Below, piece after piece: positions 1 to 64,000 of a DNA stretch of 64,000 nucleotides (the stretch's first letter is position 1; every line of letters starts with the position of its first letter). Made by a program: the position numbers and the translations under genes. Origin of the DNA: Amycolatopsis jiangsuensis (GTDB lineage: Bacteria > Actinomycetota > Actinomycetes > Mycobacteriales > Pseudonocardiaceae); contig NZ_JACHMG010000001.1 of NCBI RefSeq assembly GCF_014204865.1, positions 248,001-312,000 of the forward strand, given 5' to 3'. The notes beneath the pieces were generated by a model, which made no database searches, was not told the DNA's origin, and worked only from the letters and a program-made list of their open reading frames with translations.

Positions 1-1530
1 GCCCTGTGCGAGGCGCAGCAGCGCCTGGCCGCCGAGGCCGCCAAGCCGACCGGCGACTTCCCGGTCTACCCGGCCTACCAGCCGGACCTCTACGAGGCCG
101 TCGCGGCGATCGCCGACGAGGAGCTGGCCAAGGCGCTGCAGATTCCCGGCAAGCAGGACCGGGACGCCGCGACCGACGAGGTCAAGGCCACCGTGCTGGC
201 CAAGCTCGGCCTGGGTGAGGGCGAGGTCTTCGAGGGCCGCGACAAGGAGGTCGGCGGTGCGTTCAAGGCGCTGACCAAGAAGATCATGCGCAAGCGCGTG
301 CTCACCGAGAAGATCCGCATGGACGGGCGCGGGCTCACCGACATCCGCCAGCTGTCCGCGGAGGTCGCGGTGATCCCGCGGGCGCACGGTTCGGCGCTGT
401 TCGAGCGCGGCGAGACCCAGATCCTGGGCGTCACCACGCTGAACATGCTCCGCATGGAGCAGCAGATCGACTCGCTGTCGCCGGAGACCACGAAGCGGTA
501 CCTGCACCACTACAACTTCCCGCCGTTCTCCACCGGTGAGACCGGCCGCGTCGGCTCGCCGAAGCGGCGCGAGATCGGCCACGGCATGCTCGCCGAGCGC
601 GCGCTGCTGCCGGTGCTGCCGAAGCGGGACGAGTTCCCGTACGCGATCCGCCAGGTCTCCGAGGCGCTGGGCTCCAACGGCTCCACCTCGATGGGCTCGG
701 TCTGCGCGTCCACCATGTCGCTGTTCAACGCCGGTGTGCCGCTGAAGGCACCGGTCGCGGGCATCGCCATGGGCCTGGTGTCGGACGAGGTCGACGGCGA
801 GACGCGTTACGTCGCGCTCACCGACATCCTCGGCGCCGAGGATGCGCTGGGCGACATGGACTTCAAGGTCGCCGGCACCAAGGACATCATCACCGCGCTG
901 CAGCTGGACACCAAGCTCGACGGCATCCCGTCCGAGGTGCTCGCGGGTGCGCTGAAGCAGGCCAAGGACGCCCGCTACACCATCCTCGAGGTCCTCGCCG
1001 AGGCGATCGACGCCCCGGACGAGATGAGCCCGTACGCCCCGCGCGTCACGTCGGTGAAGATCCCGGTGGACAAGATCGGCGAGGTCATCGGCCCGAAGGG
1101 CAAGATGATCAACTCGATCACCGAGGAGACCGGCGCGGACATCTCGATCGAGGACGACGGCACGATCTACGTCGGCGCGGCGGACGGCCCGTCCGCGGAG
1201 GCCGCGATCGGCAAGATCAACGCGATCGCCAACCCGCAGCTGCCGAAGGTCGGGGAGCGCTTCCTCGGCACCGTGGTGAAGACGGCCGCGTTCGGCGCGT
1301 TCGTCTCGCTGCTGCCGGGCAAGGACGGCCTGGTGCACATCTCCAAGCTGGGCAACGGCAAGCGGATCGGCAAGGTCGAGGACGTGGTCAACGTGGGCGA
1401 CAAGCTCCGCGTCGAGATCGCCGACATCGACAACCGCGGCAAGATCAGCCTGATCGTCGTGCAGGACGAGGACGCCGAGAAGCCCGCCGGAGGCGGTGCC
1501 GAGCAGGCGGACAAGGCCGAGGCCAAGTAG
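1..1530 (+). CDS. pnp: Polyribonucleotide nucleotidyltransferase, 3' part
   Basis: Phosphorolytic 3'-5' exoribonuclease of the RNA decay machinery. The window opens inside the gene: 509 codons are visible and roughly 240 N-terminal residues, including the first RNase PH domain, lie outside. Visible in order are the end of the alpha-helical linker, the second RNase PH core with the [13 protein letters not shown] segment that lines the active site, a KH domain with the GPKG loop, and an S1 domain beginning [18 protein letters not shown], then a short acidic/Ala tail. The frame is open to base 1. An M16 peptidase and dapB follow, the order known from mycobacteria. Identification is secure. Confidence 0.97.
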
Positions 1531-1571
1531 TCCGACCGAAGAACCCCACGAAGGCCCCTGACCCGTACGTG

Positions 1572-1619
1572 CCTCGTGAGTGCTGAGGCCGGTGAGAACC
1601 GGCTTCGCCACTCACGGGG
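1572..1619 (+). terminator. Nested hairpin after pnp
   Basis: An outer stem (CGTGAGTG at 1575-1582 with CACTCACG at 1609-1616, extendable by three pairs) encloses a perfect inner hairpin (GCCGGT at 1588-1593, ACCGGC at 1598-1603, GAGA loop). It follows the pnp stop by about 40 nt and has no T tract. It could be a terminator, an RNase pause site, or processing signal between pnp and the peptidase gene. Confidence 0.45.
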
Positions 1620-1662
1620 CGCGGGGGTGGGGGCCTTCGGTGTACGCGATGCAAAGGAATCC

Positions 1663-4237
<2,575 letters not shown>

Positions 4238-4302
4238 GGGTTGACGCGGTCCGCGAGGCCTGCACGGCACGTCGGATCGGGTTGATGCCGCTGGTCAGCG
4301 GA

Positions 4303-4818
4303 TCAGTGCAGCCAGCCGGTGAACACCGCCGGTGCCGCCGCGAGCAGGCTGAACCGCACCCAGCGGCCGGCGAGCCCGGCGGCGAGGAAGGTGGCCAGCC
4401 GCATCCGCACCACGCCGGCCAGCACACTCGTGGCCATGAACGGCGGCAGCCCGACCACCGAGCTGATCCCGTAGGTGGTGGTCATCCAGTGCGGATGCCG
4501 CTGGCAGCGTTCGCGCAGGGCCTCCACCTTCGAGCGGATCAGCTTGGTGCGCTGCTGCCAGCGCACCCGGCGCGGGGTGAGCGGACGCTCCGCGTGCACC
4601 CGGTCGTGCAGGAACTTCGGCAGCCGGATGCTGCCGCGTGCGGCCAGGTAGTACAGCAGTTTGCCGGCGATCTGTCCGATCGCGACCGCGCCACCGAGCC
4701 ACAGCCAGTGCGGATTCTGCTGGCTCGCGCACAGCGTGAGAACGAAAAGCTCGGCGTTGACCAGGGGCACGATGGCGGAACCGAAGGCGACGCCGAGGGT
4801 CACGAGCAGCCAGCCCAT
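4303..4818 (-). CDS. VTT/YqaA-type membrane protein
   Basis: A 171-aa polytopic protein with about four hydrophobic segments, a central basic loop (PRRVRWQQRTKLIRSKVEALRERCQRH) and a GLPPF turn typical of the VTT/DedA-like SNARE-associated superfamily. Family members are implicated in envelope homeostasis and possibly lipid scrambling; no substrate can be assigned here. The ATG is preceded by a G-run Shine-Dalgarno (GGGGGGGAGG). It converges on the dapB operon and diverges from the GtrA gene. A TAGCGT -10-like hexamer lies on the same strand about 40 nt upstream. Confidence 0.85.
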   Translation of the reverse strand: MGWLLVTLGVAFGSAIVPLVNAELFVLTLCASQQNPHWLWLGGAVAIGQIAGKLLYYLAARGSIRLPKFLHDRVHAERPLTPRRVRWQQRTKLIRSKVEALRERCQRHPHWMTTTYGISSVVGLPPFMATSVLAGVVRMRLATFLAAGLAGRWVRFSLLAAAPAVFTGWLH

Positions 4819-4880
4819 CGCGCCTCCCCCCCCGGTCGAGTGATCCTGGTCTCCACGCTAGCAGCCGTCACGAAAAGGTC

Positions 4881-4898
4881 ACGGGGGTTAGCCCCCGT
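4881..4898. other. 7-bp perfect inverted repeat in divergent promoter region
   Basis: ACGGGGG, TTAG loop, CCCCCGT, lying between the divergently read VTT and GtrA genes. It could be an operator shared by the two promoters or a leader hairpin of the GtrA transcript. Only the symmetry itself is supported. Confidence 0.35.
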
Positions 4899-4974
4899 AT
4901 TCCCGCGGGTGCCGACCACCGGTGCTCACCTGCCGGACCGATCCCGGACACCTTCCGCTGCCAGGATCGGGGGC

Positions 4975-5442
4975 GTGCCCGACCTCCGTTCCGCCGATCG
5001 TTTCGCCGGATACTGCGTGGCGGTCGTCGGGATCCTCCCGTTCGGGCTGTCCCGGATCGTCGCACCGAGCTTCCTGGGTTTCGCGGTCATCAACGGCTGC
5101 ACCTTCGGCGTCGACCTGCTGCTGCTCACGCTGTTCCACGGCGGGCTCGGCTGGCCGCTGTGGCTGGCCATCAGCCTGTCCTACGTACTGGCCTTCGGGC
5201 TCAGCTTCGTGCTCAACCGGGCGTTGAACTTCCGTTCGCACGCACCGGTCGGGCGGCAGGCGGTGCGGTACGGCGTGGCGATCGGGATCAACTACGCGGC
5301 ATTCCTGCTCGGGCTGGGCGCCGGGCTTTCCGCACTGGGCGTGGAATACCACCTGTCGCGGCTGATCGCCGGGGCGTGCGAGGGCGTGTTCATGTACGCG
5401 GTGATGCGCTGGGTGGTGTTCGCGGAGCCGGTCAGCGGGTGA
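4975..5442 (+). CDS. GtrA family membrane protein
   Basis: A 155-aa protein with four transmembrane segments and the GtrA hallmarks FAVINGCTFGVDLLLL near the N-terminus and a central SYVLAFGLSFVLNRALNFRS, with an aromatic C-terminus (MRWVVFAE). GtrA-type proteins are thought to flip polyprenyl-linked sugars or assist cell-surface glycan assembly. GTG 4975 is chosen because AGGA lies eight bases upstream and the conserved region starts soon after it; the frame is open further upstream but without a credible start. The 3' end overlaps the convergent GNAT gene by 11 bp. Confidence 0.88.
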   Translation: MPDLRSADRFAGYCVAVVGILPFGLSRIVAPSFLGFAVINGCTFGVDLLLLTLFHGGLGWPLWLAISLSYVLAFGLSFVLNRALNFRSHAPVGRQAVRYGVAIGINYAAFLLGLGAGLSALGVEYHLSRLIAGACEGVFMYAVMRWVVFAEPVSG

Positions 5443-5992
5443 GCTCCAGCTCGAGGGTGCCGGTGAGCCGGACCTCGCGCAGCGTGCCGCGTCCGGTGTC
5501 GAGGGTGCGGACGGTGCCTTCGGGCGTCCAGCCCGCGCGCCGGTAGAACCCGAGCGTCGCGTGATCCGATTGGGCGACCCAGGTGATTCCCCGGGTGAGG
5601 CCCTCGGCGCGCAGCCCCTCGGCGGCGGTGGCGAGCAGGCGACCGGCGTGCCCCCGGCGTCCCCAGCGCGGTTCGACGACGAGCGAAGCGATCAGGCCGG
5701 TCGCCCCGGCGTCTTCGGGCAGGGTGCCGGCGGCGGTGGCGGCTTCGTCGTGTGGCGCGGGACCGGCCACGCAGTAGCCGACCGTGAACGAACCTTCGGT
5801 GGCCAGGTACACCGCGGAGTCCGGGTAGCCGATCGTCTCCGCCCAGGTGCCTTCGAGGTCGGCCGCGTCGAGGTCGGCGAGGGCGTCGGCGCCGAGCAGA
5901 TCGGTGTAGGCCGCCCGCCACGTCAGCCTCTGGATGCGGGCGATCTCCACGGCGTCGGACGGGGTCGCGGGACGGACTTCGGCGGCACTCAC
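5432..5992 (-). CDS. GNAT family N-acetyltransferase
   Basis: A 186-aa single-domain acetyltransferase. The N-terminal strand-helix (VRPATPSDAVEIARIQRLTWRAAYTDLL) and the acetyl-CoA loop (VVEPRWGRRGHAGRLLATA) are clear, with the late HATLGFYRRAGW segment of the fold. The GTG start follows a TACATT hexamer by six bases on the minus strand, so the message may be leaderless. It overlaps the GtrA 3' end tail-to-tail. Acceptor substrate unknown: resistance, protein and metabolite acetylation are all possible. Confidence 0.9.
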   Translation of the reverse strand: MSAAEVRPATPSDAVEIARIQRLTWRAAYTDLLGADALADLDAADLEGTWAETIGYPDSAVYLATEGSFTVGYCVAGPAPHDEAATAAGTLPEDAGATGLIASLVVEPRWGRRGHAGRLLATAAEGLRAEGLTRGITWVAQSDHATLGFYRRAGWTPEGTVRTLDTGRGTLREVRLTGTLELELTR

Positions 5993-6042
5993 GCGGGCAA
6001 TGTACCGAAACTGTCGGGGGTGGCTGGCACCATGGCGGCACC

Positions 6043-7257
6043 ATGCAGACGATCAGCCTTTCCGTGGCCCGCCGCAGCGCGCTGGCCGCCCAGGGGTTCG
6101 CCGACCCCCGACCCGCCTCGGCCCCGACGCGGCGGCACCTGTCCAGGGTGCTGTCGCGGGTTCAGCTGCTGCAGCTGGATTCGGTCAACGTCGCCGTGCG
6201 CGCGCACTACATGCCGCTGTTCTCGCGGCTGGGCGCCTACGATCCGGCACTCGTCGACGAGGCGGCCTGGGCGCACCGGCCCCGGCGGCCGCGGATGCTG
6301 GTCGAATCGTGGGCGCACGAGGCGAGCCTGCTGCCCGTCGAGGACTGGCCGCTGCTGCGCTCGGGTGCGAAGCGGGACGGCTGGTGGCGCCACTACACCG
6401 AGGTCGTGGAGACCGTGCCGGGCCTGCTGGAGGACGTGCTGGCGGTGGTCAAGGAACGGGGGCCGATCGGCGCCGGTGCGATCGAGCGGGCGCTGGAGAC
6501 CGAAGGGGAGCGGCGCGGGCCGGGCGCGTGGTGGGAACGCTCGGTGGTCAAGAAGGCGTGCGAGTACCTGTTCGGGCTCGGCGAGCTGTCCACCGGCACG
6601 CGGCGGTCGTTCGAGCGGCTCTACGACCTCACCGAACGGGTGGTTCCGCCGGAGGTCCTGTCCCGGCGGGTGAGCGTGGAGGAAGGGGCGCGGGGCCTGA
6701 TCGAGCGGTCCGCGCGCGCACTGGGCATCGGCACCGAACCGGATCTGCGTGACTACTACCGGCTGGGGCCGGACGTGACGCGGCACGCGGTCGGCGAACT
6801 GGTGGCGGAAGGCGTTGTGGAACCGGTCCGGGTCGAGGGCTGGCGGGCGACCGCCTACCGGCACGCCGAGGCCCGCACCCCGCGGGCGGTGCCGGGGCGG
6901 GCGCTGCTGTGCCCGTTCGACCCGCTGATCTGGGAACGCGGCCGCACCGAGCGGCTGTTCGGCTTCCGGTACCGCATCGAGATCTACGTCCCCGAGCCGA
7001 AGCGGGAGTACGGGTACTACGTGTTCCCGTTCCTGCTCGACGGCGCGCTGCCGGCCCGGGTGGACCTGAAGTCCGACCGCGCCGCCGGAACGCTGCGCGT
7101 ACAGGGAGCCTTCGGCGAACCGGACATCGACGTCCCCCGGGTCACCACCGAACTGGCGGGCGAACTCCGGCACATGGCGCAGTGGCTGGGCCTGGACACC
7201 GTCACGGTGGGGAACCGAGGAAACCTGGCCACATCGTTGCGACGTTTGGTCTCCTGA
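6043..7257 (+). CDS. Winged-helix DNA glycosylase of the YcaQ/AlkX family
   Basis: A 404-aa member of the HTH_42 (DUF1006) family, whose studied members AlkZ and YcaQ/AlkX excise alkylated bases and unhook interstrand crosslinks. The family's Q-phi-Q/D catalytic segment is visible as QLD at residues 44-46 within LLQLDSVNV; the Q-phi-D form points to the YcaQ/AlkX branch rather than to the antibiotic-linked AlkZ (Q-phi-Q). Downstream are the LVESWAHEASLLP block and the LLCPFDPLIWERGRTERLFGF segment conserved in the family. It stands alone, divergent from the GNAT with a 50-bp gap. An upstream ATG at 6032 is out of frame. Confidence 0.88.
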   Translation: MQTISLSVARRSALAAQGFADPRPASAPTRRHLSRVLSRVQLLQLDSVNVAVRAHYMPLFSRLGAYDPALVDEAAWAHRPRRPRMLVESWAHEASLLPVEDWPLLRSGAKRDGWWRHYTEVVETVPGLLEDVLAVVKERGPIGAGAIERALETEGERRGPGAWWERSVVKKACEYLFGLGELSTGTRRSFERLYDLTERVVPPEVLSRRVSVEEGARGLIERSARALGIGTEPDLRDYYRLGPDVTRHAVGELVAEGVVEPVRVEGWRATAYRHAEARTPRAVPGRALLCPFDPLIWERGRTERLFGFRYRIEIYVPEPKREYGYYVFPFLLDGALPARVDLKSDRAAGTLRVQGAFGEPDIDVPRVTTELAGELRHMAQWLGLDTVTVGNRGNLATSLRRLVS

Positions 7258-7710
7258 TCCAGCGGCCACGGGTCGGTCCCGGATTGGTTCGGCTCGGGGC
7301 GAGAACGCCGGATGACTCGGGCGGGACGACGGAAGCGGCGCGCACTCCGGACGGCAGGGCGCGGCACGAATCTCCGGGCCGCTGCGAGTGGCGGCACGAG
7401 GTGGTGTGTTGCGTGCGGGTGGTGACACGCAGTGGCAGGTCGCTGCGATAGCGGTGTGGGTGATGGCCTCAGGTTCGTGTCCGTGGGGTGACAGCGTGAA
7501 TCGGCGGGTGGCTGCGAACGCCGAGCAGGCGGGTGGCATGAAGTGGTGGCTGCCGCGAAAGCCGTGTGGGCGGGTGGCGTCACGTGCGTGTCCGGTGGGC
7601 GGCAGCGTGAACCGGGTGGTTGAGCGGAAGCCGAGCGGGCGACGGTGTGAACCGGCATGGTGCGGCGGGGCTTCGCGCGGGCATCCTGCGTGAGCACCGG
7701 CAGGATGTCC
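7258..7710 (+). repeat. Degenerate G/T-rich spacer, left part of repeat tract A
   Basis: No credible gene. The + strand is rich in G and T. A loosely repeated block (CGTGTCCG-TGGG-GGCAGCGTGAA) occurs near 7477 and again near 7588, about 110 bp apart. Frames here stay open only because A/T-rich stop codons are rare. Confidence 0.5.
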
Positions 7711-8100
7711 GCGGGTGCTGGGTCCGGTGGGTGCTGGGTGTGTGGTTGCCGAGTCCGCGGGTGCTGGGTGTGCGGGTGTCGAGCCCGGTGGGTTGGGTGC
7801 GCGGGTGCTGGGTCCGGTGGGTGCTGGGTGTGTGGTTGCCGAGTCCGCGGGTGCTGGGTGTGCGGGTGTCGAGCCCGGTGGGTTGGGTGCGCGGGTGCTG
7901 GGTCCGGTGGGTGCTGGGTGTGTGGTTGCCGAGTCCGCGGGTGCTGGGTGTGCGGGTGTCGAGCCCGGTGGGTTGGGTGCGCGGGTGCTGGGTCCGGTGG
8001 GTGCTGGGTGTGTGGTTGCCGAGTCCGCGGGTGCTGGGTGTGCGGGTGACGAGCCCGGTGGGTTGGGTGCGCGGGTGCCGGGTCCGGTGGTTGCCGAGTC
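7711..8100 (+). repeat. 90-bp tandem repeat, four full copies plus a degenerate fifth
   Basis: Copies start at 7711, 7801, 7891 and 7981. The first three are identical and the fourth differs at one base (a T to A change at 8049); a shortened, diverged fifth begins at 8071. One unit contains 49 G, 22 T, 17 C and only 2 A on the + strand. Inside the unit GCGGGTGCTGGG and GTGCTGGGTG recur, so the 90-mer itself grew from shorter units. Because 90 is a multiple of three, several frames stay open through it; no codon pattern, start or SD supports translation. Confidence 0.92.
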
Positions 8101-8222
8101 CCGCGGATGCCGAGCCCCGCGGGTGCTGGGTCCGTGGTTCCCGGGTGCGCGGGTGCCGAGCCCCGCGGGTGTCGAATCCGCCTGCACCGATCCCGCCTAT
8201 ACCGACCCCACGACGGTGCGAA

Positions 8223-8261
8223 GCGGCGGGCCACACCGAGCCGTCCGGTGTGGCCCGCCGC
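8223..8261 (-). terminator. 16-bp perfect stem-loop terminator
   Basis: GCGGCGGGCCACACCG (8223-8238) pairs perfectly with CGGTGTGGCCCGCCGC (8246-8261) around a 7-nt loop. It lies about 95 bp beyond the stop of the leftward DUF4097 gene and separates it from repeat tract A. There is no T run, as is usual in actinobacteria; by symmetry it can act on both strands. Confidence 0.75.
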
Positions 8262-8356
8262 CTCCCCCTGTGGCCGTCCGCGCGGGTGCCGGGCGTGGTT
8301 CGGGTGCCGGTCGCTGCGGGCGGGGTGGTCGCCGGGCGTGGTGGTGGCGGTGGTGG

Positions 8357-9439
8357 TCAGCCGGCGGCGCGCGTCACGACGGCGTTGCCGGTGCCGGTGC
8401 GGGCGCGGACGTGCAGGGCGACGTCGCCCTCCGGGGGTGCGCTCGTCACGTCCAGTTCGCTCGACACGCGGCCCGTCGCGGAGGCCAGTTCCACCTCGGC
8501 GCGTACGCCTTCGCGGATGCCCACGCGCACCTCGCCGGAGCCGGTGATGAGTTCCAGCGAGCCGGACGCTCCGTCGGCCACCGACAGGTCACCACTGCCA
8601 GTACGCGCCATCACCTCGCCCGCGACGGTGCCGAGCCAGACGCTGCCGGTGCCGGTCGCGACCGTCACCGAGCCGGCGACCGAGGTCGCCTCCACCGAAC
8701 CGCTGCCGGTGCGCAGTTGCAGACCGGCCAGCGTCGGGCCCAGCTTCACCGAACCGGTGCCGGTGCGCACGATCGCCGTGCCGTCGGCGCGTTCCAGTGA
8801 CACCTCACCGGAGCCGGTGAGCAGGTCCGCGCGGCCCGCGGTTCCGGACACGACGACGTCCGCCGACCCTGCACGTACCTCGACGTGCGATCCGACCGGC
8901 GCGTGCACGGTGACCGAGACCGGTACGTTCCGCAGCTGCCACGCCTTGGCCGCGCGGACCACGAGCCGGTTGCCGGTCTTCTCGATCCGTGCCTGCCGCA
9001 CCGCGTCGCCCGCGGAGGTCTGCGGCGCGACCCCGAGCTGGTCCCCGAACCGCTCACCGACCCACGACAGCAGGGTGCTCACCCCGTTCACCCACGACGG
9101 CTGCTCGCCGGTGTCGTGCTGCAGCCGGACCGAAGCCCCGGACTCCCGGTCGAGCAGCACCTCGACCCGTCCGATCGTGACGCCCAGGTCCAGCTCCAGC
9201 GGACCGCCCGCGTCGAAGTCCTGAAGCCGCACAAAGGGTCCCGCGTCCGAAGTGGAGCCACCACTGTCCGAAGTGGACTCTTCGGTGACGGAGGCCGTTC
9301 CGGACGCGTCCTCCGCCCGCGCTCCGTCGCTCGGCTCGTCTCCCGCCGCGGTGCTGCCGGTGGTCTCGCCGGCCCGCGGTTCGGCGGCGTCCGCGGCCGC
9401 CTCGGTGTCGTTCCCCTGGTCTTCCCGGTTCTCGCCCAT
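8357..9439 (-). CDS. DUF4097 beta-helix protein
   Basis: A 360-aa protein. Residues 1-70 are an acidic, Ser/Thr/Ala/Gly-rich low-complexity leader with no signal peptide; the rest is a DUF4097 (adhesin-like, putative beta-helix) domain of short repeats, with many copies of a G-T/S-G-S/D-V motif such as RTGTGSVKLG, RTGSGSVEA, ATGTGSVWLG and ITGSGEVRVG. Such domains often accompany small regulators in actinobacteria; the role is unknown. It follows the RHH gene by 14 bp on the same strand, so the two are one operon and are probably controlled by the direct repeats upstream of the RHH gene. Confidence 0.88.
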   Translation of the reverse strand: MGENREDQGNDTEAAADAAEPRAGETTGSTAAGDEPSDGARAEDASGTASVTEESTSDSGGSTSDAGPFVRLQDFDAGGPLELDLGVTIGRVEVLLDRESGASVRLQHDTGEQPSWVNGVSTLLSWVGERFGDQLGVAPQTSAGDAVRQARIEKTGNRLVVRAAKAWQLRNVPVSVTVHAPVGSHVEVRAGSADVVVSGTAGRADLLTGSGEVSLERADGTAIVRTGTGSVKLGPTLAGLQLRTGSGSVEATSVAGSVTVATGTGSVWLGTVAGEVMARTGSGDLSVADGASGSLELITGSGEVRVGIREGVRAEVELASATGRVSSELDVTSAPPEGDVALHVRARTGTGNAVVTRAAG

Positions 9440-9453
9440 GGTGGTGCCCCCTT

Positions 9454-9966
9454 CTAGCCTTCGACCCAGCCGTGCAGCTTGGTCTCGGTGCGGCTGCCTT
9501 GGTTCCAGCGCTCGTGACGCTGCTGGTGCTGCTGCGCCTGGCCGAGTGCCCCCTGCACGGCCTGCGCGACGAACGTGTTCAGCGAAATACCCTGCGCGGC
9601 CGCGGCCTGTTCGGCCTGGGCCTTCATCTGCTCGACGAGCCGCAGCGTGATCCGCGAGATGTCGCCGCCGTCGAGTGGCGGCGGAGGCGGTGCGGAGTGG
9701 TGCGGACCCGGCGACGGCGGTTCCTCCGCGCCGGTGACGACCACCCGCACGTCGCGGCCGTCCAGCCGGACGTCCACGACCTGGCCGGGCAGCGCCGCGG
9801 TCACCTCGGCGGCGAGATCGGACAGCGCGTTCATCAGCACGAGCCGGGCCGAGGGTTCCAGAGCCGAGGACAGCAGGGTGGCCGCGCGCCGGGTCTGCTC
9901 ATCCCCGGCGGAGGCCGTGTTCGCGAGGTCCTCGCGGAGGTTCGAGAGGTACGGCGTCAAGTCCAT
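9454..9966 (-). CDS. Ribbon-helix-helix (HicB/Arc-like) regulator
   Basis: A 170-aa protein. An N-terminal all-helical region (about 1-75) and a proline spacer lead into a ribbon-helix-helix domain near residues 105-145 (DISRITLRLVEQMKAQAEQ followed by ISLNTFVAQAVQGAL), the DNA-binding fold of Arc, HicB and many antitoxins. No toxin gene is adjacent: the partner in the operon is the DUF4097 protein. RHH dimers bind short direct repeats in tandem, and three ATGACGYCA repeats sit on the start codon and just upstream, consistent with autorepression. Family-level call firm, target inferred. Confidence 0.88.
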   Translation of the reverse strand: MDLTPYLSNLREDLANTASAGDEQTRRAATLLSSALEPSARLVLMNALSDLAAEVTAALPGQVVDVRLDGRDVRVVVTGAEEPPSPGPHHSAPPPPPLDGGDISRITLRLVEQMKAQAEQAAAAQGISLNTFVAQAVQGALGQAQQHQQRHERWNQGSRTETKLHGWVEG

Positions 9967-9996
9967 GACGCCACTATGACGTCACATATGACGCCA
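9965..9996 (-). promoter_or_regulatory. Three direct repeats, probable RHH autoregulatory operator
   Basis: ATGACGCCA (9965-9973), ATGACGTCA (9976-9984) and ATGACGCCA (9988-9996), spaced 11 and 12 bp, about one helical turn. The first overlaps the start codon of the leftward RHH gene. A CATAGT -10-like hexamer for that gene lies inside the array, so binding would block transcription. The central copy is part of a perfect 8-bp palindrome (TGACGTCA). Confidence 0.65.
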
Positions 9997-10096
9997 TGTC
10001 AAGTCACCGTGGTGTCATGCCGCCCCGCTCCCGGACCGTGGCCGTCCCGGCGGTTAGGCTGCCCGCGGAGTCGCCGAGGAAAGAGGGAGTGGTGTC

Positions 10097-10849
10097 GTGG
10101 CCGAGACCGTGTCGCCCCAAGTGCAGTTGATCGCGAAGACGGAGTTCTTCCCGCCGGAGGAAGTGCCGTGGTCGACCGACGCCGACGGGGGGCAGGCGCT
10201 CGCCGAGTTCGCCGGCCGCGCCTGCTACCAGTCCTGGAAGAAGCCGAACCCGAAGACCGCGACCAACGCCGGCTACCTCGAGCACATCATCGACGTCGGG
10301 CACCTTTCCGTGCTGGAGCACGGTTCCGTGACGTTTTACCTCACCGGCATCTCGCGCTCGCTGACCCACGAGCTGATCCGGCACCGGCACTTCTCCTACT
10401 CGCAGCTGTCGCAGCGGTACGTGCCCGAGCGGGACGCCGCGTTCGTCGAGCCGGACGTGATCGCGAACGATCCGGAGCTGCACGAGAAGTTCGTCAAGGC
10501 CGCGCAGGCGAGCGTGGACGCCTACACCGAGCTGCTGGCCGGCCTGGAGGACAAGTTCGCCGACGCGCCGAGTGCCACGCTGCGCCGCAAGCAGGCGCGC
10601 CAGGCCGCCCGCGCGATGCTGCCCAACGCGACCGAAACCCGCATCGTCGTGACCGGCAACTACCGCGCCTGGCGCCACTTCGTCGCCATGCGCGCGACCG
10701 AGCACGCCGACGTCGAGATCCGCGCGCTGGCCGTGGAATGCCTCCGGCAGCTGCAGAAGGCGGCGGCCAACGTGTTCGCCGACTTCACGATCTCGACCCT
10801 GCCCGACGGCACCGAGGTCGCCTCCAGCCCGAAGGTTCTCGAAGGCTGA
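10097..10849 (+). CDS. thyX: FAD-dependent thymidylate synthase
   Basis: Makes dTMP from dUMP using methylene-tetrahydrofolate and reduced flavin. The 250-aa protein carries the ThyX signature [13 protein letters not shown] from residue 95 (RHRxxSxxxxSxR), the distal RxxLPNATET-type segment ([21 protein letters not shown]) and the HADVEIR motif. GTG 10097 follows a GA-rich SD (AGAGGGAG). A TAGGCT hexamer at 10055-10060 predicts a leader of about 30 nt. The stop overlaps the next gene (TGATG). Location close to dapA and RNase J matches mycobacteria. Confidence 0.97.
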
Positions 10850-11244
10850 TGAAGCGCCTCGCGATCGATGTCCAGCGCGGGGCGTACTCGGTGGTCCGGC
10901 TGCCCGCCGACGCCCCGGTGCCCGCCGAGCTGCTCGCCCCGGGCCCGTTCCTGGTCTCCGTGACGCGGACGCCGCACGAGCTGTCGGTCATCTGCCACGC
11001 CGAGCGGGAACCGGAAGGCGGCACCGTCGAGCGCGGCTGGCGGCTGCTCAGCGTGCGCGGGCCGCTCGGGTTCACGCTCACCGGCGTGATCTCGGCGCTC
11101 GCGTCCGAGCTGGCCGCCGCCGGGGTCGCGCTGTTCTCACTGTCCACATTCGACACCGACCACATCCTCGTCCGGGCGGACGAGCTGGACCGCGCCGTCC
11201 AAGCGTTCCGGGACTCCGGCCACGACGTGGCCCTCCCCGGCTGA
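10849..11244 (+). CDS. ACT-domain protein (CASTOR-like)
   Basis: A 131-aa small protein with two ACT-like halves; the C-terminal half holds the recognisable amino-acid-binding pattern (GPLGFTLTGVISALASELAAAGVALFSLSTFDTDHILV) related to CASTOR/ThrA-type ACT domains. These bind amino acids and usually regulate partners. Its ATG shares a base with the thyX stop (TGATG), so it is co-translated with thyX. There is no enzyme domain. A regulatory amino-acid sensor is a reasonable inference, but ligand and partner are unknown. Confidence 0.82.
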   Translation: MKRLAIDVQRGAYSVVRLPADAPVPAELLAPGPFLVSVTRTPHELSVICHAEREPEGGTVERGWRLLSVRGPLGFTLTGVISALASELAAAGVALFSLSTFDTDHILVRADELDRAVQAFRDSGHDVALPG

Positions 11245-11307
11245 CCGCCTCCACGACAGCACCCGTAGCGGTGGCGCAGCACACCCTTGCCCGCCGAAGT
11301 TCGGCAA

Positions 11308-11327
11308 GCCTAAACTTTGGTTTAGGC
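11308..11327 (+). promoter_or_regulatory. DtxR/MntR-type palindrome upstream of mntH
   Basis: GCCTAAAC-TTTG-GTTTAGGC is a perfect 8-4-8 inverted repeat, 28 bp upstream of the transporter start. It resembles boxes bound by metal-responsive DtxR/MntR family repressors (TTAGGC half-sites) and suggests Mn(II)-dependent repression of mntH. Confidence 0.75.
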
Positions 11328-11355
11328 AGCGCGACAGTAGTGGGGTGGGGGCGGA

Positions 11356-12588
11356 ATGGCGGTGGCGCAAGCGGGCCGGTTGTCCCGGCTGCGCGCGGGC
11401 AGCGCACTGCTCGGCCCGGCGTTCGTGGCCGCCATCGCGTATGTGGACCCGGGTAACGTCGCCGCCAACATCAGCGCCGGCGCGGGGTACGGGTACCTGC
11501 TGGTCTGGGTGATCGTCGCGGCCAACCTGATGGCCGTGCTGGTGCAGTACCTCTCCGCGAAGCTCGGGCTGGTCTCCGGCCGGTCGCTGCCGGAGGCGCT
11601 GCGTGAGCGGCTGTCCCGTCCGGGCCGGCTGGCGTACTGGGCACAGGCCGAGGTGGTCGCGGTGGCCACCGACCTGGCCGAGGTGGTCGGCGGCGCGATC
11701 GCGCTCCACCTGCTCTTCGGGCTTCCGCTGCTGGCCGGCGGGCTGATCACCGGGCTGGTCTCGCTGGTGCTGCTGGCAGTGCAGGACCGCGGTGGCCAGC
11801 GCCCGTTCGAACGCGTCGTGACCGGCCTGCTCGCGGTGATCGCGGTCGGGTTCCTGGCGAGCCTGTTCGTGGCACCGCCGTCGGCTGCCGGGATCGCGCA
11901 CGGGCTCGTGCCCCGCTTCAGCGGCAGCGGCAGTGTGCTGATCGCCGCGGCGATGCTGGGCGCCACGGTGATGCCGCACGCGGTGTACCTGCACTCCGGG
12001 CTGGTCCGCGACCGGCACGGCGCGGTGCCACCGGAACGCCGGCGCGGCTTGTTGCGCGCCACCCGGTACGACGTCGGGTTCGCGATGCTGCTCGCCGGCG
12101 CGGTGAACCTCGGCATGCTGCTGGTCGCCGCGGCGAATCTGCAAGGACAGCAAGGGGTCGACACAATTGAGGGGGCGCACGGGGCGGTCGCTGTCGCGCT
12201 CGGCCCGGGTGTGGCGCTGCTGTTCGCGATCGGGCTGCTGGCCTCCGGGCTGGCGTCCACTTCGGTCGGTGCCTACGCGGGCGCGATGATCATGCAGGGC
12301 CTGCTGCGCAAGCGGATCCCGATCCTGCTGCGGCGGCTGGTCACGCTGATCCCCGCGGTGGTGGTGCTCGCCGCCGGGGCCGATCCGAGTGCCGCGCTGG
12401 TGGTGTCGCAGGTGGTGCTGTCGTTCGGCATCCCGTTCGCGCTCGTGCCGCTGATCCGGCTCACCGCGGACCGCGCGCTGATGGGGGAGCAGGTCAACCG
12501 GCGCCTCACCACGGTGCTGGCCGGCGTGGTCGCCGCGGTGATCATCGTGCTCAACGTGGTGCTGATCGGGCTCACTTTCGCCGGCTGA
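11356..12588 (+). CDS. mntH: Nramp-type Mn2+/divalent metal transporter
   Basis: Proton-coupled importer of Mn2+ and related metals in the cytoplasmic membrane. The 410-aa protein has about eleven hydrophobic segments. Metal-site motifs are visible: DPGN in TM1 (residues about 32-35) and MPH in TM6 (AAMLGATVMPHAVYLHS). Length is typical of bacterial MntH. The ATG follows a G-rich stretch and a perfect palindrome typical of DtxR/MntR regulation lies just upstream, so expression is probably repressed by metal. Stands alone between the thyX unit and the kinase. Confidence 0.95.
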   Translation: MAVAQAGRLSRLRAGSALLGPAFVAAIAYVDPGNVAANISAGAGYGYLLVWVIVAANLMAVLVQYLSAKLGLVSGRSLPEALRERLSRPGRLAYWAQAEVVAVATDLAEVVGGAIALHLLFGLPLLAGGLITGLVSLVLLAVQDRGGQRPFERVVTGLLAVIAVGFLASLFVAPPSAAGIAHGLVPRFSGSGSVLIAAAMLGATVMPHAVYLHSGLVRDRHGAVPPERRRGLLRATRYDVGFAMLLAGAVNLGMLLVAAANLQGQQGVDTIEGAHGAVAVALGPGVALLFAIGLLASGLASTSVGAYAGAMIMQGLLRKRIPILLRRLVTLIPAVVVLAAGADPSAALVVSQVVLSFGIPFALVPLIRLTADRALMGEQVNRRLTTVLAGVVAAVIIVLNVVLIGLTFAG

Positions 12589-12636
12589 ACCCGGGGCGGA
12601 TCCGGCGGAACCCGCACCGCGGCCGTGCGGTCGGAC

Positions 12637-12642
12637 TAGCAT
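12637..12642 (+). promoter_or_regulatory. Probable -10 element of the kinase gene
   Basis: TAGCAT fits the actinobacterial TANNNT -10 consensus and lies 31 bp before the GTG start, leaving a short leader that contains the GAGGAG Shine-Dalgarno. Confidence 0.4.
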
Positions 12643-12673
12643 CTGCGCGAACCCGACTGAGGAGCCCCACCCC

Positions 12674-14155
12674 GTGACTGACGAACAGACCCGCCCCTAC
12701 GACCCGGCCGCGGGCGCCCGTGTGGTGGCCGGCCGTTACCTGCTGCTCGCCGAACTCGGCCGGGGCGGCATGGGAGTGGTCTGGCGAGCGCAGGACCAGG
12801 TGATCGGCAGGCCGGTCGCGATCAAGGAACTGCGGCTGTCCCCGGAGCGGGGCGGGGACGGGGCGGCGATCTCCGAGCGCGTGCTGCGCGAGGTCCGGGC
12901 AGGCGGGCGGCTCAACGACCCGGCGGTCGTCACGGTGTTCGACGTGGTCACCGACGGCGGCGCCACGTGGATCGTGATGGAGCTGGTCGAGGCACCCACG
13001 CTCGCGGACCTGGTGCGCCAGTACGGCCCGATGCCGGCCCCGCAGGTCGCGGTGATCGGGGAGCAGGTGCTGTCCGCGCTGCAGGCCGCGCACGCCGCCG
13101 GGATCGTGCACCGCGACGTGAAGCCGGCCAACATCATGGTCGCCCCCGACGGCCGGGTGAAGCTCACCGACTTCGGCATCGCGCACGCGGTCGACGATCC
13201 GCGGCTCACCGCCACCGGCACCCTCGTCGGCTCCCCGGCTTTCATGGCCCCGGAGCGGGTCGAGGGCCGCGAAGCGATGCCCGAATCGGACCTCTGGTCG
13301 CTCGGCGCCACGCTGTTCTTCGCGGTGGAGGGCATCGTCGCGTTCGAACGTCCCACCACCGCCGCGACACTGCACGCGGTGATGACCGAGGCGCCCTACC
13401 CGACCCGGGTGCAGGGCCCGCTCGCCGCGGTGGTCGCCGGGCTGCTCGTGGCACAGCCCGAAGCGCGGCTCACGGCGGGCCAGGCCCGTGCGCTGCTGGC
13501 CACCGCGTCCGGGAACGACCGGCGTACACCCCCTCCGGGCACTGTCGCGCTGCCCGCTATGGCACAGTCGCCGCAGCGTCCGCGCAACACCCGCCGGTGG
13601 GTCGTCGCGGGCGCGGTACTCGCGGTCGTCGCGCTCGTCGGCGGGTTCTTCCTGGGCCTGCCGGTCTGGTCGCCGTCCGAGGACGCGCAGCAGCTCGACA
13701 CGGTGACCTATGGCACGGACGGGTACCTCAAGCTCTCCATCTCCACCACGGACCTCTGCTACAACGTCGTGGTCCAGCCCGGTGTGGTGATCAGCAGCGA
13801 CAGCACCGGCGACTGCGACAAGAACCACACGCTCGAGGTGTACGACTCGCACAACCTGCTGCCCGTCGACAGCTCGAGCGGGTTCGGCAGCGAAGACGCG
13901 AAGGTCGCCGCCTACCCGGGACTCGACGAGGCCAGCGCGGCCGCGGAAGCGCGCTGCCGGCTCAGTTTCCACTCCGACGTGGTGCCGGAGCAGCAGCGCG
14001 GGAGCCTCACCTACCGGGCGATCGTGCCGACCCAGAAGGAATGGGAGCTCAAGCCCCAGGACGAGACCACCGACCCGAGCCGGGGGTTCTACTGCGTGCT
14101 CACCCGGCAGGACAACGGGCAGATCCCGGCGCAGATCACCACCCAGGTCGAATAG
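12674..14155 (+). CDS. Receptor-type serine/threonine protein kinase
   Basis: A Hanks-type (PknB-like) kinase of 493 aa. The kinase domain (about residues 17-270) shows the Gly loop ELGRGGMGVVW, VAIKEL with the ATP Lys, HRDVKPANIM with catalytic Asp 148, DFG and the APE loop (MAPERV). A single membrane span follows (WVVAGAVLAVVALVGGFFLG, about 313-332), then an extracellular domain of about 155 residues containing Cys and no PASTA repeat. The external ligand is not predictable. Monocistronic: its own -10 upstream and strong hairpins downstream. Confidence 0.94.
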   Translation: MTDEQTRPYDPAAGARVVAGRYLLLAELGRGGMGVVWRAQDQVIGRPVAIKELRLSPERGGDGAAISERVLREVRAGGRLNDPAVVTVFDVVTDGGATWIVMELVEAPTLADLVRQYGPMPAPQVAVIGEQVLSALQAAHAAGIVHRDVKPANIMVAPDGRVKLTDFGIAHAVDDPRLTATGTLVGSPAFMAPERVEGREAMPESDLWSLGATLFFAVEGIVAFERPTTAATLHAVMTEAPYPTRVQGPLAAVVAGLLVAQPEARLTAGQARALLATASGNDRRTPPPGTVALPAMAQSPQRPRNTRRWVVAGAVLAVVALVGGFFLGLPVWSPSEDAQQLDTVTYGTDGYLKLSISTTDLCYNVVVQPGVVISSDSTGDCDKNHTLEVYDSHNLLPVDSSSGFGSEDAKVAAYPGLDEASAAAEARCRLSFHSDVVPEQQRGSLTYRAIVPTQKEWELKPQDETTDPSRGFYCVLTRQDNGQIPAQITTQVE

Positions 14156-14169
14156 CCGCGCGCGAGATG

Positions 14170-14221
14170 TTCCGTCCCCCGCCCGCGGGGAACGGAAATT
14201 CTCCGGACCCGCCAGGTCCGG
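14170..14221 (+). terminator. Double hairpin after the kinase gene
   Basis: A first stem (TTCCGTCCCC at 14170-14179 with GGGGAACGGAA at 14187-14197, one bulged A) is followed by a second (CCGGACC at 14203-14209 with GGTCCGG at 14215-14221, 5-nt loop). It begins 14 nt after the kinase stop and ends 31 bp before dapA, so it separates the two units. Confidence 0.65.
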
Positions 14222-14252
14222 GCCGGGTTCGCCGGCCGGACGAGGTACCGTC

Positions 14253-15272
14253 ATGACCATGCCGACCCCACCCTCCGCCGCGCCGGGCCGCCCCTTCGGC
14301 CGCGTGCTCACCGCGATGGCCACGCCCTTCGACCGCGAGGGCGCGCTGGACGTGAAGCGGGCGCAGGAACTCGCCGAGTACCTCGTGGACCTGGGCAACG
14401 ACGGCCTGGTCGTGAACGGCACCACGGGGGAGAGCCCGACCACCAGCGACGCGGAGAAGGCCACGCTGATCCGCGCGGTCGTGGAGGCGGTCGGCGAGCG
14501 TGCCACGGTGGTCGCCGGGGCCGGTACCAACAACACCACGCACAGCGTCGAGCAGGCGCGTGCCGCCGCCGAAGCCGGGGCCCACGGCCTGCTGGTGGTC
14601 ACGCCGTACTACTCGCGGCCCAGCCAGGCCGGGGTGTACGCGCACTTCACCACCGTCGCGGACGCCACCGAGCTGCCGGTGATGCTGTACGACATCCCGC
14701 CGCGCTCGATCGTGCCGATCGAGGTGGACACGCTGCTGCGGCTGGCCGAGCACCCGCGGATCGCCGCGGTCAAGGACGCCAAGGGCGACCTGATCGCCGG
14801 CTCCGAGGTGATCGCCAACAGCCAGCTGGCCTACTACTCCGGCGACGACGGCCTCAACCTGCCGTGGATCTCGGTCGGCGGGGCCGGGGTGGTCAGCGTG
14901 ATCGGGCACGTGGTGGCCGGCCGGATCCGGGCGATGATCGACGCCTACGAAAGCGGCGACACCTCCACCGCGCGCACCAACCACCGCGGGATGCTGCCGG
15001 TGCTGCGGGCGTTCTCGCGGGTCGGCGGGGTCACCTTCGTCAAGGCGGCGCTGCGGCTGCGCGGGCTGGACATCGGCGATCCGCGGCTGCCGGTCGTGCC
15101 CGCGACCGACGAGCAGCAGCAGCTGATCACGGCCGATCTCGCCCAGGGCGGCGTGCCGCTGGAGGACACCGCGGCCTCGGACTGGCATGGTGCACGGGTG
15201 GCACAAGCGGATTCTCAGGCGGCCTACGTGGCCCCCACTTCACACACCAGCGTTGGGACCTTGCCCCGGTGA
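14253..15272 (+). CDS. dapA: 4-hydroxy-tetrahydrodipicolinate synthase
   Basis: Condenses pyruvate with aspartate semialdehyde in DAP/lysine synthesis. The TIM-barrel signatures are present: GTTGESPT loop, the LLVVTPYYSRPSQ segment with the catalytic Tyr, and AAVKDAKGD with the Schiff-base Lys. At 339 aa it is some 35-40 residues longer than the usual family length because of a polar C-terminal tail (TAASDWHGARVAQADSQ...). That tail reaches the GTGA overlap with RNase J, so dapA and RNase J are translationally coupled, as in mycobacteria. A second in-frame ATG two codons downstream is an alternative start. Confidence 0.96.
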   Translation: MTMPTPPSAAPGRPFGRVLTAMATPFDREGALDVKRAQELAEYLVDLGNDGLVVNGTTGESPTTSDAEKATLIRAVVEAVGERATVVAGAGTNNTTHSVEQARAAAEAGAHGLLVVTPYYSRPSQAGVYAHFTTVADATELPVMLYDIPPRSIVPIEVDTLLRLAEHPRIAAVKDAKGDLIAGSEVIANSQLAYYSGDDGLNLPWISVGGAGVVSVIGHVVAGRIRAMIDAYESGDTSTARTNHRGMLPVLRAFSRVGGVTFVKAALRLRGLDIGDPRLPVVPATDEQQQLITADLAQGGVPLEDTAASDWHGARVAQADSQAAYVAPTSHTSVGTLPR

Positions 15273-16966
15273 GCTCACTTCCCCCCGGACCCGGTCCGGC
15301 CCACCTTCCGCCCGCACTGCCCGAGGGCGCGCTGCGCGTCGTCGCGCTGGGCGGCATCGGCGAGGTCGGGCGCAACATGACGGTCTTCGAATACGACGGC
15401 CGGCTCCTGATCGTCGACTGCGGGGTGCTCTTCCCCGAGGACGACCAGCCCGGTGTCGACCTGATCCTGCCGGACTTCCGTGCGATCGAGGACCGGCTCG
15501 ACGACGTCGACGGGCTCGTGCTCACGCACGGGCACGAGGACCACATCGGCGCCGTCCCGTTCCTGCTGCGGCTGCGCCCGGACCTGCCGATCTACGGGTC
15601 ACGGTTCACCAACGCGCTGCTCGCGGCCAAGGCCAAGGAGCACCGCCAGCGGCCGAAGCTGATCGAGGTGCGCGAGGGTGAACGGCGCAAGGTCGGCGCG
15701 TTCGACCTGGAATTCTTCGCGGTCAACCACTCCATCCCGGACGCGCTGGCGGTGGCCATCCGCACCCCGGCCGGAGTCGTGCTGCACACCGGTGACATCA
15801 AGCTCGACCAGCTGCCGCTCGACGGCAGGCTGACCGACCTTGCCGGCTTCTCCCGGCTCGGCGACGAGGGCGTGGACCTGTTCTGCGTGGACTCGACCAA
15901 CGCCGAGGTGCCCGGGTTCGTGATGCCGGAGCGGGACATCGGCCCGGTGCTCGACGACGTGATCCGCCGGGTCGGGCAGCGGGTGATCGTGGCCTGTTTC
16001 GCCAGCCACGTGCACCGGGTGCAGCAGGTCCTGAACGCCGCCGAGCGGCACGGCAGGCGGGTCGCGTTCGTGGGCCGTTCGATGGTGCGCAACATGGGCA
16101 TCGCGGCGGAGCTGGGCCTGCTGGAGGTACCCGAGGGCCTGCTCGTGGACATGGACCAGGCGAGCACCCTGCCGGAGAGCAAGGTGCTGTTCGTCTCCAC
16201 CGGTTCGCAGGGCGAACCGCTGTCCGCGCTGTCCCGGATGGCCCGCGGCGAGCACCGGCAGATCTCCATCCGGGCCGCCGACACGGTGGTGCTCGCCAGC
16301 TCGATGATCCCGGGCAACGAGACCGCGGTCTTCGGCGTGGTGAACGGCCTGACCCGGCTGGGCGCGAACGTGGTGCACCAGGGCAACGCCAAGGTGCACG
16401 TGTCCGGGCACGCGTCGGCGGGGGAGCTGCTCTACCTGTACAACGCGGTGCGGCCGAGCAACGTGATGCCGGTGCACGGCGAGTGGAAGCACCTGCGTGC
16501 CAACGGCGAGCTCGCGGCGCGGACCGGGGTGGCCCCGGAGAACGTGGTGATCGCCGAGGACGGCGTGGTCGTGGACCTGGTCGACGGCAAGGCCTCCCGC
16601 ACCGGGCGGGTCGAGGTCGGGCACGTGTACGTGGACGGCCTGTCCGTGGGTGACGTCGGCGAGTCGACACTGTCGGACCGGCTGGTGCTCGGCGAGGGCG
16701 GCTTCATCGCGATCACCGTCGTGGTCGACTCCAGCACCGGCCGCGCGGTGAGCAGCCCGACCATTTCCGGGCGTGGATTCTCCGACGACCCGAAGGCTCT
16801 CGACAGCGTGGTCCCGCTCGTGGAGATGGAGCTGGCCCGCACCGAGTCCGAGGGCATCACCGACACGCACCGCATCGCACAGGCTGTGCGCCGGGTGGTC
16901 GGGCGCTGGGTGGCCGACACCTACCGCCGCCGCCCGATGATCGTGCCCACGGTCATCCCGGTCTGA
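15269..16966 (+). CDS. rnj: Ribonuclease J
   Basis: Metallo-beta-lactamase/beta-CASP nuclease of 565 aa acting as 5'-3' exoribonuclease and endonuclease in RNA maturation and decay. Zinc motif HGHEDH at residues 87-92, further metal ligands in VNHSIPDA and HTGDIKLD, the beta-CASP block (FASHVHRVQQVLNAAERHGRRVAFVGRSM), and the late HVSGHAS and MPVHGEWKHL motifs are all present, followed by a C-terminal domain. The GTG start overlaps the dapA stop by four bases. With pnp at the left edge, the window holds two main RNA decay enzymes. Confidence 0.96.
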   Translation: MSSLPPGPGPAHLPPALPEGALRVVALGGIGEVGRNMTVFEYDGRLLIVDCGVLFPEDDQPGVDLILPDFRAIEDRLDDVDGLVLTHGHEDHIGAVPFLLRLRPDLPIYGSRFTNALLAAKAKEHRQRPKLIEVREGERRKVGAFDLEFFAVNHSIPDALAVAIRTPAGVVLHTGDIKLDQLPLDGRLTDLAGFSRLGDEGVDLFCVDSTNAEVPGFVMPERDIGPVLDDVIRRVGQRVIVACFASHVHRVQQVLNAAERHGRRVAFVGRSMVRNMGIAAELGLLEVPEGLLVDMDQASTLPESKVLFVSTGSQGEPLSALSRMARGEHRQISIRAADTVVLASSMIPGNETAVFGVVNGLTRLGANVVHQGNAKVHVSGHASAGELLYLYNAVRPSNVMPVHGEWKHLRANGELAARTGVAPENVVIAEDGVVVDLVDGKASRTGRVEVGHVYVDGLSVGDVGESTLSDRLVLGEGGFIAITVVVDSSTGRAVSSPTISGRGFSDDPKALDSVVPLVEMELARTESEGITDTHRIAQAVRRVVGRWVADTYRRRPMIVPTVIPV

Positions 16967-17075
16967 CGCGGGCTCCCCGCCCGGCCGCCAGCGCGAGAGC
17001 GAACACCACGATGGCGGTCTGGCGGGCGAGCGCGCGCCGGGCGCGGCGCTGCTCGGAGCGGTTCTGCTGGAGCAC
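16953..17075 (-). CDS. Possible 40-aa basic/hydrophobic small protein
   Basis: A short reading frame not usually predicted. GTG at 17075 follows a perfect AGGAGG (17081-17086) at 5-nt spacing. The product begins with a strongly basic Gln/Arg stretch (LQQNRSEQRRARRALARQ), then one hydrophobic segment (TAIVVFALALAAG), then RGARVRPG. This looks like a single-span membrane peptide. It overlaps the RNase J 3' end by 14 bp on the opposite strand. Support is the SD and the amphipathic layout only; no homology is recognised. Confidence 0.4.
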   Translation of the reverse strand: MLQQNRSEQRRARRALARQTAIVVFALALAAGRGARVRPG

Positions 17076-17179
17076 GGTGGCCTCCTGTCCGGGATCGGGC
17101 GTAGGACTCGAGTGTGGCGTGCCGCGGCGGTGCGCACATCCGGCGCGAGACTGGTTCCGGTCTCCTCCGCAGGGATGAG

Positions 17180-18124
17180 TCAGGTGATCCCGGCGGACTT
17201 CCGCTGGACCACGTAAGCCCCCGCGAGCAGCAGCAGCGCACCGAAGGCCTGCGGCCAGGCCAGCGATTCACCCAGCAGTGCCCAGGCGAACGCGGCGGTC
17301 GCGACGGGTTCGACGAGCCCGAGCACACTCGCCACCGAAGCGGGCAGGTGCCGCAGCGCGGAGATGCCCAGCAGATAAGAGATCACCGTGGGCGCGAGCA
17401 CCAGTGCGGCCAGCAGCAGCCACACCGGGGGAGTCCACGGCCCGAACGGGACACTGCGCGCGGCGAGCGACCAGTGCACCGTCCACGGTGGAGCGAGCGC
17501 ACCCACGATGACCGCGCCGATCACCATGCCCCAGGTGACCAGGCCGAGCGGGTCGCGCCGCGCGACGGCGCGCTCACCGATCAGGAAGTACCCCGCCGAA
17601 CAGACCGCCGCACCGAGCCCGGCGAGCAGCCCGAGGGCGTCCAGCACCGCGCCCTGCCACACCTGCGCGACCAGGGCCAGGCCCGCCATGGCCAGCGCGA
17701 TCCCGCCCCACAGCGCGCCGGGCAGCCGGGTCCGGCGCACCACCCGCACCCAGAGCGCGATGAGGACCGGCGACATGAACTCCAGCAGGATCGCGATGCC
17801 GACCGGGATCCGGTCGGTGGCGATGAAGTACATCAGCTGCGTGCCGGCCACGCCGAGCAACCCGTAGGCGAGCAGCATCGGCCATTCCCCGCGCCGGACA
17901 CGCAGCGAACGCGGCGCGAGGATCGCCGTACCCGCCGCCAGCAGGAGCCCGGCGCCGCCGATCCGGATGGCGGCCACCTGTTCCGGCGTCATGCCCGCGA
18001 CCATGGCCGGCTTGCCGAGCGAACCGGACGTGCTGAAGAAGACCGCGGCCAGCAGCACGAGCAGTATGCCGCGGCCGCGGTGATCCTCCCCGGGCGCGGC
18101 GGTGACAGGCAGTTCGGTGGTCAC
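17180..18124 (-). CDS. EamA/DMT family transporter
   Basis: A 314-aa ten-span exporter of the drug/metabolite transporter superfamily, with two internally related EamA halves (GILLVLLAAVFFSTSGSLGKP..., then ALGLLAGLGAAVCSAGYFLIGERA...) and a closing GALLLLAGAYVVQR. Substrate unknown; relatives export amino acids or metabolites. The GTG start is exactly seven bases after TACCGT (18132-18137, minus strand), so the message is predicted to be leaderless. It lies head-on to RNase J and is read in the same direction as wrbA. Confidence 0.92.
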   Translation of the reverse strand: MTTELPVTAAPGEDHRGRGILLVLLAAVFFSTSGSLGKPAMVAGMTPEQVAAIRIGGAGLLLAAGTAILAPRSLRVRRGEWPMLLAYGLLGVAGTQLMYFIATDRIPVGIAILLEFMSPVLIALWVRVVRRTRLPGALWGGIALAMAGLALVAQVWQGAVLDALGLLAGLGAAVCSAGYFLIGERAVARRDPLGLVTWGMVIGAVIVGALAPPWTVHWSLAARSVPFGPWTPPVWLLLAALVLAPTVISYLLGISALRHLPASVASVLGLVEPVATAAFAWALLGESLAWPQAFGALLLLAGAYVVQRKSAGIT

Positions 18125-18131
18125 CGGGGCG

Positions 18132-18137
18132 ACGGTA
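18132..18137 (-). promoter_or_regulatory. -10 element of a predicted leaderless mRNA (EamA gene)
   Basis: TACCGT followed by seven bases and the GTG start. This is one of eight identical TANNNT-N7-start arrangements in the window. Confidence 0.55.
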
Positions 18138-18172
18138 CGGCTCCCCGGCCCGGCGCCGAAACCGTTTCCCCG

Positions 18173-18787
18173 CTATTCCAGGGAATCACGCCCGGCGACC
18201 AGGCGGGTGGTGATGGTCGCCAGCCGGTGGCCCTGGCGCCGCAGCGCACCGAGCGCCAGCTCGTCGGGCGCGGCCGATCTGCGCGAGACGAACGAGCCGC
18301 CGTACGGGTTGCCGGACTCCTTCAGGTGCGGATCGCCGTAGCCGAGCGGGACCACGATCGCGCCCCAGTGGTAGAAGATGTTGTTCGTGGCCAGCACGGT
18401 CGCCTCCAGGCCGCCGTGCGCGGTGGACGCCGTGGTGAACGACGTCGCCACCTTGTCCGCCAGTTTTCCTTGCGCCCACAGGCCGCCGGTGCTGTCCAAA
18501 AAGGACTTCAGCTGGGCGGCGGGGCCGCCGAACCGGGTCGGGCTGCCGGCCGCGATCCCGTCCGCCCACTCCAGGTCGGACAGCGTGGCGAGGTCGTGGT
18601 GCGGCCCGTCCTCGACCCACGCCTGCCAGCGCGGGTTGCTGGCCACCGCGGCCGGCGGCGCGGTTTCCGGCACGGTCCGGACACGGACCTCGGCACCGGT
18701 CTCGCCTGCGCCCTCGGCGAGTGCGGTGGCCAGCGCGGCGGTGTTGCCGGTGACGCTGTAGTAGACGACGAGAATGCGGGTGCTCAC
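18173..18787 (-). CDS. wrbA: WrbA-type flavodoxin-like NAD(P)H:quinone oxidoreductase
   Basis: A 204-aa FMN protein for two-electron quinone reduction. The FMN phosphate loop (YSVTGNTAALA) is at residues about 9-19, GSPTRFGGPAAQLKSFLDSTGGLW carries the family's flavin-contact and FLD-T-GG pattern, and TNNIFYHWGAIVVPLGYGDP resembles the late WrbA block. Length is typical. The start is GTG 18787, with a TAGAGT hexamer eight bases upstream on the same strand. The protein is encoded alone between the exporter and the acyltransferase, all read leftward. Confidence 0.9.
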   Translation of the reverse strand: MSTRILVVYYSVTGNTAALATALAEGAGETGAEVRVRTVPETAPPAAVASNPRWQAWVEDGPHHDLATLSDLEWADGIAAGSPTRFGGPAAQLKSFLDSTGGLWAQGKLADKVATSFTTASTAHGGLEATVLATNNIFYHWGAIVVPLGYGDPHLKESGNPYGGSFVSRRSAAPDELALGALRRQGHRLATITTRLVAGRDSLE

Positions 18788-18821
18788 GTCGTGCGACTCT
18801 AGCGAGGGACGCCGGGTGGTC

Positions 18822-19649
18822 TCAGGATCCGGACGCCGGCCCGGGTTTCCAGGGGCTGACGGTGTCGGTGGGCCGCGTCGGATCGTGGAACCGGGGGCGG
18901 ACCGGTTCGTCGCGCCGCAGCGGCACCAGCCCGTCGGTGATCGCCTGCATGATCTTCGCGTGCGCGCGCACCCCGGCCCCCGGCCGTTCCGGCTCCACCC
19001 CGGACAGGTCCACCGGCTCGCCGAAGTGCACCCGGAACCGCGGCCGGCGCAGCGGGGCACTGAGCCCGGACCGGGCGAGCGGCACCAGATCGGCGGGTCC
19101 GTTGACGGTTTCGGTGCCCCAGTAGACCGCCTCGTGCGCACCCCACTGGCTGATCGGGATCACCGGCACCCCGGCGGCGAGCGCGAGCCGGGCGGCGCCG
19201 GTCTTGCCGCGCTCGGGCCACAGTCCCGGATCGTGACTGATCCGGCCCTCCGGGTAGACGATGATCGGCTCCCGGGTGTCACGCAGCGCGTCGACGGCCT
19301 CGGCGAACTGGCCGACCGCGGTGGTCGCCTGGCCGCGATCCACCCGCAGATGCCCGCTGACCCGCAGGGCGGGCCCGATCACCGGCGCGTCCAGGATCCC
19401 GCCGGCCAGCATGAACCTCGGATTGATGCCGATCCGCTTGCACGCGGCCATCAGCACCATCGCGTCGAACACGCCGATGTGGTTCGCCGCCATGAGCAGC
19501 GGCCGCCCCCGCAACCGCGACGGCACCGCCCCGGAGACGGACAGCTTCCCGACGAGGTTCACCAGCCCGCGGTCGACGTTCAGCATGGTCCGCCAGATCG
19601 CCGGTGCCCGGCGCGGAGCCGGAGAATCGTCCTGATGCAGCGCGAACAT
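18822..19649 (-). CDS. PlsC-like 1-acylglycerol-3-phosphate acyltransferase
   Basis: A 275-aa membrane-associated acyltransferase of phospholipid synthesis or lipid remodelling. Motif I appears as NHIGVFD (NHxxxxD), motif II as the FML..G region, motif III as VYPEGRIS (EGxx) and motif IV as GVPVIPISQWG. The ATG at 19649 is preferred over TTG 19655 on general grounds; neither has a strong SD. It is divergent from ftsK across a 195-bp region holding a 20-bp palindrome. Acyl donor and exact acceptor cannot be read from sequence. Confidence 0.9.
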   Translation of the reverse strand: MFALHQDDSPAPRRAPAIWRTMLNVDRGLVNLVGKLSVSGAVPSRLRGRPLLMAANHIGVFDAMVLMAACKRIGINPRFMLAGGILDAPVIGPALRVSGHLRVDRGQATTAVGQFAEAVDALRDTREPIIVYPEGRISHDPGLWPERGKTGAARLALAAGVPVIPISQWGAHEAVYWGTETVNGPADLVPLARSGLSAPLRRPRFRVHFGEPVDLSGVEPERPGAGVRAHAKIMQAITDGLVPLRRDEPVRPRFHDPTRPTDTVSPWKPGPASGS

Positions 19650-19678
19650 GCGCAAAGCATTTCATGGCGGCAGATCAC

Positions 19679-19698
19679 TGCGAACGACCTGGTTCGCA
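19679..19698. promoter_or_regulatory. Palindrome between plsC-like gene and ftsK
   Basis: TGCGAAC-N6-GTTCGCA, a perfect 7-bp inverted repeat. It resembles the actinobacterial SOS box (CGAAC-N4-GTTCG) but has two extra bases in the spacer, so LexA is doubtful. A dimeric regulator serving both divergent genes is plausible. Confidence 0.4.
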
Positions 19699-19844
19699 CC
19701 GTCTGCACAGAAGGAAGCTTCCGCGACTGTTGTCGCAGGTCGCAGCCGGGAGCTGCGCAACGCCGGTCCGGATCGGGACGATTGTTTCGCGTGCGGTGCG
19801 AGTGGCGCATGGGACTATTGCGGTTCGCCGGTTACCGTGGGGGT

Positions 19845-22427
19845 ATGGCTGGGTCGGCGACGAGGAAGCGGAGCACGGGCAGTGGCGGCGGGAAGGCGTC
19901 GGCGCGTGGTTCGCGGACGCCGGCGAAGGCGTCCGGGGGGCGTTCGGCGGGGGCGTCGAAGTCGTCGGCCGCCCGGTCGTCCGGAAGCCGGTCCGGGGCG
20001 CGGTCGTCGGGTAGCCGTCCGCGTACGTCGGCGCGTCGTCCGGCGGCTCGGCGCGGGCGGTCGTCCGGTGCGTTCGGACGCGGGGTGCGCGGCACCTGGA
20101 ACCTGACGGCCAGGGGACTGGGCTCGCTCGCCCGCACGGTCGGGCGGACCCGGGAGCTCGAACCCGCGCACCGGCGGGACGGCCTGGCCCTCGGACTGAT
20201 CGCGCTCGCCATCGTCGCCGCGGTCGGCGTGTGGTGGCGGGCCGCCGGGCCGATCGGCGGCGCGGTGGAAGTGGCCGCCCGGACCGTGCTCGGCGCCGGG
20301 GCGGTCACGCTGCCGCTGGTGCTGATCGTGGTCGCGGTCGCGCTGATGCGGTCCGAACCCCGGCCGGAGACCCGGCCCCGGATGGTCATCGGCACCCTGC
20401 TCGTCGTGCTGTCCGTGCTCGGGATGCTGCACATCTTCACCGCGCTCCCGGAGACCAACGACGCCCGGATGTACGCCGGTGGCGCGCTCGGCGCGTTCTC
20501 CGGCGGGCTGCTGACCAAGGGCGTCACCATGTGGGTCGCGGTGCCGCTGCTGATCCTCGCGCTGATCTTCGGCGTGCTCGTGTTCACCGCCACGCCGGTG
20601 CGGGAGATCCCGCACCGGCTGCGCACCTGGGGCCTCGACGAGGAGGAGCTGGCCGACTACGAGGCCGCCCACGGCGAAGCCGCGGCCGAACCGGACGAGA
20701 TCACCGAGACCGATCCGAAGCCGGTGCGGCTGCGCAAGCCGGCACGGCGGCGTCAGGCCGGCGCGGACAGCTCGGATGGTGCCGAGCAGCTCGACCTGGA
20801 CGCGGCACTCGCCGAACCGCCCCAGCCGATCCGGCCGCCGAAACCCGCGGCCAAGCCGGCCGAGGTGCCGGAGAAGAAGCCGAAGAAGGAGCCCGAACCG
20901 GCACTCACCGTCACCCGGACCGTCGAGGGCGACTACCAGCTCCCGCCGCCGGATCTGCTGCAGCTGGGCGACGCGCCGAAGTCCCGCAGCAAGGCCAACG
21001 ACGCGATGATCGAGGCGATCACCGGCGTACTGGAGCAGTTCAGCATCGACGCCCAGGTCACCGGGTTCACCCGGGGCCCCACGGTCACCCGCTACGAGGT
21101 CGAGCTGGGCCCCGGCGTGAAGGTCGAGAAGATCACCGCGCTGACCAAGAACATCGCCTACGCGGTGGCCACCGACAACGTGCGGCTGCTCGCGCCGATC
21201 CCGGGCAAGTCCGCGGTCGGCATCGAGGTGCCCAACTCCGACCGCGAAATGGTGCGCCTGGGCGACGTACTGCGCTCGGCCAAGGCGGCCAAGGACGGCC
21301 ACCCGATGGTGATCGGCCTCGGCAAGGACATCGAGGGCGAGTTCGTCACCGCCAACCTCACGAAGATGCCGCACCTGCTGGTGGCCGGTTCGACCGGTTC
21401 CGGTAAGTCGAGCTTCGTCAACTCGATGCTGGTGTCGCTGCTGGCGCGCTCGACGCCGGACGAGTGCCGGATGATCCTGATCGACCCGAAGATGGTCGAG
21501 CTGACCCCGTACGAGGGCATCCCGCACCTGATCACGCCCATCATCACGCAGCCGAAGAAGGCGGCCGCCGCGCTGGCCTGGCTGGTCGAGGAGATGGAGC
21601 AGCGCTACCAGGACATGCAGGCCAACCGGGTGCGCCACATCGACGACTTCAACGCCAAGGTGAAATCCGGGGAGATCACCGCGCCGCCGGGCAGCGAACG
21701 CGAGTACCAGCCCTACCCCTACATCATGGCGATCGTCGACGAGCTGGCCGACCTGATGATGACCGCCCCGCGGGACGTCGAGGACGCGATCGTGCGGATC
21801 ACCCAGAAGGCCCGGGCCGCGGGCATCCACCTGGTGCTCGCCACCCAGCGCCCGTCGGTGGACGTGGTGACCGGCCTGATCAAGACCAACGTGCCGTCCC
21901 GGCTGGCGTTCGCCACCTCGTCGCTCACCGATTCGCGGGTCATCCTGGACCAGCCCGGCGCGGAGAAGCTGATCGGCATGGGCGACGCGCTTTACCTGCC
22001 GATGGGTGCCGGGAAACCGGTCCGCATCCAGGGCGCGTTCGTGGGCGACGACGAGATCGCCTCGATCGTCACCTACGCCAAGGACCAGGCCCAGCCGGAC
22101 TACACCGAGGGCGTGACCGCGGCGAAGGCCGGGGAGAAGAAGGAGATCGACCCGGACATCGGCGACGACCTGGACGTGCTGCTGCAGGCGGCGGAGCTCG
22201 TGGTCACCTCCCAGTTCGGGTCCACGTCGATGCTGCAGCGCAAGCTGCGGGTCGGCTTCGCCAAGGCGGGTCGCCTGATGGACCTGCTGGAAAGCCGCGC
22301 CATCGTCGGCCCCTCCGAAGGCTCGAAGGCCCGCGATGTCCTGATCAAACCCGAGGAACTGGAATCGGTCCTGTTCATGATCCGCGGCGGCGACCCGCCG
22401 TCGGCCGGCGACGAAGAGGACGGCTGA
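19845..22427 (+). CDS. ftsK: DNA translocase FtsK
   Basis: Septum-anchored motor that clears and aligns chromosome ends for dimer resolution. The 860-aa protein has a Ser/Arg/Gly-rich basic head (to about 75), four transmembrane segments (about 105-250), an acidic/Pro linker, the alpha-beta motor with Walker A GSTGSGKS near residue 515 and Walker B (IVDELADLMM), and the C-terminal winged-helix gamma domain (TSMLQRKLRVGFAKAGRLMDLLE) that reads KOPS-type sequences. ATG 19845 is chosen because TACCGT ends six bases before it; an earlier in-frame ATG at 19809 is possible. The short linker is typical of actinobacteria. Confidence 0.95.
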   Translation: MAGSATRKRSTGSGGGKASARGSRTPAKASGGRSAGASKSSAARSSGSRSGARSSGSRPRTSARRPAARRGRSSGAFGRGVRGTWNLTARGLGSLARTVGRTRELEPAHRRDGLALGLIALAIVAAVGVWWRAAGPIGGAVEVAARTVLGAGAVTLPLVLIVVAVALMRSEPRPETRPRMVIGTLLVVLSVLGMLHIFTALPETNDARMYAGGALGAFSGGLLTKGVTMWVAVPLLILALIFGVLVFTATPVREIPHRLRTWGLDEEELADYEAAHGEAAAEPDEITETDPKPVRLRKPARRRQAGADSSDGAEQLDLDAALAEPPQPIRPPKPAAKPAEVPEKKPKKEPEPALTVTRTVEGDYQLPPPDLLQLGDAPKSRSKANDAMIEAITGVLEQFSIDAQVTGFTRGPTVTRYEVELGPGVKVEKITALTKNIAYAVATDNVRLLAPIPGKSAVGIEVPNSDREMVRLGDVLRSAKAAKDGHPMVIGLGKDIEGEFVTANLTKMPHLLVAGSTGSGKSSFVNSMLVSLLARSTPDECRMILIDPKMVELTPYEGIPHLITPIITQPKKAAAALAWLVEEMEQRYQDMQANRVRHIDDFNAKVKSGEITAPPGSEREYQPYPYIMAIVDELADLMMTAPRDVEDAIVRITQKARAAGIHLVLATQRPSVDVVTGLIKTNVPSRLAFATSSLTDSRVILDQPGAEKLIGMGDALYLPMGAGKPVRIQGAFVGDDEIASIVTYAKDQAQPDYTEGVTAAKAGEKKEIDPDIGDDLDVLLQAAELVVTSQFGSTSMLQRKLRVGFAKAGRLMDLLESRAIVGPSEGSKARDVLIKPEELESVLFMIRGGDPPSAGDEEDG

Positions 22428-22471
22428 ACCGGCCGTGCAACCCATCGCTGCCGGCGTCCCGTCCTGACCTC

Positions 22472-22879
22472 ATGGATGCCAGGAGACTCGCTCTGTTCGT
22501 CAGTGCGACCGCGGTGCTCGTCGCGGGTGCGGGCGGCTCCGTCGCGCTCGCGCAGACGCATCAGCAGCTCACCGCCGAACCCGGGCGGAACGTGGTGCTC
22601 GGCCAGGGACAGGAGGCCTGGCTCGCCGGGCGCGACTTCACGGTGCGCTACGCCGGGCTCGTCTCGGACTCGCGGTGCCCGCCGCAGCTGCAGTGTTTCG
22701 CGCCCGGGGACGCCGTCGTCACGGTCGCACTGGCCGAGCCCGGGCAGGGCGAACGCACCAGCGTGCAGCTGCACACCGGGCGGCCGGGCCCGCGCGAGAC
22801 CACCTATTCCGCGACGGCCGTCCGGCTGGTCGACGTGAGCCCGGCGGGGGACCGGATCACGCTTCGCCTGACGGAGTGA
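22472..22879 (+). CDS. Small secreted protein of unknown function
   Basis: A 135-aa product with a classical Sec signal (MDARRLALFVSATAVLVAGAGGSVALAQ, cleavage probably after the VALAQ region) and a mature beta-rich domain of about 107 residues with two cysteines (SDSRCPPQLQCFAPG) that could form a disulphide. No family is recognised. It starts 45 bp after ftsK with no obvious promoter, so it may be read from the ftsK message. Its stop overlaps a nitroreductase-like fragment (GTGA). Confidence 0.75.
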   Translation: MDARRLALFVSATAVLVAGAGGSVALAQTHQQLTAEPGRNVVLGQGQEAWLAGRDFTVRYAGLVSDSRCPPQLQCFAPGDAVVTVALAEPGQGERTSVQLHTGRPGPRETTYSATAVRLVDVSPAGDRITLRLTE

Positions 22880-23070
22880 GCGGAGTTTCCCAGCGGTACG
22901 CCCGCACACTCGACCGGACGGTGGCCGACGCCGTGCTCGCCGACTGCCCCGAGCTGGCGCCGACACCGGGCAACCAGCAGGCCTGGCGCTGGCTGGTGAT
23001 CCGCGACGGCAGCCCCGCGCGCCTGGGTGGTGCTGAGCAGATGGTCGGTGTCCCTCAGGTTTCCGGTTCC
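22876..23070 (+). pseudogene. N-terminal fragment of a nitroreductase-like protein
   Basis: The GTG at 22876 overlaps the preceding stop and opens a frame whose first 50 residues (RYARTLDRTVADAVLADC, then PTPGNQQAWRWLVIRDG) resemble the N-terminus of Acg/nitroreductase-like flavoproteins, where an APSggNxQpWrf pattern binds FMN. After about residue 55 the resemblance ends and the frame runs into sequence antisense to the convergent acetyltransferase. It is best read as a truncated remnant; the similarity is judged by eye only. Confidence 0.35.
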
Positions 23071-23580
23071 TCAGAACTCGAGGAGCATGCGCGAGTTGCC
23101 CAGGGTGTTGGGCTTGACGTAGGGCAGGTCGAGGAACTCCGCGACACCCGGGTCGGCGGAACGCCGCATCTCCTCGTAGACCTCCTGCGGCACCGGGGCG
23201 CCGTCGATCTGCGCGAAACCGTGGCCGGCGAAGAACGACGTCTCGAAGGTGAGCACGAACAAGCGCCGGAGGCCGAGTTCACGGGCCTCCTCGACGAGCC
23301 GGCCGACGAGCGCGTGCCCGATGCCGCGGCCGCGCGCGGCCTTGTCCACCACGACGGTCCGCAGCTCGCCGATGTCCTCCCACAGCACGTGCAGGGCGGC
23401 GGCGCCGAGCACGGCGTCGGCGTCGGTCACGACCCAGAACTCCTGCACGGCCTCGTAGAGGGTGACCAGGTCTTTTTCCAGCAGGACGCGGCCGGCGTCG
23501 GCGTCGACGAGGGCTTTGATCTTGCGGACGTCGGCGATCCGGGCGCGCCGGACCGCCGGGGGCGTGGACTCGTGGGGCAC
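23071..23580 (-). CDS. ArgA-like amino-acid N-acetyltransferase (GNAT)
   Basis: A 169-aa stand-alone GNAT. The pattern ARIADVRKIKALVDADAG...ARGRGIGHALVGRLVEEARELGLRRLFVLTFETSFFAGHGF is that of short ArgA-type N-acetylglutamate synthases, including the mycobacterial enzyme encoded beside ftsK, with which it shares position. It would supply N-acetylglutamate for arginine synthesis; substrate by analogy only. GTG 23580 lies seven bases after TATCTT on the minus strand, predicting a leaderless message. It converges on the nitroreductase-like fragment and diverges from the acyltransferase gene. Confidence 0.85.
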   Translation of the reverse strand: MPHESTPPAVRRARIADVRKIKALVDADAGRVLLEKDLVTLYEAVQEFWVVTDADAVLGAAALHVLWEDIGELRTVVVDKAARGRGIGHALVGRLVEEARELGLRRLFVLTFETSFFAGHGFAQIDGAPVPQEVYEEMRRSADPGVAEFLDLPYVKPNTLGNSRMLLEF

Positions 23581-23587
23581 ACCTGTC

Positions 23588-23593
23588 AAGATA
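23588..23593 (-). promoter_or_regulatory. -10 element of a predicted leaderless mRNA (ArgA-like gene)
   Basis: TATCTT, then seven bases, then GTG. An AGG two bases before the start could also act as a weak SD on a longer message. Confidence 0.45.
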
Positions 23594-23736
23594 TCCAGGA
23601 CCGCGCCCGGGTGAACGTGGCGGCTCCTTCCGGGGGACCCCGGACGCCCGTCGTCGCGTGCGGTCACGTATAGGTAGGGGCCGCACGCCCCTGTGTCCGA
23701 GCACGCCGGTCCGCCCCCGGCATTGGGAGGAAGTCG

Positions 23737-25782
23737 ATGTCCGGGACCACCGTGGTCGCGCCCGAACAGCCCGGGCGGCCGGCCCCGCGGGACGCCCAGG
23801 CCCGGTTCCGCCCCGAACTGCAGGGCGTCCGCGCGCTGGCCTCGCTGCTGGTCGTCGTCTACCACGTCTGGCTGGACCGGATCTCCGGCGGCGTCGACGT
23901 GTTCTTCCTGGTCTCCGGGTTCCTGATCACCGGCCAGCTCTACCGCGCGCTGCTGCGCGGCCGGATCGAGCTGCGGGCCACCTGGGGCCGGATGATCAAA
24001 CGGCTCTTCCCGGCCGCGATGACCGTGCTGCTCACGGTGCTGGTGGTCTCGCAGCTGCTGCTGCCCGCGGACCGCTGGTTCCAGACCATCCGCGAGGTCT
24101 TCGCCTCGGCACTGTTCTACGAGAACTGGCAGCTGGCCGCGGACTCGGTGGACTACTTCGCCCAGCACAACAGCGCGAGCGTGGTCCAGCACTTCTGGTC
24201 GCTGTCCATCCAGGGCCAGTTCTACCTGCTCTGGCCGATCCTGTTCGTCGGGCTCGGCCTGCTCGTGCGCCGGCTGGGCTGGTCGCTGCGCCGCACGATC
24301 AACGTGCTGCTGGTGGTGCTCTTCGCCGCGTCGATCGCGTACTCGGTGTACCTGACCGCCGTCGACCAGCCGCTGGCGTACTTCCACGGCCTCACGCGGG
24401 TGTGGGAGTTCGCGCTCGGCGGGTTGATGGCGATGTTCCTCGATTACGTCACGCTGCCGCGGCTGCTGCGCATCGCGCTCGGCTGGATCGGCGTGGCGGG
24501 GCTGGTGCTGTGCGGCATCGTGCTGCGCGTCGACTCGGTGTTCCCCGGCTGGATCGCGCTGTGGCCGACGCTGTCCGCGGCCCTGGTGCTGGTGGCGGGC
24601 CAGACCGGCAGCCGGCTCGGCGCGGACCGCTGGCTCAGCTCGAAACCGCTGGGCTACCTCGGCAACATCAGCTTCTCGCTGTACCTGTGGCACTGGCCGG
24701 TGCTGGTGTTCTACCTGGTCGCCCGCGACCGGGTCGCGGTCGGGCTGCTCGGCGGCGCGGTCGTACTCGGGGTGTCCTTCGTGCTGTCGGTGCTGACCTA
24801 CCACCTGATCGAGAACCCGATCCGGCTGTCGAAGATCGGCACGGCCAAACGCTGGGGTGCCTACCGGTTCGGCGTGCTCGCGCTGGCGCCGGTGCTGATC
24901 GGCAGCGGGATCTGGCAGGGCGTGACCAGCGCACAGGCGAATTTCGAGATCGCACTGGACGATCCGGACCACCCGGGCGCGGTCGCGCAGGCGCCGGACT
25001 TCGTCTACCGCGGCTCGGCCACGCCGTCCATCGTGCCGCCGACGCTCGCGCTGCCCGAGGACTGGGCGGGCATCACCGACGACAAGTGCACGATCTCGCC
25101 GCGCAACCAGGAACTGAAGGTCTGCACGCAGAAGCCCCAGGGCACGCCCAAGAAACGCGTGGTGCTCGTCGGTGATTCGCACATCCAGCAGTACATCGCC
25201 GCGTACCTGCCGTTGGTGCAGTCGGCGGGCTGGGAGGTCACCTCGATGCTCAAGGGGGCCTGCCCGTTCTCCGTCACGGCCGATCTGATGCCCGGCAACC
25301 AGGGGTGCATCGACTGGAACAAGGCGGCCGCGGACGAGATCGTGGCCAGGCACCCGGACGCCGTCGTCACGCTGGCGAGCGTGAACACCCACGCCGGCAT
25401 CACCGAGACCACGCCGAAGGGCTTCGTGGACCAGTGGTCGGCGATGGACAGGGCGGGCATCCCGGTGGTCGCCCTGCGCGACAACCCGCGCTTCGGGTTC
25501 AACATGGCCGCCTGCGTGGCCCAGCGCAGTCCGGAGGACCCTTCCTGCACTCCCGCGCGCGCCTCGGCACTGCCGGGAACGCCGTCCTACACCGCCGTGC
25601 GCGACGTGCCGCGTAACGTGTCCTTCCTGGACTTCTCGGACTACTTCTGCGAGAAGACCACCTGCCCCGCGGTCGTCGGCAACGTCCTGGTCTACATGGA
25701 CGACAACCACGTCACCGCGACCTTCCAGACCACCTTGGCGCCGATCGTCCAGCGGGACATGCAGCAAGCTCTGCGGTGGTGA
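23737..25782 (+). CDS. Acyltransferase-3 / SGNH fused membrane protein (OafA type)
   Basis: A 681-aa O-acyltransferase for cell-surface glycans or peptidoglycan. Residues about 25-370 form the ten-span acyltransferase-3 domain, with the R/H active-site stretch ELQGVRALASLLVVVYH and the VDVFFLVSGFLITG motif. A linker leads to an exported SGNH hydrolase-like domain with GDSH at 479-482 and the late DDNH (catalytic Asp/His) near 655-658. Such fusions move an acyl group across the membrane and transfer it outside. A TATAGG hexamer lies about 65 bp upstream. The acceptor glycan is unknown. Confidence 0.93.
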   Translation: MSGTTVVAPEQPGRPAPRDAQARFRPELQGVRALASLLVVVYHVWLDRISGGVDVFFLVSGFLITGQLYRALLRGRIELRATWGRMIKRLFPAAMTVLLTVLVVSQLLLPADRWFQTIREVFASALFYENWQLAADSVDYFAQHNSASVVQHFWSLSIQGQFYLLWPILFVGLGLLVRRLGWSLRRTINVLLVVLFAASIAYSVYLTAVDQPLAYFHGLTRVWEFALGGLMAMFLDYVTLPRLLRIALGWIGVAGLVLCGIVLRVDSVFPGWIALWPTLSAALVLVAGQTGSRLGADRWLSSKPLGYLGNISFSLYLWHWPVLVFYLVARDRVAVGLLGGAVVLGVSFVLSVLTYHLIENPIRLSKIGTAKRWGAYRFGVLALAPVLIGSGIWQGVTSAQANFEIALDDPDHPGAVAQAPDFVYRGSATPSIVPPTLALPEDWAGITDDKCTISPRNQELKVCTQKPQGTPKKRVVLVGDSHIQQYIAAYLPLVQSAGWEVTSMLKGACPFSVTADLMPGNQGCIDWNKAAADEIVARHPDAVVTLASVNTHAGITETTPKGFVDQWSAMDRAGIPVVALRDNPRFGFNMAACVAQRSPEDPSCTPARASALPGTPSYTAVRDVPRNVSFLDFSDYFCEKTTCPAVVGNVLVYMDDNHVTATFQTTLAPIVQRDMQQALRW

Positions 25783-25815
25783 TCACGGTCAGTCCCGGGT
25801 CCGGCACAATGGGGT

Positions 25816-25836
25816 ACGGGCAGGCCGCCTGCCCGT
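25816..25836 (+). terminator. 9-bp perfect hairpin between acyltransferase and AAA+ genes
   Basis: ACGGGCAGG, CCG loop, CCTGCCCGT. It lies 34 bp after the acyltransferase stop and 27 bp before the AAA+ start, so it could terminate the former or shape the leader of the latter. The SD GGGGGAGG for the AAA+ gene follows immediately. Confidence 0.45.
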
Positions 25837-25863
25837 GACGTACTGAGGGGGAGGCGGATTTCC

Positions 25864-28800
25864 ATGACGCGCGCAGGGTGGGACGCATTCCTGGCCGCAC
25901 AGTCCGAGGCCGCGGCCGGCCGCACGGCAGCACTGGCCGGTCCGGACGGGGCGCCCTGGCTGCTGCTGCCGGGCCGCCCCTGGCAACGGCGAGCGCCGGA
26001 CGGAACCTGGCAGTACACCCAGCCACCCGCGGATCCGGCCTACCGGGCGGCGGCGCGCCCGGTCCCGCCGCCGCCTCCGGCACCGGGCGCGGGTGGGTAC
26101 AACGCGCAGCCGGGCCCGCGAGGACCAGGGCAGCCGGGACCGGACGGTTATGGCGCGCAACCGGGGCAACCCGGGCCGGGCGGGCAGTATCCCGGGCCGC
26201 ACAGCGGTTCCATGCCGGGCCAGCGGGGTGGATATCCGGGTCAGGGAACTCCGTGGCCGGGCAACCAGGGCCCGGGCACTCAAGGTCAGGGTGGTCCGGC
26301 CCAGGGCCATCCGTGGCAGGGCGGTCCGGGACAGGGTGTGCCGGGACAGGGTGTGCCGGGACAGGGTGGCCGCTCACCGATGCCGCCGGGTGGGCAACAG
26401 CCGGGGCCGCCGAGCGCCCCTCCGAGCGGCCCGTCGCCGATTCCGCAGGGCGGCCCGCCGCCGGGCGGGCAGCAACCGGTCCCGCAGGGTTACCCGGGCT
26501 GGCAAGCCGGTCAGTACCCGGCCGCCGGCTACACGTCCGGCCCGCAGGGCGGCCCCGGTGCACCGGGAGTTCCAGCTGCGCAGGGAAATCCCGGCCAGCC
26601 AAGCGGTCCTTGGTCCGCTCCGGCACCCGCCGCCCCCGCGCCCGCCACCCAGGCACCGCCAACCCAAGCGCCGCCCACCACGATGCCGCCCGCCGCCGCG
26701 TCGGCGGATGGGGTCGCCCGCGGGCAGGCGCCTTCGCCGGACCAGCGCGCGCCGCAGCCGCCGGTCCGGGTCGACAAATCCGGGCGGGAGGGTGCGTTCG
26801 TCTGCGGTGCCGAGTCCGCCGCGGAGTTCCTGTCCCGGGCTTCCCGGGTGATCGCCTGGGCGGACGCGAGCCGGCACGGTACGCAGAACGGTCCGGGGGA
26901 ACCCGCGCCGGTCGAACCGGAGCCGCCCGAGAAACCTTCGTCCGGCAAGAAGAAAAAGGGTGTGCTGGACGATCTGGCCCGGCACAGCCGGTCGGTCACG
27001 CTCGATCTGCTCGCGGCGGGCAACCGGATGCGCCAGCGCAGCGAGGACCGCCAAGAGCGGGAGCAGTACGAGCGCGAGTACGCCCAGTACGAACAGGCCC
27101 GCGCGGCCTGGAAGATCGCGCACGCGGAGTGGGAGCAGCGGGAGGCCGCGCGCACGTCGGCGGGTACCAAACAGCCGAATCCGATCGTCCTGCTCGTCGG
27201 GGAGCCGAACACCGGGCAGCGCCGGTTCACGCGGTCGCTGGAGCACGCGCTGGAGCAGGCCGAGGTCGAGTTCGACCGCACCGAATTCCTCGACAGCCAC
27301 GGGCTGCTCGCGGACGCCGGCGACGATCCGCTGGAACACGTGGTGCCCGGCCGTATCGCGAAACTGGAGGACGGCCCCACCCTGCTGCTGGCCGAACGGG
27401 CCGACGCGCTCTTCGCCGAGGACGCCGCCGGGATGGCGCGCGTGCTGCGCAACTACGCGCACGATCAAGACAGCTGCCGGCTCATCGTGCTCGGCGGTAC
27501 CGAGCGCGTGCTCGAGCAGCTGGCGACCGAGGCGCCGGACGTGCTGCAGAACGTGCTCCAGTACCGGCTGCCCCGGTTCGACCACGCGGCGCATGCCGCG
27601 GCGCTGCTGGACGTCCTGGCCGGAGAACGGTCCTTCAGCGTGCTGCCGGACGTGCGTGACCGGTTGGCGCAGCTGTCCCGGGAGCCCAGCGCGCGGGGGG
27701 TGGAGGCGCTGCTGGACGCCGCGTCCCGGCAGGCGATCGCGCGGGGCGCGGCCGGCGGCCGGGTCGTGATCACGCACGAGGACATCGAACCGCTGGTCGC
27801 CGCGGCCGGCACCCGCGGTGGCACCCCGATCGAGGAGCTGCTGGCCGAGCTGGACGCGATGATCGGGCTCGACGCTGTGAAGGAGCGGGTCCGTGCGCTG
27901 ACCTCTGAGCTCGCCGTGGACGCGCGGCGCAGGGAAGCGGGCATGAAGGTCGCGGTGCGCAGCAGGCACCTGCTGCTGACCGGCAACCCCGGCACCGCGA
28001 AGACGACCGTGGCCCGGTTGCTGGGCAAGATCTTCCAGGCGCTCGGCGTGCTGCCCAAGGGGCACGTCGTCGAGATGACCCGCACCGACCTGGTCGGCGA
28101 GTACCTCGGCCAGACCTCGCCGAAGACCCGCGCGGCCTGTGAGAAGGCGGTCGGCGGGGTGCTGTTCCTCGACGAGGCCTACAACCTCGTCACCGACGAG
28201 GACGACGACTACGGCCGCGAAGCGGTCGCCGAGCTGCTGGTGCAGATGGAGAACCACCGCGACGACCTGGTGGTGTTCGCGGCGGGCTACCCGAAGGAGA
28301 TCGACACCTTCCTCGAATCGAACCCGGGGCTGCGCTCGCGGTTCGCCGGGCGGATCGAGTTCCCGGACTACTCGAACGACGAGCTGGCGAAGATCTTTGG
28401 CGCGATGGCGAAGAGCCAGGGCTACGAGCTGGCGGACGACCTCGTGGCCGAGCTGCCGGAGGCGGTCCGGCGGATTCCGCGTGGCCGTGGGTTCGCCAAC
28501 GGCCGGTCCGCGCGGGTGCTGCTGGAGGCGGCGATCGGGAAGCAGTCGAGCCGGCTGACCGCCGAGCCGGGTGCGCGGACCGAGGATCTGGCCGTGCTGG
28601 TCGCCGCGGACCTGCCGGGGCCGGGGCAGTCCGGCGTGTCCGCAGTGGACGACGCCGGTCCGCGGCGGAGCCTGGAGGAGCTGCTGGCCGAGCTGGACGC
28701 GATGATCGGCCTCGATTCGGTCAAGCAGCGCGTGCGGTCCATGGTGGACGAGATGGCCGTGGACGCGCGGCGCCGGGAAGCGGGCATGAAGGTCGCGGTA

Positions 28801-30327
28801 CGCAGCAGGCACCTGCTGTTCACCGGGAACCCGGGCACCGCGAAGACCACCGTGTCGCGGCTGGTCGGGCAGATCTACCGGGAGCTGGGTGTGCTGCCGT
28901 CCGGGCACCTCGTCGAGGTCGGCCGGGGCGATCTGGTGGCCGAGTACTCCGGCCAGACCGCGCCGAAGACCCGCGAGGTCTGCGAGCGGGCCGCGGGCGG
29001 CGTGCTGTTCATCGACGAGGCCTACAACCTCGTGCGCGACGACAACGACGACTACGGCCGGGAGGCCGTCACCGAGCTGCTGGTGCAGATGGAGAACCAC
29101 CGCGAGGACCTGGTGGTTTTCGTCGCCGGCTATCCGAAGCAGATGGACGAGTTCCTGGAGTCCAACCCGGGCCTGCGCTCGCGCTTCGCCGGACGGATCG
29201 AGTTCCCGGACTACTCCAACGACGAGCTGGCCGGGATCTTCACCCTGATGGCCGGCGGTCAGGGGTATCGCCTCGCCGACGACCTCGCCGCGGCGCTGCC
29301 GGAGGCGATCCGGCGGATCCCGCGTGGCCGTGGGTTCGCCAACGGCCGGTCCGCTCGCGGGCTGCTCGAGGCCGCCATCGGCAAGCAGTCCACCCGGCTG
29401 GCCGCCGCGCCGGACACCCCGGCCGACGAGCTGGCCGTGCTCGTGGCCGCCGACCTGCCCGGCGAGGCCGGGGTCGCGGTCACCGACGAGTCCGGTCCAC
29501 GGCGCGGTCTCGACGATCTGCTCGACGAGCTGGACGGCATGATCGGCCTGGACGAGGTCAAGGCGCAGGTCCGCGCGCTGGTCGCGGAGACCCGGCTGGA
29601 CGCGCGCCGCCGTCAGGCCGGGCTGCCGGTCGGGGCACGCAGCCGCCACCTCGTGTTCACCGGCAATCCGGGCACCGCCAAGACGACGGTCGCGCGGCTG
29701 ATGGGCCAGGTCTACCGCGAGCTGGGTGTGCTGCCGTCGGGGCACCTGGTCGAGGTGGCCCGGCCGGACCTGGTCGCCGAGTACATCGGCCAGACCGCGC
29801 CGAAGACCCGCGACGTGTGCGAGCGGGCGATCGGCGGGCTGCTGTTCATCGACGAGGCCTACACGCTGGTGCAGAGCTACTCGAACGGCGGCGACTTCGG
29901 CACCGAGGCCATCGCCGAGCTGCTGGTGCAGATGGAGAATCACCGCGAGGACCTGATCGTGATCGCCGCGGGCTACCCGGCGGACATGGACCGCTTCCTC
30001 GACGCCAACTCGGGCCTGCGGTCCCGCTTCGGTGCCACGGTGCACTTCGCCGACTACGACGACACCCAGCTGGCGGCCATCTTCACCGCGATGGCGGGCA
30101 AACAGGGCTACCGGCTCGCACCCGATCTGGCCGAGGCGCTGCCCGGTCTGCTGGCGGGGCTGGACCGTGGCTCCGGTTTCGCCAACGGCCGGTCCGCCCG
30201 TGGCCTGCTCGAACGGGCCATCCGCGCGCAGGCGATGCGGCTGGCCGGACCGGACGTCGACATGGACTCCCTGACCGACGCCGAGCTGACCCTGCTGACC
30301 GTCGCGGACGTCCCCACCGGCTCGTGA
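25864..30327 (+). CDS. Multi-AAA+ ATPase: degenerate module plus three CbbX/EccA-like modules
   Basis: A 1487-aa cytoplasmic protein. Residues about 1-60 are globular-looking; about 60-310 are Gly/Gln/Pro-rich and disordered, with repeated [12 protein letters not shown] units; about 390-435 is a charged helix ([18 protein letters not shown]). A first AAA-like domain starts near 440, with a ruined P-loop (GEPNTGQRR at 446). Three intact CbbX/SpoVK/EccA-type modules follow with GNPGTAKTT at about 707, 988 and 1267, each with LFLDEAY or LFIDEAY Walker B, an AGYP sensor segment and the FANGRSAR arginine motif. The 280-residue period and near-identical modules indicate internal duplication. The family includes type VII secretion EccA; the substrate here is unknown. 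Confidence 0.92.
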
Positions 30328-30381
30328 GCAGCGCGGCGGGTGGTGGGTGACGCCGTCGCCGGGGTGCCGGGAAGCGGCGGC

Positions 30382-30387
30382 TACCCT
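30382..30387 (+). promoter_or_regulatory. -10 element of a predicted leaderless mRNA (rimO)
   Basis: TACCCT, seven bases, then GTG 30395. No Shine-Dalgarno is present before the start. Confidence 0.55.
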
Positions 30388-30394
30388 GAACGTC

Positions 30395-31834
30395 GTGCCT
30401 TCTCCCACCACTGAGCCAGCCGGCAGCCGACGAGTTTCCCTCGTGACCTTGGGCTGCGCCCGCAACGAGGTCGACTCCGAGGAACTGGCCGGCCGGCTCG
30501 CCGCCGGAGGCTGGGAGCTGTCCGGGGATCCCGGGGACTCCGACGTCGTCGTGGTGAACACCTGCGGGTTCGTGGAGTCGGCGAAGAAGGACTCGGTCGA
30601 CACGCTGCTCGCCGCGGCCGATACCGGCCGCAAGGTGGTCGCGGTCGGGTGCATGGCGGAGCGCTACGGCACCGAGCTGGCCGAAAGCCTCCCCGAGGCG
30701 GACGCGGTGCTCGGCTTCGATCACTACGCCGAGCTGTCCGACCGTCTCGACGACGTGGTCGCCGGCCGCGCGCTCGCCTCGCACACGCCGTCCGACCGCC
30801 GGAAGCTGCTGCCGATCAGCCCGGTGCAGCGGCCCGCCGCGGCCCCCGAGGTCGAGGTGCCGGGGCACGCGCAGCACGGCTGGGGCCCGCGCGTGCTGCG
30901 CACCCGGTTGGACGACGCACCGGTGGCCGCGCTGAAGATCGCCTCCGGATGCGACCGGCGCTGCTCGTTCTGCGCGATCCCGTCGTTCCGCGGTTCGTTC
31001 GTGTCGCGGCAGCCGGACGAGATCGTCGCCGAAGCCCGCTGGCTGGCCGAGCACGGCGTGAAGGAACTGTTCCTGGTCAGCGAGAACTCCACCTCCTACG
31101 GCAAGGACTTCGGCCGCGACGGCACGCGCGCGCTCGAGCGGCTGCTGCCCCGGCTGGCCGAGGTCGAGGGCGTCGAGCGGGTGCGGGTGTCCTACCTGCA
31201 GCCGGCGGAGACCCGGCCGCAGCTGGTCCAGGCCATCGCGGACACGCCAGGGGTCGCGGACTACTTCGACCTCTCGTTCCAGCACTCCAGCGAGCGGGTG
31301 CTGCGCCGGATGCGCCGGTTCGGCTCCACCGACTCGTTCCTCGCGCTCACCGAGCAGATCCGGGAACGGGCGCCGGAGGCGGGCATCCGCACCAACGTGA
31401 TCGTCGGCTTCCCGGGGGAGACCGAGGAGGACCTGGCCGAACTGGAGCGGTTCCTCACCGGTGCCCGGCTCGACGCGGTCGGCGTGTTCGGCTACTCCGA
31501 CGAGGACGGCACCGAGGCCGAGACCTTCGACGGAAAACTCGAACCGGCCGAGGTCGCCGAGCGGGTCGCGCGAATCTCGGCGCTGGTCGAGGAACTGACC
31601 GCCCAGCGGGCCGAGGACCGCATCGGCACCGTCGTGCACGTCCTGGTCGAGCAGGCAGGCGAGGACGGCGAGGATCCGGTCGGCCGCGCGGCGCACCAGG
31701 CGCCCGAGGTCGACGGCGAATGCGTGCTGCTCGACGCGCCGAAGGTGGCGGTGGGCGAGCTGGTCCGCTGCGAGGTCGTCGACTCCGCCGGTGTCGACCT
31801 GATCGTGCGGCCGGTATCGGACGCGGACCGGTGA
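30395..31834 (+). CDS. rimO: Ribosomal protein S12 methylthiotransferase
   Basis: Radical SAM/MiaB-type enzyme that methylthiolates an aspartate of ribosomal protein S12. In 479 aa it has the N-terminal UPF0004 domain with its cluster cysteines ([35 protein letters not shown]), the radical SAM motif C186-x3-C190-x2-C193 (CDRRCSFC), the STSYGKDFG block typical of RimO rather than MiaB, and a C-terminal TRAM domain. GTG 30395 is chosen from the leaderless -10 arrangement; the open frame extends to 30347 without support. It overlaps pgsA by four bases, heading rimO-pgsA-cinA. Confidence 0.95.
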
Positions 31835-32553
31835 ATGCCGCCCCGAGCGACGCCGGCGAGGGCTTGCCCCGCGCCTCGGCGACGTCCGGCTCCGCTGTGC
31901 CGCCGGAGTCCCCGGTGCCCTCAGGTTCCGCAGCCCCGTCGGCTTCCGGAGCGGCCGAGGCCGGTGCCCAGGTGCCCGCGACCACCCCGGTGCCGACGCT
32001 GAACCTGGCGAACCTGCTGACCATCTCGCGGCTGGTGCTGGTCCCGCTGTTCGTGGTCGCGTTGTTCCTGGGCGGCGGCGTGGACACCACGTGGCGCGCG
32101 ATCGCGACCGGGCTGTTCGCCATCGCCTCGGCCACCGACCAGGTCGACGGCTGGGTGGCCCGCCGCTACGGGTTGGTCACCGACTTCGGCAAGATCGCCG
32201 ACCCGATCGCGGACAAGGCGCTGATCGGTGCCGCGCTGATCGGGCTGAGCGTGCTCGGCGAGCTGTCCTGGTGGGTCACCATCGTGATCGCGGTCCGTGA
32301 GATCGGGGTGACGCTGCTGCGCTTCTGGGTGATCCGGCACGGCGTGATCCCGGCCAGCCGCGGCGGCAAGGCCAAGACGATGACCCAGATCCTCGCGATC
32401 GTGGTCTACCTGCTGCCGCTGCCGGCCGGTGCCGATCCGGTGCGCTGGGTGCTGATGGGCCTGGCCGTGGCGCTGACCGTGGTCACCGGCGTGGACTACC
32501 TGGTCCGCGCGCTCCGGCTGCGGGCCGCGGGGCGCCGCGTGACGGGCGCCTGA
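31831..32553 (+). CDS. pgsA: CDP-diacylglycerol-glycerol-3-phosphate phosphatidyltransferase
   Basis: Makes phosphatidylglycerophosphate, or a related CDP-alcohol product, in the membrane. The 240-aa protein has a Ser/Pro/Ala-rich N-terminal stretch of about 55 residues not needed for the fold, then several membrane spans with the CDP-alcohol motif [26 protein letters not shown], matching D-x2-DG-x2-AR-x8-G-x3-D-x3-D. GTG 31831 overlaps the rimO stop (GTGA); a nearby ATG at 31835 is out of frame. The neighbourhood matches mycobacterial pgsA3-clgR. Confidence 0.92.
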
Positions 32554-33017
32554 TGACCGGCGCACGGGAACTGGTCGCCACTCTCACCCGGCGGGGGGAA
32601 ACCGTCGCCGCCGCCGAATCGCTGACCGCCGGGCTGCTGTGCGCCACCCTGGCCGAGGTGCCCGGCGCCAGCGCGGTGCTGCGGGGCGGGCTGGTCGTGT
32701 ACGCCACCGAGCTGAAGACCGTGCTGGCCGGGGTCGACCAGCGGCTGCTGGCCGAGCACGGCGCCGTGCACCCCGAGGTGGCCGCCCAGCTGGCGGCCGG
32801 TGCCCGCGACCGTTGCGGGGCCACCTGGGGGCTGGGCCTGACCGGCGTGGCCGGGCCGGATCCGCAGGACGGTGCCGCACCCGGCACGGTGTACGCCGGG
32901 CTGTGCGGGCCGGGCACCGCGGTGGTCCGCGAGCTGGCCCTGCCCGGTGACCGGCCGTCGATCAGGGCGGCCGCGGTGCGCGCCGCGTTCGCCTTGCTCG
33001 GGGAACATCTACACTGA
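32553..33017 (+). CDS. cinA: CinA C-terminal domain protein (nicotinamide-nucleotide amidase type)
   Basis: A 154-aa stand-alone CinA-C domain. Members deamidate nicotinamide mononucleotide in pyridine nucleotide recycling. The segments AAAESLTAGLLCATLAEVPGAS, GGLVVYATELKT and GLTGVAGPDPQDG-PGTVYAGL carry the conserved active-site Ser/Lys and the glycine loop. The first A of its ATG is the last base of the pgsA stop, so it is the coupled third gene of the operon. The N-terminal COG1058 domain of full-length CinA is absent, as in many bacteria. Confidence 0.93.
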   Translation: MTGARELVATLTRRGETVAAAESLTAGLLCATLAEVPGASAVLRGGLVVYATELKTVLAGVDQRLLAEHGAVHPEVAAQLAAGARDRCGATWGLGLTGVAGPDPQDGAAPGTVYAGLCGPGTAVVRELALPGDRPSIRAAAVRAAFALLGEHLH

Positions 33018-33027
33018 TCGGAGCGTT

Positions 33028-33038
33028 CGCCCTTGGCG
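33028..33038 (+). promoter_or_regulatory. ClgR-type operator before clgR
   Basis: CGC-CCTTG-GCG within GTTCGCCCTTGGCGTA. It matches the CGC-N5-GCG core of actinobacterial ClgR sites, with Y at the first and R at the last spacer base. A TAACGT -10 element lies at 33080-33085, putting the box about 60 bp upstream of the predicted transcript start, a position suited to activation. Confidence 0.6.
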
Positions 33039-33079
33039 TACGCATGCTCCAAGTCCTGCGCCCGGGCCGCCGCTCTGGG

Positions 33080-33085
33080 TAACGT
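33080..33085 (+). promoter_or_regulatory. Probable -10 element of clgR
   Basis: TAACGT; no good -35 hexamer at the expected distance, consistent with an activator-dependent promoter. Confidence 0.45.
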
Positions 33086-33117
33086 AGGAGGTACCAGTTC
33101 GGGAAGGGAGGCGCGTG

Positions 33118-33576
33118 ATGACCGTGCTGTTGCGTGAGGCGATCGGTGATCGGCTCCGTCATGCCCGCACCAACCAGCGTCGAACGCTGCGTGACATCTC
33201 CCGCGCCGCCAGGGTCAGCCTCGGCTACCTGTCCGAGGTCGAGCGCGGTCAGAAGGAAGCCTCCAGCGAGCTGCTGGCCTCCATCTGCGAGGCGCTGGAG
33301 CTTCCGCTCGGCGACCTGCTGCACAAGGTCGCGGCCGATGTGTCGGCTCTCGACACGGTCGAGGTCACCCCGGTCGAGGAGGTGGAGGCCACCTCGCGTG
33401 AGTCCGTGCCGGAGCGCGAGCCGGCCGGGTCCGCCGGGTTCGAGGGTGGCAGGCTGGTGTCCGAGCTGGTCGGCGACGACCTCTCCGACCTGCGGCTGCA
33501 GCCCGCGCCGCGGATGAACACCACGTTGCGGACCACGATCGGGGCGCCCAAGCTCGCGTCCACGATCGCCGCGTAG
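33118..33576 (+). CDS. clgR: XRE-family transcriptional activator ClgR
   Basis: A 152-aa regulator that in mycobacteria, corynebacteria and Streptomyces activates clp protease and stress genes and itself. The HTH (about residues 8-65) reads [51 protein letters not shown], matching ClgR/PopR; the C-terminus ends [14 protein letters not shown], resembling the Clp-recognised hydrophobic -Ala-Ala ends of ClgR/PopR. ATG 33118 lies six bases after AAGGGAGG and is preferred over GTG 33115. pspA and pspM follow, as in mycobacteria. Confidence 0.93.
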
Positions 33577-33591
33577 CGAGCTTCGCGCAGT

Positions 33592-33625
33592 CCGACGGCC
33601 CCGGGAAGTGACCCGGGGCCGTCGG
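33592..33625 (+). terminator. 14-bp perfect stem-loop terminator after clgR
   Basis: CCGACGGCCCCGGG, AAGTGA loop, CCCGGGGCCGTCGG, starting 15 nt after the clgR stop. It insulates clgR from pspA, which therefore needs its own promoter. Confidence 0.85.
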
Positions 33626-33705
33626 CGCATGAGCGGGGTCCGCTCAGGGTCGTCCCTGAATTCCCCCGGGGTCGCCTGGAACGCCCGGGCCCGACCTGAC
33701 ACGAT

Positions 33706-33732
33706 GGAACCCGACGCCGGGGTCGGAACGTT
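33706..33732 (+). promoter_or_regulatory. Candidate ECF-sigma promoter of pspA
   Basis: GGAACC (33706-33711), 17-bp spacer, CGTT (33729-33732). This fits the GGAAC/CGTT pattern of envelope-stress ECF sigma factors such as SigE. It lies after the clgR terminator and about 70 bp before the pspA start. Confidence 0.45.
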
Positions 33733-33805
33733 GTGTAGCTGGGGAGCGACGCCCCACCCCGAGATCATTCAAGGCCCGTGGGACGCAAGAAGGCAGGCGG
33801 AGGAG

Positions 33806-34666
33806 ATGGCCAACCCGTTCGTGAAGTTCTGGAAGTACATGATGGCGGCGTTTTCGTCGAAGATCGACGAGCACGCCGACCCGAAGGTACAGATCCAGCA
33901 GGCCATCGAGGAGGCGCAGCGCAACCACCAGGCGCTGACGCAGCAGGCCGCCTCCGTGATCGGCAACCAGCGGCAGCTGGAGATGAAGCTCAACCGGCAG
34001 CTCGGCGAGGTGGAGAAGCTGCAGGCGTCGACCCGCCAGGCGCTGGTGCTGGCCGACGAGGCCCGTTCCCAAGGCGACGAGGCGAAGGCCACCCAGTTCG
34101 AGACCGCGGCGGAGAGCTTCGCCGCGCAGCTGGTCACCGCCGAGCAGAGCATCGAGGACCTCAAGACCCTGCACGACCAGTCGCTGCAGGCCGCTTCGCA
34201 GGCCAAGCAGGCCGTCGAGCGCAACGCCACGATGCTGCAGCAGAAGCTGGCCGAGCGCACCAAGCTGCTCTCGCAGCTGGAGCAGGCGAAGATGCAGGAG
34301 CAGGTCTCCAACTCGCTCAACCAGATGAGCCAGCTGGCCGCGCCGGGCAACACCCCGTCGCTGGAAGAGGTCCGCGACAAGATCGAGAAGCGCTACACCA
34401 CCGCACTGGGCTCGGCCGAGCTGGCGCAGAACTCCGTACAGGGCCGGATGATGGAGGTCCAGGAGTCGGCCACGCAGATGGCAGGGCACTCGCGGCTGGA
34501 GCAGATCCGCGCCTCGATGCAGGGCAATTCGGTCGCGCAGGTCACCGACGGTGGCGCGGGCGCGAAGGCGGCGGGCGCGGACGCGGCGAACGCCCCCGCG
34601 AGCCCGGACATCCAGCGCGAGATCCAGGCTCGCGTGCAGGCGGAGCAGGGCAAGAACCCGGCCTGA
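33806..34666 (+). CDS. pspA: Phage shock protein A (PspA/IM30 family)
   Basis: A 286-aa peripheral membrane protein that polymerises on stressed membranes. It has an N-terminal amphipathic helix ([18 protein letters not shown]) and a long coiled coil through about residue 215, then an Ala/Gly-rich tail of about 45 residues, longer than in E. coli PspA. ATG 33806 begins directly after GGAGGAG. It is followed by pspM 34 bp downstream; with clgR upstream this reproduces the mycobacterial ClgR-PspA-PspM envelope-stress unit. Confidence 0.95.
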
Positions 34667-34700
34667 CCCGGTCAGGGGCAGTACACCGCAGGGGGGCTCG

Positions 34701-35696
34701 ATGAACAGACGGCGGGACTTCGACGAGTTCGGTGCCCGGATCGAGAAGTACGTCGAGCGGCTGCCCGACTACGCCCAGCGGGCTCAGGAAAAACTGCAGC
34801 GGTACTTCCCCCCGTCCGAAAATGGCGGTCAGGGCGGCACGAACACCGCAGGGCAGGCGGGCCGGTTCCAGCACCGGCCCGCCCCCACCCCGCCGCCGGT
34901 GCCGCGGCGTTCCAGCGTGCCCAGCACGTTCTCCTCGGTCGCCGGGCAGATCCCGGCGATGGCCGAGGCGCGCGCGAAGTGGCAGCGCTGGAACGAGCCG
35001 TCCGCCAAACACCAGCGCCGGATCCGCCGCACCTCGCGGGTGCTGACGCTGTGGGTGCTCGTCACGATCCTGCTCGGCGTGCTCACAGTGCTGGCCGGCA
35101 CCGGCCTGATCGGCGGGGTGTCCGGCGCCGAGATCGGGCAGACCGTGCTCGCCGGCTTCGGCACGCTGGTGTTCGGCACGTTCAGCGTGCGGACCGGGTT
35201 GCGGCTGCGGCAGCTGAAGAAGCTGGAGCTGCCGGCCGCGCCGAGTGCGCCACCGCCGCTTCCGCCGGCCGGTTCGGTGGCCCGCGAACCGATGGAGCAC
35301 CTGGCCGAATCGGAAGCCTCCCTCGGCGAGCTGCTGCGGCAGCTGTCGGTGCCCAGCTCCCTGGGCACCACCACGGTGTCCGACGTGTCGGTGGCCGATG
35401 CCCGCCGGACCGCGGACGAGGCGGCGCTGGCATTGCGGGCGCTGGCCGGCCGGGTCCAGGCCATCGAACGCGGCCGCAACTCCGCCCCGCAGCGGGAACG
35501 CCCCGCCCTCGACGCCGCCGTGGCCAAGCTGCGGGAGCAGCTGGACGACGGCGTGGAAGGCTACGGCGGGCTGGTCGCCGCCGCCGGTCAGGCGGTCGCG
35601 GCGAGCAGCACGGGAATGGGCACGTCCCGCGAATCCCTCACTGACGCCACCGACCGCCTCGCCGGTCTGGCGATGGCGCTGAAAGACCTCGGCTGA
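34701..35696 (+). CDS. pspM: Envelope-stress membrane protein PspM-like
   Basis: A 331-aa protein: a charged N-terminus starting RRRDFDEFGARIEKYVERLPDYAQ, a Pro-rich linker, two transmembrane segments near residues 115-170 (VLTLWVLVTILLGVLTVLAG and a second around LAGFGTLVFGTFSV), and a C-terminal soluble helical domain of about 150 residues. Order and layout match mycobacterial Rv2743c (PspM), which binds PspA at the membrane. Assignment rests mainly on synteny and architecture. No separate promoter is seen, so it is probably co-transcribed with pspA. Confidence 0.82.
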   Translation: MNRRRDFDEFGARIEKYVERLPDYAQRAQEKLQRYFPPSENGGQGGTNTAGQAGRFQHRPAPTPPPVPRRSSVPSTFSSVAGQIPAMAEARAKWQRWNEPSAKHQRRIRRTSRVLTLWVLVTILLGVLTVLAGTGLIGGVSGAEIGQTVLAGFGTLVFGTFSVRTGLRLRQLKKLELPAAPSAPPPLPPAGSVAREPMEHLAESEASLGELLRQLSVPSSLGTTTVSDVSVADARRTADEAALALRALAGRVQAIERGRNSAPQRERPALDAAVAKLREQLDDGVEGYGGLVAAAGQAVAASSTGMGTSRESLTDATDRLAGLAMALKDLG

Positions 35697-35733
35697 ACCA
35701 GACGGCGCGGCCGGGCCGGGGTGGCGAGCGCGG

Positions 35734-35955
35734 GTGTGCCCCAGGGTTCGGGACGGCGTGCGCGGGCGTGCTCGTGGGGTCGGATGGCGTGCGCGGGTGT
35801 CCGGAGGTTCGGGACGGCGTACGGCGGTGTGCCCGGAGGTTCGGGACGGCGTACGCCGGTGTGCCCGGAGGTTCGGGACGGCTCACGGCGGTGTGCCCGG
35901 AGGTTCGGGACGGCTCACGCCAGTGCGCCCGGACATTCGGCGTCGGCGCGCCGTT
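35734..35955 (+). repeat. 32-bp imperfect tandem repeat (tract B)
   Basis: Six to seven units built on GTGTGCCCGGAGGTTCGGG + ACGGCGTACGCCG. Well-kept units begin at 35827, 35859, 35891 and 35923, exactly 32 bp apart, with shorter degenerate copies near 35734 and 35797. As 32 is not a multiple of three, the array is not coding. The + strand has more G than C (15 to 9 per unit). It occupies the spacer between pspM and the allophanate hydrolase gene. Confidence 0.88.
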
Positions 35956-36213
35956 GCCACGGCTCCCGGGCGCCGGCCTGGCGGAATTTGACGGAAACCA
36001 CGCAGATCAGCGGATCAGCGCATCGTGCGTGGTCTCGGTCCGGCGCTAGTGGTGCGGCAGGGCGAAACGCCGTCCGGATGGCCGAGTTTGGTTCACCGGT
36101 CAGCCCACGGCGGTCGCGCCGCGGGCGACAGTGCGTGATGGCCGCCGATTCTCCGGCGGGTACCGCAACACTCGCGTAATCATCCGAAGCTGGTGGCGGA
36201 AACGCGTGCGGTC
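35956..36213 (+). other. Spacer without recognisable gene
   Basis: Nothing beyond a short hairpin (CGCCG-ATTCT-CGGCG type, near 36140) is visible between tract B and the promoter of the leader ORF. Confidence 0.4.
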
Positions 36214-36219
36214 TAACGT
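36214..36219 (+). promoter_or_regulatory. -10 element upstream of the allophanate hydrolase leader ORF
   Basis: TAACGT, seven bases, then ATG 36227. The predicted transcript starts at or next to this ATG and runs about 105 nt before the enzyme start. Confidence 0.5.
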
Positions 36220-36226
36220 TTTTTCC

Positions 36227-36271
36227 ATGACGTCAGTGGTGGCACCCGCCAGATCCGGTGCCGTGGGCTGA
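36227..36271 (+). CDS. Possible leaderless 14-aa leader peptide
   Basis: ATG placed exactly at the start predicted from TAACGT encodes MTSVVAPARSGAVG then TGA. It ends 60 bp before the GTG of the allophanate hydrolase. The ORF may be accidental; its interest is that the leaderless start puts a translated mini-ORF at the very 5' end of the message, where it could couple translation to enzyme expression. Confidence 0.35.
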   Translation: MTSVVAPARSGAVG

Positions 36272-36331
36272 TTCCGCGGAGCCGGACGTACACAGTGGAC
36301 TCCTCCGTTCCCGCCGAGGAAAGGACGCCCC

Positions 36332-38074
36332 GTGACCGCACTCCCGCCGGAACCCCCGCCGATCGCCGCTCCGCCGCCCAGTGCGCACGAACGCGTGCTC
36401 GCCGCGTTCGAACGGCTCGCCGCGGCCGAACGTCCGGAAGCCTGGATCTGCCTGCGCACCATGGACGAGGTACTCGTCGACGCCAAGGCGGTCGACGAGC
36501 GTGTGCGGGCCGGCGAGGACCTCCCGCTCGCCGGCACGGTGCTCGCGGTCAAGGACCTGATCGACCTCGCCGGCCTGCCCACGACCGCGGGCTGCCCGGG
36601 TTTCTCGCGGACGCCCGTGACCAGTGCCACGGTGGTCACACGGCTGACCGGCGCCGGTGCCGTGGTGCTCGGGAAGACGAACCTCGACCAGTTCGCGTCC
36701 GGCCTGACCGGCACCCGCAGCCCGTACGGCGTGCCCGGTTCGGCGCTGGACCCGGCGAAGGTCGCCGGCGGGTCCAGCAGCGGATCGGCCGTGGCCGTCG
36801 GCCTCGGGATCGCCGACCTCGCGCTCGGCACCGACACCGGCGGGTCCGGCCGGGTCCCCGCGGCGCTCAACGCGGTGGTCGGTCTCAAACCGACGATCGG
36901 CTTGGTGCCGCGCACCGGCGTGTACCCGGCTTCGCCGTCCTTCGACTGCGTTTCGGTGTTCGCGCGCAGCCTCACCCTCGGCCAGCGGGCCCTCGCGGCG
37001 ATGACCGGTCCGGACGGTCAGGACCCGGCCGTCCGCGCGTGGCCGTCGGATCTCCGGCTGGCAGCGGGGGACCGGCCGCGGGTGGCGATTCCCGACACGG
37101 CAGCGCTTTCCGCGCTCACTCCGCCCGCAAGGCAGGCGTTCCACGTCGCGGTGGCGTCGCTGGAGGCGTCCGGCGCGGTGCTGGAGCCCGTGGACCTCAC
37201 GGTGTTCTTCGAAGCCGGTGAGCTGCTCTACGGCAGCGCGCTGGTCGCGGAGCGGTACGCGTCGGCGGGAGAGGTGCTCGCCGGCGGCCCGGAGGGTGCC
37301 GACCCGACCGTTTCGGCGATCGTGGCCGCGGCAGGCCGCCATCCGGCGCACGAGCTGGCCGGCGTCTGGGGCCGGGTCGCCGGCCTCCGGGCCGCCGCGC
37401 GGAGCGTGCTGGCCGGCTACGAGGCGTTGCTGCTGCCGACCGTTCCGGATCACCCGGACATCGTGGACGCGCTGGCCGATCCGGTCGGTGTCAGTGCCCG
37501 CCTCGGCCGGTACAGCACGTTCGTGAACGTCCTCGATCTCGCCGCGGTCACCGTCCCGGTGGCGCCGGGGGACCGGAGCCCCTACGGGGTCACGGTGGTC
37601 ACCCGGGCCTTCGAGGACCAGGTCGGGATCGACCTGGCCGCCGTGCTGACCGGCGAGCAGGCCGCCGAGCCGTACCCGGCCGAGGGCGCCGACGTCGTGG
37701 TGTTCGGAGCGCATCTGCGTGGCCAGCCGCTGCACGACCGGTTGCGTGGCGCCCGGTTCCTCGGCCCGGTCCGAACCGCCGAGCGCTACCGCATGGTGCT
37801 GCTCGCCGGGACAGTCCCCGCGCAACCCGGCGTGCTGCCCGGTGCGGCCACGCTCGACGGGGAACGCTGGCGGCTGTCCCCGGCGGCTTTCGGGCGGTTC
37901 GCCGCGGAGCTGCCGGCACCGTTCTTGCTCGGACGGGTGGAGCTGGAGGACGGCAGCACGCCGCTCGCCGTGCGGTGCGATCCGGCCGACGGCGCCGAAG
38001 GGCTGGACCGGTACGAGTCGTGGCGCGGTTACCTGCGGTTCGTCAGCACGGACGGCCCGCGATCCCCCGGCTGA
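36332..38074 (+). CDS. atzF: Allophanate hydrolase (AtzF type)
   Basis: Splits allophanate to ammonia and CO2 at the end of urea amidolyase or s-triazine catabolism. The 580-aa protein has an amidase-signature domain (catalytic Lys74 in [20 protein letters not shown] cis-Ser loop, and [11 protein letters not shown] with the nucleophile) and the C-terminal AtzF domain (about 455-575) beginning [19 protein letters not shown] 36332 is preceded by AGGAAAGGA. No urea carboxylase or triazine gene is nearby, so the allophanate source must be encoded elsewhere. Its 3' end overlaps convergent pyrD by 32 bp. Confidence 0.94.
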
Positions 38075-39092
38075 CGCGGCGCACCAGGCCGGGCCCGTGC
38101 AGGGCGAAGCCGGTGTAGAGCTGCACGAGGCTCGCGCCCGCGTCGAGCATCCGGCGAGCGTCGTCCGGGCCGAGGATCCCGCCGACCCCGATGATCGGCA
38201 GCCGCCCGCCGGTCTGTTCGTGCACGAAGCGCACCACTTCCACGGAACGCGGGGTGAGCGGGCGGCCGGACAGCCCGCCGGCCTCGGTGGCCAGCGCGGC
38301 CTCGGCCGGGTCGACCCCGGTGCGGGCGAGCGTGGTGTTGGTCGCGATGATCCCGGCGACGCCGTGGTCGAGGCACACCTCGAGCAGCTCGGCGAGGGCG
38401 TGGTCGGTCAGGTCCGGGGCGACCTTCACCAGCAGCGGGGTGTCGCCGCCGAGTTCGGCGCCGGTCGCACGCAGTTCGGCGAGCAGCTCGGCGAGCGCGG
38501 TCCTGTCCTGCAGCGCACGCAGGCCCGGGGTGTTGGGCGAGCTGACGTTGATCGCGAAGTAGTCGGCGTAGGGGTGCAGGATGCGCAGCGACCAGCGGTA
38601 GTCCTCGACGGCCTCGGCCAGCGGCGTGACCTTGGACTTGCCGATGCTGATCCCCAGCGGCACCGGGGGTTTCCCGTCCGTGGCGAGCCGTTCGGCCAGC
38701 GCCGCGGCGCCGTCGTTGTTGAAGCCCATCCGGTTCAGCACCGCGTCGCTGGCGGGCAGGCTGAACAGCCGTGGCTTCGGATTGCCCGGCTGCGGATGCC
38801 GGGTGACCGTCCCGACCTCGACGAACCCGAACCCGAGCGCCGGCCACGCGGCGAGCGCCCGCCCGTTCTTGTCCATCCCGGCAGCGAGCCCGACGCGATG
38901 CGGAAACCGCATCCCGAGCACGGTCACCGGATCGTCGGTGCGGTACAGCGGCGCGACTGCCGCCACCGCGCTCCCGAGCCGGCCCAGCAACGCCACGGTC
39001 CGCTCGTGCGCGACCTCCGGGTCGTGATAAGCCAGCCGATACAACGAGGGACGGACGATCCGGTCGAAGAGCACGCGCCCATGCTGCCCCAT
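38043..39092 (-). CDS. pyrD: Dihydroorotate dehydrogenase, quinone type (class 2)
   Basis: Oxidises dihydroorotate to orotate in pyrimidine synthesis, passing electrons to the quinone pool. The 349-aa protein has the class-2 N-terminal membrane-associating helices ([26 protein letters not shown]), the FMN/orotate segments [20 protein letters not shown] and [11 protein letters not shown] with the catalytic Ser, the [10 protein letters not shown] block and GVGGI near the C-terminus. ATG 39092 starts just ahead of the conserved [17 protein letters not shown]; the frame extends upstream without support. Confidence 0.95.
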
Positions 39093-39416
39093 CCACGCCC
39101 CGGCGGCCTGCGGACCCACCCCCCGATGTGGCGCCCATCGCGGCCGGCCCGGTGCCCGATGGCGAACGACGAGCCTCGCCGCGGTCGGGTCGGTGAGCGA
39201 CATCGCTGGCTGACGCGCACACTCCCGACCGACCGGGCGGCAGGCGACCGGCGGCCCCGTCACCGAAGAGCGCCGGACGAGGTGGAGGCCGCCCGCGGGT
39301 TCGCCATCGGCAAGCAGGCAGACGCTCCGACCCGGAACGGCCGGATCGTCCCCGCCCAGTGCCGACTGAGCGGGGATGCCTCGGCCTGACGGGCGGTCGG
39401 ATTCGCCGTCCGCGCC
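39093..39416 (-). other. Spacer upstream of pyrD without recognisable gene
   Basis: About 320 bp between pyrD and repeat tract C. No start with a good SD and no hairpin of note is seen; it presumably holds the pyrD promoter. Confidence 0.4.
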
Positions 39417-40020
39417 CGCGTGTTGCGGTGGTGGCTGGGACGGGGTGTTGCCACATCAGTCGCGTCCGGGTGTCGCGGTGGCGGCGGCCGGGCTGGGGTG
39501 TTGCGGCGTCAGCTGCGCCCGGGTGTTGCGGTGGTGGCCGCGCCGAGGTGCTGCAGCGCCAGCCGGACCGGGATGCTGCCACGTCAGCCGCCGTCCGGGT
39601 GTTGCGGTAGTGGCCGCCCCAGAGTGTTGCAGCGCCGCCGGGCCAAGATGTTGTTCACGTCAGTCGGGCTGAGGTGTTGTCACGCCAGCCGGGCCAGGGC
39701 GTTGCGGTGGTGGCTGGGACGGGGTGCCGCCACATCAGCCGCGTGCGGCTGTCGCGGTGGCGGCTGGACTGAGGTGTTGCAGCGTCAGCTGCGCCAGGCG
39801 TTGCGGCGCTAGCCAGGCTCACGTGTTGCCACGTCAGCCGGGCCAGGGCGTGGCGGTGGTGGCCGGGCCGGGTGTTGCGACGTCAGCCGCGCCTTGGTGT
39901 TGGGGTGGCGGCCGGGCCGAGATGCGACCGAGTGCTGTAGTGGCTGTTGGGCCGAGGTGTCGTGAGGTCGACGGGTTCGCGAGTGCTGTAGTGGCTGTTG
40001 GGCCGAGATGCGCGACGCCA
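39417..40020 (+). repeat. 25-bp degenerate repeat tract (tract C)
   Basis: About twenty diverged units, most 25 bp apart: TGTTGC/TGYYGC anchors occur at 39421, 39446, 39471, 39499, 39524, 39549, 39574 and 39600 and continue. Two unit types alternate, one ending GGTGGTGGCTGGGACGGGG, the other CACGTCAGCCGSGCCGGG. Near the right end a 28-bp stretch starting CGAGTGCTGTAGTGG occurs twice, 51 bp apart (39929 and 39980). The + strand is G/T-rich, although both flanking genes are read leftward. Frames crossing it are not gene-like. Confidence 0.85.
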
Positions 40021-40332
40021 ACGGATCCCCGATGCAGCAGTGGCAACCGGGCCGAGGATCCGAGACGCCAACCGGCGCCCGCACTGGCAGCCAAACCAAG
40101 GTGCCGCGATACCAACCAAATCCGGGCGCCGCGCCAGGAGCCAGGCCAACACGTCGCAACCCCAGCCAGCGTCCGACAAACGGGGAGAACACCGTCGAAA
40201 ATAGTGGTAGCCCCCGGGGTGCCTCCTGGACGCCGTCACGCGTCCAGGCTCGAGCCGGACTGGTGCTCGAGAACCCCGGGAGCCCGGTGACTGCCTGGTA
40301 TTCGCTCTCAGGCAGCACGCGAAGCAGGCGAT

Positions 40333-40348
40333 GAGCCGAAGGTGGCTC
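40333..40348 (-). terminator. Small hairpin downstream of the mini-ORF
   Basis: GAGCC, 6-nt loop, GGCTC. It lies about 40 nt beyond the mini-ORF stop on the minus strand, possibly marking the end of a short transcript. Confidence 0.3.
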
Positions 40349-40389
40349 GGGTTGTATCGCTGCTCAAAGTCCCTTGCGCGTGCTATCCG

Positions 40390-40428
40390 CTAGCGGACAG
40401 CCACCTCACGAGTCCTGTGTGAATACAA
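40390..40428 (-). CDS. 12-codon mini-ORF with near-complete anti-16S Shine-Dalgarno
   Basis: TTG at 40428 encodes MYSHRTREVAVR then TAG. AAAGGAGGTGGTCC (40433-40446) is complementary over 14 positions to the 16S rRNA 3' tail (one G-U pair), with its AAGGAGG core 10 nt before the TTG. The stop lies in the loop of a hairpin (GCTGTCCG-CTAG-CGGATAGC) covering the end of the ORF. No gene follows on this strand for 1.3 kb. It could be a regulatory peptide, a ribosome-binding RNA or a leader whose partner was lost. Confidence 0.4.
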   Translation of the reverse strand: MYSHRTREVAVR

Positions 40429-40586
40429 CTGAGGACCACCTCCTTTCCCGTGTACTGCCACGCTAACCGCGAACCGCGCCGTCCGGCAACATCATTTCGG
40501 GGTTCTGTCCGCCACCCCGGCCACGTTCGCCGGACGCGAACACCCCGGCGGAGACCCGGCGAACACCCCCGTGAAGACCGCGGCGT

Positions 40587-41387
40587 TCACTCCGGCGAGG
40601 GGCCGGGCTGGCAGCGCGGGCAGAACCACGTCGGCCGCTGGTACGCCCCGTCGCCCTGCGGGCGCACCAGTACCGTGCCCCCGCAGCGGAAACAGCCCTG
40701 CCGGGTGCGCTCGTACACCGAGTTGCGCCGGCCTCGGCGCGGGTCGCCGGTGGTGATCTGCTCGTGCCGCCACGCGTTGGCCAGCAGCAGTTTCCGGGCG
40801 AGCGCCACCACGCGTGCCGGGTCCACTCCGGACACCGGCGTCCACGGGGAAACGCCGAGCAGGAAACAGATCTCGGTCTTGTACAGGTTGCCCACGCCGG
40901 CCAGTACACGCTGATCGAGCAGGGCGTCGCCGAGTTCCCGATCCGGCCGCGCGGCCAGGTGCGCCGTGGCCGTCGCCGTGTGCTCGTCCGTCCACAGTGG
41001 ATCGAGCAGGTCCGGCCCGAGGTGCCCGACGAGCCCGGATTCCTCGCCCGTCGGGAGTAACTTCAGGTCGTGCAGACGGAAACCGATGACCTCCAGTTCC
41101 GCGGTCGCCAGCACGACCCGGGCGTGGTGCGCGGCCATCGGCCATTTGGCGCCGACCGGATGGATTCGCCAGCTGCCGTCCATCCGCAGGTGGCTGTGCA
41201 GCGTGCGGTCCCCGGAAAACCGGGTGAACAGGTGTTTGCCGACCGTCGCGACCTCACGCACCGTATGTCCGACAAGGTCCACAGTGGCCAGTTCAGGATG
41301 ACGAAACTCGCCGCGTACCAACGTCTTCCCGGCCAGTGCCCGATTCAGCAGCTTCCCGGCGAGGAAGACCGTGTCGCCTTCGGGCAC
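40587..41387 (-). CDS. nei: Fpg/Nei family DNA glycosylase (Nei2-like)
   Basis: Base-excision repair glycosylase/AP lyase for oxidised bases. The 266-aa protein begins MPEGDTV, with catalytic Pro and Glu directly after Met (the P-E-G-D start is typical of Nei rather than Fpg, which has PELPE), contains the H2TH region (DQRVLAGVGNLYKTEICFLLGVSP) and ends with a zinc finger (CFRCGGTVLVRPQGDGAYQR then TWFCPRC). It starts three bases after the parA stop and is thus coupled to an orphan ParA. Matches mycobacterial Nei2. Confidence 0.94.
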   Translation of the reverse strand: MPEGDTVFLAGKLLNRALAGKTLVRGEFRHPELATVDLVGHTVREVATVGKHLFTRFSGDRTLHSHLRMDGSWRIHPVGAKWPMAAHHARVVLATAELEVIGFRLHDLKLLPTGEESGLVGHLGPDLLDPLWTDEHTATATAHLAARPDRELGDALLDQRVLAGVGNLYKTEICFLLGVSPWTPVSGVDPARVVALARKLLLANAWRHEQITTGDPRRGRRNSVYERTRQGCFRCGGTVLVRPQGDGAYQRPTWFCPRCQPGPSPE

Positions 41388-41390
41388 CGT

Positions 41391-42239
41391 TCAGCCCGCG
41401 TTCCCGGACACTTCCGCGGGGGCCTCGTCCGTGCCGTGCACGCGGTGGCGCCCGGCGCGGGTGGAGCGCAGGATTTTCGCCAGCACCATGTTGAACGTCA
41501 GTGCGATCTCCTGTGCACCGGGGGAGTGCCACTCGTGGATCGGGCTGCACGCGCCCTGCGCCTGCTGCACGGCGAGGCGATCCGGGATCGCGGTCGGCAT
41601 CACCAGGGAGCCGAAGTTCTCGCGCAGTTCCGCGCTCCGGAACTGGTGCTCGTAGGAGCGCACGCGCAGCCTGTTCACCAGCACGCCGAGCGGGCGCAGC
41701 GCGTGGTTGTGCTCCTGCCTGATCCGGTCGATCGCTTCCAGCGCGCGCTGCGCGCCGGCCACCGCGTACATCGTGGGTTCAGTGACGATCAGTGCGGTGT
41801 CCGCGGCCACCAGGGCGGATTTCGTCAACCGGCCGAGTGACGGCGGGCAGTCGATGATCACCAGTTCGTAAGGTTCGTCGCGGAGCGGATTCTGGTGCAG
41901 TTCGTCGAGTGCGCGGGACAGGTTCTCCAGCCGGCGCCCGTCCGGGCCCGGCTCGTTGAGCTGCTCCAGCTCCTCCGCGCCGACCAGCACGTCGATCTGC
42001 TCGCTCCACACGCTGGGCGCGATCGCTCGCTCGAGGACGGCGCGGGCGGGAGTCTCCAGTACGTCGGCGAGCGTCGCGTCGGTGAACGGCGGATCGAGCG
42101 AGGTGGTGGCGTTGCCCTGCGGGTCGAGGTCCGCGACGAGCGCGCGGGTGCCCCTACGCAGAGCGGCCGACGCGATACCGAGCGCGACCGTCGTTTTACC
42201 GACGCCACCCTTGAGGCTGAGAACGGCGACCGTGTGCAC
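41391..42239 (-). CDS. Orphan ParA-family ATPase
   Basis: A 282-aa Walker-type ATPase. The deviant Walker A KGGVGKTTVALG is at residues about 10-21, Walker A' VADLDPQGNATTSL at about 35-48, and Walker B YELVIIDCPPSLG near 125. No parB gene and no parS-like site is adjacent, so it is not the chromosomal parAB. It starts at GTG 42239, seven bases after TAGGCT on the minus strand (predicted leaderless), and ends three bases before nei2. Roles in positioning a cargo such as a repair complex are possible but unproven. Confidence 0.92.
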   Translation of the reverse strand: MHTVAVLSLKGGVGKTTVALGIASAALRRGTRALVADLDPQGNATTSLDPPFTDATLADVLETPARAVLERAIAPSVWSEQIDVLVGAEELEQLNEPGPDGRRLENLSRALDELHQNPLRDEPYELVIIDCPPSLGRLTKSALVAADTALIVTEPTMYAVAGAQRALEAIDRIRQEHNHALRPLGVLVNRLRVRSYEHQFRSAELRENFGSLVMPTAIPDRLAVQQAQGACSPIHEWHSPGAQEIALTFNMVLAKILRSTRAGRHRVHGTDEAPAEVSGNAG

Positions 42240-42246
42240 TCGACAC

Positions 42247-42252
42247 AGCCTA
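42247..42252 (-). promoter_or_regulatory. -10 element of a predicted leaderless mRNA (parA-nei2)
   Basis: TAGGCT, seven bases, GTG. It lies in the 112-bp region shared with the divergent methyltransferase gene. Confidence 0.55.
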
Positions 42253-42338
42253 CGGCCCGTACGGCGGAACGGTAGCCGGGAAGGTGGCGAACGCCGCTTC
42301 GACGCCCACGCGGATCACGGCGGGTGACCGGTGGCCAC

Positions 42339-42344
42339 TACCCT
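42339..42344 (+). promoter_or_regulatory. -10 element of a predicted leaderless mRNA (methyltransferase)
   Basis: TACCCT, seven bases, ATG 42352. This decides the start over GTG 42331, which would overlap the promoter. Confidence 0.55.
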
Positions 42345-42351
42345 GTCGGCC

Positions 42352-43083
42352 ATGAAGACGGACACCGTCGCCGCCCGGGGCTCGGGCGCCGTTCGCCGGG
42401 CGCTCGAGGCGGAACTGCGGGCGGCGCGCACGCGCGGCGTGGAGCAGCCGGTCGTCGTCGACGTCGGTGGCGGCAGCGGCGGCTGGGCGGTGCCGTTCGC
42501 GTCGGCGGGATGCCTCGTCACCGTCGTCGAACCGAACCCCAACGCCCGCGCGACCCTGCTGCGTCGCGCTGAGGAGGAGGGCGTGGCGAGGGGAATCACG
42601 GTCGTCCCGGAGGACTCCGACGCGCTCGCCGCGCATGTGCCGTCCGGTTCTGCCGACCTCGTGCTCGCCCACGGGCTGCTCGAGGTCGTGGACGACCCGC
42701 GCGCCGTGCTCGATGCCCTGGCCGCCGCGGTGGCGCCGGGTGGGGCGGTGTCGGTGCTGGTCGCCAACCGCAACGCGGCCGTGCTGCACCGCGCGCTCGC
42801 GGGCCGGCTCGCCGACGCGCAGCGGCTTCTCGCGGACGCCGACGGCGTGGTGCCGGGTGAGCGCGACACCGTACTGCGCCGGTACGACAGTGCCGGGCTG
42901 ACCGACTCACTGAACGCTGCGGGCCTCGAGGTGACCCTGCTGCAGGGTGACCGGATCATCGCCGACGTGGTGACCGGTGAGGTGCGCGAAGACGAGCTGG
43001 CGGAGTTCGAACTGACCGCGGCCGCGGTGCCGGCGTTGCGCGACGTCGCCGGCCGACTGCACGCGATCGCCCGCCGCGCCTGA
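42352..43083 (+). CDS. SAM-dependent class I methyltransferase
   Basis: A 243-aa protein. Motif I is VVDVGGGSGGWAVPFA (about residues 34-49) with the acidic ribose-binding residue in VTVVEPNPNA, then SADLVLAHGLLEVVDDPRAVLDALAAAVAPGG (motif IV-V region of the Methyltransf_11/25 fold). The C-terminal half carries no recognised target domain. The substrate is unknown. It lies 80 bp ahead of dinB in the same direction, but dinB has its own leaderless start, so co-transcription is not required. Confidence 0.9.
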   Translation: MKTDTVAARGSGAVRRALEAELRAARTRGVEQPVVVDVGGGSGGWAVPFASAGCLVTVVEPNPNARATLLRRAEEEGVARGITVVPEDSDALAAHVPSGSADLVLAHGLLEVVDDPRAVLDALAAAVAPGGAVSVLVANRNAAVLHRALAGRLADAQRLLADADGVVPGERDTVLRRYDSAGLTDSLNAAGLEVTLLQGDRIIADVVTGEVREDELAEFELTAAAVPALRDVAGRLHAIARRA

Positions 43084-43150
43084 CCCGGGCTTTCCGCTGA
43101 TCAGGAGGGTCGCGGGTCCCGGCGGTCCGGAAATTGTCGGAGGTCGCCGG

Positions 43151-43156
43151 TAGCGT
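43151..43156 (+). promoter_or_regulatory. -10 element of a predicted leaderless mRNA (dinB)
   Basis: TAGCGT, seven bases, GTG 43164. No LexA-type CGAAC-N4-GTTCG box is found in the region, so classical SOS control is not supported. Confidence 0.55.
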
Positions 43157-43163
43157 TCCGGAC

Positions 43164-44411
43164 GTGGGGAGAAACACCGAACTGCCGAGCGGGATGGCCC
43201 GCTACCGCGTCACCGCCGGAGAGCCAGTGCCGGACGACAGCGGGTGCGTGATCCTGCACGTGGACATGGATGCCTTTTTCGTGGCCTGTGAGCTGCGCAC
43301 GCGGCCGGAGCTGGCGGAGCTGCCGGTGGTCGTGTCCGGCGGCGGGCCGCGGTCGGTGGTGGCCGCGGCCAGCTATCCGGCGCGGCGGTTCGGGGTGCGC
43401 TCGGCGATGCCGTTCGCCACGGCGAAGCGGCTGTGCCCGCGGCTGGTGTGCATCCAGCCGACGCCCGGGCTGTACGGCGAGGTTTCCCGGGGCGTGATGG
43501 GGATCTTCCGGGAGCTGACGCCGCTCGTCGAACCCCTGAGCCTCGACGAGGCCTTCCTGGACGTCGGGGGCGCGCTGCGGCGGCTGGGGACGACCCCGGT
43601 GCGGCTCGGCGCGCGGATCCGGGAGCGGGTACGGGCCGAACACGGGATCAGCTGCTCGGTAGGGGTGGCGAAGGTCAAATTCGTGGCCAAGCTCGCGTCC
43701 GGGATGGCGAAACCGGACGGCATGGTGGTCGTGCCCGCGGCCGAGACGGTGCCGTTCCTGCATCCGCTGCCGGTGTCGGCGCTGTGGGGCGTCGGGAAGC
43801 GCACCGAGGAGCTGGTGCAGCGCCACGGCTGGTACACGATCGCGGACATCGCGGCGGCCCCGCCCGCGCGCCTGCGGCGGGCGCTGGGCCGGGCCATGGG
43901 CGAGCACCTGTGGGCGCTGGCCAACGGACACGACGACCGGGCCGTGGTACCGGAGTCGGCGGAGAAGTCGATCGGCGCGGAGCACACGTTCGAGGTCGAC
44001 GTGGCCGACCGGGCGGAGCTGGGCGTCGAACTGCTGCGGCTGTCCGAGCGCGTCGGCGCCACGCTGCGGTCCCGTGGCCTGCGCGGGCGGACTGTGTCGA
44101 TCAAGGTCCGCTTCGACGACTTCCGGACGATCACCCGGGCGCGCACGGTGCCCGCCGCGACCGACGTCGCCCGCGAGATCCACCGCTCCGCCGTGGACCT
44201 GCTGACCGAGCACGCCCCCACCGGCCCGGTCCGGCTGATCGGCGTCCGGGTGGAAAGCCTGGACACCGGCGTGGACGGCGAGCAGCTGGCGTTCGACTCC
44301 CCGGAACCCCGCTGGCGAGACGCCGAACTGGCCGCTGACGTGGCCCGCTCCCGCTTCGGGAAGTCCGCGATCCGCCCGGCGTCGCTGCTGTCGCCGAAGG
44401 AGGGTGAGTGA
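43164..44411 (+). CDS. dinB: DNA polymerase IV (Y family)
   Basis: Translesion polymerase of 415 aa. Catalytic acids: Asp34 in HVDMDAFFVACE and Asp128/Glu129 in LSLDEAFLDV; thumb/helix-hairpin-helix region VSALWGVGKRTEELVQRHGW, and the little-finger domain with GAEHTFEVDV and VSIKVRFDDF. The C-terminus ends soon after the little finger with no clear beta-clamp motif of the QLSLF type. GTG 43164 is set by the leaderless promoter; an upstream GTG at 43134 would include the promoter. Position before DUF3040 and the division cluster is typical of actinobacteria. Confidence 0.95.
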   Translation: MGRNTELPSGMARYRVTAGEPVPDDSGCVILHVDMDAFFVACELRTRPELAELPVVVSGGGPRSVVAAASYPARRFGVRSAMPFATAKRLCPRLVCIQPTPGLYGEVSRGVMGIFRELTPLVEPLSLDEAFLDVGGALRRLGTTPVRLGARIRERVRAEHGISCSVGVAKVKFVAKLASGMAKPDGMVVVPAAETVPFLHPLPVSALWGVGKRTEELVQRHGWYTIADIAAAPPARLRRALGRAMGEHLWALANGHDDRAVVPESAEKSIGAEHTFEVDVADRAELGVELLRLSERVGATLRSRGLRGRTVSIKVRFDDFRTITRARTVPAATDVAREIHRSAVDLLTEHAPTGPVRLIGVRVESLDTGVDGEQLAFDSPEPRWRDAELAADVARSRFGKSAIRPASLLSPKEGE

Positions 44412-45170
44412 GAGGGGGCGAGCCGGGTTGAGCAGGCAGGGGTTGATCTGGCAGGTCGGCGGCTGACGAGGGCCGCGGGCACGTGTGGGTCTGGTGGCCT
44501 GGCGCTGGCTGGGACGAGTGGTGGTTGGCGGGTGGTCGTCCCGGGGAGGTGGCTGGGACGCGTGATGGCTGGCTGGGCGGTTGTCCCGGGAGCGTGGTGG
44601 TTGGCTGGGTGGTCGCCCAGGGGAAGTGACTGGGCCGCGTGGTCGCCCAGGGGATGTGGCTGGGCCGCGTGGTGGCTGGTTGGCCGGTGGTCCTGGGGGA
44701 GGTGGCGGCTGGCTGGGCGGTCCTCCCGGGAACGTCGTGGTTGCCTGGGCGCACGCTCCGCGTGCAAGAGGTCGTGCGGGGGAGGTGGTGGTTGGCTGGG
44801 CACTTGTCCTGGGAGGGTGCTGGCTGGCTGGCGGTTGTCCCGGGGCTGGTTGCGCAGTTGTCTCGGGGAAGTGGTGGCTGGTGTCTCGGGGAAGTGGTGG
44901 TTGGGTCGGCGGAGGCGGCGCGCGGCCGGGGGCTGCCCAAGCGGGCGTTGGCTTGAAGGCAGCAGTGTCCGCGTGCCCGTCCTCGCGCCTGGGCACGCGG
45001 TGGCTGGCACCTGTTCCGGGACGAGGCCGGCTGTCGCGCAGTGTGCTCGCCGGAGCGCGGAAGTGCGGTTCGGACCATTGCCGGAGTGGCGGGTGGCCTG
45101 CCGCGGGAGGCCGGGTGGGGCCTGGTGACCCAGCGTCAACCCCGGTCGTGACGGATTTCCCCCGATTCGA
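44412..45170 (+). repeat. About 30-bp degenerate G/T-rich repeat tract (tract D)
   Basis: Units of the form GTGGTCGCCCAGGGGAWGTG + RCTGGGCCGC occur twice in tandem near 44600-44665, surrounded by diverged relatives (GGTCGTCCCGGGGAGGTGGC, GTGGTGGTTGGC). The + strand is strongly G/T-biased up to about 44930, and the remainder to 45170 is plain spacer with no gene. It separates dinB from the DUF3040 gene, both read rightward. Confidence 0.75.
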
Positions 45171-45310
45171 TCCGTTCCGGATACGGGATCGGGTAGTCGG
45201 ACGAGCGCGGGGCTCGTATCCTGGACAGTGCCACCCCGCCTGGGGTTGGCTGTTGGGTCCAGGACGTTGCGCGGCCCGGCGCCCGCGACAGCTGTGCCGG
45301 AGGAGGAAAG

Positions 45311-45715
45311 ATGCCACTCTCCGAGCATGAGCAGCGGCTGCTCGACCAGATCGAGCGCGAGCTCTATGCCGAGGACCCCAAGTTCGCATCCACGGTGCGT
45401 GGCACCCGGTTGCGCCGTCCCGCGCGTCGTCGGCGCGTCCAGGGAATAGCCCTCTTCGTGGTGGGTGTCGCGCTACTGGTGCTCGGTGTGGTGCTGCCCG
45501 TGTTGCGGGTCGCCGACATCCCGGTGGTCAGCGTGCTCGGGTTCCTCGTGATGTTCTTCGGGGTCATGGTGGCCGTCACGTCCCTGCGCCAGGGCGACAG
45601 CGGCACGAACACGCAGAGCGGCGGCGGTGGCGGCGGCGGGAAGCAGCCGGGCCGCAAGAGCTCGTTCACCCAGCGCATGGAAGAACGTTTCCGCCAGCGC
45701 TTCGAAGAGCAGTAA
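45311..45715 (+). CDS. DUF3040 small membrane protein
   Basis: A 134-aa protein of a family found throughout actinobacteria next to dinB and the division cluster. The conserved head MPLSEHEQRLLDQIERELYAEDPKFAS is complete, followed by a basic stretch (TRLRRPARRRR), two transmembrane segments (about 45-65 and 70-92), a poly-Gly linker and a charged C-terminal helix (FTQRMEERFRQRFEEQ). Function unknown; a role in growth or division is suggested only by location. A strong SD (GGAGGAAAG) precedes the ATG and a hairpin terminator follows. Confidence 0.93.
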   Translation: MPLSEHEQRLLDQIERELYAEDPKFASTVRGTRLRRPARRRRVQGIALFVVGVALLVLGVVLPVLRVADIPVVSVLGFLVMFFGVMVAVTSLRQGDSGTNTQSGGGGGGGKQPGRKSSFTQRMEERFRQRFEEQ

Positions 45716-45732
45716 CCCCCGACGTCCGGGAT

Positions 45733-45760
45733 CCGCGCTTCACTCCCAGGTGAGGCGCGG
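45733..45760 (+). terminator. 11-bp stem-loop with T tail after the DUF3040 gene
   Basis: CCGCGCTTCAC, TCCCAG loop, GTGAGGCGCGG (one T-G pair), followed by TTTCTC. Starts 17 nt after the stop; one of the few hairpins here with a T run. Confidence 0.8.
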
Positions 45761-45784
45761 TTTCTCGTACGCGGCCCCGCCGGC

Positions 45785-46340
45785 CCGGAGTCAGGCCGCG
45801 AAACGGTCGAGGCCGCGCCCGGATTCGACCAGCCCGCCGCGGGCAACAGCGGCGACCGGCTGCTCCGGTGCCCGGCTACCACGGCGGAGCTGCTGCGGCG
45901 AGAATGCTGCGGTGGTGAGGCTGCTGCGACGGGGACGCAGCGGCGACCCGGCTGCGGTGCACGGCTGGCGTGGCGGTCGGCGCTGCGGCAATCACGGTGA
46001 CGGCTGCCGCGTCGAGCGGTGATCGGCTGCTTCGACTGCCTGCGGGACGAGCCGATGCTGAGGTGATTGGCTGCGGTGAGCAGCACTACGGCAATTCGGT
46101 GCCCGCGTTGAGAAGCTGGCTCGTCTTGCGGCGCCCGGCTGTGGTGGTGGACTGGTGCTGCGGTGACCGGCTGCCGCGCCGAGCGGTATGGGGGCCCGCA
46201 CTGAGCGGTGCCAGGCCGAGCGGTGCGGCGCCGTGCAATGCGGCGGCCTGCGCGAGCAGTGCGGCGGCAAACAGGCTGCCGCGACCGCGGCTGCCGCGAC
46301 CGTGACTGCCGTAACCGTGGCGACCCCCCTACTCTCCGGA
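45785..46340 (+). repeat. Degenerate GCTGC-rich repeat tract (tract E)
   Basis: Recurring CGGTGAYCGGCTGCCGCG + YCGAGCGGT (near 45996 and 46161), GGCTGCTGCGGY variants throughout, and a 15-bp pair GGCTGCCGCGACCGC/T near 46275-46305. Units are roughly 15 and 30 bp and badly diverged. No gene is recognised between the DUF3040 terminator and the end of the convergent transglutaminase gene (46492); the last 150 bp are plain spacer. Confidence 0.65.
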
Positions 46341-46491
46341 CGACCAGAGCACAGGCTGGACGAGGGTTCTCCCGCAAACCGACATCCCACCGCGGCCGCG
46401 TCACCGTGTCCGCCGGTCACCGTGGAAAGTGTGCGCCGGAAGCCCGCAGTGCAGTCGCCGTTCGTCGGGTGACCGACCGGAATGCGCCCAG

Positions 46492-49080
46492 TTACCTCCG
46501 TCCGGCATTCCCTTCGCGGTCCCGCTGCAGTACTGAGCGCGGGAACAGCCGTCCACGCAGGGGGAGTGGCGCGGTGCGGCGGAGGCCGCCCCGGAGGCGG
46601 TCGAAGGCTGGTGCCAAATCCGGATCCGGTGTGGACGCGTCGCTGTACCAGCTGCGTTCCACCGCTCCGAGGACCGTGCGCAGGCTTTCCCGGCCCTCGT
46701 CGTCCAGGTGGTGGTGTTCGGCGATCTTGCCGCCCGACACCCGGACCGTGTCGCTTTCCGGGAGGGGCAGGCCGCGGTCGGCGCATTCGGCCTTCAGCTC
46801 ACGCCACGCGGCGTCGGCCGAGTCCGGGGTGTGCGCGGTGATCGTCTGCAGATGGCGGCGGCGGACCACGTCCCGGACGACGGCCGGCGCGCTGACGGCC
46901 ACCAGCACCAGCACCACCAGCACCGCGAACCACCAGGCCACCAAGCCGGCCAGGAACCCGATCGCGGCCACGAACAACCCCCACGCGACCGGCGGCAGCC
47001 ACAGCACCGCCGTCCGCGCCGGTGCGGGCGCGGCCACGGCCGGGCTGCGCACCAGCAGGTCGCCCTCCGGGCCGGGCGGTGGCGGCGGGAGTCCGGACAC
47101 GGTGCCCCCACCGGCCTCCGGGCGCCGGCGCAGCAGGTACGACGTCACCACCGCGGCCGCCCCGAGTACTGCCAGTGCCAGCGCCAGCCAGCCGAGCCAG
47201 CCGTTGTCCGGGCCGGTGTCGGCCGGGTTCGCCGGAGCGGCCTGGTCCTGCTGCTGGTCCGGCGCGGCACCGGTCGAGGGAGCGGTGGTGCGGGGCGCGG
47301 TGGGCAGGTCTTCGGTCGCGTCGGGCTGCTGTTGGTTCTGGTTGCTCTGTTGCAGATACGGCGGGACGATGCCGCGCCCGTCGGCCAGCGGCGTCGGGTC
47401 GAAGCTGACCCACCCCTTGTCGCCGAAGTACGCCTCGACCCAGGCGTGCGCGTCCTGCGAGCTGATCGACTGGTAGTCGCCCTTCTGCACACCCGGCGTG
47501 AAGCCGATCGCGACCCGCGCCGGAATGTGCGCGACCCGCAGCATGACGGCCATCGCGGAGGCGTACTGCTCGCAGTAACCGCGCTTGCCGTTGAGGATGA
47601 AGTCGGCGAGCGCGTCCGCGTCGGTGGCGTCCGCGGTCTTGGTGTCGTAGACGAAACCGTTCTGCGTGCTGAAGAACTGCCACAACGCGGTCGCCCGGTC
47701 GAAGTTGTTGTTCTTGCCCGCGATGAGCTGGCCGGTCTTGTCGACCACCCGCTGGTCGACGCCGTCGAGCCGGGTGTAGAACGCGGGCACCTCGTCGGAC
47801 TTCGGCGCTGCTGTGCGCAATTCCGCCGCGCTCGGTTCCTTCAACGACGCCGTCTCCACGTACGGCGGCGCGGGTTCGCTCTTCGTGGTGAAAACGGCGC
47901 CGCTCATCCGGTCGTACAGCCACTGCGGAGGGACGCCGCGCAACGCCCGTGGCGCTCCGTAGATCGGCAGCCAGTTGTCGACCCAGCGCGTCGGCTGGAT
48001 CCGGATCTGCTGCGAGGCGCCCGTGCCGTCATCGCCGGGGGCGGCGGGCAGGGTGCTGTTCGCGACCACGCCGGTCTGCGCCTGGCCACCGCTGCGCAGG
48101 CCCCAGCCCTTGTTGGGGGTGTAGCTGTCGAGGGTGAACGCCCGCATCAGCCGCCGTTCCGGGCCGAGGCCGCGGACCTGGAACAGTTCGGTGTTGTCGC
48201 CCTGGTCGAGCAGGCCGCGCAGCTGGGTGAACGGCGCGACGCCGAAGCCGCCGGTGCCGTCACCACCCCCGCCGGGGCCGGACCCGAACGGGATCTTGCC
48301 GACCGTGCCGACCCAGCTGACCCCGCCGCCGAGCAGACCGAGCACGACCGCGGCGCTGACCACAGCGACCGGCGCTTGCAACGCTCTGGCCCGGCCGGGG
48401 GCGCCGGATGCTTCGCGGTTGCGCCAGCTGCGGTGGCGATGGTTGCCGTCGAGCGCGAGCAGACCGGCGAACGCTGCCGCGCCGAGCAGGAACGTCCACC
48501 ACGGCAGCATGTCCTCGGACAGGGCCGCCGGCACGGCGTACACGCAGAGCAGCACGAGCCCGGTGGCCGCCGGCGCCGAGGCGGCGACCGCGAGCGTGTC
48601 GACGAGCACGGCGACCAGCCCGATCGCGATCGTGACGAGGCACAGGATCGGCTGGGTGCCCTCGACCGGCGGCAGCCCGGTGCGGATCTGCTCGGCCGAC
48701 GCGGCGAGCGTGGCCTGCAGCTCCCCGAACGCGGCGGGCCCGGGGATGATCTTGAGCACGCCCTGGGTGGTGAACGCCCCGGTGACCATGAAGAGCAGCA
48801 CGAGCAACTGCCCGAGCCCGGCCACGACGATCGGCGCGCGCAACGAGCGCAGCGCCAGCCCCGTTGCGGCGACGAGCACGACCGCGACGAACAGATATCC
48901 GAACCACGCCCACCCGGCCACCACGCTGGTCAGCGAAGTGGCGGCGCAAAGCGTCGCCACCCCGGCCGCGACTGGGGCGAGCAGACTGCTCGCCCACGCC
49001 GCGGGCGGTTCGGGCGGCGGTGGCGCAGGAGTATGGGGGATAGGCGGCGACGCGGGCGGCCGGGACGCAGTGGCGGTCAT
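46492..49080 (-). CDS. Membrane-bound transglutaminase-like protein (TgpA type)
   Basis: An 862-aa protein with a Pro-rich head, about six N-terminal membrane spans (to about 255), a large external part with the DUF3488 and transglutaminase-core regions, and further spans near 665-685 and 735-785 before a cytoplasmic tail. The catalytic triad is visible: Cys in LNGKRGYCEQYASAMAV, His in SSQDAHAWVEAYF, Asp in WVSFDPTPLADG. Such proteins sit with MoxR and DUF58 proteins and are thought to act on envelope proteins or peptidoglycan. The start overlaps the stop of the preceding His/Thr/Pro-rich ORF (ATGA). Confidence 0.93.
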   Translation of the reverse strand: MTATASRPPASPPIPHTPAPPPPEPPAAWASSLLAPVAAGVATLCAATSLTSVVAGWAWFGYLFVAVVLVAATGLALRSLRAPIVVAGLGQLLVLLFMVTGAFTTQGVLKIIPGPAAFGELQATLAASAEQIRTGLPPVEGTQPILCLVTIAIGLVAVLVDTLAVAASAPAATGLVLLCVYAVPAALSEDMLPWWTFLLGAAAFAGLLALDGNHRHRSWRNREASGAPGRARALQAPVAVVSAAVVLGLLGGGVSWVGTVGKIPFGSGPGGGGDGTGGFGVAPFTQLRGLLDQGDNTELFQVRGLGPERRLMRAFTLDSYTPNKGWGLRSGGQAQTGVVANSTLPAAPGDDGTGASQQIRIQPTRWVDNWLPIYGAPRALRGVPPQWLYDRMSGAVFTTKSEPAPPYVETASLKEPSAAELRTAAPKSDEVPAFYTRLDGVDQRVVDKTGQLIAGKNNNFDRATALWQFFSTQNGFVYDTKTADATDADALADFILNGKRGYCEQYASAMAVMLRVAHIPARVAIGFTPGVQKGDYQSISSQDAHAWVEAYFGDKGWVSFDPTPLADGRGIVPPYLQQSNQNQQQPDATEDLPTAPRTTAPSTGAAPDQQQDQAAPANPADTGPDNGWLGWLALALAVLGAAAVVTSYLLRRRPEAGGGTVSGLPPPPPGPEGDLLVRSPAVAAPAPARTAVLWLPPVAWGLFVAAIGFLAGLVAWWFAVLVVLVLVAVSAPAVVRDVVRRRHLQTITAHTPDSADAAWRELKAECADRGLPLPESDTVRVSGGKIAEHHHLDDEGRESLRTVLGAVERSWYSDASTPDPDLAPAFDRLRGGLRRTAPLPLRGRLFPRSVLQRDREGNAGRR

Positions 49081-49553
49081 CGGGCCCCTCCGTCCGCGCG
49101 TGCCCGGCCCGCCTGCCCGGGACGCCCAGCCGACGACGACGTGGCGGGAACGGCTTGGCCGGGTGTGCGCTGGCTGTGGCTGGTGTGGTGGTGGTCGTGC
49201 GGCGGGGCGGCCGGCGGCAGCGGCGTGGTGGGAACGGTGTGGCCGGGTGTGCGCTGGTGGTGGCTGTGCGGCGGTGTGGGGTGGCTGGTCATGTGGTGGC
49301 AGCGCGGCGTGGCGACTGGATGGCCGACCGTGCGGTGGTCGTAGTGCGGCTGGGGGAGTCGATAGCCGACCGTGCCGTGGTGGCTGTGCGGCGGAGTGGC
49401 GTGGATGGTCGTGTGGTGGCGGTACAGCGTGGCGAGGCCACGATCAGTCGTGCGGAGCTGGAGGTGCGGCGGGACAAGCCCAACCCCGACAGGGCCCCGG
49501 TCGTGCTCGTCGCTCGGCTGGGTGGGCCGGGAGGCCGCGGTGGGGGTGGTCAT
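49077..49553 (-). CDS. His/Thr/Pro-rich ORF created by repeat tract F
   Basis: A 158-codon frame between DUF58 and the transglutaminase, overlapping both by ATGA. It begins MTTPTAASRPTQPSDEHDRG, similar to the MTATASRPPASPP start of the transglutaminase, then becomes low complexity (HHTTIHATPPHSHHGTVG, TPPHSHHQRTPGH). On the + strand this is a G/T-rich degenerate repeat (GTGGTGGCTGTGCGGCGG type) like the other tracts. It is either a real coupled small protein or a repeat that expanded inside the operon and was tolerated because the frame stayed open. Confidence 0.4.
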   Translation of the reverse strand: MTTPTAASRPTQPSDEHDRGPVGVGLVPPHLQLRTTDRGLATLYRHHTTIHATPPHSHHGTVGYRLPQPHYDHRTVGHPVATPRCHHMTSHPTPPHSHHQRTPGHTVPTTPLPPAAPPHDHHHTSHSQRTPGQAVPATSSSAGRPGQAGRARADGGAR

Positions 49554-50815
49554 CGGGTGCCTCCGGCCACCGAGGTGCGGGTGCCGGTGCGGCCCAGGTC
49601 GGCCCATACCTCCGGCATCGGGGTCCGGGGGCCGGCGACCACGACTCCCCAGCCGGCGGCACGCAGCAGGGCGGCCGAATCCTCGGTCGCCGCGGTCAGG
49701 TGGTCCGGGGCGGTCCCCGCCCAACTCGGCGTGTCCAGCAGGACCGCGAGGCTGCGGGTTCCGCGGGGGCGGTACCTCGTCAGCTCGTGCACCGACTCCG
49801 CACTCACCGTGCCCAGTACCGCGATCAGTTCCTGTCCTTCCGCGGGATCGTGGCCGAGGGTGACGTCGCGCTGGTGGGCGGCCGGCAGCGCGGCCAGCGT
49901 GTCGAGCACGACGTTGTCGTGACCTTCCCCGCTCCCGCCGGGAATGTCGGTCAGGGTGAGGCCGTGCTCGGTCACCAGTCGTACGCGGTGGCCGGCGCGG
50001 CGCAGGTGCAGGGCGACCGACGCGGCGAACGACACCGCCCATTCCAGGCTCGCCTCCGGTCCGCTGCCGTGGTGGGCGGCGGCACGGTGGTCCAGCAGCA
50101 CGGTCGTGCCACCGCGCCACGGGCGTTCCTCCACCCGGACCATGATCTCGTCCCGCCGGGCCGTCGAGCGCCAGTGCACCTTCCGCATGTCGTCGCCGGT
50201 GCGGTAGTGCCGCACGATCACGTCCGGTTCGCCCTGCCCGGAGTGCAGCCGGACGCTGCCGTCTTCGCCGGCGCCCACCCCCGAGCCGCCAGGCAGCCCC
50301 CACAACGGAACCACCTGCGGCACGACGACCAGCCGCGAATGCCCGATCAGCTCGCGGTCGAACTCGCACAGCCCGAACGGATCGGTGATCGTCGCCCGCA
50401 GCGGCCCGACCTGCTGGATCCCGCGCAGCCCCGGCCGCAGCGGATAACGCAGCAGCACCCGCCGGTCGTGGGGAAGGCGTTCGACGACGAACCGCGGCCG
50501 GGTACCCAGCGGGTACGGCACCCCGTCCTCGAGCAGCACCTCACCGCCCGGCAGCCGGCCACTGCGCCACAGCTCCAGGTGCACCTCGCCGGTCGAGCCG
50601 ACCGCGATCCGCTCGGGGTGCAGCGCGCGCGCCGCGCCCAGCCGCAGCCGGGTGGCCGCGATGTACGCGGCGACCAGCAGCGGCAGCGCGACCACGAAGA
50701 CGGCGACGCGCAGCAGATCGCGTTCGTTGAGCACCAGCGAGCACACCGCGGCCGCGATCCCGGCGGCAAGCAGGCAACGGCCACGGGTGGTGAGGCCGGA
50801 CAGCGCGCGCAGCAT
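49550..50815 (-). CDS. DUF58 domain protein
   Basis: A 421-aa protein with two N-terminal membrane spans (about 13-55) and a DUF58/vWA-like domain. The diagnostic block is IVRHYRTGDDMRKVHWRSTARRDEIMVRVEE (about 200-232), preceded by TITDPFGLCEFDRE. It belongs to the widespread MoxR-DUF58-transglutaminase set. It starts 30 bp after the MoxR stop and its own stop overlaps the start of the His/Thr/Pro-rich ORF. It probably forms a membrane complex with the AAA+ chaperone MoxR; the biochemical role is not established. Confidence 0.93.
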   Translation of the reverse strand: MLRALSGLTTRGRCLLAAGIAAAVCSLVLNERDLLRVAVFVVALPLLVAAYIAATRLRLGAARALHPERIAVGSTGEVHLELWRSGRLPGGEVLLEDGVPYPLGTRPRFVVERLPHDRRVLLRYPLRPGLRGIQQVGPLRATITDPFGLCEFDRELIGHSRLVVVPQVVPLWGLPGGSGVGAGEDGSVRLHSGQGEPDVIVRHYRTGDDMRKVHWRSTARRDEIMVRVEERPWRGGTTVLLDHRAAAHHGSGPEASLEWAVSFAASVALHLRRAGHRVRLVTEHGLTLTDIPGGSGEGHDNVVLDTLAALPAAHQRDVTLGHDPAEGQELIAVLGTVSAESVHELTRYRPRGTRSLAVLLDTPSWAGTAPDHLTAATEDSAALLRAAGWGVVVAGPRTPMPEVWADLGRTGTRTSVAGGTR

Positions 50816-50845
50816 GCGGTTTCTCGAATCGGGTAGCGGGACGGC

Positions 50846-51904
50846 TCAGCGGGCCGAGCCCTGGGGGACGGGAACGCGGTGCAGGACGGCCCGCACCACG
50901 TCCGTCGCCGAACGGCGGGCGGCGTGCGCCTCGGTGGTCAGCACGAGCCGGTGGGCCAGCACCGGCACCGCGACGGTGTGCAGGTCGTCGGGCACCACGT
51001 AGTCGCGGCCGGACAGCGCCGCCTGCGCCCGCGCGGCCCGCACCAGGTGCAGCGTCGCGCGCGGCGAAGCGCCGAGCCGGATCTCCGGCACCTGCCTGGT
51101 CGAGGCGACCAGGTCGACCGCGTACCGGCGGACCTCCGGCGCGATGTGCACCGTGCGCACCGTCGCGGCGAGCCGCCGCACGGTCGCGCCGTCGGACACC
51201 GGCGCCAGCTCGGCGAGCGGGTCGTGCCCGGCGTGCTCGTCGACCATGGCCAGCTCCGCCTGCTGGTCGGGGTAGCCGATGGACACCCGCGCGGTGAACC
51301 GGTCACGCTGCGCCTCGGGCAACGCGTAGGTGCCTTCCATCTCGATCGGGTTCTGGGTGGCGATCACCATGAACGGGGCGCCGAGCTGGTAGGTGCTCGT
51401 GTCGACCGTGACCTGGTGTTCCTCCAGGCATTCCAGGAGCGCGGACTGCGTTTTCGGCGAGGCCCGGTTGATCTCGTCGCCCACCACGATGTTCGCGAAC
51501 ACCGGGCCGGGCCGGAACTCGAACTCGCCGGTCTGCCGGTTGTAGATGGACACCCCGGTGACGTCGCTGGGCAGCAGGTCGGGGGTGAACTGCACGCGGC
51601 TGACCGTGCAGTCGATCGAGCGGGCGAGCGCCTTGGCCAGCGACGTCTTGCCGACGCCGGGCACGTCCTCCACGAGCAGGTGGCCCTCGGCCAGGAGGGT
51701 GACCAGCGCGATCCGGACGACCTCGGGCTTGCCGACCAGGACCCGTTCCACGTTCGCGGCGATCCGCCGCGCGGTGTCGTGCAGTTCGTCGAGCCCGGCC
51801 GCGGGGAGGCTCGCCAGCCCGTCCGCGGAGTCCACCACCGGGTGCGGCGGCCGGCCGTTCCCGTGCGGCCCGGCAGCGGAAGCGGGTTGGATTCTCGACG
51901 TCAC
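50846..51904 (-). CDS. MoxR family AAA+ ATPase
   Basis: A 352-aa chaperone-like ATPase heading the operon. Walker A VEDVPGVGKTSLAKALA, Walker B NIVVGDEINRASPKTQSALLE, the sensor stretch VIATQNPIEMEGTYALPEAQRDRF and the C-terminal lid are complete. GTG 51904 lies four bases after a perfect AGGAGG (51909-51914); the longer open frame to 52057 lacks an SD. MoxR proteins assemble or activate vWA/DUF58 partners. It diverges from the WXG-like cluster. Confidence 0.95.
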   Translation of the reverse strand: MTSRIQPASAAGPHGNGRPPHPVVDSADGLASLPAAGLDELHDTARRIAANVERVLVGKPEVVRIALVTLLAEGHLLVEDVPGVGKTSLAKALARSIDCTVSRVQFTPDLLPSDVTGVSIYNRQTGEFEFRPGPVFANIVVGDEINRASPKTQSALLECLEEHQVTVDTSTYQLGAPFMVIATQNPIEMEGTYALPEAQRDRFTARVSIGYPDQQAELAMVDEHAGHDPLAELAPVSDGATVRRLAATVRTVHIAPEVRRYAVDLVASTRQVPEIRLGASPRATLHLVRAARAQAALSGRDYVVPDDLHTVAVPVLAHRLVLTTEAHAARRSATDVVRAVLHRVPVPQGSAR

Positions 51905-52173
51905 TCGACCTCCTGGTGGGGCGTGGCTGAGCGGGTCCTCCGGCACCTGCCGGGGCGCTCGCGGTCCGCGCCGCGCCCAGCCTCGCATCCAGTGTGTCAA
52001 ACTCGGGCGAACTCGGCGGCGCAACCCCGCGAACCTCCGCCGGTGACGCTGTGCCATGGAGACCGCTACGGCATCCGGGTGAGGAGCGAGTATTTTCGGG
52101 TGGGTCCGCTGACCGTCCGCGCTGCCGTAAGCTCTCTCGTCGAGGTCGCTTGATCACGGAGAGGCGCAACCGC

Positions 52174-52533
52174 ATGAGCGAGACCGACGCCCTGCCCGAC
52201 GTGCCGGGCCTGGCCGGCGGCCGGTTCGTGGTCTCGCCGGAGCTGGCCGGCGCCACCTACGCGCAGCTGGGCGAACTCGGCGACGTGGTCGGCGAGATGG
52301 CCCGCGAGGCCGCGGTGCTCGGCCGGTCGGTGCCGCTGGGCAGCGGGTACGCCGGCGAGATCGGCACGTTCATGGCGAAGTACGGCATCGGCCGGGACGG
52401 CTCGGTGGCCGATCAGCTCTCCGCCTTCGGCCGGGAGATCGCCGCGCTGCGCGAACGCATCGCCGGCGCACTGGACAAGTACCGCGCGCAGGACGAGAAC
52501 GCCGCGGACGGGGTGGACTGTGCCGGTGGCTGA
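52174..52533 (+). CDS. WXG100/EspC-like small protein
   Basis: A 119-aa mostly helical protein in the position of an EspC/WXG100-type type VII substrate or its helper: PELAGATYAQLGELGDVVGEMAREAAVLG, then a mid-protein loop (GYAGEIGTFMAKYGIG), then a helix AFGREIAALRERIAGALDKYRAQDE. No exact W-x-G is present. An SD (GGAGAGG) precedes ATG 52174. First of four tightly packed genes with DUF3558, PPE-like and EspG proteins, which argues for an ESX-related role. Confidence 0.7.
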   Translation: MSETDALPDVPGLAGGRFVVSPELAGATYAQLGELGDVVGEMAREAAVLGRSVPLGSGYAGEIGTFMAKYGIGRDGSVADQLSAFGREIAALRERIAGALDKYRAQDENAADGVDCAGG

Positions 52534-53068
52534 TCCGGTGACCGCGCCGCAGGCGCGGCGGAAGTTCGCGGTCGTCTCCGTGCTGTCGCTGTTGCTGCTC
52601 ACCGGGTGTGGCCGTGCGCCTGCCGCGCAGCCCGCGGCGCCCGCGAGCAGTGCGCCGGCGTCGGCTTCGGCGCCGTTGTCGATGGCTGGGCTGGAGCCGT
52701 GCGAGCTGTTGTCCCCGCAGGACCGTTCGGCGGTCGGGTTCACCGCGCTCGGCAAGGAGAAGACGATCGGTGAGGCGCGGGCGTGCGACTGGAAAGTGCC
52801 GTCGGTCTACGGCGTCACCGTCACCCTCGACGAGACGAACGGCCTGGACAACCTCGACGTCTCCACCGGCGAGCGGACGAAGAAGACGGTCGGTGCGCAT
52901 CAGGCGCTGCAGGTGTCCGGCCGCAACGGCACCTGCGCCGTGCTGCTCGGCGTGGCCGGCCGGGCCAGCGTGCAGGTCGACGTGAGCAACGCGAACTTCG
53001 CCGACGTACCGCTCGCCTGCCGCCGGGCGTCGTCGGTGGCCGAGCTGGTCGAACCGAAGCTGCCCTGA
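52520..53068 (+). CDS. DUF3558 family lipoprotein
   Basis: A 182-aa exported lipoprotein. The signal sequence ends in the lipobox LLTGCG with the lipidated Cys at residue 30 (from GTG 52520; an alternative GTG is two codons on), followed by an Ala/Pro/Ser spacer and the DUF3558 domain starting LEPCELLSPQDRSAVGF, with further Cys at ACDWKV, TCAVLL and LACRRA that could form disulphides. It overlaps the preceding gene by 14 bp. DUF3558 lipoproteins are common in Pseudonocardiaceae and mycobacteria; their role is unknown. Confidence 0.88.
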   Translation: MPVADPVTAPQARRKFAVVSVLSLLLLTGCGRAPAAQPAAPASSAPASASAPLSMAGLEPCELLSPQDRSAVGFTALGKEKTIGEARACDWKVPSVYGVTVTLDETNGLDNLDVSTGERTKKTVGAHQALQVSGRNGTCAVLLGVAGRASVQVDVSNANFADVPLACRRASSVAELVEPKLP

Positions 53069-53089
53069 AACCCCGCGAGGAGGAGTGCC

Positions 53090-53662
53090 GTGCCCGATAC
53101 CCCGGTCGTCCCGGAACCGGTGGCCCGCTACGAGGCGATGAGCCACGCCGCGCTCGCCGCGCAGGTGCTGGACGGCAACGACCCGGCTGCCGCGGGTTCG
53201 GCAGGTGCGCGCTGGACCGAGCTGTCCGGGCGGCTGCGCGAGTCGATCGGCAGCCTCACCGCGTTGTCCGCCGGCAGCCGGGAAAGCTGGCAGGGCGAGG
53301 CGGGCGACGCGATGCGGACCGTGCTCGCCCGTGCGGCGGGCTGGCTGGGGGAGACCTCCGCGATGTCCACTGTGGTCGGTGATGCGGTGACCGGGCAGGC
53401 CGAGGTCGCCGCGCGGGCGCGCGCGGAGATGCCGGAACCGGTCGAGTTCGATCCGGCGACCATGATCCGCTCCGCCGCGGCGAGCGGGAACGTGCTGGAG
53501 CTGGCCGGGCTGTCGTTCGAGATGGACGTGCGCAGGGAGGCCGCCGAGGCGGCCCGGCAGAAGGCGATCGACGTACTGCGCACGCGGGACACCGCGTTGC
53601 ACGGGCTGGTTCCGCGCGCGGACTTCCCCGCGGTCCCCCAGCTCGGCGCGGAGCCGGCTTGA
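53090..53662 (+). CDS. PPE/WXG-like helical protein
   Basis: A 190-aa helical protein with two long N-terminal helices and a W-x-G turn (SRESWQGEAGDAM, Trp67), as in WXG100/PPE-type type VII substrates, then a Pro-containing hinge (EMPEPVEFDPATM) and a C-terminal helical pair. A good SD (GAGGAG) lies just upstream of GTG 53090. Its stop overlaps the TTG of espG, and PPE-EspG pairing is the known chaperone-substrate relation in ESX systems. The PE partner is missing; the first gene of the cluster may fill that place. Confidence 0.75.
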   Translation: MPDTPVVPEPVARYEAMSHAALAAQVLDGNDPAAAGSAGARWTELSGRLRESIGSLTALSAGSRESWQGEAGDAMRTVLARAAGWLGETSAMSTVVGDAVTGQAEVAARARAEMPEPVEFDPATMIRSAAASGNVLELAGLSFEMDVRREAAEAARQKAIDVLRTRDTALHGLVPRADFPAVPQLGAEPA

Positions 53663-54366
53663 TCCGGCTGTCCGCGTCGGCGTTCGACGTCGTCTGGGAC
53701 GACCTCGGGCTCGGCCGTCCGCCGGCGCCGCTGGCGGTGCCGAGCGTCGGGGAGACCGTCGACGACCGGGCCGCGATCCGCGCCGAGGTGTACCGGAACC
53801 TGGGCGAACGGGGCCTGTTCGACGGCCGCCTCGACGCGGCACTGGAAAGCCGGCTGCGGCTGCTGGCCTCGGGCACGGTGTACCTCTCGTGCGAGGTGCT
53901 CGCGGACATGACCGCGGACGAACCGTTCCGCGCGGTCTCCGCGTTGCGGGGCCGGGAGGCGGTGCTCGCCGTCCAGCCGGTGCGGACGGTCGGCGTGCGG
54001 CGGATCGGCGAGAGCGAGCTGGCCTCGGAGATCGTGGCCGTACTGCCGGAGTTCGCGCCGGGTCCCGGGTACGGGGTCCGGCTGCCCGCGGCCGGCGCGG
54101 AGACTCCGCCGGCCGGGCGCCACGGCGAGGAACTGCGGGCGATCCAGGCGCGTCCGGTGTATGCGGCCGGGCAGTTCACCGTCCGGGTCCGCGACCGCGA
54201 CGGCCGGCTCGTCCGTACCGGGGGCGTGACCTGGTTCGACACCGACGCGGGCGCCTATTCCGCGGCCCAGTCACCCGGCGCCGGCGGCGAGGACTGGGTG
54301 ACCGTCGCCCCGGTCGACGCCCCGCGTCTGGTCGAACGCGTGATGGCGCTGATCCCGGCCGGATGA
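53659..54366 (+). CDS. EspG-like ESX secretion-associated chaperone
   Basis: A 235-aa EspG-family protein. In mycobacteria EspG binds the tip of PE-PPE dimers in the cytosol and delivers them to the ESX machine. Here LSASAFDVVWDDLGLGRPPAPL opens the domain, and GGVTWFDTDAGAY plus the closing VERVMALIPAG fit the family. It starts at TTG 53659, overlapping the PPE-like gene by four bases, so the pair is co-translated. No EccB/C/D core component is in the window; secretion would need a locus elsewhere. Confidence 0.85.
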   Translation: MIRLSASAFDVVWDDLGLGRPPAPLAVPSVGETVDDRAAIRAEVYRNLGERGLFDGRLDAALESRLRLLASGTVYLSCEVLADMTADEPFRAVSALRGREAVLAVQPVRTVGVRRIGESELASEIVAVLPEFAPGPGYGVRLPAAGAETPPAGRHGEELRAIQARPVYAAGQFTVRVRDRDGRLVRTGGVTWFDTDAGAYSAAQSPGAGGEDWVTVAPVDAPRLVERVMALIPAG

Positions 54367-54370
54367 CCGG

Positions 54371-55585
54371 TCAGGTCCGCGCTTCGCGGCGCCGTCCGGC
54401 GAAGTGCCAGGCCAGGAACCCCAGCGCCAGCAGCAGATAGCTGTTGCCGGCCAGCTGCTCCAGCGGTCCCCAGGACAGCTCGCGGAAGTCCTGGTGGGGC
54501 AGCAGCGAATGCGGTGCCACGACGAAGACCGCGACGATCGCGGCCAGCCCGGCCACCGCGGTGCGGCTCGTGGCCCGGGCGGCGAACAGGACGGTCGCCG
54601 GGACGATCCACACCCAGTGGTGCGACCACGAAATGGGGGAGCAGACGAGCACTGCCGCCGCGTTCAGCAGGAACGCCGTCGGCGCGTCGGTCCGGCGCAT
54701 GGCCGCGGCGGCGAGCAGCAACGCGGCCAGGGTGGCGACCGCGATCAGCACGAGCGCGGTTGCGTGCGGCAGCCCGAACCGGTTGACCGCGCCCTGGATC
54801 GTCTGGTTGGTGGCGAAGATCGACCCGCTCATCCCGGAAGCCCCGGTCAGCCCGCCGCCGAACCAGTACGCCGCGGAGGCACGGGGAGCCACCGCGAACC
54901 CGAGCAGCCCGGCCGCGAGGAACGTCGCGACCGTCGTCCCGGCCGCCCGGAAGTCCCGTCGCAGCAGGAAGAACAGCAGGAACCCGGCCGGCGTGATCTT
55001 CACCGCCGCGGCGAGCCCCACCAGTACTCCGCGCGGGAGGCGGGTCTTGGGGCCCAGGCAGTCGACGACGACCAGGGCCATGAGCACGAGGTTCACCTGG
55101 CCGAACCACAACGTCTCGCGGACCGGCTCGAACGCCAGCGCGGCGGCCCCGGCCACCACCGAGGCGAGGACGGCGGCACGGCGCCGGGTGTGCGGCCGGA
55201 TCACCACGTAAACCGTGGTGCCCAGTGCGGTCAGGGAAATCCCGAGCATCAGCACCGCGGCCACCGGCGTCGGCGGGACCGCGAGCGCGAGGAACGCGAC
55301 CGCGGCGAACGGCGGGTAGATGAAAGGCAGCACCATCCCGGCCCGGGTCGGCGGAAGCGTGCCGTAGACGTCCTGCCCGTGCGCGAGCGCCTGCGCGCCG
55401 TGCCGGTAGACCTCCAGGTCCACCGGCCACATCGTGCAGACCGCGGTCAGCACACCCGCGGCGAACACGACCGCGGCCGGCACTAGCGCCGACACCGCCC
55501 AGCGCCGCCCGGACACGGCCTCGAACCACCGCCGCAGCACGACGGCAGGGGACACCGTGCCAGCTCGGCTCCCGGACGGCATCAC
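54371..55585 (-). CDS. GT87 (GT-C) polyprenyl-phosphate mannosyltransferase-like protein
   Basis: A 404-aa polytopic membrane protein with about ten spans. An Asp motif sits in the first external loop (PVDLEVYRHGAQALAHGQDVYG), typical of GT-C alpha-(1,2)-mannosyltransferases of the Rv2181/PimE type that elaborate lipomannan or related glycans. IYPPFAAVAF and WFGQVNLVLMALVVVDCL are further family blocks. It converges on espG with four bases between, and diverges from mraZ across 700 bp. Acceptor inferred only from family. Confidence 0.88.
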   Translation of the reverse strand: MMPSGSRAGTVSPAVVLRRWFEAVSGRRWAVSALVPAAVVFAAGVLTAVCTMWPVDLEVYRHGAQALAHGQDVYGTLPPTRAGMVLPFIYPPFAAVAFLALAVPPTPVAAVLMLGISLTALGTTVYVVIRPHTRRRAAVLASVVAGAAALAFEPVRETLWFGQVNLVLMALVVVDCLGPKTRLPRGVLVGLAAAVKITPAGFLLFFLLRRDFRAAGTTVATFLAAGLLGFAVAPRASAAYWFGGGLTGASGMSGSIFATNQTIQGAVNRFGLPHATALVLIAVATLAALLLAAAAMRRTDAPTAFLLNAAAVLVCSPISWSHHWVWIVPATVLFAARATSRTAVAGLAAIVAVFVVAPHSLLPHQDFRELSWGPLEQLAGNSYLLLALGFLAWHFAGRRREART

Positions 55586-56182
55586 CGCGAGATCATCCCG
55601 TCCCGCCCCTCACACGCCGCCACGGGGGCACCTCCGGCCGGCACGGCGGGAGTACGGCACGGAGCCCTGACGGAGGTGTCCGTGACCGGGGGCCTGACGG
55701 AGCTGCTGTCCGTGCGGGCATCCCTGACGGAATCGGGCTCGGTCAAGCACTCCTTCATGGTCCGCTGGGAGATCGCTACGGGCGGACGGAGGTGCACGGA
55801 CGGTTCGAGCCGCAAGTGGACGGGCTCGGCTGTGAGTGGCGGGCTCGTGGTGTGAGTGGGGCTGGTGGTGTGGGCGGGCTCGTGATCTGAGCCGGGCTGA
55901 TGGTGTGGGTGGACGGGCCCGTGCAGGGCCCTGCCCGGCTCCCCACCGCGCCCCACCTGCGTCCCCCACTCCACCCCACCCGGGCTCCCCACCGGTCCCC
56001 ACTGCCGGGTGGCGGTGGTCCCCACGGTGCCGTGATCCGGACGTTTCAGGGGTGATCTGGTTGCCCGGGACCCCGCCATGGGGGATCTTGGCCACCGCGG
56101 CCCCCACCCGGCCCCACCTGGACCCACGACGCTGACCAGCGCAAACGCGTGACCCGACAGGGCGACAACGCGGCGGAGCGCG
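55586..56182 (+). repeat. Spacer with short G/T-rich repeat (tract G)
   Basis: Between the GT87 gene and mraZ. Around 55840-55915 four units of about 18 bp (GGGCTCGTGGTGTGAGTG and variants) run in tandem on the + strand. A C-rich stretch follows near 55925-55995. No reading frame with a credible start or SD is seen. Confidence 0.6.
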
Positions 56183-56210
56183 TTGACTGTGGTGGAAAGT
56201 GGGGTACGGT
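56183..56210 (+). promoter_or_regulatory. mraZ promoter (housekeeping sigma)
   Basis: TTGACT (56183-56188), 16-bp spacer, TACGGT (56205-56210). This is the best -35/-10 pair in the window and drives the division cluster. Confidence 0.7.
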
Positions 56211-56224
56211 GGTGCTCAGTGGGG
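56189..56224 (+). promoter_or_regulatory. Four MraZ-type operator repeats
   Basis: GTGGTG (56189), GTGGGG (56199), GTGGTG (56209) and GTGGGG (56219), spaced exactly 10 bp. They fill the -35/-10 spacer, the -10 flank and the start point. MraZ is known to bind such GTGG-type direct repeats at its own promoter, so repression by promoter occlusion is expected. Confidence 0.8.
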
Positions 56225-56291
56225 CAGAAGGGAGCCCCGGGGCCGGGATCGGGTGGTTCGCCAGCCGGGACCGGTAGGGAGGTGGACGCCG

Positions 56292-56723
56292 GTGTTCCTC
56301 GGCACCCACACCCCGAAGCTGGACGACAAAGGGCGGCTCGCGCTGCCCGCGAAGTTCCGCGACGCCTTGGCCGGTGGGCTGATGATCACCAAGGGGCAGG
56401 ACCACTGCCTCTTCGTCTTCCCCCGTGCCGAGTTCGAGCAGATGGCCCGGAAGGTCGCCGAAGCCCCGTTCACGAACGAGGCGGTGCGGGCCTACCAGCG
56501 CTATCTGTTCGCCGGGACCGACGAACAACGCCCGGACGGGCAAGGACGCATCGCGATCGCGTCCGAGCTGCGCAGGTACGCCGGGCTGAACAAGGAATGC
56601 GTGGTGATCGGCGCGATCACCCGGCTGGAGATCTGGGATGCCCAGGCGTGGCAGGGCTACCTGGACGAACACGAGGACAGCTACGCACAGGCTCGAGAGG
56701 AAGTCCTGCCGGGCGTCTTCTAG
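56292..56723 (+). CDS. mraZ: Transcriptional regulator MraZ
   Basis: A 143-aa AbrB/SpoVT-type DNA-binding protein heading the division cluster. Two swapped-hairpin units are visible with their D-x-K/Q-GR motifs: [15 protein letters not shown] (about residues 9-23) and [17 protein letters not shown] (about 84-100). GTG 56292 lies nine bases after AGGGAGG and begins the usual [11 protein letters not shown]; a longer frame to 56199 would run through the operator. Autoregulation via the four repeats upstream is expected. Confidence 0.96.
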
Positions 56724-56907
56724 GAAAGGCGCACCTGCGTCGTCGGGGGACGCGGGTACGTCGCCCTCGCGGATGCCGTGAGGCCTCTGTCCGCTCTACG
56801 GCCCTGGCGCACCTTCCCCGGTGCCAGGTCGGCAAGCGGGCGGGCAGGGACCTGACGGCATCCGCCGCATCTTCCCTCGGCGCGAAGCACGAAAGGGGGG
56901 AAGGTCT
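56724..56907 (+). ncRNA. Structured rsmH (mraW) leader, candidate mraW RNA motif
   Basis: The 184-nt gap between mraZ and rsmH contains a hairpin at 56803-56828 (CCTGG-CG-CACC, TTCCCC loop, GGTG-CCAGG) just after CTCTACGG. A structured 'mraW RNA' is known upstream of this gene in actinobacteria; place and hairpin agree, but the covariance model could not be checked here. Confidence 0.4.
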
Positions 56908-57858
56908 GTGGCAGCCGAACACGTACCGGTGCTGGCCGCACGCATCGTCGACCTCTTCACCCCGGCGCTGGCCGAGCGCGACGCGGTGCTCGTGGACGCG
57001 ACGGTCGGGCTCGGCGGGCATGCCGACGCCCTCCTCGAAGCCTTCCCCCGGTTGCGGCTCGTCGGTCTCGACCGGGATCCCGCCGCGCTGGAGCGCTCCG
57101 GTGAGCGGCTCGCGCGCCACGGTGACCGGGTCGACCTCGTGCACACCGTCTACGACGGCCTGCCCGAGGCGCTCGCCGGGCTGGGACTGTCCACGGTGGA
57201 CGGCATCCTGTTCGATCTCGGCGTCTCGTCGATGCAGCTGGACCGCACCGAACGCGGGTTCGCCTACGCCCAGGACGCGCCGCTGGACATGCGGATGGAC
57301 CCGACCACCGGGTTCACCGCGGCCGACGTGCTCAACACCTACCCGCCGGGTGAGCTGATCCGGATCCTGCGCGACTACGGCGAGGAGCGGTTCGCGCAGC
57401 GGATCGTGCGCTCGGTCGTGGCGGAGCGGGACAAGGAGCCCTTCACCCGCAGCGGGCGGCTGGTGGAGCTGCTGTACGCGGCCGTGCCCGCGGCCAGCCG
57501 GCGCACCGGAGGGCATCCGGCCAAGCGCACCTTCCAGGCGCTGCGGATCGAGGTCAACGGCGAACTGGAGGTGCTGCGCCGGGCACTGCCCGCGGCACTC
57601 GGGGCGCTCGCGATGGGCGGCCGCATCGTCGTCGAGTCCTACCAGTCCCTGGAAGACCGGCTGGTGAAGCAGGCGCTCGCCGGGCTGGCGAAATCCCGGA
57701 CCCCGGAAGGGCTTCCGGTCGAGCTGCCCGGGCACGGCCCCCAGCTGCGGCTGCTGACCAGGGGCGCCGAGAAGGCCGCCGAAGGCGAGATCGAGCACAA
57801 CCCGCGGGCCGCCTCGGTGCGGCTGCGGGCAGCACAACGGATCGGAGAGCCGCGATGA
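56908..57858 (+). CDS. rsmH: 16S rRNA m4C1402 methyltransferase RsmH
   Basis: N4-methylates C1402 in the 16S rRNA decoding region (formerly MraW). The 316-aa protein has the opening [19 protein letters not shown] motif [41 protein letters not shown], the PLDMRMD block, and late [12 protein letters not shown] and [13 protein letters not shown] 56908 follows a purine-rich stretch (AAAGGGGGGAAGG). The stop overlaps the ftsL-like start (ATGA). Strongly conserved position after mraZ. Confidence 0.97.
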
Positions 57859-58556
57859 CCGCACCCACGAAGTCCCGCCGTCCCGGCGTGGCGACCCGGC
57901 GGCGTGCCCAGGCGGGGACCACGGTCGAGCCGGAACCGCGGACCACCACCGCGCAGCCGGCGGTCTCGCCGCGCCGTGCGTCGCGCGGGCGCACCACGGC
58001 TGCCGAGCGGGCGTACGCGCGCCGCGCGCAGCGTGCCGACCTGCTGCGTCAGCGTCCGGCGAGGAAGCCCGAAGCCGAGCCGCAACCGGTGCAGCCCAAG
58101 CGGGTCCGTACCCGGCTCAAGCTGCGCTGGCCGAGTTCGCGCGCCTCGTTCGTGCTGATCATGATGGGGCTGCTCGCGGCAGGGGTGGTGTCCACGCTGT
58201 GGCTGACCACGCAGGCGATCGCCGATTCCTACCGGTTGGAGCAGCTGCGGACCACCAACGCCGGGCTCGCCGAGTCGAAGGACCGGCTCGAACGCGAGGT
58301 AGCCAAGGCCCAGTCGCCGGCCTCGCTCGCCCCCGCCGCCAAGGCGCTCGGCATGGTGCCCGCCGGGGACCCGGCACGCATCGTGGTCGGCGCGGACGGC
58401 AAGACCCGCGTCGTCGGCGACCCGCAGAAGGCGCAGCCCCAGACTCCGGGTGAGGTCGGCACTCCGCCGTCCGCGCCGCCCGCCGCCGGACCGCAGGAAG
58501 GCGGGATCGAAGGCGATCTGGCGGGCACCCCGGCCGGCACCGAGGCAGGGCAGTGA
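57855..58556 (+). CDS. ftsL: FtsL-like divisome protein
   Basis: A 233-aa bitopic protein: a basic, low-complexity cytoplasmic head (about 1-95, RRRAQAGTT..., [16 protein letters not shown]), one transmembrane span ([21 protein letters not shown], about 97-117) and an external coiled coil ([26 protein letters not shown], about 127-152), then a Pro/Gly-rich tail. Sequence conservation in this family is poor; the call rests on topology and its place between rsmH and ftsI. It overlaps rsmH by ATGA and abuts ftsI. Confidence 0.85.
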
Positions 58557-60475
58557 TGGCGGCAGGCGGGCAGCGCCGGGCACGGGCGACCGGCAGCGCG
58601 CGGCGCACCTACGCCGCGGGCACCCGTCGCGCGGTCGCGAAACGCGGTAACGGCGGGCAACGCAGCCGGTACTCCGCGGTGCGCATCCTGCTGGTGGTGA
58701 TCATGGTCGTCGCGGGCGCGAAACTGGTGCAGGTCCAGTGGTTCGAGGCCCCCGCGCTGTCGGCCGCCGCCGAACGCCAGCGCACGCTCACCATCGACAT
58801 CCCGGCCGAGCGCGGGTCCATTGTGGACCGCAACGGGGCGAAGCTGGCGTTCAGCGTGGAAACCCGCACCCTGTCGGTGAACCTGCGGGCACTGCACAAG
58901 TCGATGGACGAGTACGCGAAGGAGCACCCGCAGAAGGGCCGCACCTTCGAGACCGAGGTCACCGCGGCGGCGAAGCTCATCGCGCAGAAGGTGCCGAACC
59001 TGACCACCGAGCAGGAACAGCTGAAGCTGCTGCACAAGCCGCAGTCGTTCACCTACCTGGTCGACGACGTCGAGCCGTCGGTGGCCGACGACATCGTGGA
59101 GCAGTACCCGTGGATCAGCGTGGAGAACCGCGCCAAGCGCGAGTACCCGGGGGACACGCTCGGCTCCAACATCGTCGGCCTCGCGAACTGGCGGATGGAC
59201 GACCCCGACGTGTCCAAGCACAACCTGCACGGGGTCGTCGGGCTGGAGCGTTCCCGCGACGACGCGCTGGCGGGCACGCCCGGGCGGGAGATCGTGAACA
59301 CCCAGAACGGCAACGACAACCTGTACCTGCCCGGCACCGAGCACGTGCTGCAGGCCGCGGTGCCGGGTTCCGACCTGGAGCTGACGCTCGACTCCGACGT
59401 GCAGTACGAGCTGCAGCGGCAACTGAGCGACTACGTCGCGCAGTCGAACGCCAAGGGCGGCCAGGCGGTCGTCATGGACGCGAAGACCGGTGAGGTCTAC
59501 GGGCTGGCCGACGCCAAGACGTTCAACCCGAACGATCCCTCCACGCTGGAGAACGACCTGCTCAACAACCGCCCGGTGACCACGCCCTACGAACCGGGTT
59601 CGGTGAACAAGGTGGTGACCGCGACCGCGGCGATCGACGGCGGGATCGCCTCGCCGACCTCGACGCTGCAGGTCCCCGGCACGATCAAGATCGCCGACCG
59701 GACGGTGCACGACGCCTGGACGCACGGTACCCAGACGTTCACCACCACCGGCGTGTTCGCCAAGTCGTCCAACGTCGGCACGCTCGAGCTGGCGCAGAAG
59801 GTCGGGCCGGACAAGTACCTGGAGATGCTGAAGAAGTTCGGCATCGGGGCCAGGACCGGGATCGGACTGCCCGGCGAGAGCTCGGGGTACGTCCCCGCGC
59901 GCGACCAGTGGTCGGCTTCGACCTTCGGCAACCTGCCGATCGGGCAGGGCCTGTCGATGACCGTGGTGCAGATGGCCGGGATGTACCAGGCGATCGCGAA
60001 CGACGGGCTGCGCGTGCCACCGCGGATCGTGAAGTCGGAGAAGAAGCCGGACGGCTCGGTGGTGCCCGAACCGGCGCCGAAGACCGAGCAGGTGGTCAGC
60101 CCGCAGACCGCGAAGACGGTGCGTGACATGCTGCGCGCGGTGGTGCAGAACGCCAAGAGCCCGAACGCGGGCACGGCGCCCTCGGCCGCGCTGGAGGGCT
60201 ACCAGATCTCCGGCAAAACGGGCACCGGTCAGCAGATCGACCCGCGCACCAAGGCCTACAGCGGCAGCCTGGCGAACATCACCTTCGCCGGCATCCTGCC
60301 CGCCGACAATCCGCGGTTCGTGGTGGGCATCCGGCTCGACGCGCCGGACACCACGCTGCCCGCGGGGCATTCGGCGGGACCGCTGTTCCACTCGATCGCC
60401 TCCTACCTCGCGCAGCGCTACCAGATCCCGGTGTCCGGCGCGGAGTCGCCGGTGGTCCCGCTCGTCGTTTCCTGA
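58556..60475 (+). CDS. ftsI: Septal peptidoglycan transpeptidase FtsI (PBP3/PbpB)
   Basis: Class B penicillin-binding protein of the divisome, 639 aa. A basic head and one membrane span (about 42-62, RILLVVIMVVAGAKLVQVQW) anchor an external dimerisation domain starting IPAERGSIVDRNGAKLAFS and the transpeptidase domain with S349-V-N-K352, S404-S-N and K554-T-G. ATG 58556 uses the last base of the ftsL stop (TGATG); GTG 58553 is an alternative. No PASTA domain. Ends before a strong hairpin. Confidence 0.97.
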   Translation: MAAGGQRRARATGSARRTYAAGTRRAVAKRGNGGQRSRYSAVRILLVVIMVVAGAKLVQVQWFEAPALSAAAERQRTLTIDIPAERGSIVDRNGAKLAFSVETRTLSVNLRALHKSMDEYAKEHPQKGRTFETEVTAAAKLIAQKVPNLTTEQEQLKLLHKPQSFTYLVDDVEPSVADDIVEQYPWISVENRAKREYPGDTLGSNIVGLANWRMDDPDVSKHNLHGVVGLERSRDDALAGTPGREIVNTQNGNDNLYLPGTEHVLQAAVPGSDLELTLDSDVQYELQRQLSDYVAQSNAKGGQAVVMDAKTGEVYGLADAKTFNPNDPSTLENDLLNNRPVTTPYEPGSVNKVVTATAAIDGGIASPTSTLQVPGTIKIADRTVHDAWTHGTQTFTTTGVFAKSSNVGTLELAQKVGPDKYLEMLKKFGIGARTGIGLPGESSGYVPARDQWSASTFGNLPIGQGLSMTVVQMAGMYQAIANDGLRVPPRIVKSEKKPDGSVVPEPAPKTEQVVSPQTAKTVRDMLRAVVQNAKSPNAGTAPSAALEGYQISGKTGTGQQIDPRTKAYSGSLANITFAGILPADNPRFVVGIRLDAPDTTLPAGHSAGPLFHSIASYLAQRYQIPVSGAESPVVPLVVS

Positions 60476-60505
60476 GTCCCGGCCGGTTTCGCCGCCGGGG
60501 AGCCG

Positions 60506-60552
60506 CTTTCCCGCCCGCAGCAACGTCCACATGGGCCGTGCGGGCGGGAAAG
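60506..60552 (+). terminator. 14-bp perfect stem-loop between ftsI and murE
   Basis: CTTTCCCGCCCGCA (60506-60519) pairs exactly with TGCGGGCGGGAAAG (60539-60552) around a 19-nt loop. It lies 31 nt after the ftsI stop and 110 bp before murE, which has its own promoter, so the division cluster is split into two transcripts here. Confidence 0.8.
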
Positions 60553-60649
60553 GCTTTGCGGCACAACGACGAGTGCCGCTCCTTTAGCACACGCGGGGCA
60601 CCGCCGCGCGTTCGCCGTACCGGCTTGGGTCACCCGGACACGGCCTCGG

Positions 60650-60655
60650 TAACCT
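60650..60655 (+). promoter_or_regulatory. -10 element of a predicted leaderless mRNA (murE)
   Basis: TAACCT, seven bases, GTG 60663. No SD precedes the start. Confidence 0.6.
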
Positions 60656-60662
60656 CTCCGGC

Positions 60663-62279
60663 GTGTCCGTGTCCTCGTCCCAGCCCCAGAGCGGGCCGGT
60701 CGCCGCTTCGCTGCCCGACAGCCCGGCGAAAGTCGTCGCCGCGCCGCCGCGCCCGGCCCGGATCGAACCGGTCCCGCTGGCCACCCTGCTCGCCCGCGCG
60801 GGTGCGCGGCTGATCGCAGACCGGCCCGAGGCCGCCGATCTCACCGTCACCGGCAGCACCCTGCGCGCGCAGCACGTGCTGCCCGGCGACCTGTTCGCCG
60901 GACTGCCCGGCGCCCGCGCCCACGGCGCCGACTTCAGCGGCCAGGCGATCGCGGCCGGTGCGGCCGCGGTGCTGACCGACCCGGCGGGCGCCGAGCGGCC
61001 CGCGCTGCGCGACGCCGGCGTGCCGATCCTGGTGCACCCGGACCCGCGGGACGCGCTCGGCGAGATCGCCGCGTGGATCTACGGCGAGCCCTCGCTGCAG
61101 GTGTCCGTGCTGGGCGTCACCGGCACCGCGGGCAAGACCACCACCTCCTACCTGGTGGACGCCGGGCTGCGTGCGGCCGGGCTGACCACCGGCCTGATCG
61201 GCACCATCGAGACCCGGATCGCCGGGGAGCGGCTGGCCAGCGGCTTCACCACCCCGGAGGCGCCGGACCTGCAGGCGCTGCTCGCGGTGATGCTGGAGCA
61301 GGGCGTCACCCACGTGCCGATGGAGGTCTCCAGCCACGCGCTCGCGCTGGGCCGGGTCAACGGCACCCGGTTCGCGGTCGGCGCGTTCACCAACCTCTCG
61401 CAGGACCACCTGGACTTCCATCACGACATGGAGGAGTACTTCGCGGCCAAGGCGAAGCTCTTCGACGGGCGCTCCACCACCGAGGTCGTCGTCGTGGACA
61501 CCGCGTGGGGACAGGCCCTGCTCACCCCGCAGACGGTGACCGTGTCGATCGAGCCGGGCACCGTCTCCCCCGAGGCCGACTGGCGTGCCTCGGACATCGC
61601 GGCGACCCCGGCCGGAGAGCAGACCTTCACCCTGCACGGCCCCGGCGGGCTCGTCCGCGCCGCGAAGATCCCGTTGCCCGGCACGTTCAACGTGGCCAAC
61701 GCGGTGCTCGCGGCGGCGATGCTGGGCAGCGCGGGCGTCTCGGCCGACGACATCGTGGCCGGGCTGGCCGCGGTCGAGGTGCCCGGCCGGATGGAGCGGG
61801 TGTACCTCGGCCAGGAGTTCACCGCGGTGGTCGACTACGCGCACAAGCCGGCCGCGGTCGCCCAGGGCCTGGACGCGCTGCGGGCCCGCACCGAGGGCCG
61901 GATCATCACCGTGCTCGGCTGCGGTGGCGACCGGGACACCGCGAAGCGGCCGGTGATGGGCGAGGCCGCGGTGCGTCGCAGCGACGTGCTGATCGTGACC
62001 GACGACAACCCGCGGTCGGAGGATCCGGCCGCGATCCGCGCCGCGATGCTGGCCGGGGCGCGGGGGGTCGGCCCGGCGCAGGGCGGCGAGGTGTTCGAGG
62101 TCGGCGACCGGCGCGAGGCCATCGCGCACGCGGTCGCGCTCGCCGCACCGGGCGACATCGTCTTCATCGCCGGCAAGGGCCACGAGACCGGCCAGGAGGC
62201 GCACGGGATCGTGCACCCGTTCTCCGACCGCGACGAACTCGAGGCCGCCATCCGCAAGCGTCTCGAGGTGACCGCGTGA
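60663..62279 (+). CDS. murE: UDP-MurNAc-L-Ala-D-Glu:meso-DAP ligase
   Basis: Adds meso-diaminopimelate to the peptidoglycan precursor. The 538-aa protein has an extra 35-residue Ser/Pro/Ala head, the N-terminal Rossmann-like domain, the ATP loop GVTGTAGKTTTSYLV, the EVSSHAL segment, the Lys region YFAAKAKLF, and D447-D-N-P-R451 (DDNPRSED), the motif selecting meso-DAP over lysine. This agrees with dapA and dapB in the window. The stop overlaps murF by four bases (GTGA). Confidence 0.97.
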   Translation: MSVSSSQPQSGPVAASLPDSPAKVVAAPPRPARIEPVPLATLLARAGARLIADRPEAADLTVTGSTLRAQHVLPGDLFAGLPGARAHGADFSGQAIAAGAAAVLTDPAGAERPALRDAGVPILVHPDPRDALGEIAAWIYGEPSLQVSVLGVTGTAGKTTTSYLVDAGLRAAGLTTGLIGTIETRIAGERLASGFTTPEAPDLQALLAVMLEQGVTHVPMEVSSHALALGRVNGTRFAVGAFTNLSQDHLDFHHDMEEYFAAKAKLFDGRSTTEVVVVDTAWGQALLTPQTVTVSIEPGTVSPEADWRASDIAATPAGEQTFTLHGPGGLVRAAKIPLPGTFNVANAVLAAAMLGSAGVSADDIVAGLAAVEVPGRMERVYLGQEFTAVVDYAHKPAAVAQGLDALRARTEGRIITVLGCGGDRDTAKRPVMGEAAVRRSDVLIVTDDNPRSEDPAAIRAAMLAGARGVGPAQGGEVFEVGDRREAIAHAVALAAPGDIVFIAGKGHETGQEAHGIVHPFSDRDELEAAIRKRLEVTA

Positions 62280-63811
62280 TCGAACTCAGCCTTGCCGAGA
62301 TCGCCGACGTCGTCGGCGGCCGGCTGCACCGCACCGACGGCTCTCCGGTGGTCACCGGCAGCGTCGAGTTCGACACCCGCGAACTCGGGGCGGGCGGGCT
62401 GTTCCTCGCGCTGCCCGGGGAACGCGTCGACGGCCACGACTTCGCCGCGCGCGCGGTCGAATCCGGTGCGGTGGGCGTGCTCGCCGCACGCGAGGTGGAC
62501 GCCCCGGCGATCGTCGTGCCGCCGCTGCCCGGGGGCCGGGCGCACGAGCGGTCGGTGGCGCTGGCCGGCGACACCGACGGGTCCGGCGCCGCGGTGCTGG
62601 CCGCGCTGGCGAAGCTGGCCCGGTACGTGGTGGACATGCTGGCCGCAGGCGGGCTGACCGTCGTCGGGATCACCGGTTCGTCCGGCAAGACCTCGACCAA
62701 GGACGTCATCGCGCAGCTGCTCGAGCCGATGGGAGCCACCGTCGCGCCGCCCGGTTCGTTCAACAGCGAGCTGGGCCACCCGTGGACCGCCCTGCGGGCG
62801 GGCCGGGACACGAAGTACCTGGTGCTGGAGCTGTCGGCCCGCGGGCCCGGGCACATCGCCGAACTGGCCGCGATCGCGCCGCCGCGGATCGGCGCGGTGC
62901 TCAACGTGGGCAGTGCGCACGTCGGCGAGTTCGGCTCGCGCGAGGGCATCGCGAAGACCAAGGGGGAACTGGTCGAGGCACTGCCGGAGGACGGCCTCGC
63001 GGTGCTCAACCTCGACGATCCGCTGGTCGCCGCGATGGCGAGCCGGACCCGCGCCCGGGTCGCCGGCGTGGGGGAGAGCCCCTCGGCGCAGGTGCGGGCC
63101 GCGGACATCACCCTGGACGCGGAGGTCCGCGCGTCGTTCCGGCTGGTCACCCCGGCCGGCGAAGCCCCGGTCACCCTGCCCCTGCACGGCGAGCACCACG
63201 TGGGCAACGCGCTGTCCGCGGCCGCGATCGCGCTGGAACTGGGCGCGACGCCGGAGGAGATCGCGCAGCGGCTGTCGGCACTGCAGCGCCGGTCCGCCCG
63301 CCGGATGGAGGTCACCACCCGCCCCGACGGCGTCACCGTGCTCAACGACTCGTTCAACGCCAATCCCGAATCGGTGCGTGCCGGGCTCAAGGCGCTGGCC
63401 TCGATGAGCCGCTCGTCCGGCCGGCGCGCCTGGGCCGTGCTCGGCGTGATGGGGGAGCTGGGCGAGGAGTCGGTGACCGCGCACGACGGGATCGGCAGGC
63501 TCGTGGTCCGGCTCAACATCGACCGGTTGGTGGTGGTCGGGAACGAGGCCGCCGCGATGCACCAGGGCGCGACCCAGGAGGGCTCCTGGGGCGAGGAGTC
63601 GGTGCTGGTACCCGATGCCGAGTCCGCCGTCGCGCTGCTGCATGATCAGCTCCGTCCCGGGGACGTGGTGCTGGTCAAGGCGTCCAAGGCGGCCCGTCTC
63701 TGGCGGGTGGCCGAGGCACTGCTGACCGGCCCCGGAAGCACCGGTCCGGCCGCTGCTCCCGGGACGCCACTCCCACCCTCCTCCGAACCCTCGAACGGTG
63801 GTCACGCGTGA
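62276..63811 (+). CDS. murF: UDP-MurNAc-tripeptide:D-Ala-D-Ala ligase
   Basis: Completes the cytoplasmic muropeptide by adding D-Ala-D-Ala. The 511-aa protein starts at GTG 62276 ([16 protein letters not shown]), has the MurF N-terminal [30 protein letters not shown] loop [15 protein letters not shown], the [15 protein letters not shown] block and the late [19 protein letters not shown] short Pro/Ser tail extends the C-terminus. Coupled to murE and to mraY by GTGA overlaps. Confidence 0.97.
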
Positions 63812-64000
63812 TCAACATCCTGATCGCGGCCGCGGCGGGCCTGCTGGTCTCGATCCTCCTCACGCCGTATCTCATCCGGGTCTTCTCCCGGCAGGGTTTC
63901 GGCCAGGAGATCCGCGAAGAAGGCCCGCAGGGGCACAAGTCGAAGCGCGGCACCCCGACCATGGGTGGCGTCGCGATCATCATCGCGATGGTCGTCGGCT
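63808..64000 (+). CDS. mraY: Phospho-MurNAc-pentapeptide transferase, 5' part
   Basis: Forms lipid I on undecaprenyl phosphate. Only the first 64 codons are in the window: one membrane span ([21 protein letters not shown]), then [29 protein letters not shown], the first cytoplasmic loop typical of MraY, and the start of the second span. GTG 63808 overlaps the murF stop by four bases. The gene continues beyond the right edge. Confidence 0.96.

Follow-up and report, generated by a model that had tools for sequence, protein, structure and literature searches.

The window analyzed here, a stretch of 64,000 nucleotides, lies on the chromosome of a soil bacterium of the genus Amycolatopsis. It contains seven intergenic spacers, designated tracts A to G, for which an initial annotation had described unrelated repeats, G/T-rich on a common strand (Table 1). 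The positions of these tracts and the directions of the genes around them agree with gene models, which were obtained with our own HMM gene finder and not a published one; the frame between tract G and mraW is presumably mraZ. In all seven spacers, G exceeds C on the + strand as had been claimed (GC skew 0.14–0.44), and TA skew on the same strand ranges from 0.06 to 0.43, with the lowest value in E.

Table 1. G/T-rich spacers of the window, with GC skew on the + strand and the maximum TRF score set against the maximum among shuffles.
Tract	Position	Strand	Flanking genes	Content	GC skew	TRF score vs shuffle maximum
A	7258..8360	+	convergent: AlkZ-like glycosylase gene / DUF4097 gene	G/T-rich spacer	0.30	756 vs 77
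B	35697..35950	+	co-directional right: Rv2743c family / amidase	32-bp degenerate array	0.27	235 vs 68
C	39400..40010	+	co-directional left: dihydroorotate dehydrogenase / Fpg-like	25/49/76-bp degenerate arrays	0.23	217 vs 75
D	44412..45010	+	co-directional right: dinB / DUF3040	23-44-bp degenerate units	0.37	128 vs 68
E	45800..46320	+	convergent: DUF3040 / TgpA-like	weak skew (GC/TA 0.14/0.06), marginally repetitive	0.14	62 vs 81
F	49100..49500	+	within leftward MoxR-DUF58-TgpA row	strongly G/T-rich, repeats not significant	0.32	38 vs 94
G	55810..55925	+	divergent: GT87 gene / rightward frame upstream of mraW	18/35-bp units	0.44	109 vs 60

Each tract was compared by TRF with 200 of its own dinucleotide shuffles. 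Tracts A, B, C, D, and G scored above every shuffle, and the description of seven repeat tracts stands for these five; tract E is marginal, exceeding its shuffles in repeat coverage only (0.17 against a maximum of 0.13), and tract F is not repetitive by this test. The copies within window arrays match at 58–96%. In tract A, a clean array at 7710–8131 comprises 4.7 copies of a 90-bp unit at 96%, and the first 450 bp (7258–7709) are skewed without containing significant repeats. A blastn search of the host genome with tract A returned, among the 40 of 210 candidates scored, only the tract itself and a 45-bp opposite-strand match inside the query.

The host chromosome measures 8.05 Mb. Because dnaA lies at 5.17 Mb and GC skew turns near 5.17 Mb and near 1.1 Mb, the + strand is the leading strand in the window. 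The terminus was set by cumulative skew and, in relatives, placed at half of the rounded genome length. Tracts were called without regard to chromosome arm, at scores of at least 25, 30, 40, 60, and 80, in a genome sample that covers 2.86 Mb of the 8.05 Mb (36%) and consists of the window and 140 further stretches, each of 20 kb, with nothing between 7.07 and 8.05 Mb. Nine additional stretches of 12 kb from 7.1–8.05 Mb (108 kb, with 14.7 kb of noncoding DNA) contained no tract of either sign at a score of at least 25, a result that carries little information. Five window tracts reach a score of at least 30, and A, C, D, and F at least 40.

The replication-strand link that had been drawn from the window is backed by this sample. 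At a score of at least 30, the leading orientation is found in 61 of the 72 G/T-rich tracts called in noncoding DNA, as it is in 40 of 46 at 40, 29 of 30 at 60, and all 15 at 80, whereas a single order-2 simulation covering the full set of 1867 gaps produced one tract at 25 or above and none at 30. Tracts elsewhere in the 36% sample are not random with respect to the replication arm: outside the window, 26 of 27 are leading at a score of at least 60. Indeed, the sign reverses by arm (right, 23 + and 7 -; left, 3 + and 35 -). Orientation is also independent of transcription, as originally proposed, since 12 of 13 tracts beside co-directional lagging-strand genes are still leading-oriented. Median GC skew is 0.36 among the 46 tracts scoring at least 40, and TA skew (0.43–0.54) is as strong as GC skew (0.33–0.36); these are upper-tail figures because tracts were selected on high skew. 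The tracts share no unit. Of 2556 tract pairs, 6 are similar, and each of these joins two of the four copies of a single dispersed element; 58 of 68 tracts are leading once these copies are removed, and a dispersed repeat family was rejected as the source of the tracts.

Tandem repeats are enriched in the tracts, with TRF coverage of 34.1%, against 5.0% of other noncoding DNA and 0.7% of coding DNA. Among arrays more than 60 bp from genes, those inside tracts are leading in 58 of 66 cases, and those outside called tracts are unpolarized (61 of 118). No tandem repeat is detectable over about two thirds of the tract sequence, the skew of which is nearly as strong. Per array, the youngest (at least 94% identity) are hardly polarized (22 of 39; mean excess 0.026, s.e. 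0.055), and the more degenerate an array, the stronger its polarity, which is the pattern that gradual skewing after duplication would give. When arrays of at least 90% identity are weighted by bases gained, GC skew is 0.12 (95% interval 0.01–0.22) and TA skew 0.145 (-0.01 to 0.30). Polarity is confined to strongly skewed arrays: 95 of 168 are leading below an excess of 0.3, compared with 77 of 104 at or above it.

In the nearest relative, G001, none of the A–F spacers could be aligned by blastn (E<=1e-8, at least 80 bp), although flanking collinear blocks are 80–92% identical; tracts are gained, lost, or replaced between species with flanking DNA this similar. At the tract B locus, the unaligned gap is 38 bp in G001 versus 368 bp in the host, and two genes that overlap in the window are separated in G001 by 802 bp of G/T-rich spacer, in which a 9-bp unit is perfectly repeated about 16 times. 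Not all long spacers are polarized: the C and E spacers of G001 have GC/TA skews of -0.09/-0.15 and 0.08/-0.29, respectively. Among the closest 12 of 80 loci, with gene ends taken from tblastn matches, the dinB/DUF3040 spacer spans 160–268 bp in 10 of 12 relatives, and the two nearest have spacers of 1153 and 965 bp; with the host (899 bp), it is expanded in three close species, and their arrays differ.

Runs of keto bases (K24) are present in 48 of 60 genomes. Their counts were rejected as a measure of abundance in the genus, since successive counts within a run overlap, repeated elements are counted too, and poly-G makes up most of the G051 total; the runs were therefore used for orientation only. 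In 17 Amycolatopsis genomes including the host, 84 of 120 keto runs are leading, which extends the replication-strand link to relatives more weakly. Some relatives are without bias (4 of 9, 2 of 5, and 1 of 3 leading), as is G029 from another genus (5 of 9). The 120-run count drops sequences repeated within a genome, homopolymer and T-run rows, same-sign neighbors at 5 kb or less, and the six G001 runs on a contig without dnaA. It also omits further duplicated-cluster rows in G004, G013, and G041 (in the last, one near-identical pair), 33 of 42 G051 rows (poly-G or adjoining poly-G), and the runs of G005 and G021, where dnaA was located. Overall, it largely holds that many intergenic gaps contain fast-changing, unrelated G/T-rich repeats, nearly all aligned with the direction of replication.

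GC skew is usually explained through point-mutation bias, and classical replicative skew might suffice here: unconstrained spacers would drift to a strand-biased substitution equilibrium, driven by deamination of cytosines where single strands are exposed, and incidental repeats would follow from low complexity. Among repeat copies, C>T indeed exceeds G>A on the leading strand by a ratio of 1.46–2.32 (three cuts), the direction of skew in the tracts is shared by bulk noncoding DNA and by fourfold sites, and the growth of array skew with degeneracy also fits. We nevertheless consider this explanation unlikely to be the whole one. The equilibrium GC skew predicted from repeat-copy substitutions (-0.08 to 0.01, majority-rule polarization) or third codon positions (-0.06), each from a small sample, is about zero or negative and far below the tract median, and TA skew is partly explained. 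Replicative skew is about 0.02 GC and 0.09 TA at fourfold sites and about 0.04 GC and 0.05 TA in gaps of 400–700 bp, and tracts that cannot be aligned despite such similar flanks imply little time for drift. Because the measured asymmetry gives TA skew and about no GC skew, plain mutation bias seems insufficient. Polarity could instead come from purging, with tracts born in both orientations and those placing G/T on the leading-strand template stalling forks and being deleted or selected against, so that G/T is left on the lagging template. Orientation-dependent replication trouble of G-rich repeats has been described in eukaryotes, and such a penalty would fit both the peak of polarity in top-scoring tracts and its restriction to strongly skewed arrays. 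Purging is nonetheless improbable in our view. T>A skew as strong as G>C skew is not explained by a penalty on G structures, and the 72 tracts hold 27 canonical G-quadruplex motifs (G3+N1-7), compared with 69.4 (s.d. 6.6) in mononucleotide shuffles; purging could itself cause this depletion, which goes against the earlier suggestion of G-quadruplex-prone regions. As regards the R-loops suggested alongside, the polarity of the tracts does not track the direction of genes.

Function was weighed in two further forms. Leading-strand octamer polarity is a hallmark of selected polar signals such as FtsK-orienting (KOPS/AIMS) or Chi-like octamers (PMC5993296), and the tracts could be arrays of such signals. 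This reading is very unlikely: the commonest octamer is shared by 18 of the 72 tracts, where the null maximum averages 20.75, no octamer is shared by more tracts than in shuffles, and those above their own expectation occur in 5–7 tracts, four of which are owed to the dispersed element. The octamer counts likewise give no support to the protein-binding arrays of the initial annotation. Tract density, counted with the four dispersed-element copies, does not rise toward the terminus (11.9/Mb in the last bin, 3.5–4.1 Mb from the origin, versus 17.5–38.5 elsewhere), and tract sequence is not conserved between species. Unrecognized or decayed coding sequence would account for the excess of noncoding arrays whose period is a multiple of three (132 of 270, p = 1.4e-7), for a period-3 signal at p<0.01 in 13 of 48 tracts of at least 200 bp (window tracts A and F among them), and for longest open frames averaging 0.96 of the tract versus 0.86 in shuffles (34 tracts). 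However, 33 of the 48 tracts lack the signal (p>0.05) and 31 of these 33 are leading anyway, median period-3 power is 0.77 in tracts versus 7.79 in coding DNA, and ten long open frames through or beside window tracts have no Pfam family match. The A–F spacers also fail to align with those of G001. The period-3 evidence is weak and partial, no sign of conserved coding sequence was found, and we consider a coding origin very unlikely. Separately, loss of the NucS mismatch endonuclease was rejected as a cause, as all 60 genomes of the genus that were examined, the host included, have this family (in G047 as pieces only).

Of the three mechanisms originally proposed, slippage-type tandem duplication fits best. 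The explanation we favor, with about an even chance of being correct, is that the tracts are spacer DNA born by tandem duplication whose gain or retention is polarized by the replication fork. They would be young, mostly functionless sequences growing through repeated duplication by slippage or template switching, in units of about 10–130 bp with none in common. Sequence that places its G and T on the nascent leading strand (or, equivalently, on the template of the lagging strand) would be far likelier to be gained or retained than sequence in the reverse orientation; polarity would arise at the duplication or retention step, probably through a leading/lagging difference within the replisome. 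C>T-biased substitution may later add T/A skew, and the lowered sequence complexity could feed back on further duplication. As the strongest skew is found in fast-turnover spacers and the substitution spectrum falls short of it, a difference between leading and lagging strands in repeat gain or loss may be a source of strand asymmetry in its own right. These data suggest that the replication machinery itself shapes the way in which new junk DNA comes about. A bolder version, which we hold only tentatively and rather doubt, is that the fork makes noncoding DNA directionally: what duplication adds to the nascent leading strand would preferentially be rich in keto bases (G/T), and spacers would be born polarized, species by species, independently of transcription and point-mutation bias. 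Such directional birth, if true, would amount to a counterpart of GC skew at the level of insertions.

The closest known system is the tandem repeats of giant archaeal Borg elements, whose units are independent and recent, lie partly in intergenic DNA, have been gained since close relatives diverged, and are biased in composition by strand, with A enriched on the gene-bearing one (PMC9879509). The Amycolatopsis tracts likewise have unrelated, recent, lineage-specific units of strand-biased composition. Borg repeats, however, are perfect, A-rich, and also located inside genes (PMC9879509), whereas the tracts are degenerate, G/T-rich, chromosomal, and beside genes of both directions. Because essentially all Borg genes lie on one strand per replichore (PMC9879509), transcription and replication are inseparable there; in Amycolatopsis they can be separated, since adjoining genes run both ways. 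With bacterial replicative strand asymmetry, the tracts share a leading-strand excess of G and T and a sign change at origin and terminus, but their GC skew is more than 10 times that of host fourfold sites and is confined to tracts. For Actinobacteria, one paper gives near-zero replicative and transcriptional effects (PMC2031905). AIMS/KOPS and Chi octamers are also leading-strand-polarized (PMC5993296), but the tracts have no common motif and no terminus gradient. Bacterial minisatellites and satellites have tandem arrays in common with the tracts; the main text of a satellite survey contains neither "strand" nor "leading", and orientation thus appears to be untreated there (PMC6749651). Its table includes Amycolatopsis mediterranei, with 23 satellites in 10.2 Mb (PMC6749651).

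The G/T-rich tracts are a real, replication-polarised and fast-evolving feature that extends chromosome-wide as far as sampled. The window occupies positions 248001-312000 of contig C1 (8,045,121 bp). The dnaA gene lies at 5.172 Mb, and cumulative GC skew, computed from the window and 140 spaced samples of 20 kb, is lowest at 5.15-5.2 Mb and peaks at ~1.05-1.1 Mb; the window therefore sits on the arm running right from the origin through the contig end, making + its leading strand. All samples were segmented into genes with a three-periodic HMM trained on 813 long open frames, giving 1867 internal noncoding gaps (379 kb) in which tracts were called, blind to the arm, as maximal-scoring keto-rich segments on both strands. 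The G/T strand was the leading strand in 87/109 tracts scoring at least 25, a share that stood at 61/72, 40/46, 32/34, 29/30 and 15/15 at scores of at least 30, 40, 50, 60 and 80. Simulating these gaps once with an order-2 strand-symmetric model yielded a single tract at ≥25 and none at any of the five higher thresholds. Four copies of a dispersed element were found among the weak calls; without them, the leading share is 58/68, or 53/63 outside the window (26/27 at score ≥60). A link to the replication strand had been suggested in the initial annotation and, indeed, the sign reverses between arms, with 23 + and 7 - tracts on the right arm against 3 + and 35 - on the left.

The proposed independence from transcription was also borne out. 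Where both neighbouring genes lie on the leading strand, 21 of 26 tracts in co-directional gaps were leading-oriented; where both lie on the lagging strand, 12 of 13 were. Because a polarity set by transcription would flip between these classes, tract polarity is not transcriptional.

Within the window, all seven spacers initially annotated as repeat tracts (A-G) were found in place, with positive GC skew on the + strand in 7/7 and flanking gene directions that agree with the gene models. Their repetitive nature is only partly confirmed, since five score higher for tandem repeats than all 200 of their dinucleotide shuffles, whereas E is a marginal case, F is non-repetitive and the first 450 bp of A are skewed in composition without repeats. 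Around tract F, the DUF58-TgpA junction looks as if it had been duplicated; by eye, the gene row holding this tract nearly abuts in some relatives.

Coordinates of the tracts and neighbouring features (window positions unless a genome is named)
Feature	Position	Strand	Remark
Tract A	7258..8360		
Tract B	35697..35950		
Tract C	39400..40010		
Rfam Ms_IGR-5 match	40202-40453	-	actinobacterial sRNA; near tract C, within that spacer's conserved block
Tract D	44412..45010		
Pre-DUF3040 block	45150-45310		
Tract E	45800..46320		
Tract F	49100..49500		
Tract F ends	49077 and 49550		same short start/stop-overlap sequence at each (by eye)
Tract G	55810..55925		
Rfam mraW RNA match	56765-56873	+	upstream of mraW
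NucS family match	G047:C11:108297-130378		

On their G/T strand, 72 tracts contain 46.6% G, 22.3% T, 22.8% C and 8.3% A, and GC skew in the 46 scoring at least 40 has a median of 0.36 (range 0.13-0.57). TRF arrays cover 34.1% of tract sequence, 5.0% of other noncoding sequence and 0.7% of coding sequence, and the remainder of the tracts is skewed almost as strongly as the TRF part (GC/TA skew 0.33/0.43 and 0.36/0.54, respectively). Similarity between tracts was confined to 6 of 2556 pairs, every one within the dispersed element; the commonest octamer was no more widespread among tracts than among shuffles, and octamers above their own expectation occurred in 5-7 tracts, four of which are dispersed-element copies. 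Canonical G4 motifs were fewer in tracts than in shuffles, and tract density per Mb showed no rise toward the terminus. Among noncoding TRF arrays of the sampled genome, 132/270 have periods divisible by three (p = 1.4e-7), as do 62/119 outside and 31/64 inside tracts among those >60 bp from genes; missed coding sequence, decayed genes or triplet slippage may account for this preference.

Turnover is evident against G001, an Amycolatopsis genome whose blocks collinear with the window are 80-92% identical. The spacers of tracts A-F gave no alignment to it at E≤1e-8 and ≥80 bp; the unaligned region at tract G measures 1593 bp in the window, GT87 gene included, and 192 bp in G001, and the counterpart of tract B is 38 bp. 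The amidase and dihydroorotate dehydrogenase genes that overlap in the window are separated in G001 by 802 bp, G/T-rich on the leading strand (GC skew 0.20, TA 0.50), in which a 9-bp unit is repeated perfectly ~16 times. The G001 counterparts of C and E are unpolarised (-0.09/-0.15 and 0.08/-0.29). By eye, the former carries palindromic GGGGCCCC-type elements with arms GTGAAG/CTTCAC.

The dinB|DUF3040 spacer, which holds tract D, was compared across 12 loci, the closest among 80 from named organisms. By DinB identity, A. dendrobii and A. rubida are the closest named relatives (87%), with G001 closer still (89%). The spacer spans 160-268 bp in 10/12 loci, 1153 bp in A. dendrobii, 965 bp in A. 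rubida and 899 bp in the window, which shares with either species only the promoter-proximal 187 bp (93%). These two share 424 bp (89%), outside which lie their differing arrays (5.2 copies of 29 bp; units of 42/82 bp). The ~155-187 bp before DUF3040, perhaps a conserved promoter/leader, are 92-95% identical in 7/10 relatives' loci and 86%, 87% and 75%, over other lengths, in the remaining three. A consensus fold of 12 sequences showed almost no covariation (1/45 pairs), and the block reached no Rfam family's gathering score.

Point mutation apparently can supply the excess of T over A but not that of G over C, since both predicted equilibria give near-zero or negative GC skew and positive TA skew. 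Repeat copies, polarised by majority rule, imply GC -0.08 to 0.01 and TA 0.06 to 0.23, with a C>T to G>A ratio of 1.46-2.32 on the leading strand and A>G not clearly above T>C (0.74-1.05). Third codon positions of the window/G001 pair, polarised by two agreeing outgroups (732 changes, 11 genes), give GC -0.06 and TA 0.15. Existing replicative skew is ~0.02 GC and ~0.09 TA at fourfold sites, averaged over gene strands, and ~0.04-0.05 in 400-700-bp gaps. Polarised gain or retention of sequence has, in our estimation, an even chance of explaining tract polarity. In arrays of ≥90% identity, the gained bases show a GC skew of 0.12 (interval 0.01-0.22). We go no higher because the youngest arrays are barely polarised and arrays outside tracts are unbiased (61/118). 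Per-array polarity climbs with degeneracy from a slight value in the youngest class (22/39), which, like the unbiased non-tract arrays, counts against a pure birth bias; when noncoding arrays are taken together, only the strongly skewed ones are polarised (95/168 at an excess <0.3, 77/104 at ≥0.3).

The tracts thus join two known phenomena, replicative skew and bacterial minisatellites, and expose a testable gap in mechanism. Among the titles and abstract openings listed from a literature whose coverage of subscription journals was thin, none describes bacterial noncoding tandem tracts oriented by replication; the nearest system there is the Borg tandem repeats (PMC9879509).

Keto runs of 21 bases, scored after repeated and homopolymer sequences were dropped, were leading-oriented in 84/120 cases across 17 Amycolatopsis genomes including that of the window, with wide scatter between genomes, and in 5/9 in one genome of another genus; this measure, cruder than the tract caller, supports a genus trait. 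One Amycolatopsis genome, G051, contains many poly-G/poly-C runs of ~20 or more bases throughout, some back to back, which are perhaps assembly artefacts. In another, G047, the NucS family was matched only in pieces, perhaps reflecting a broken or misassembled gene.
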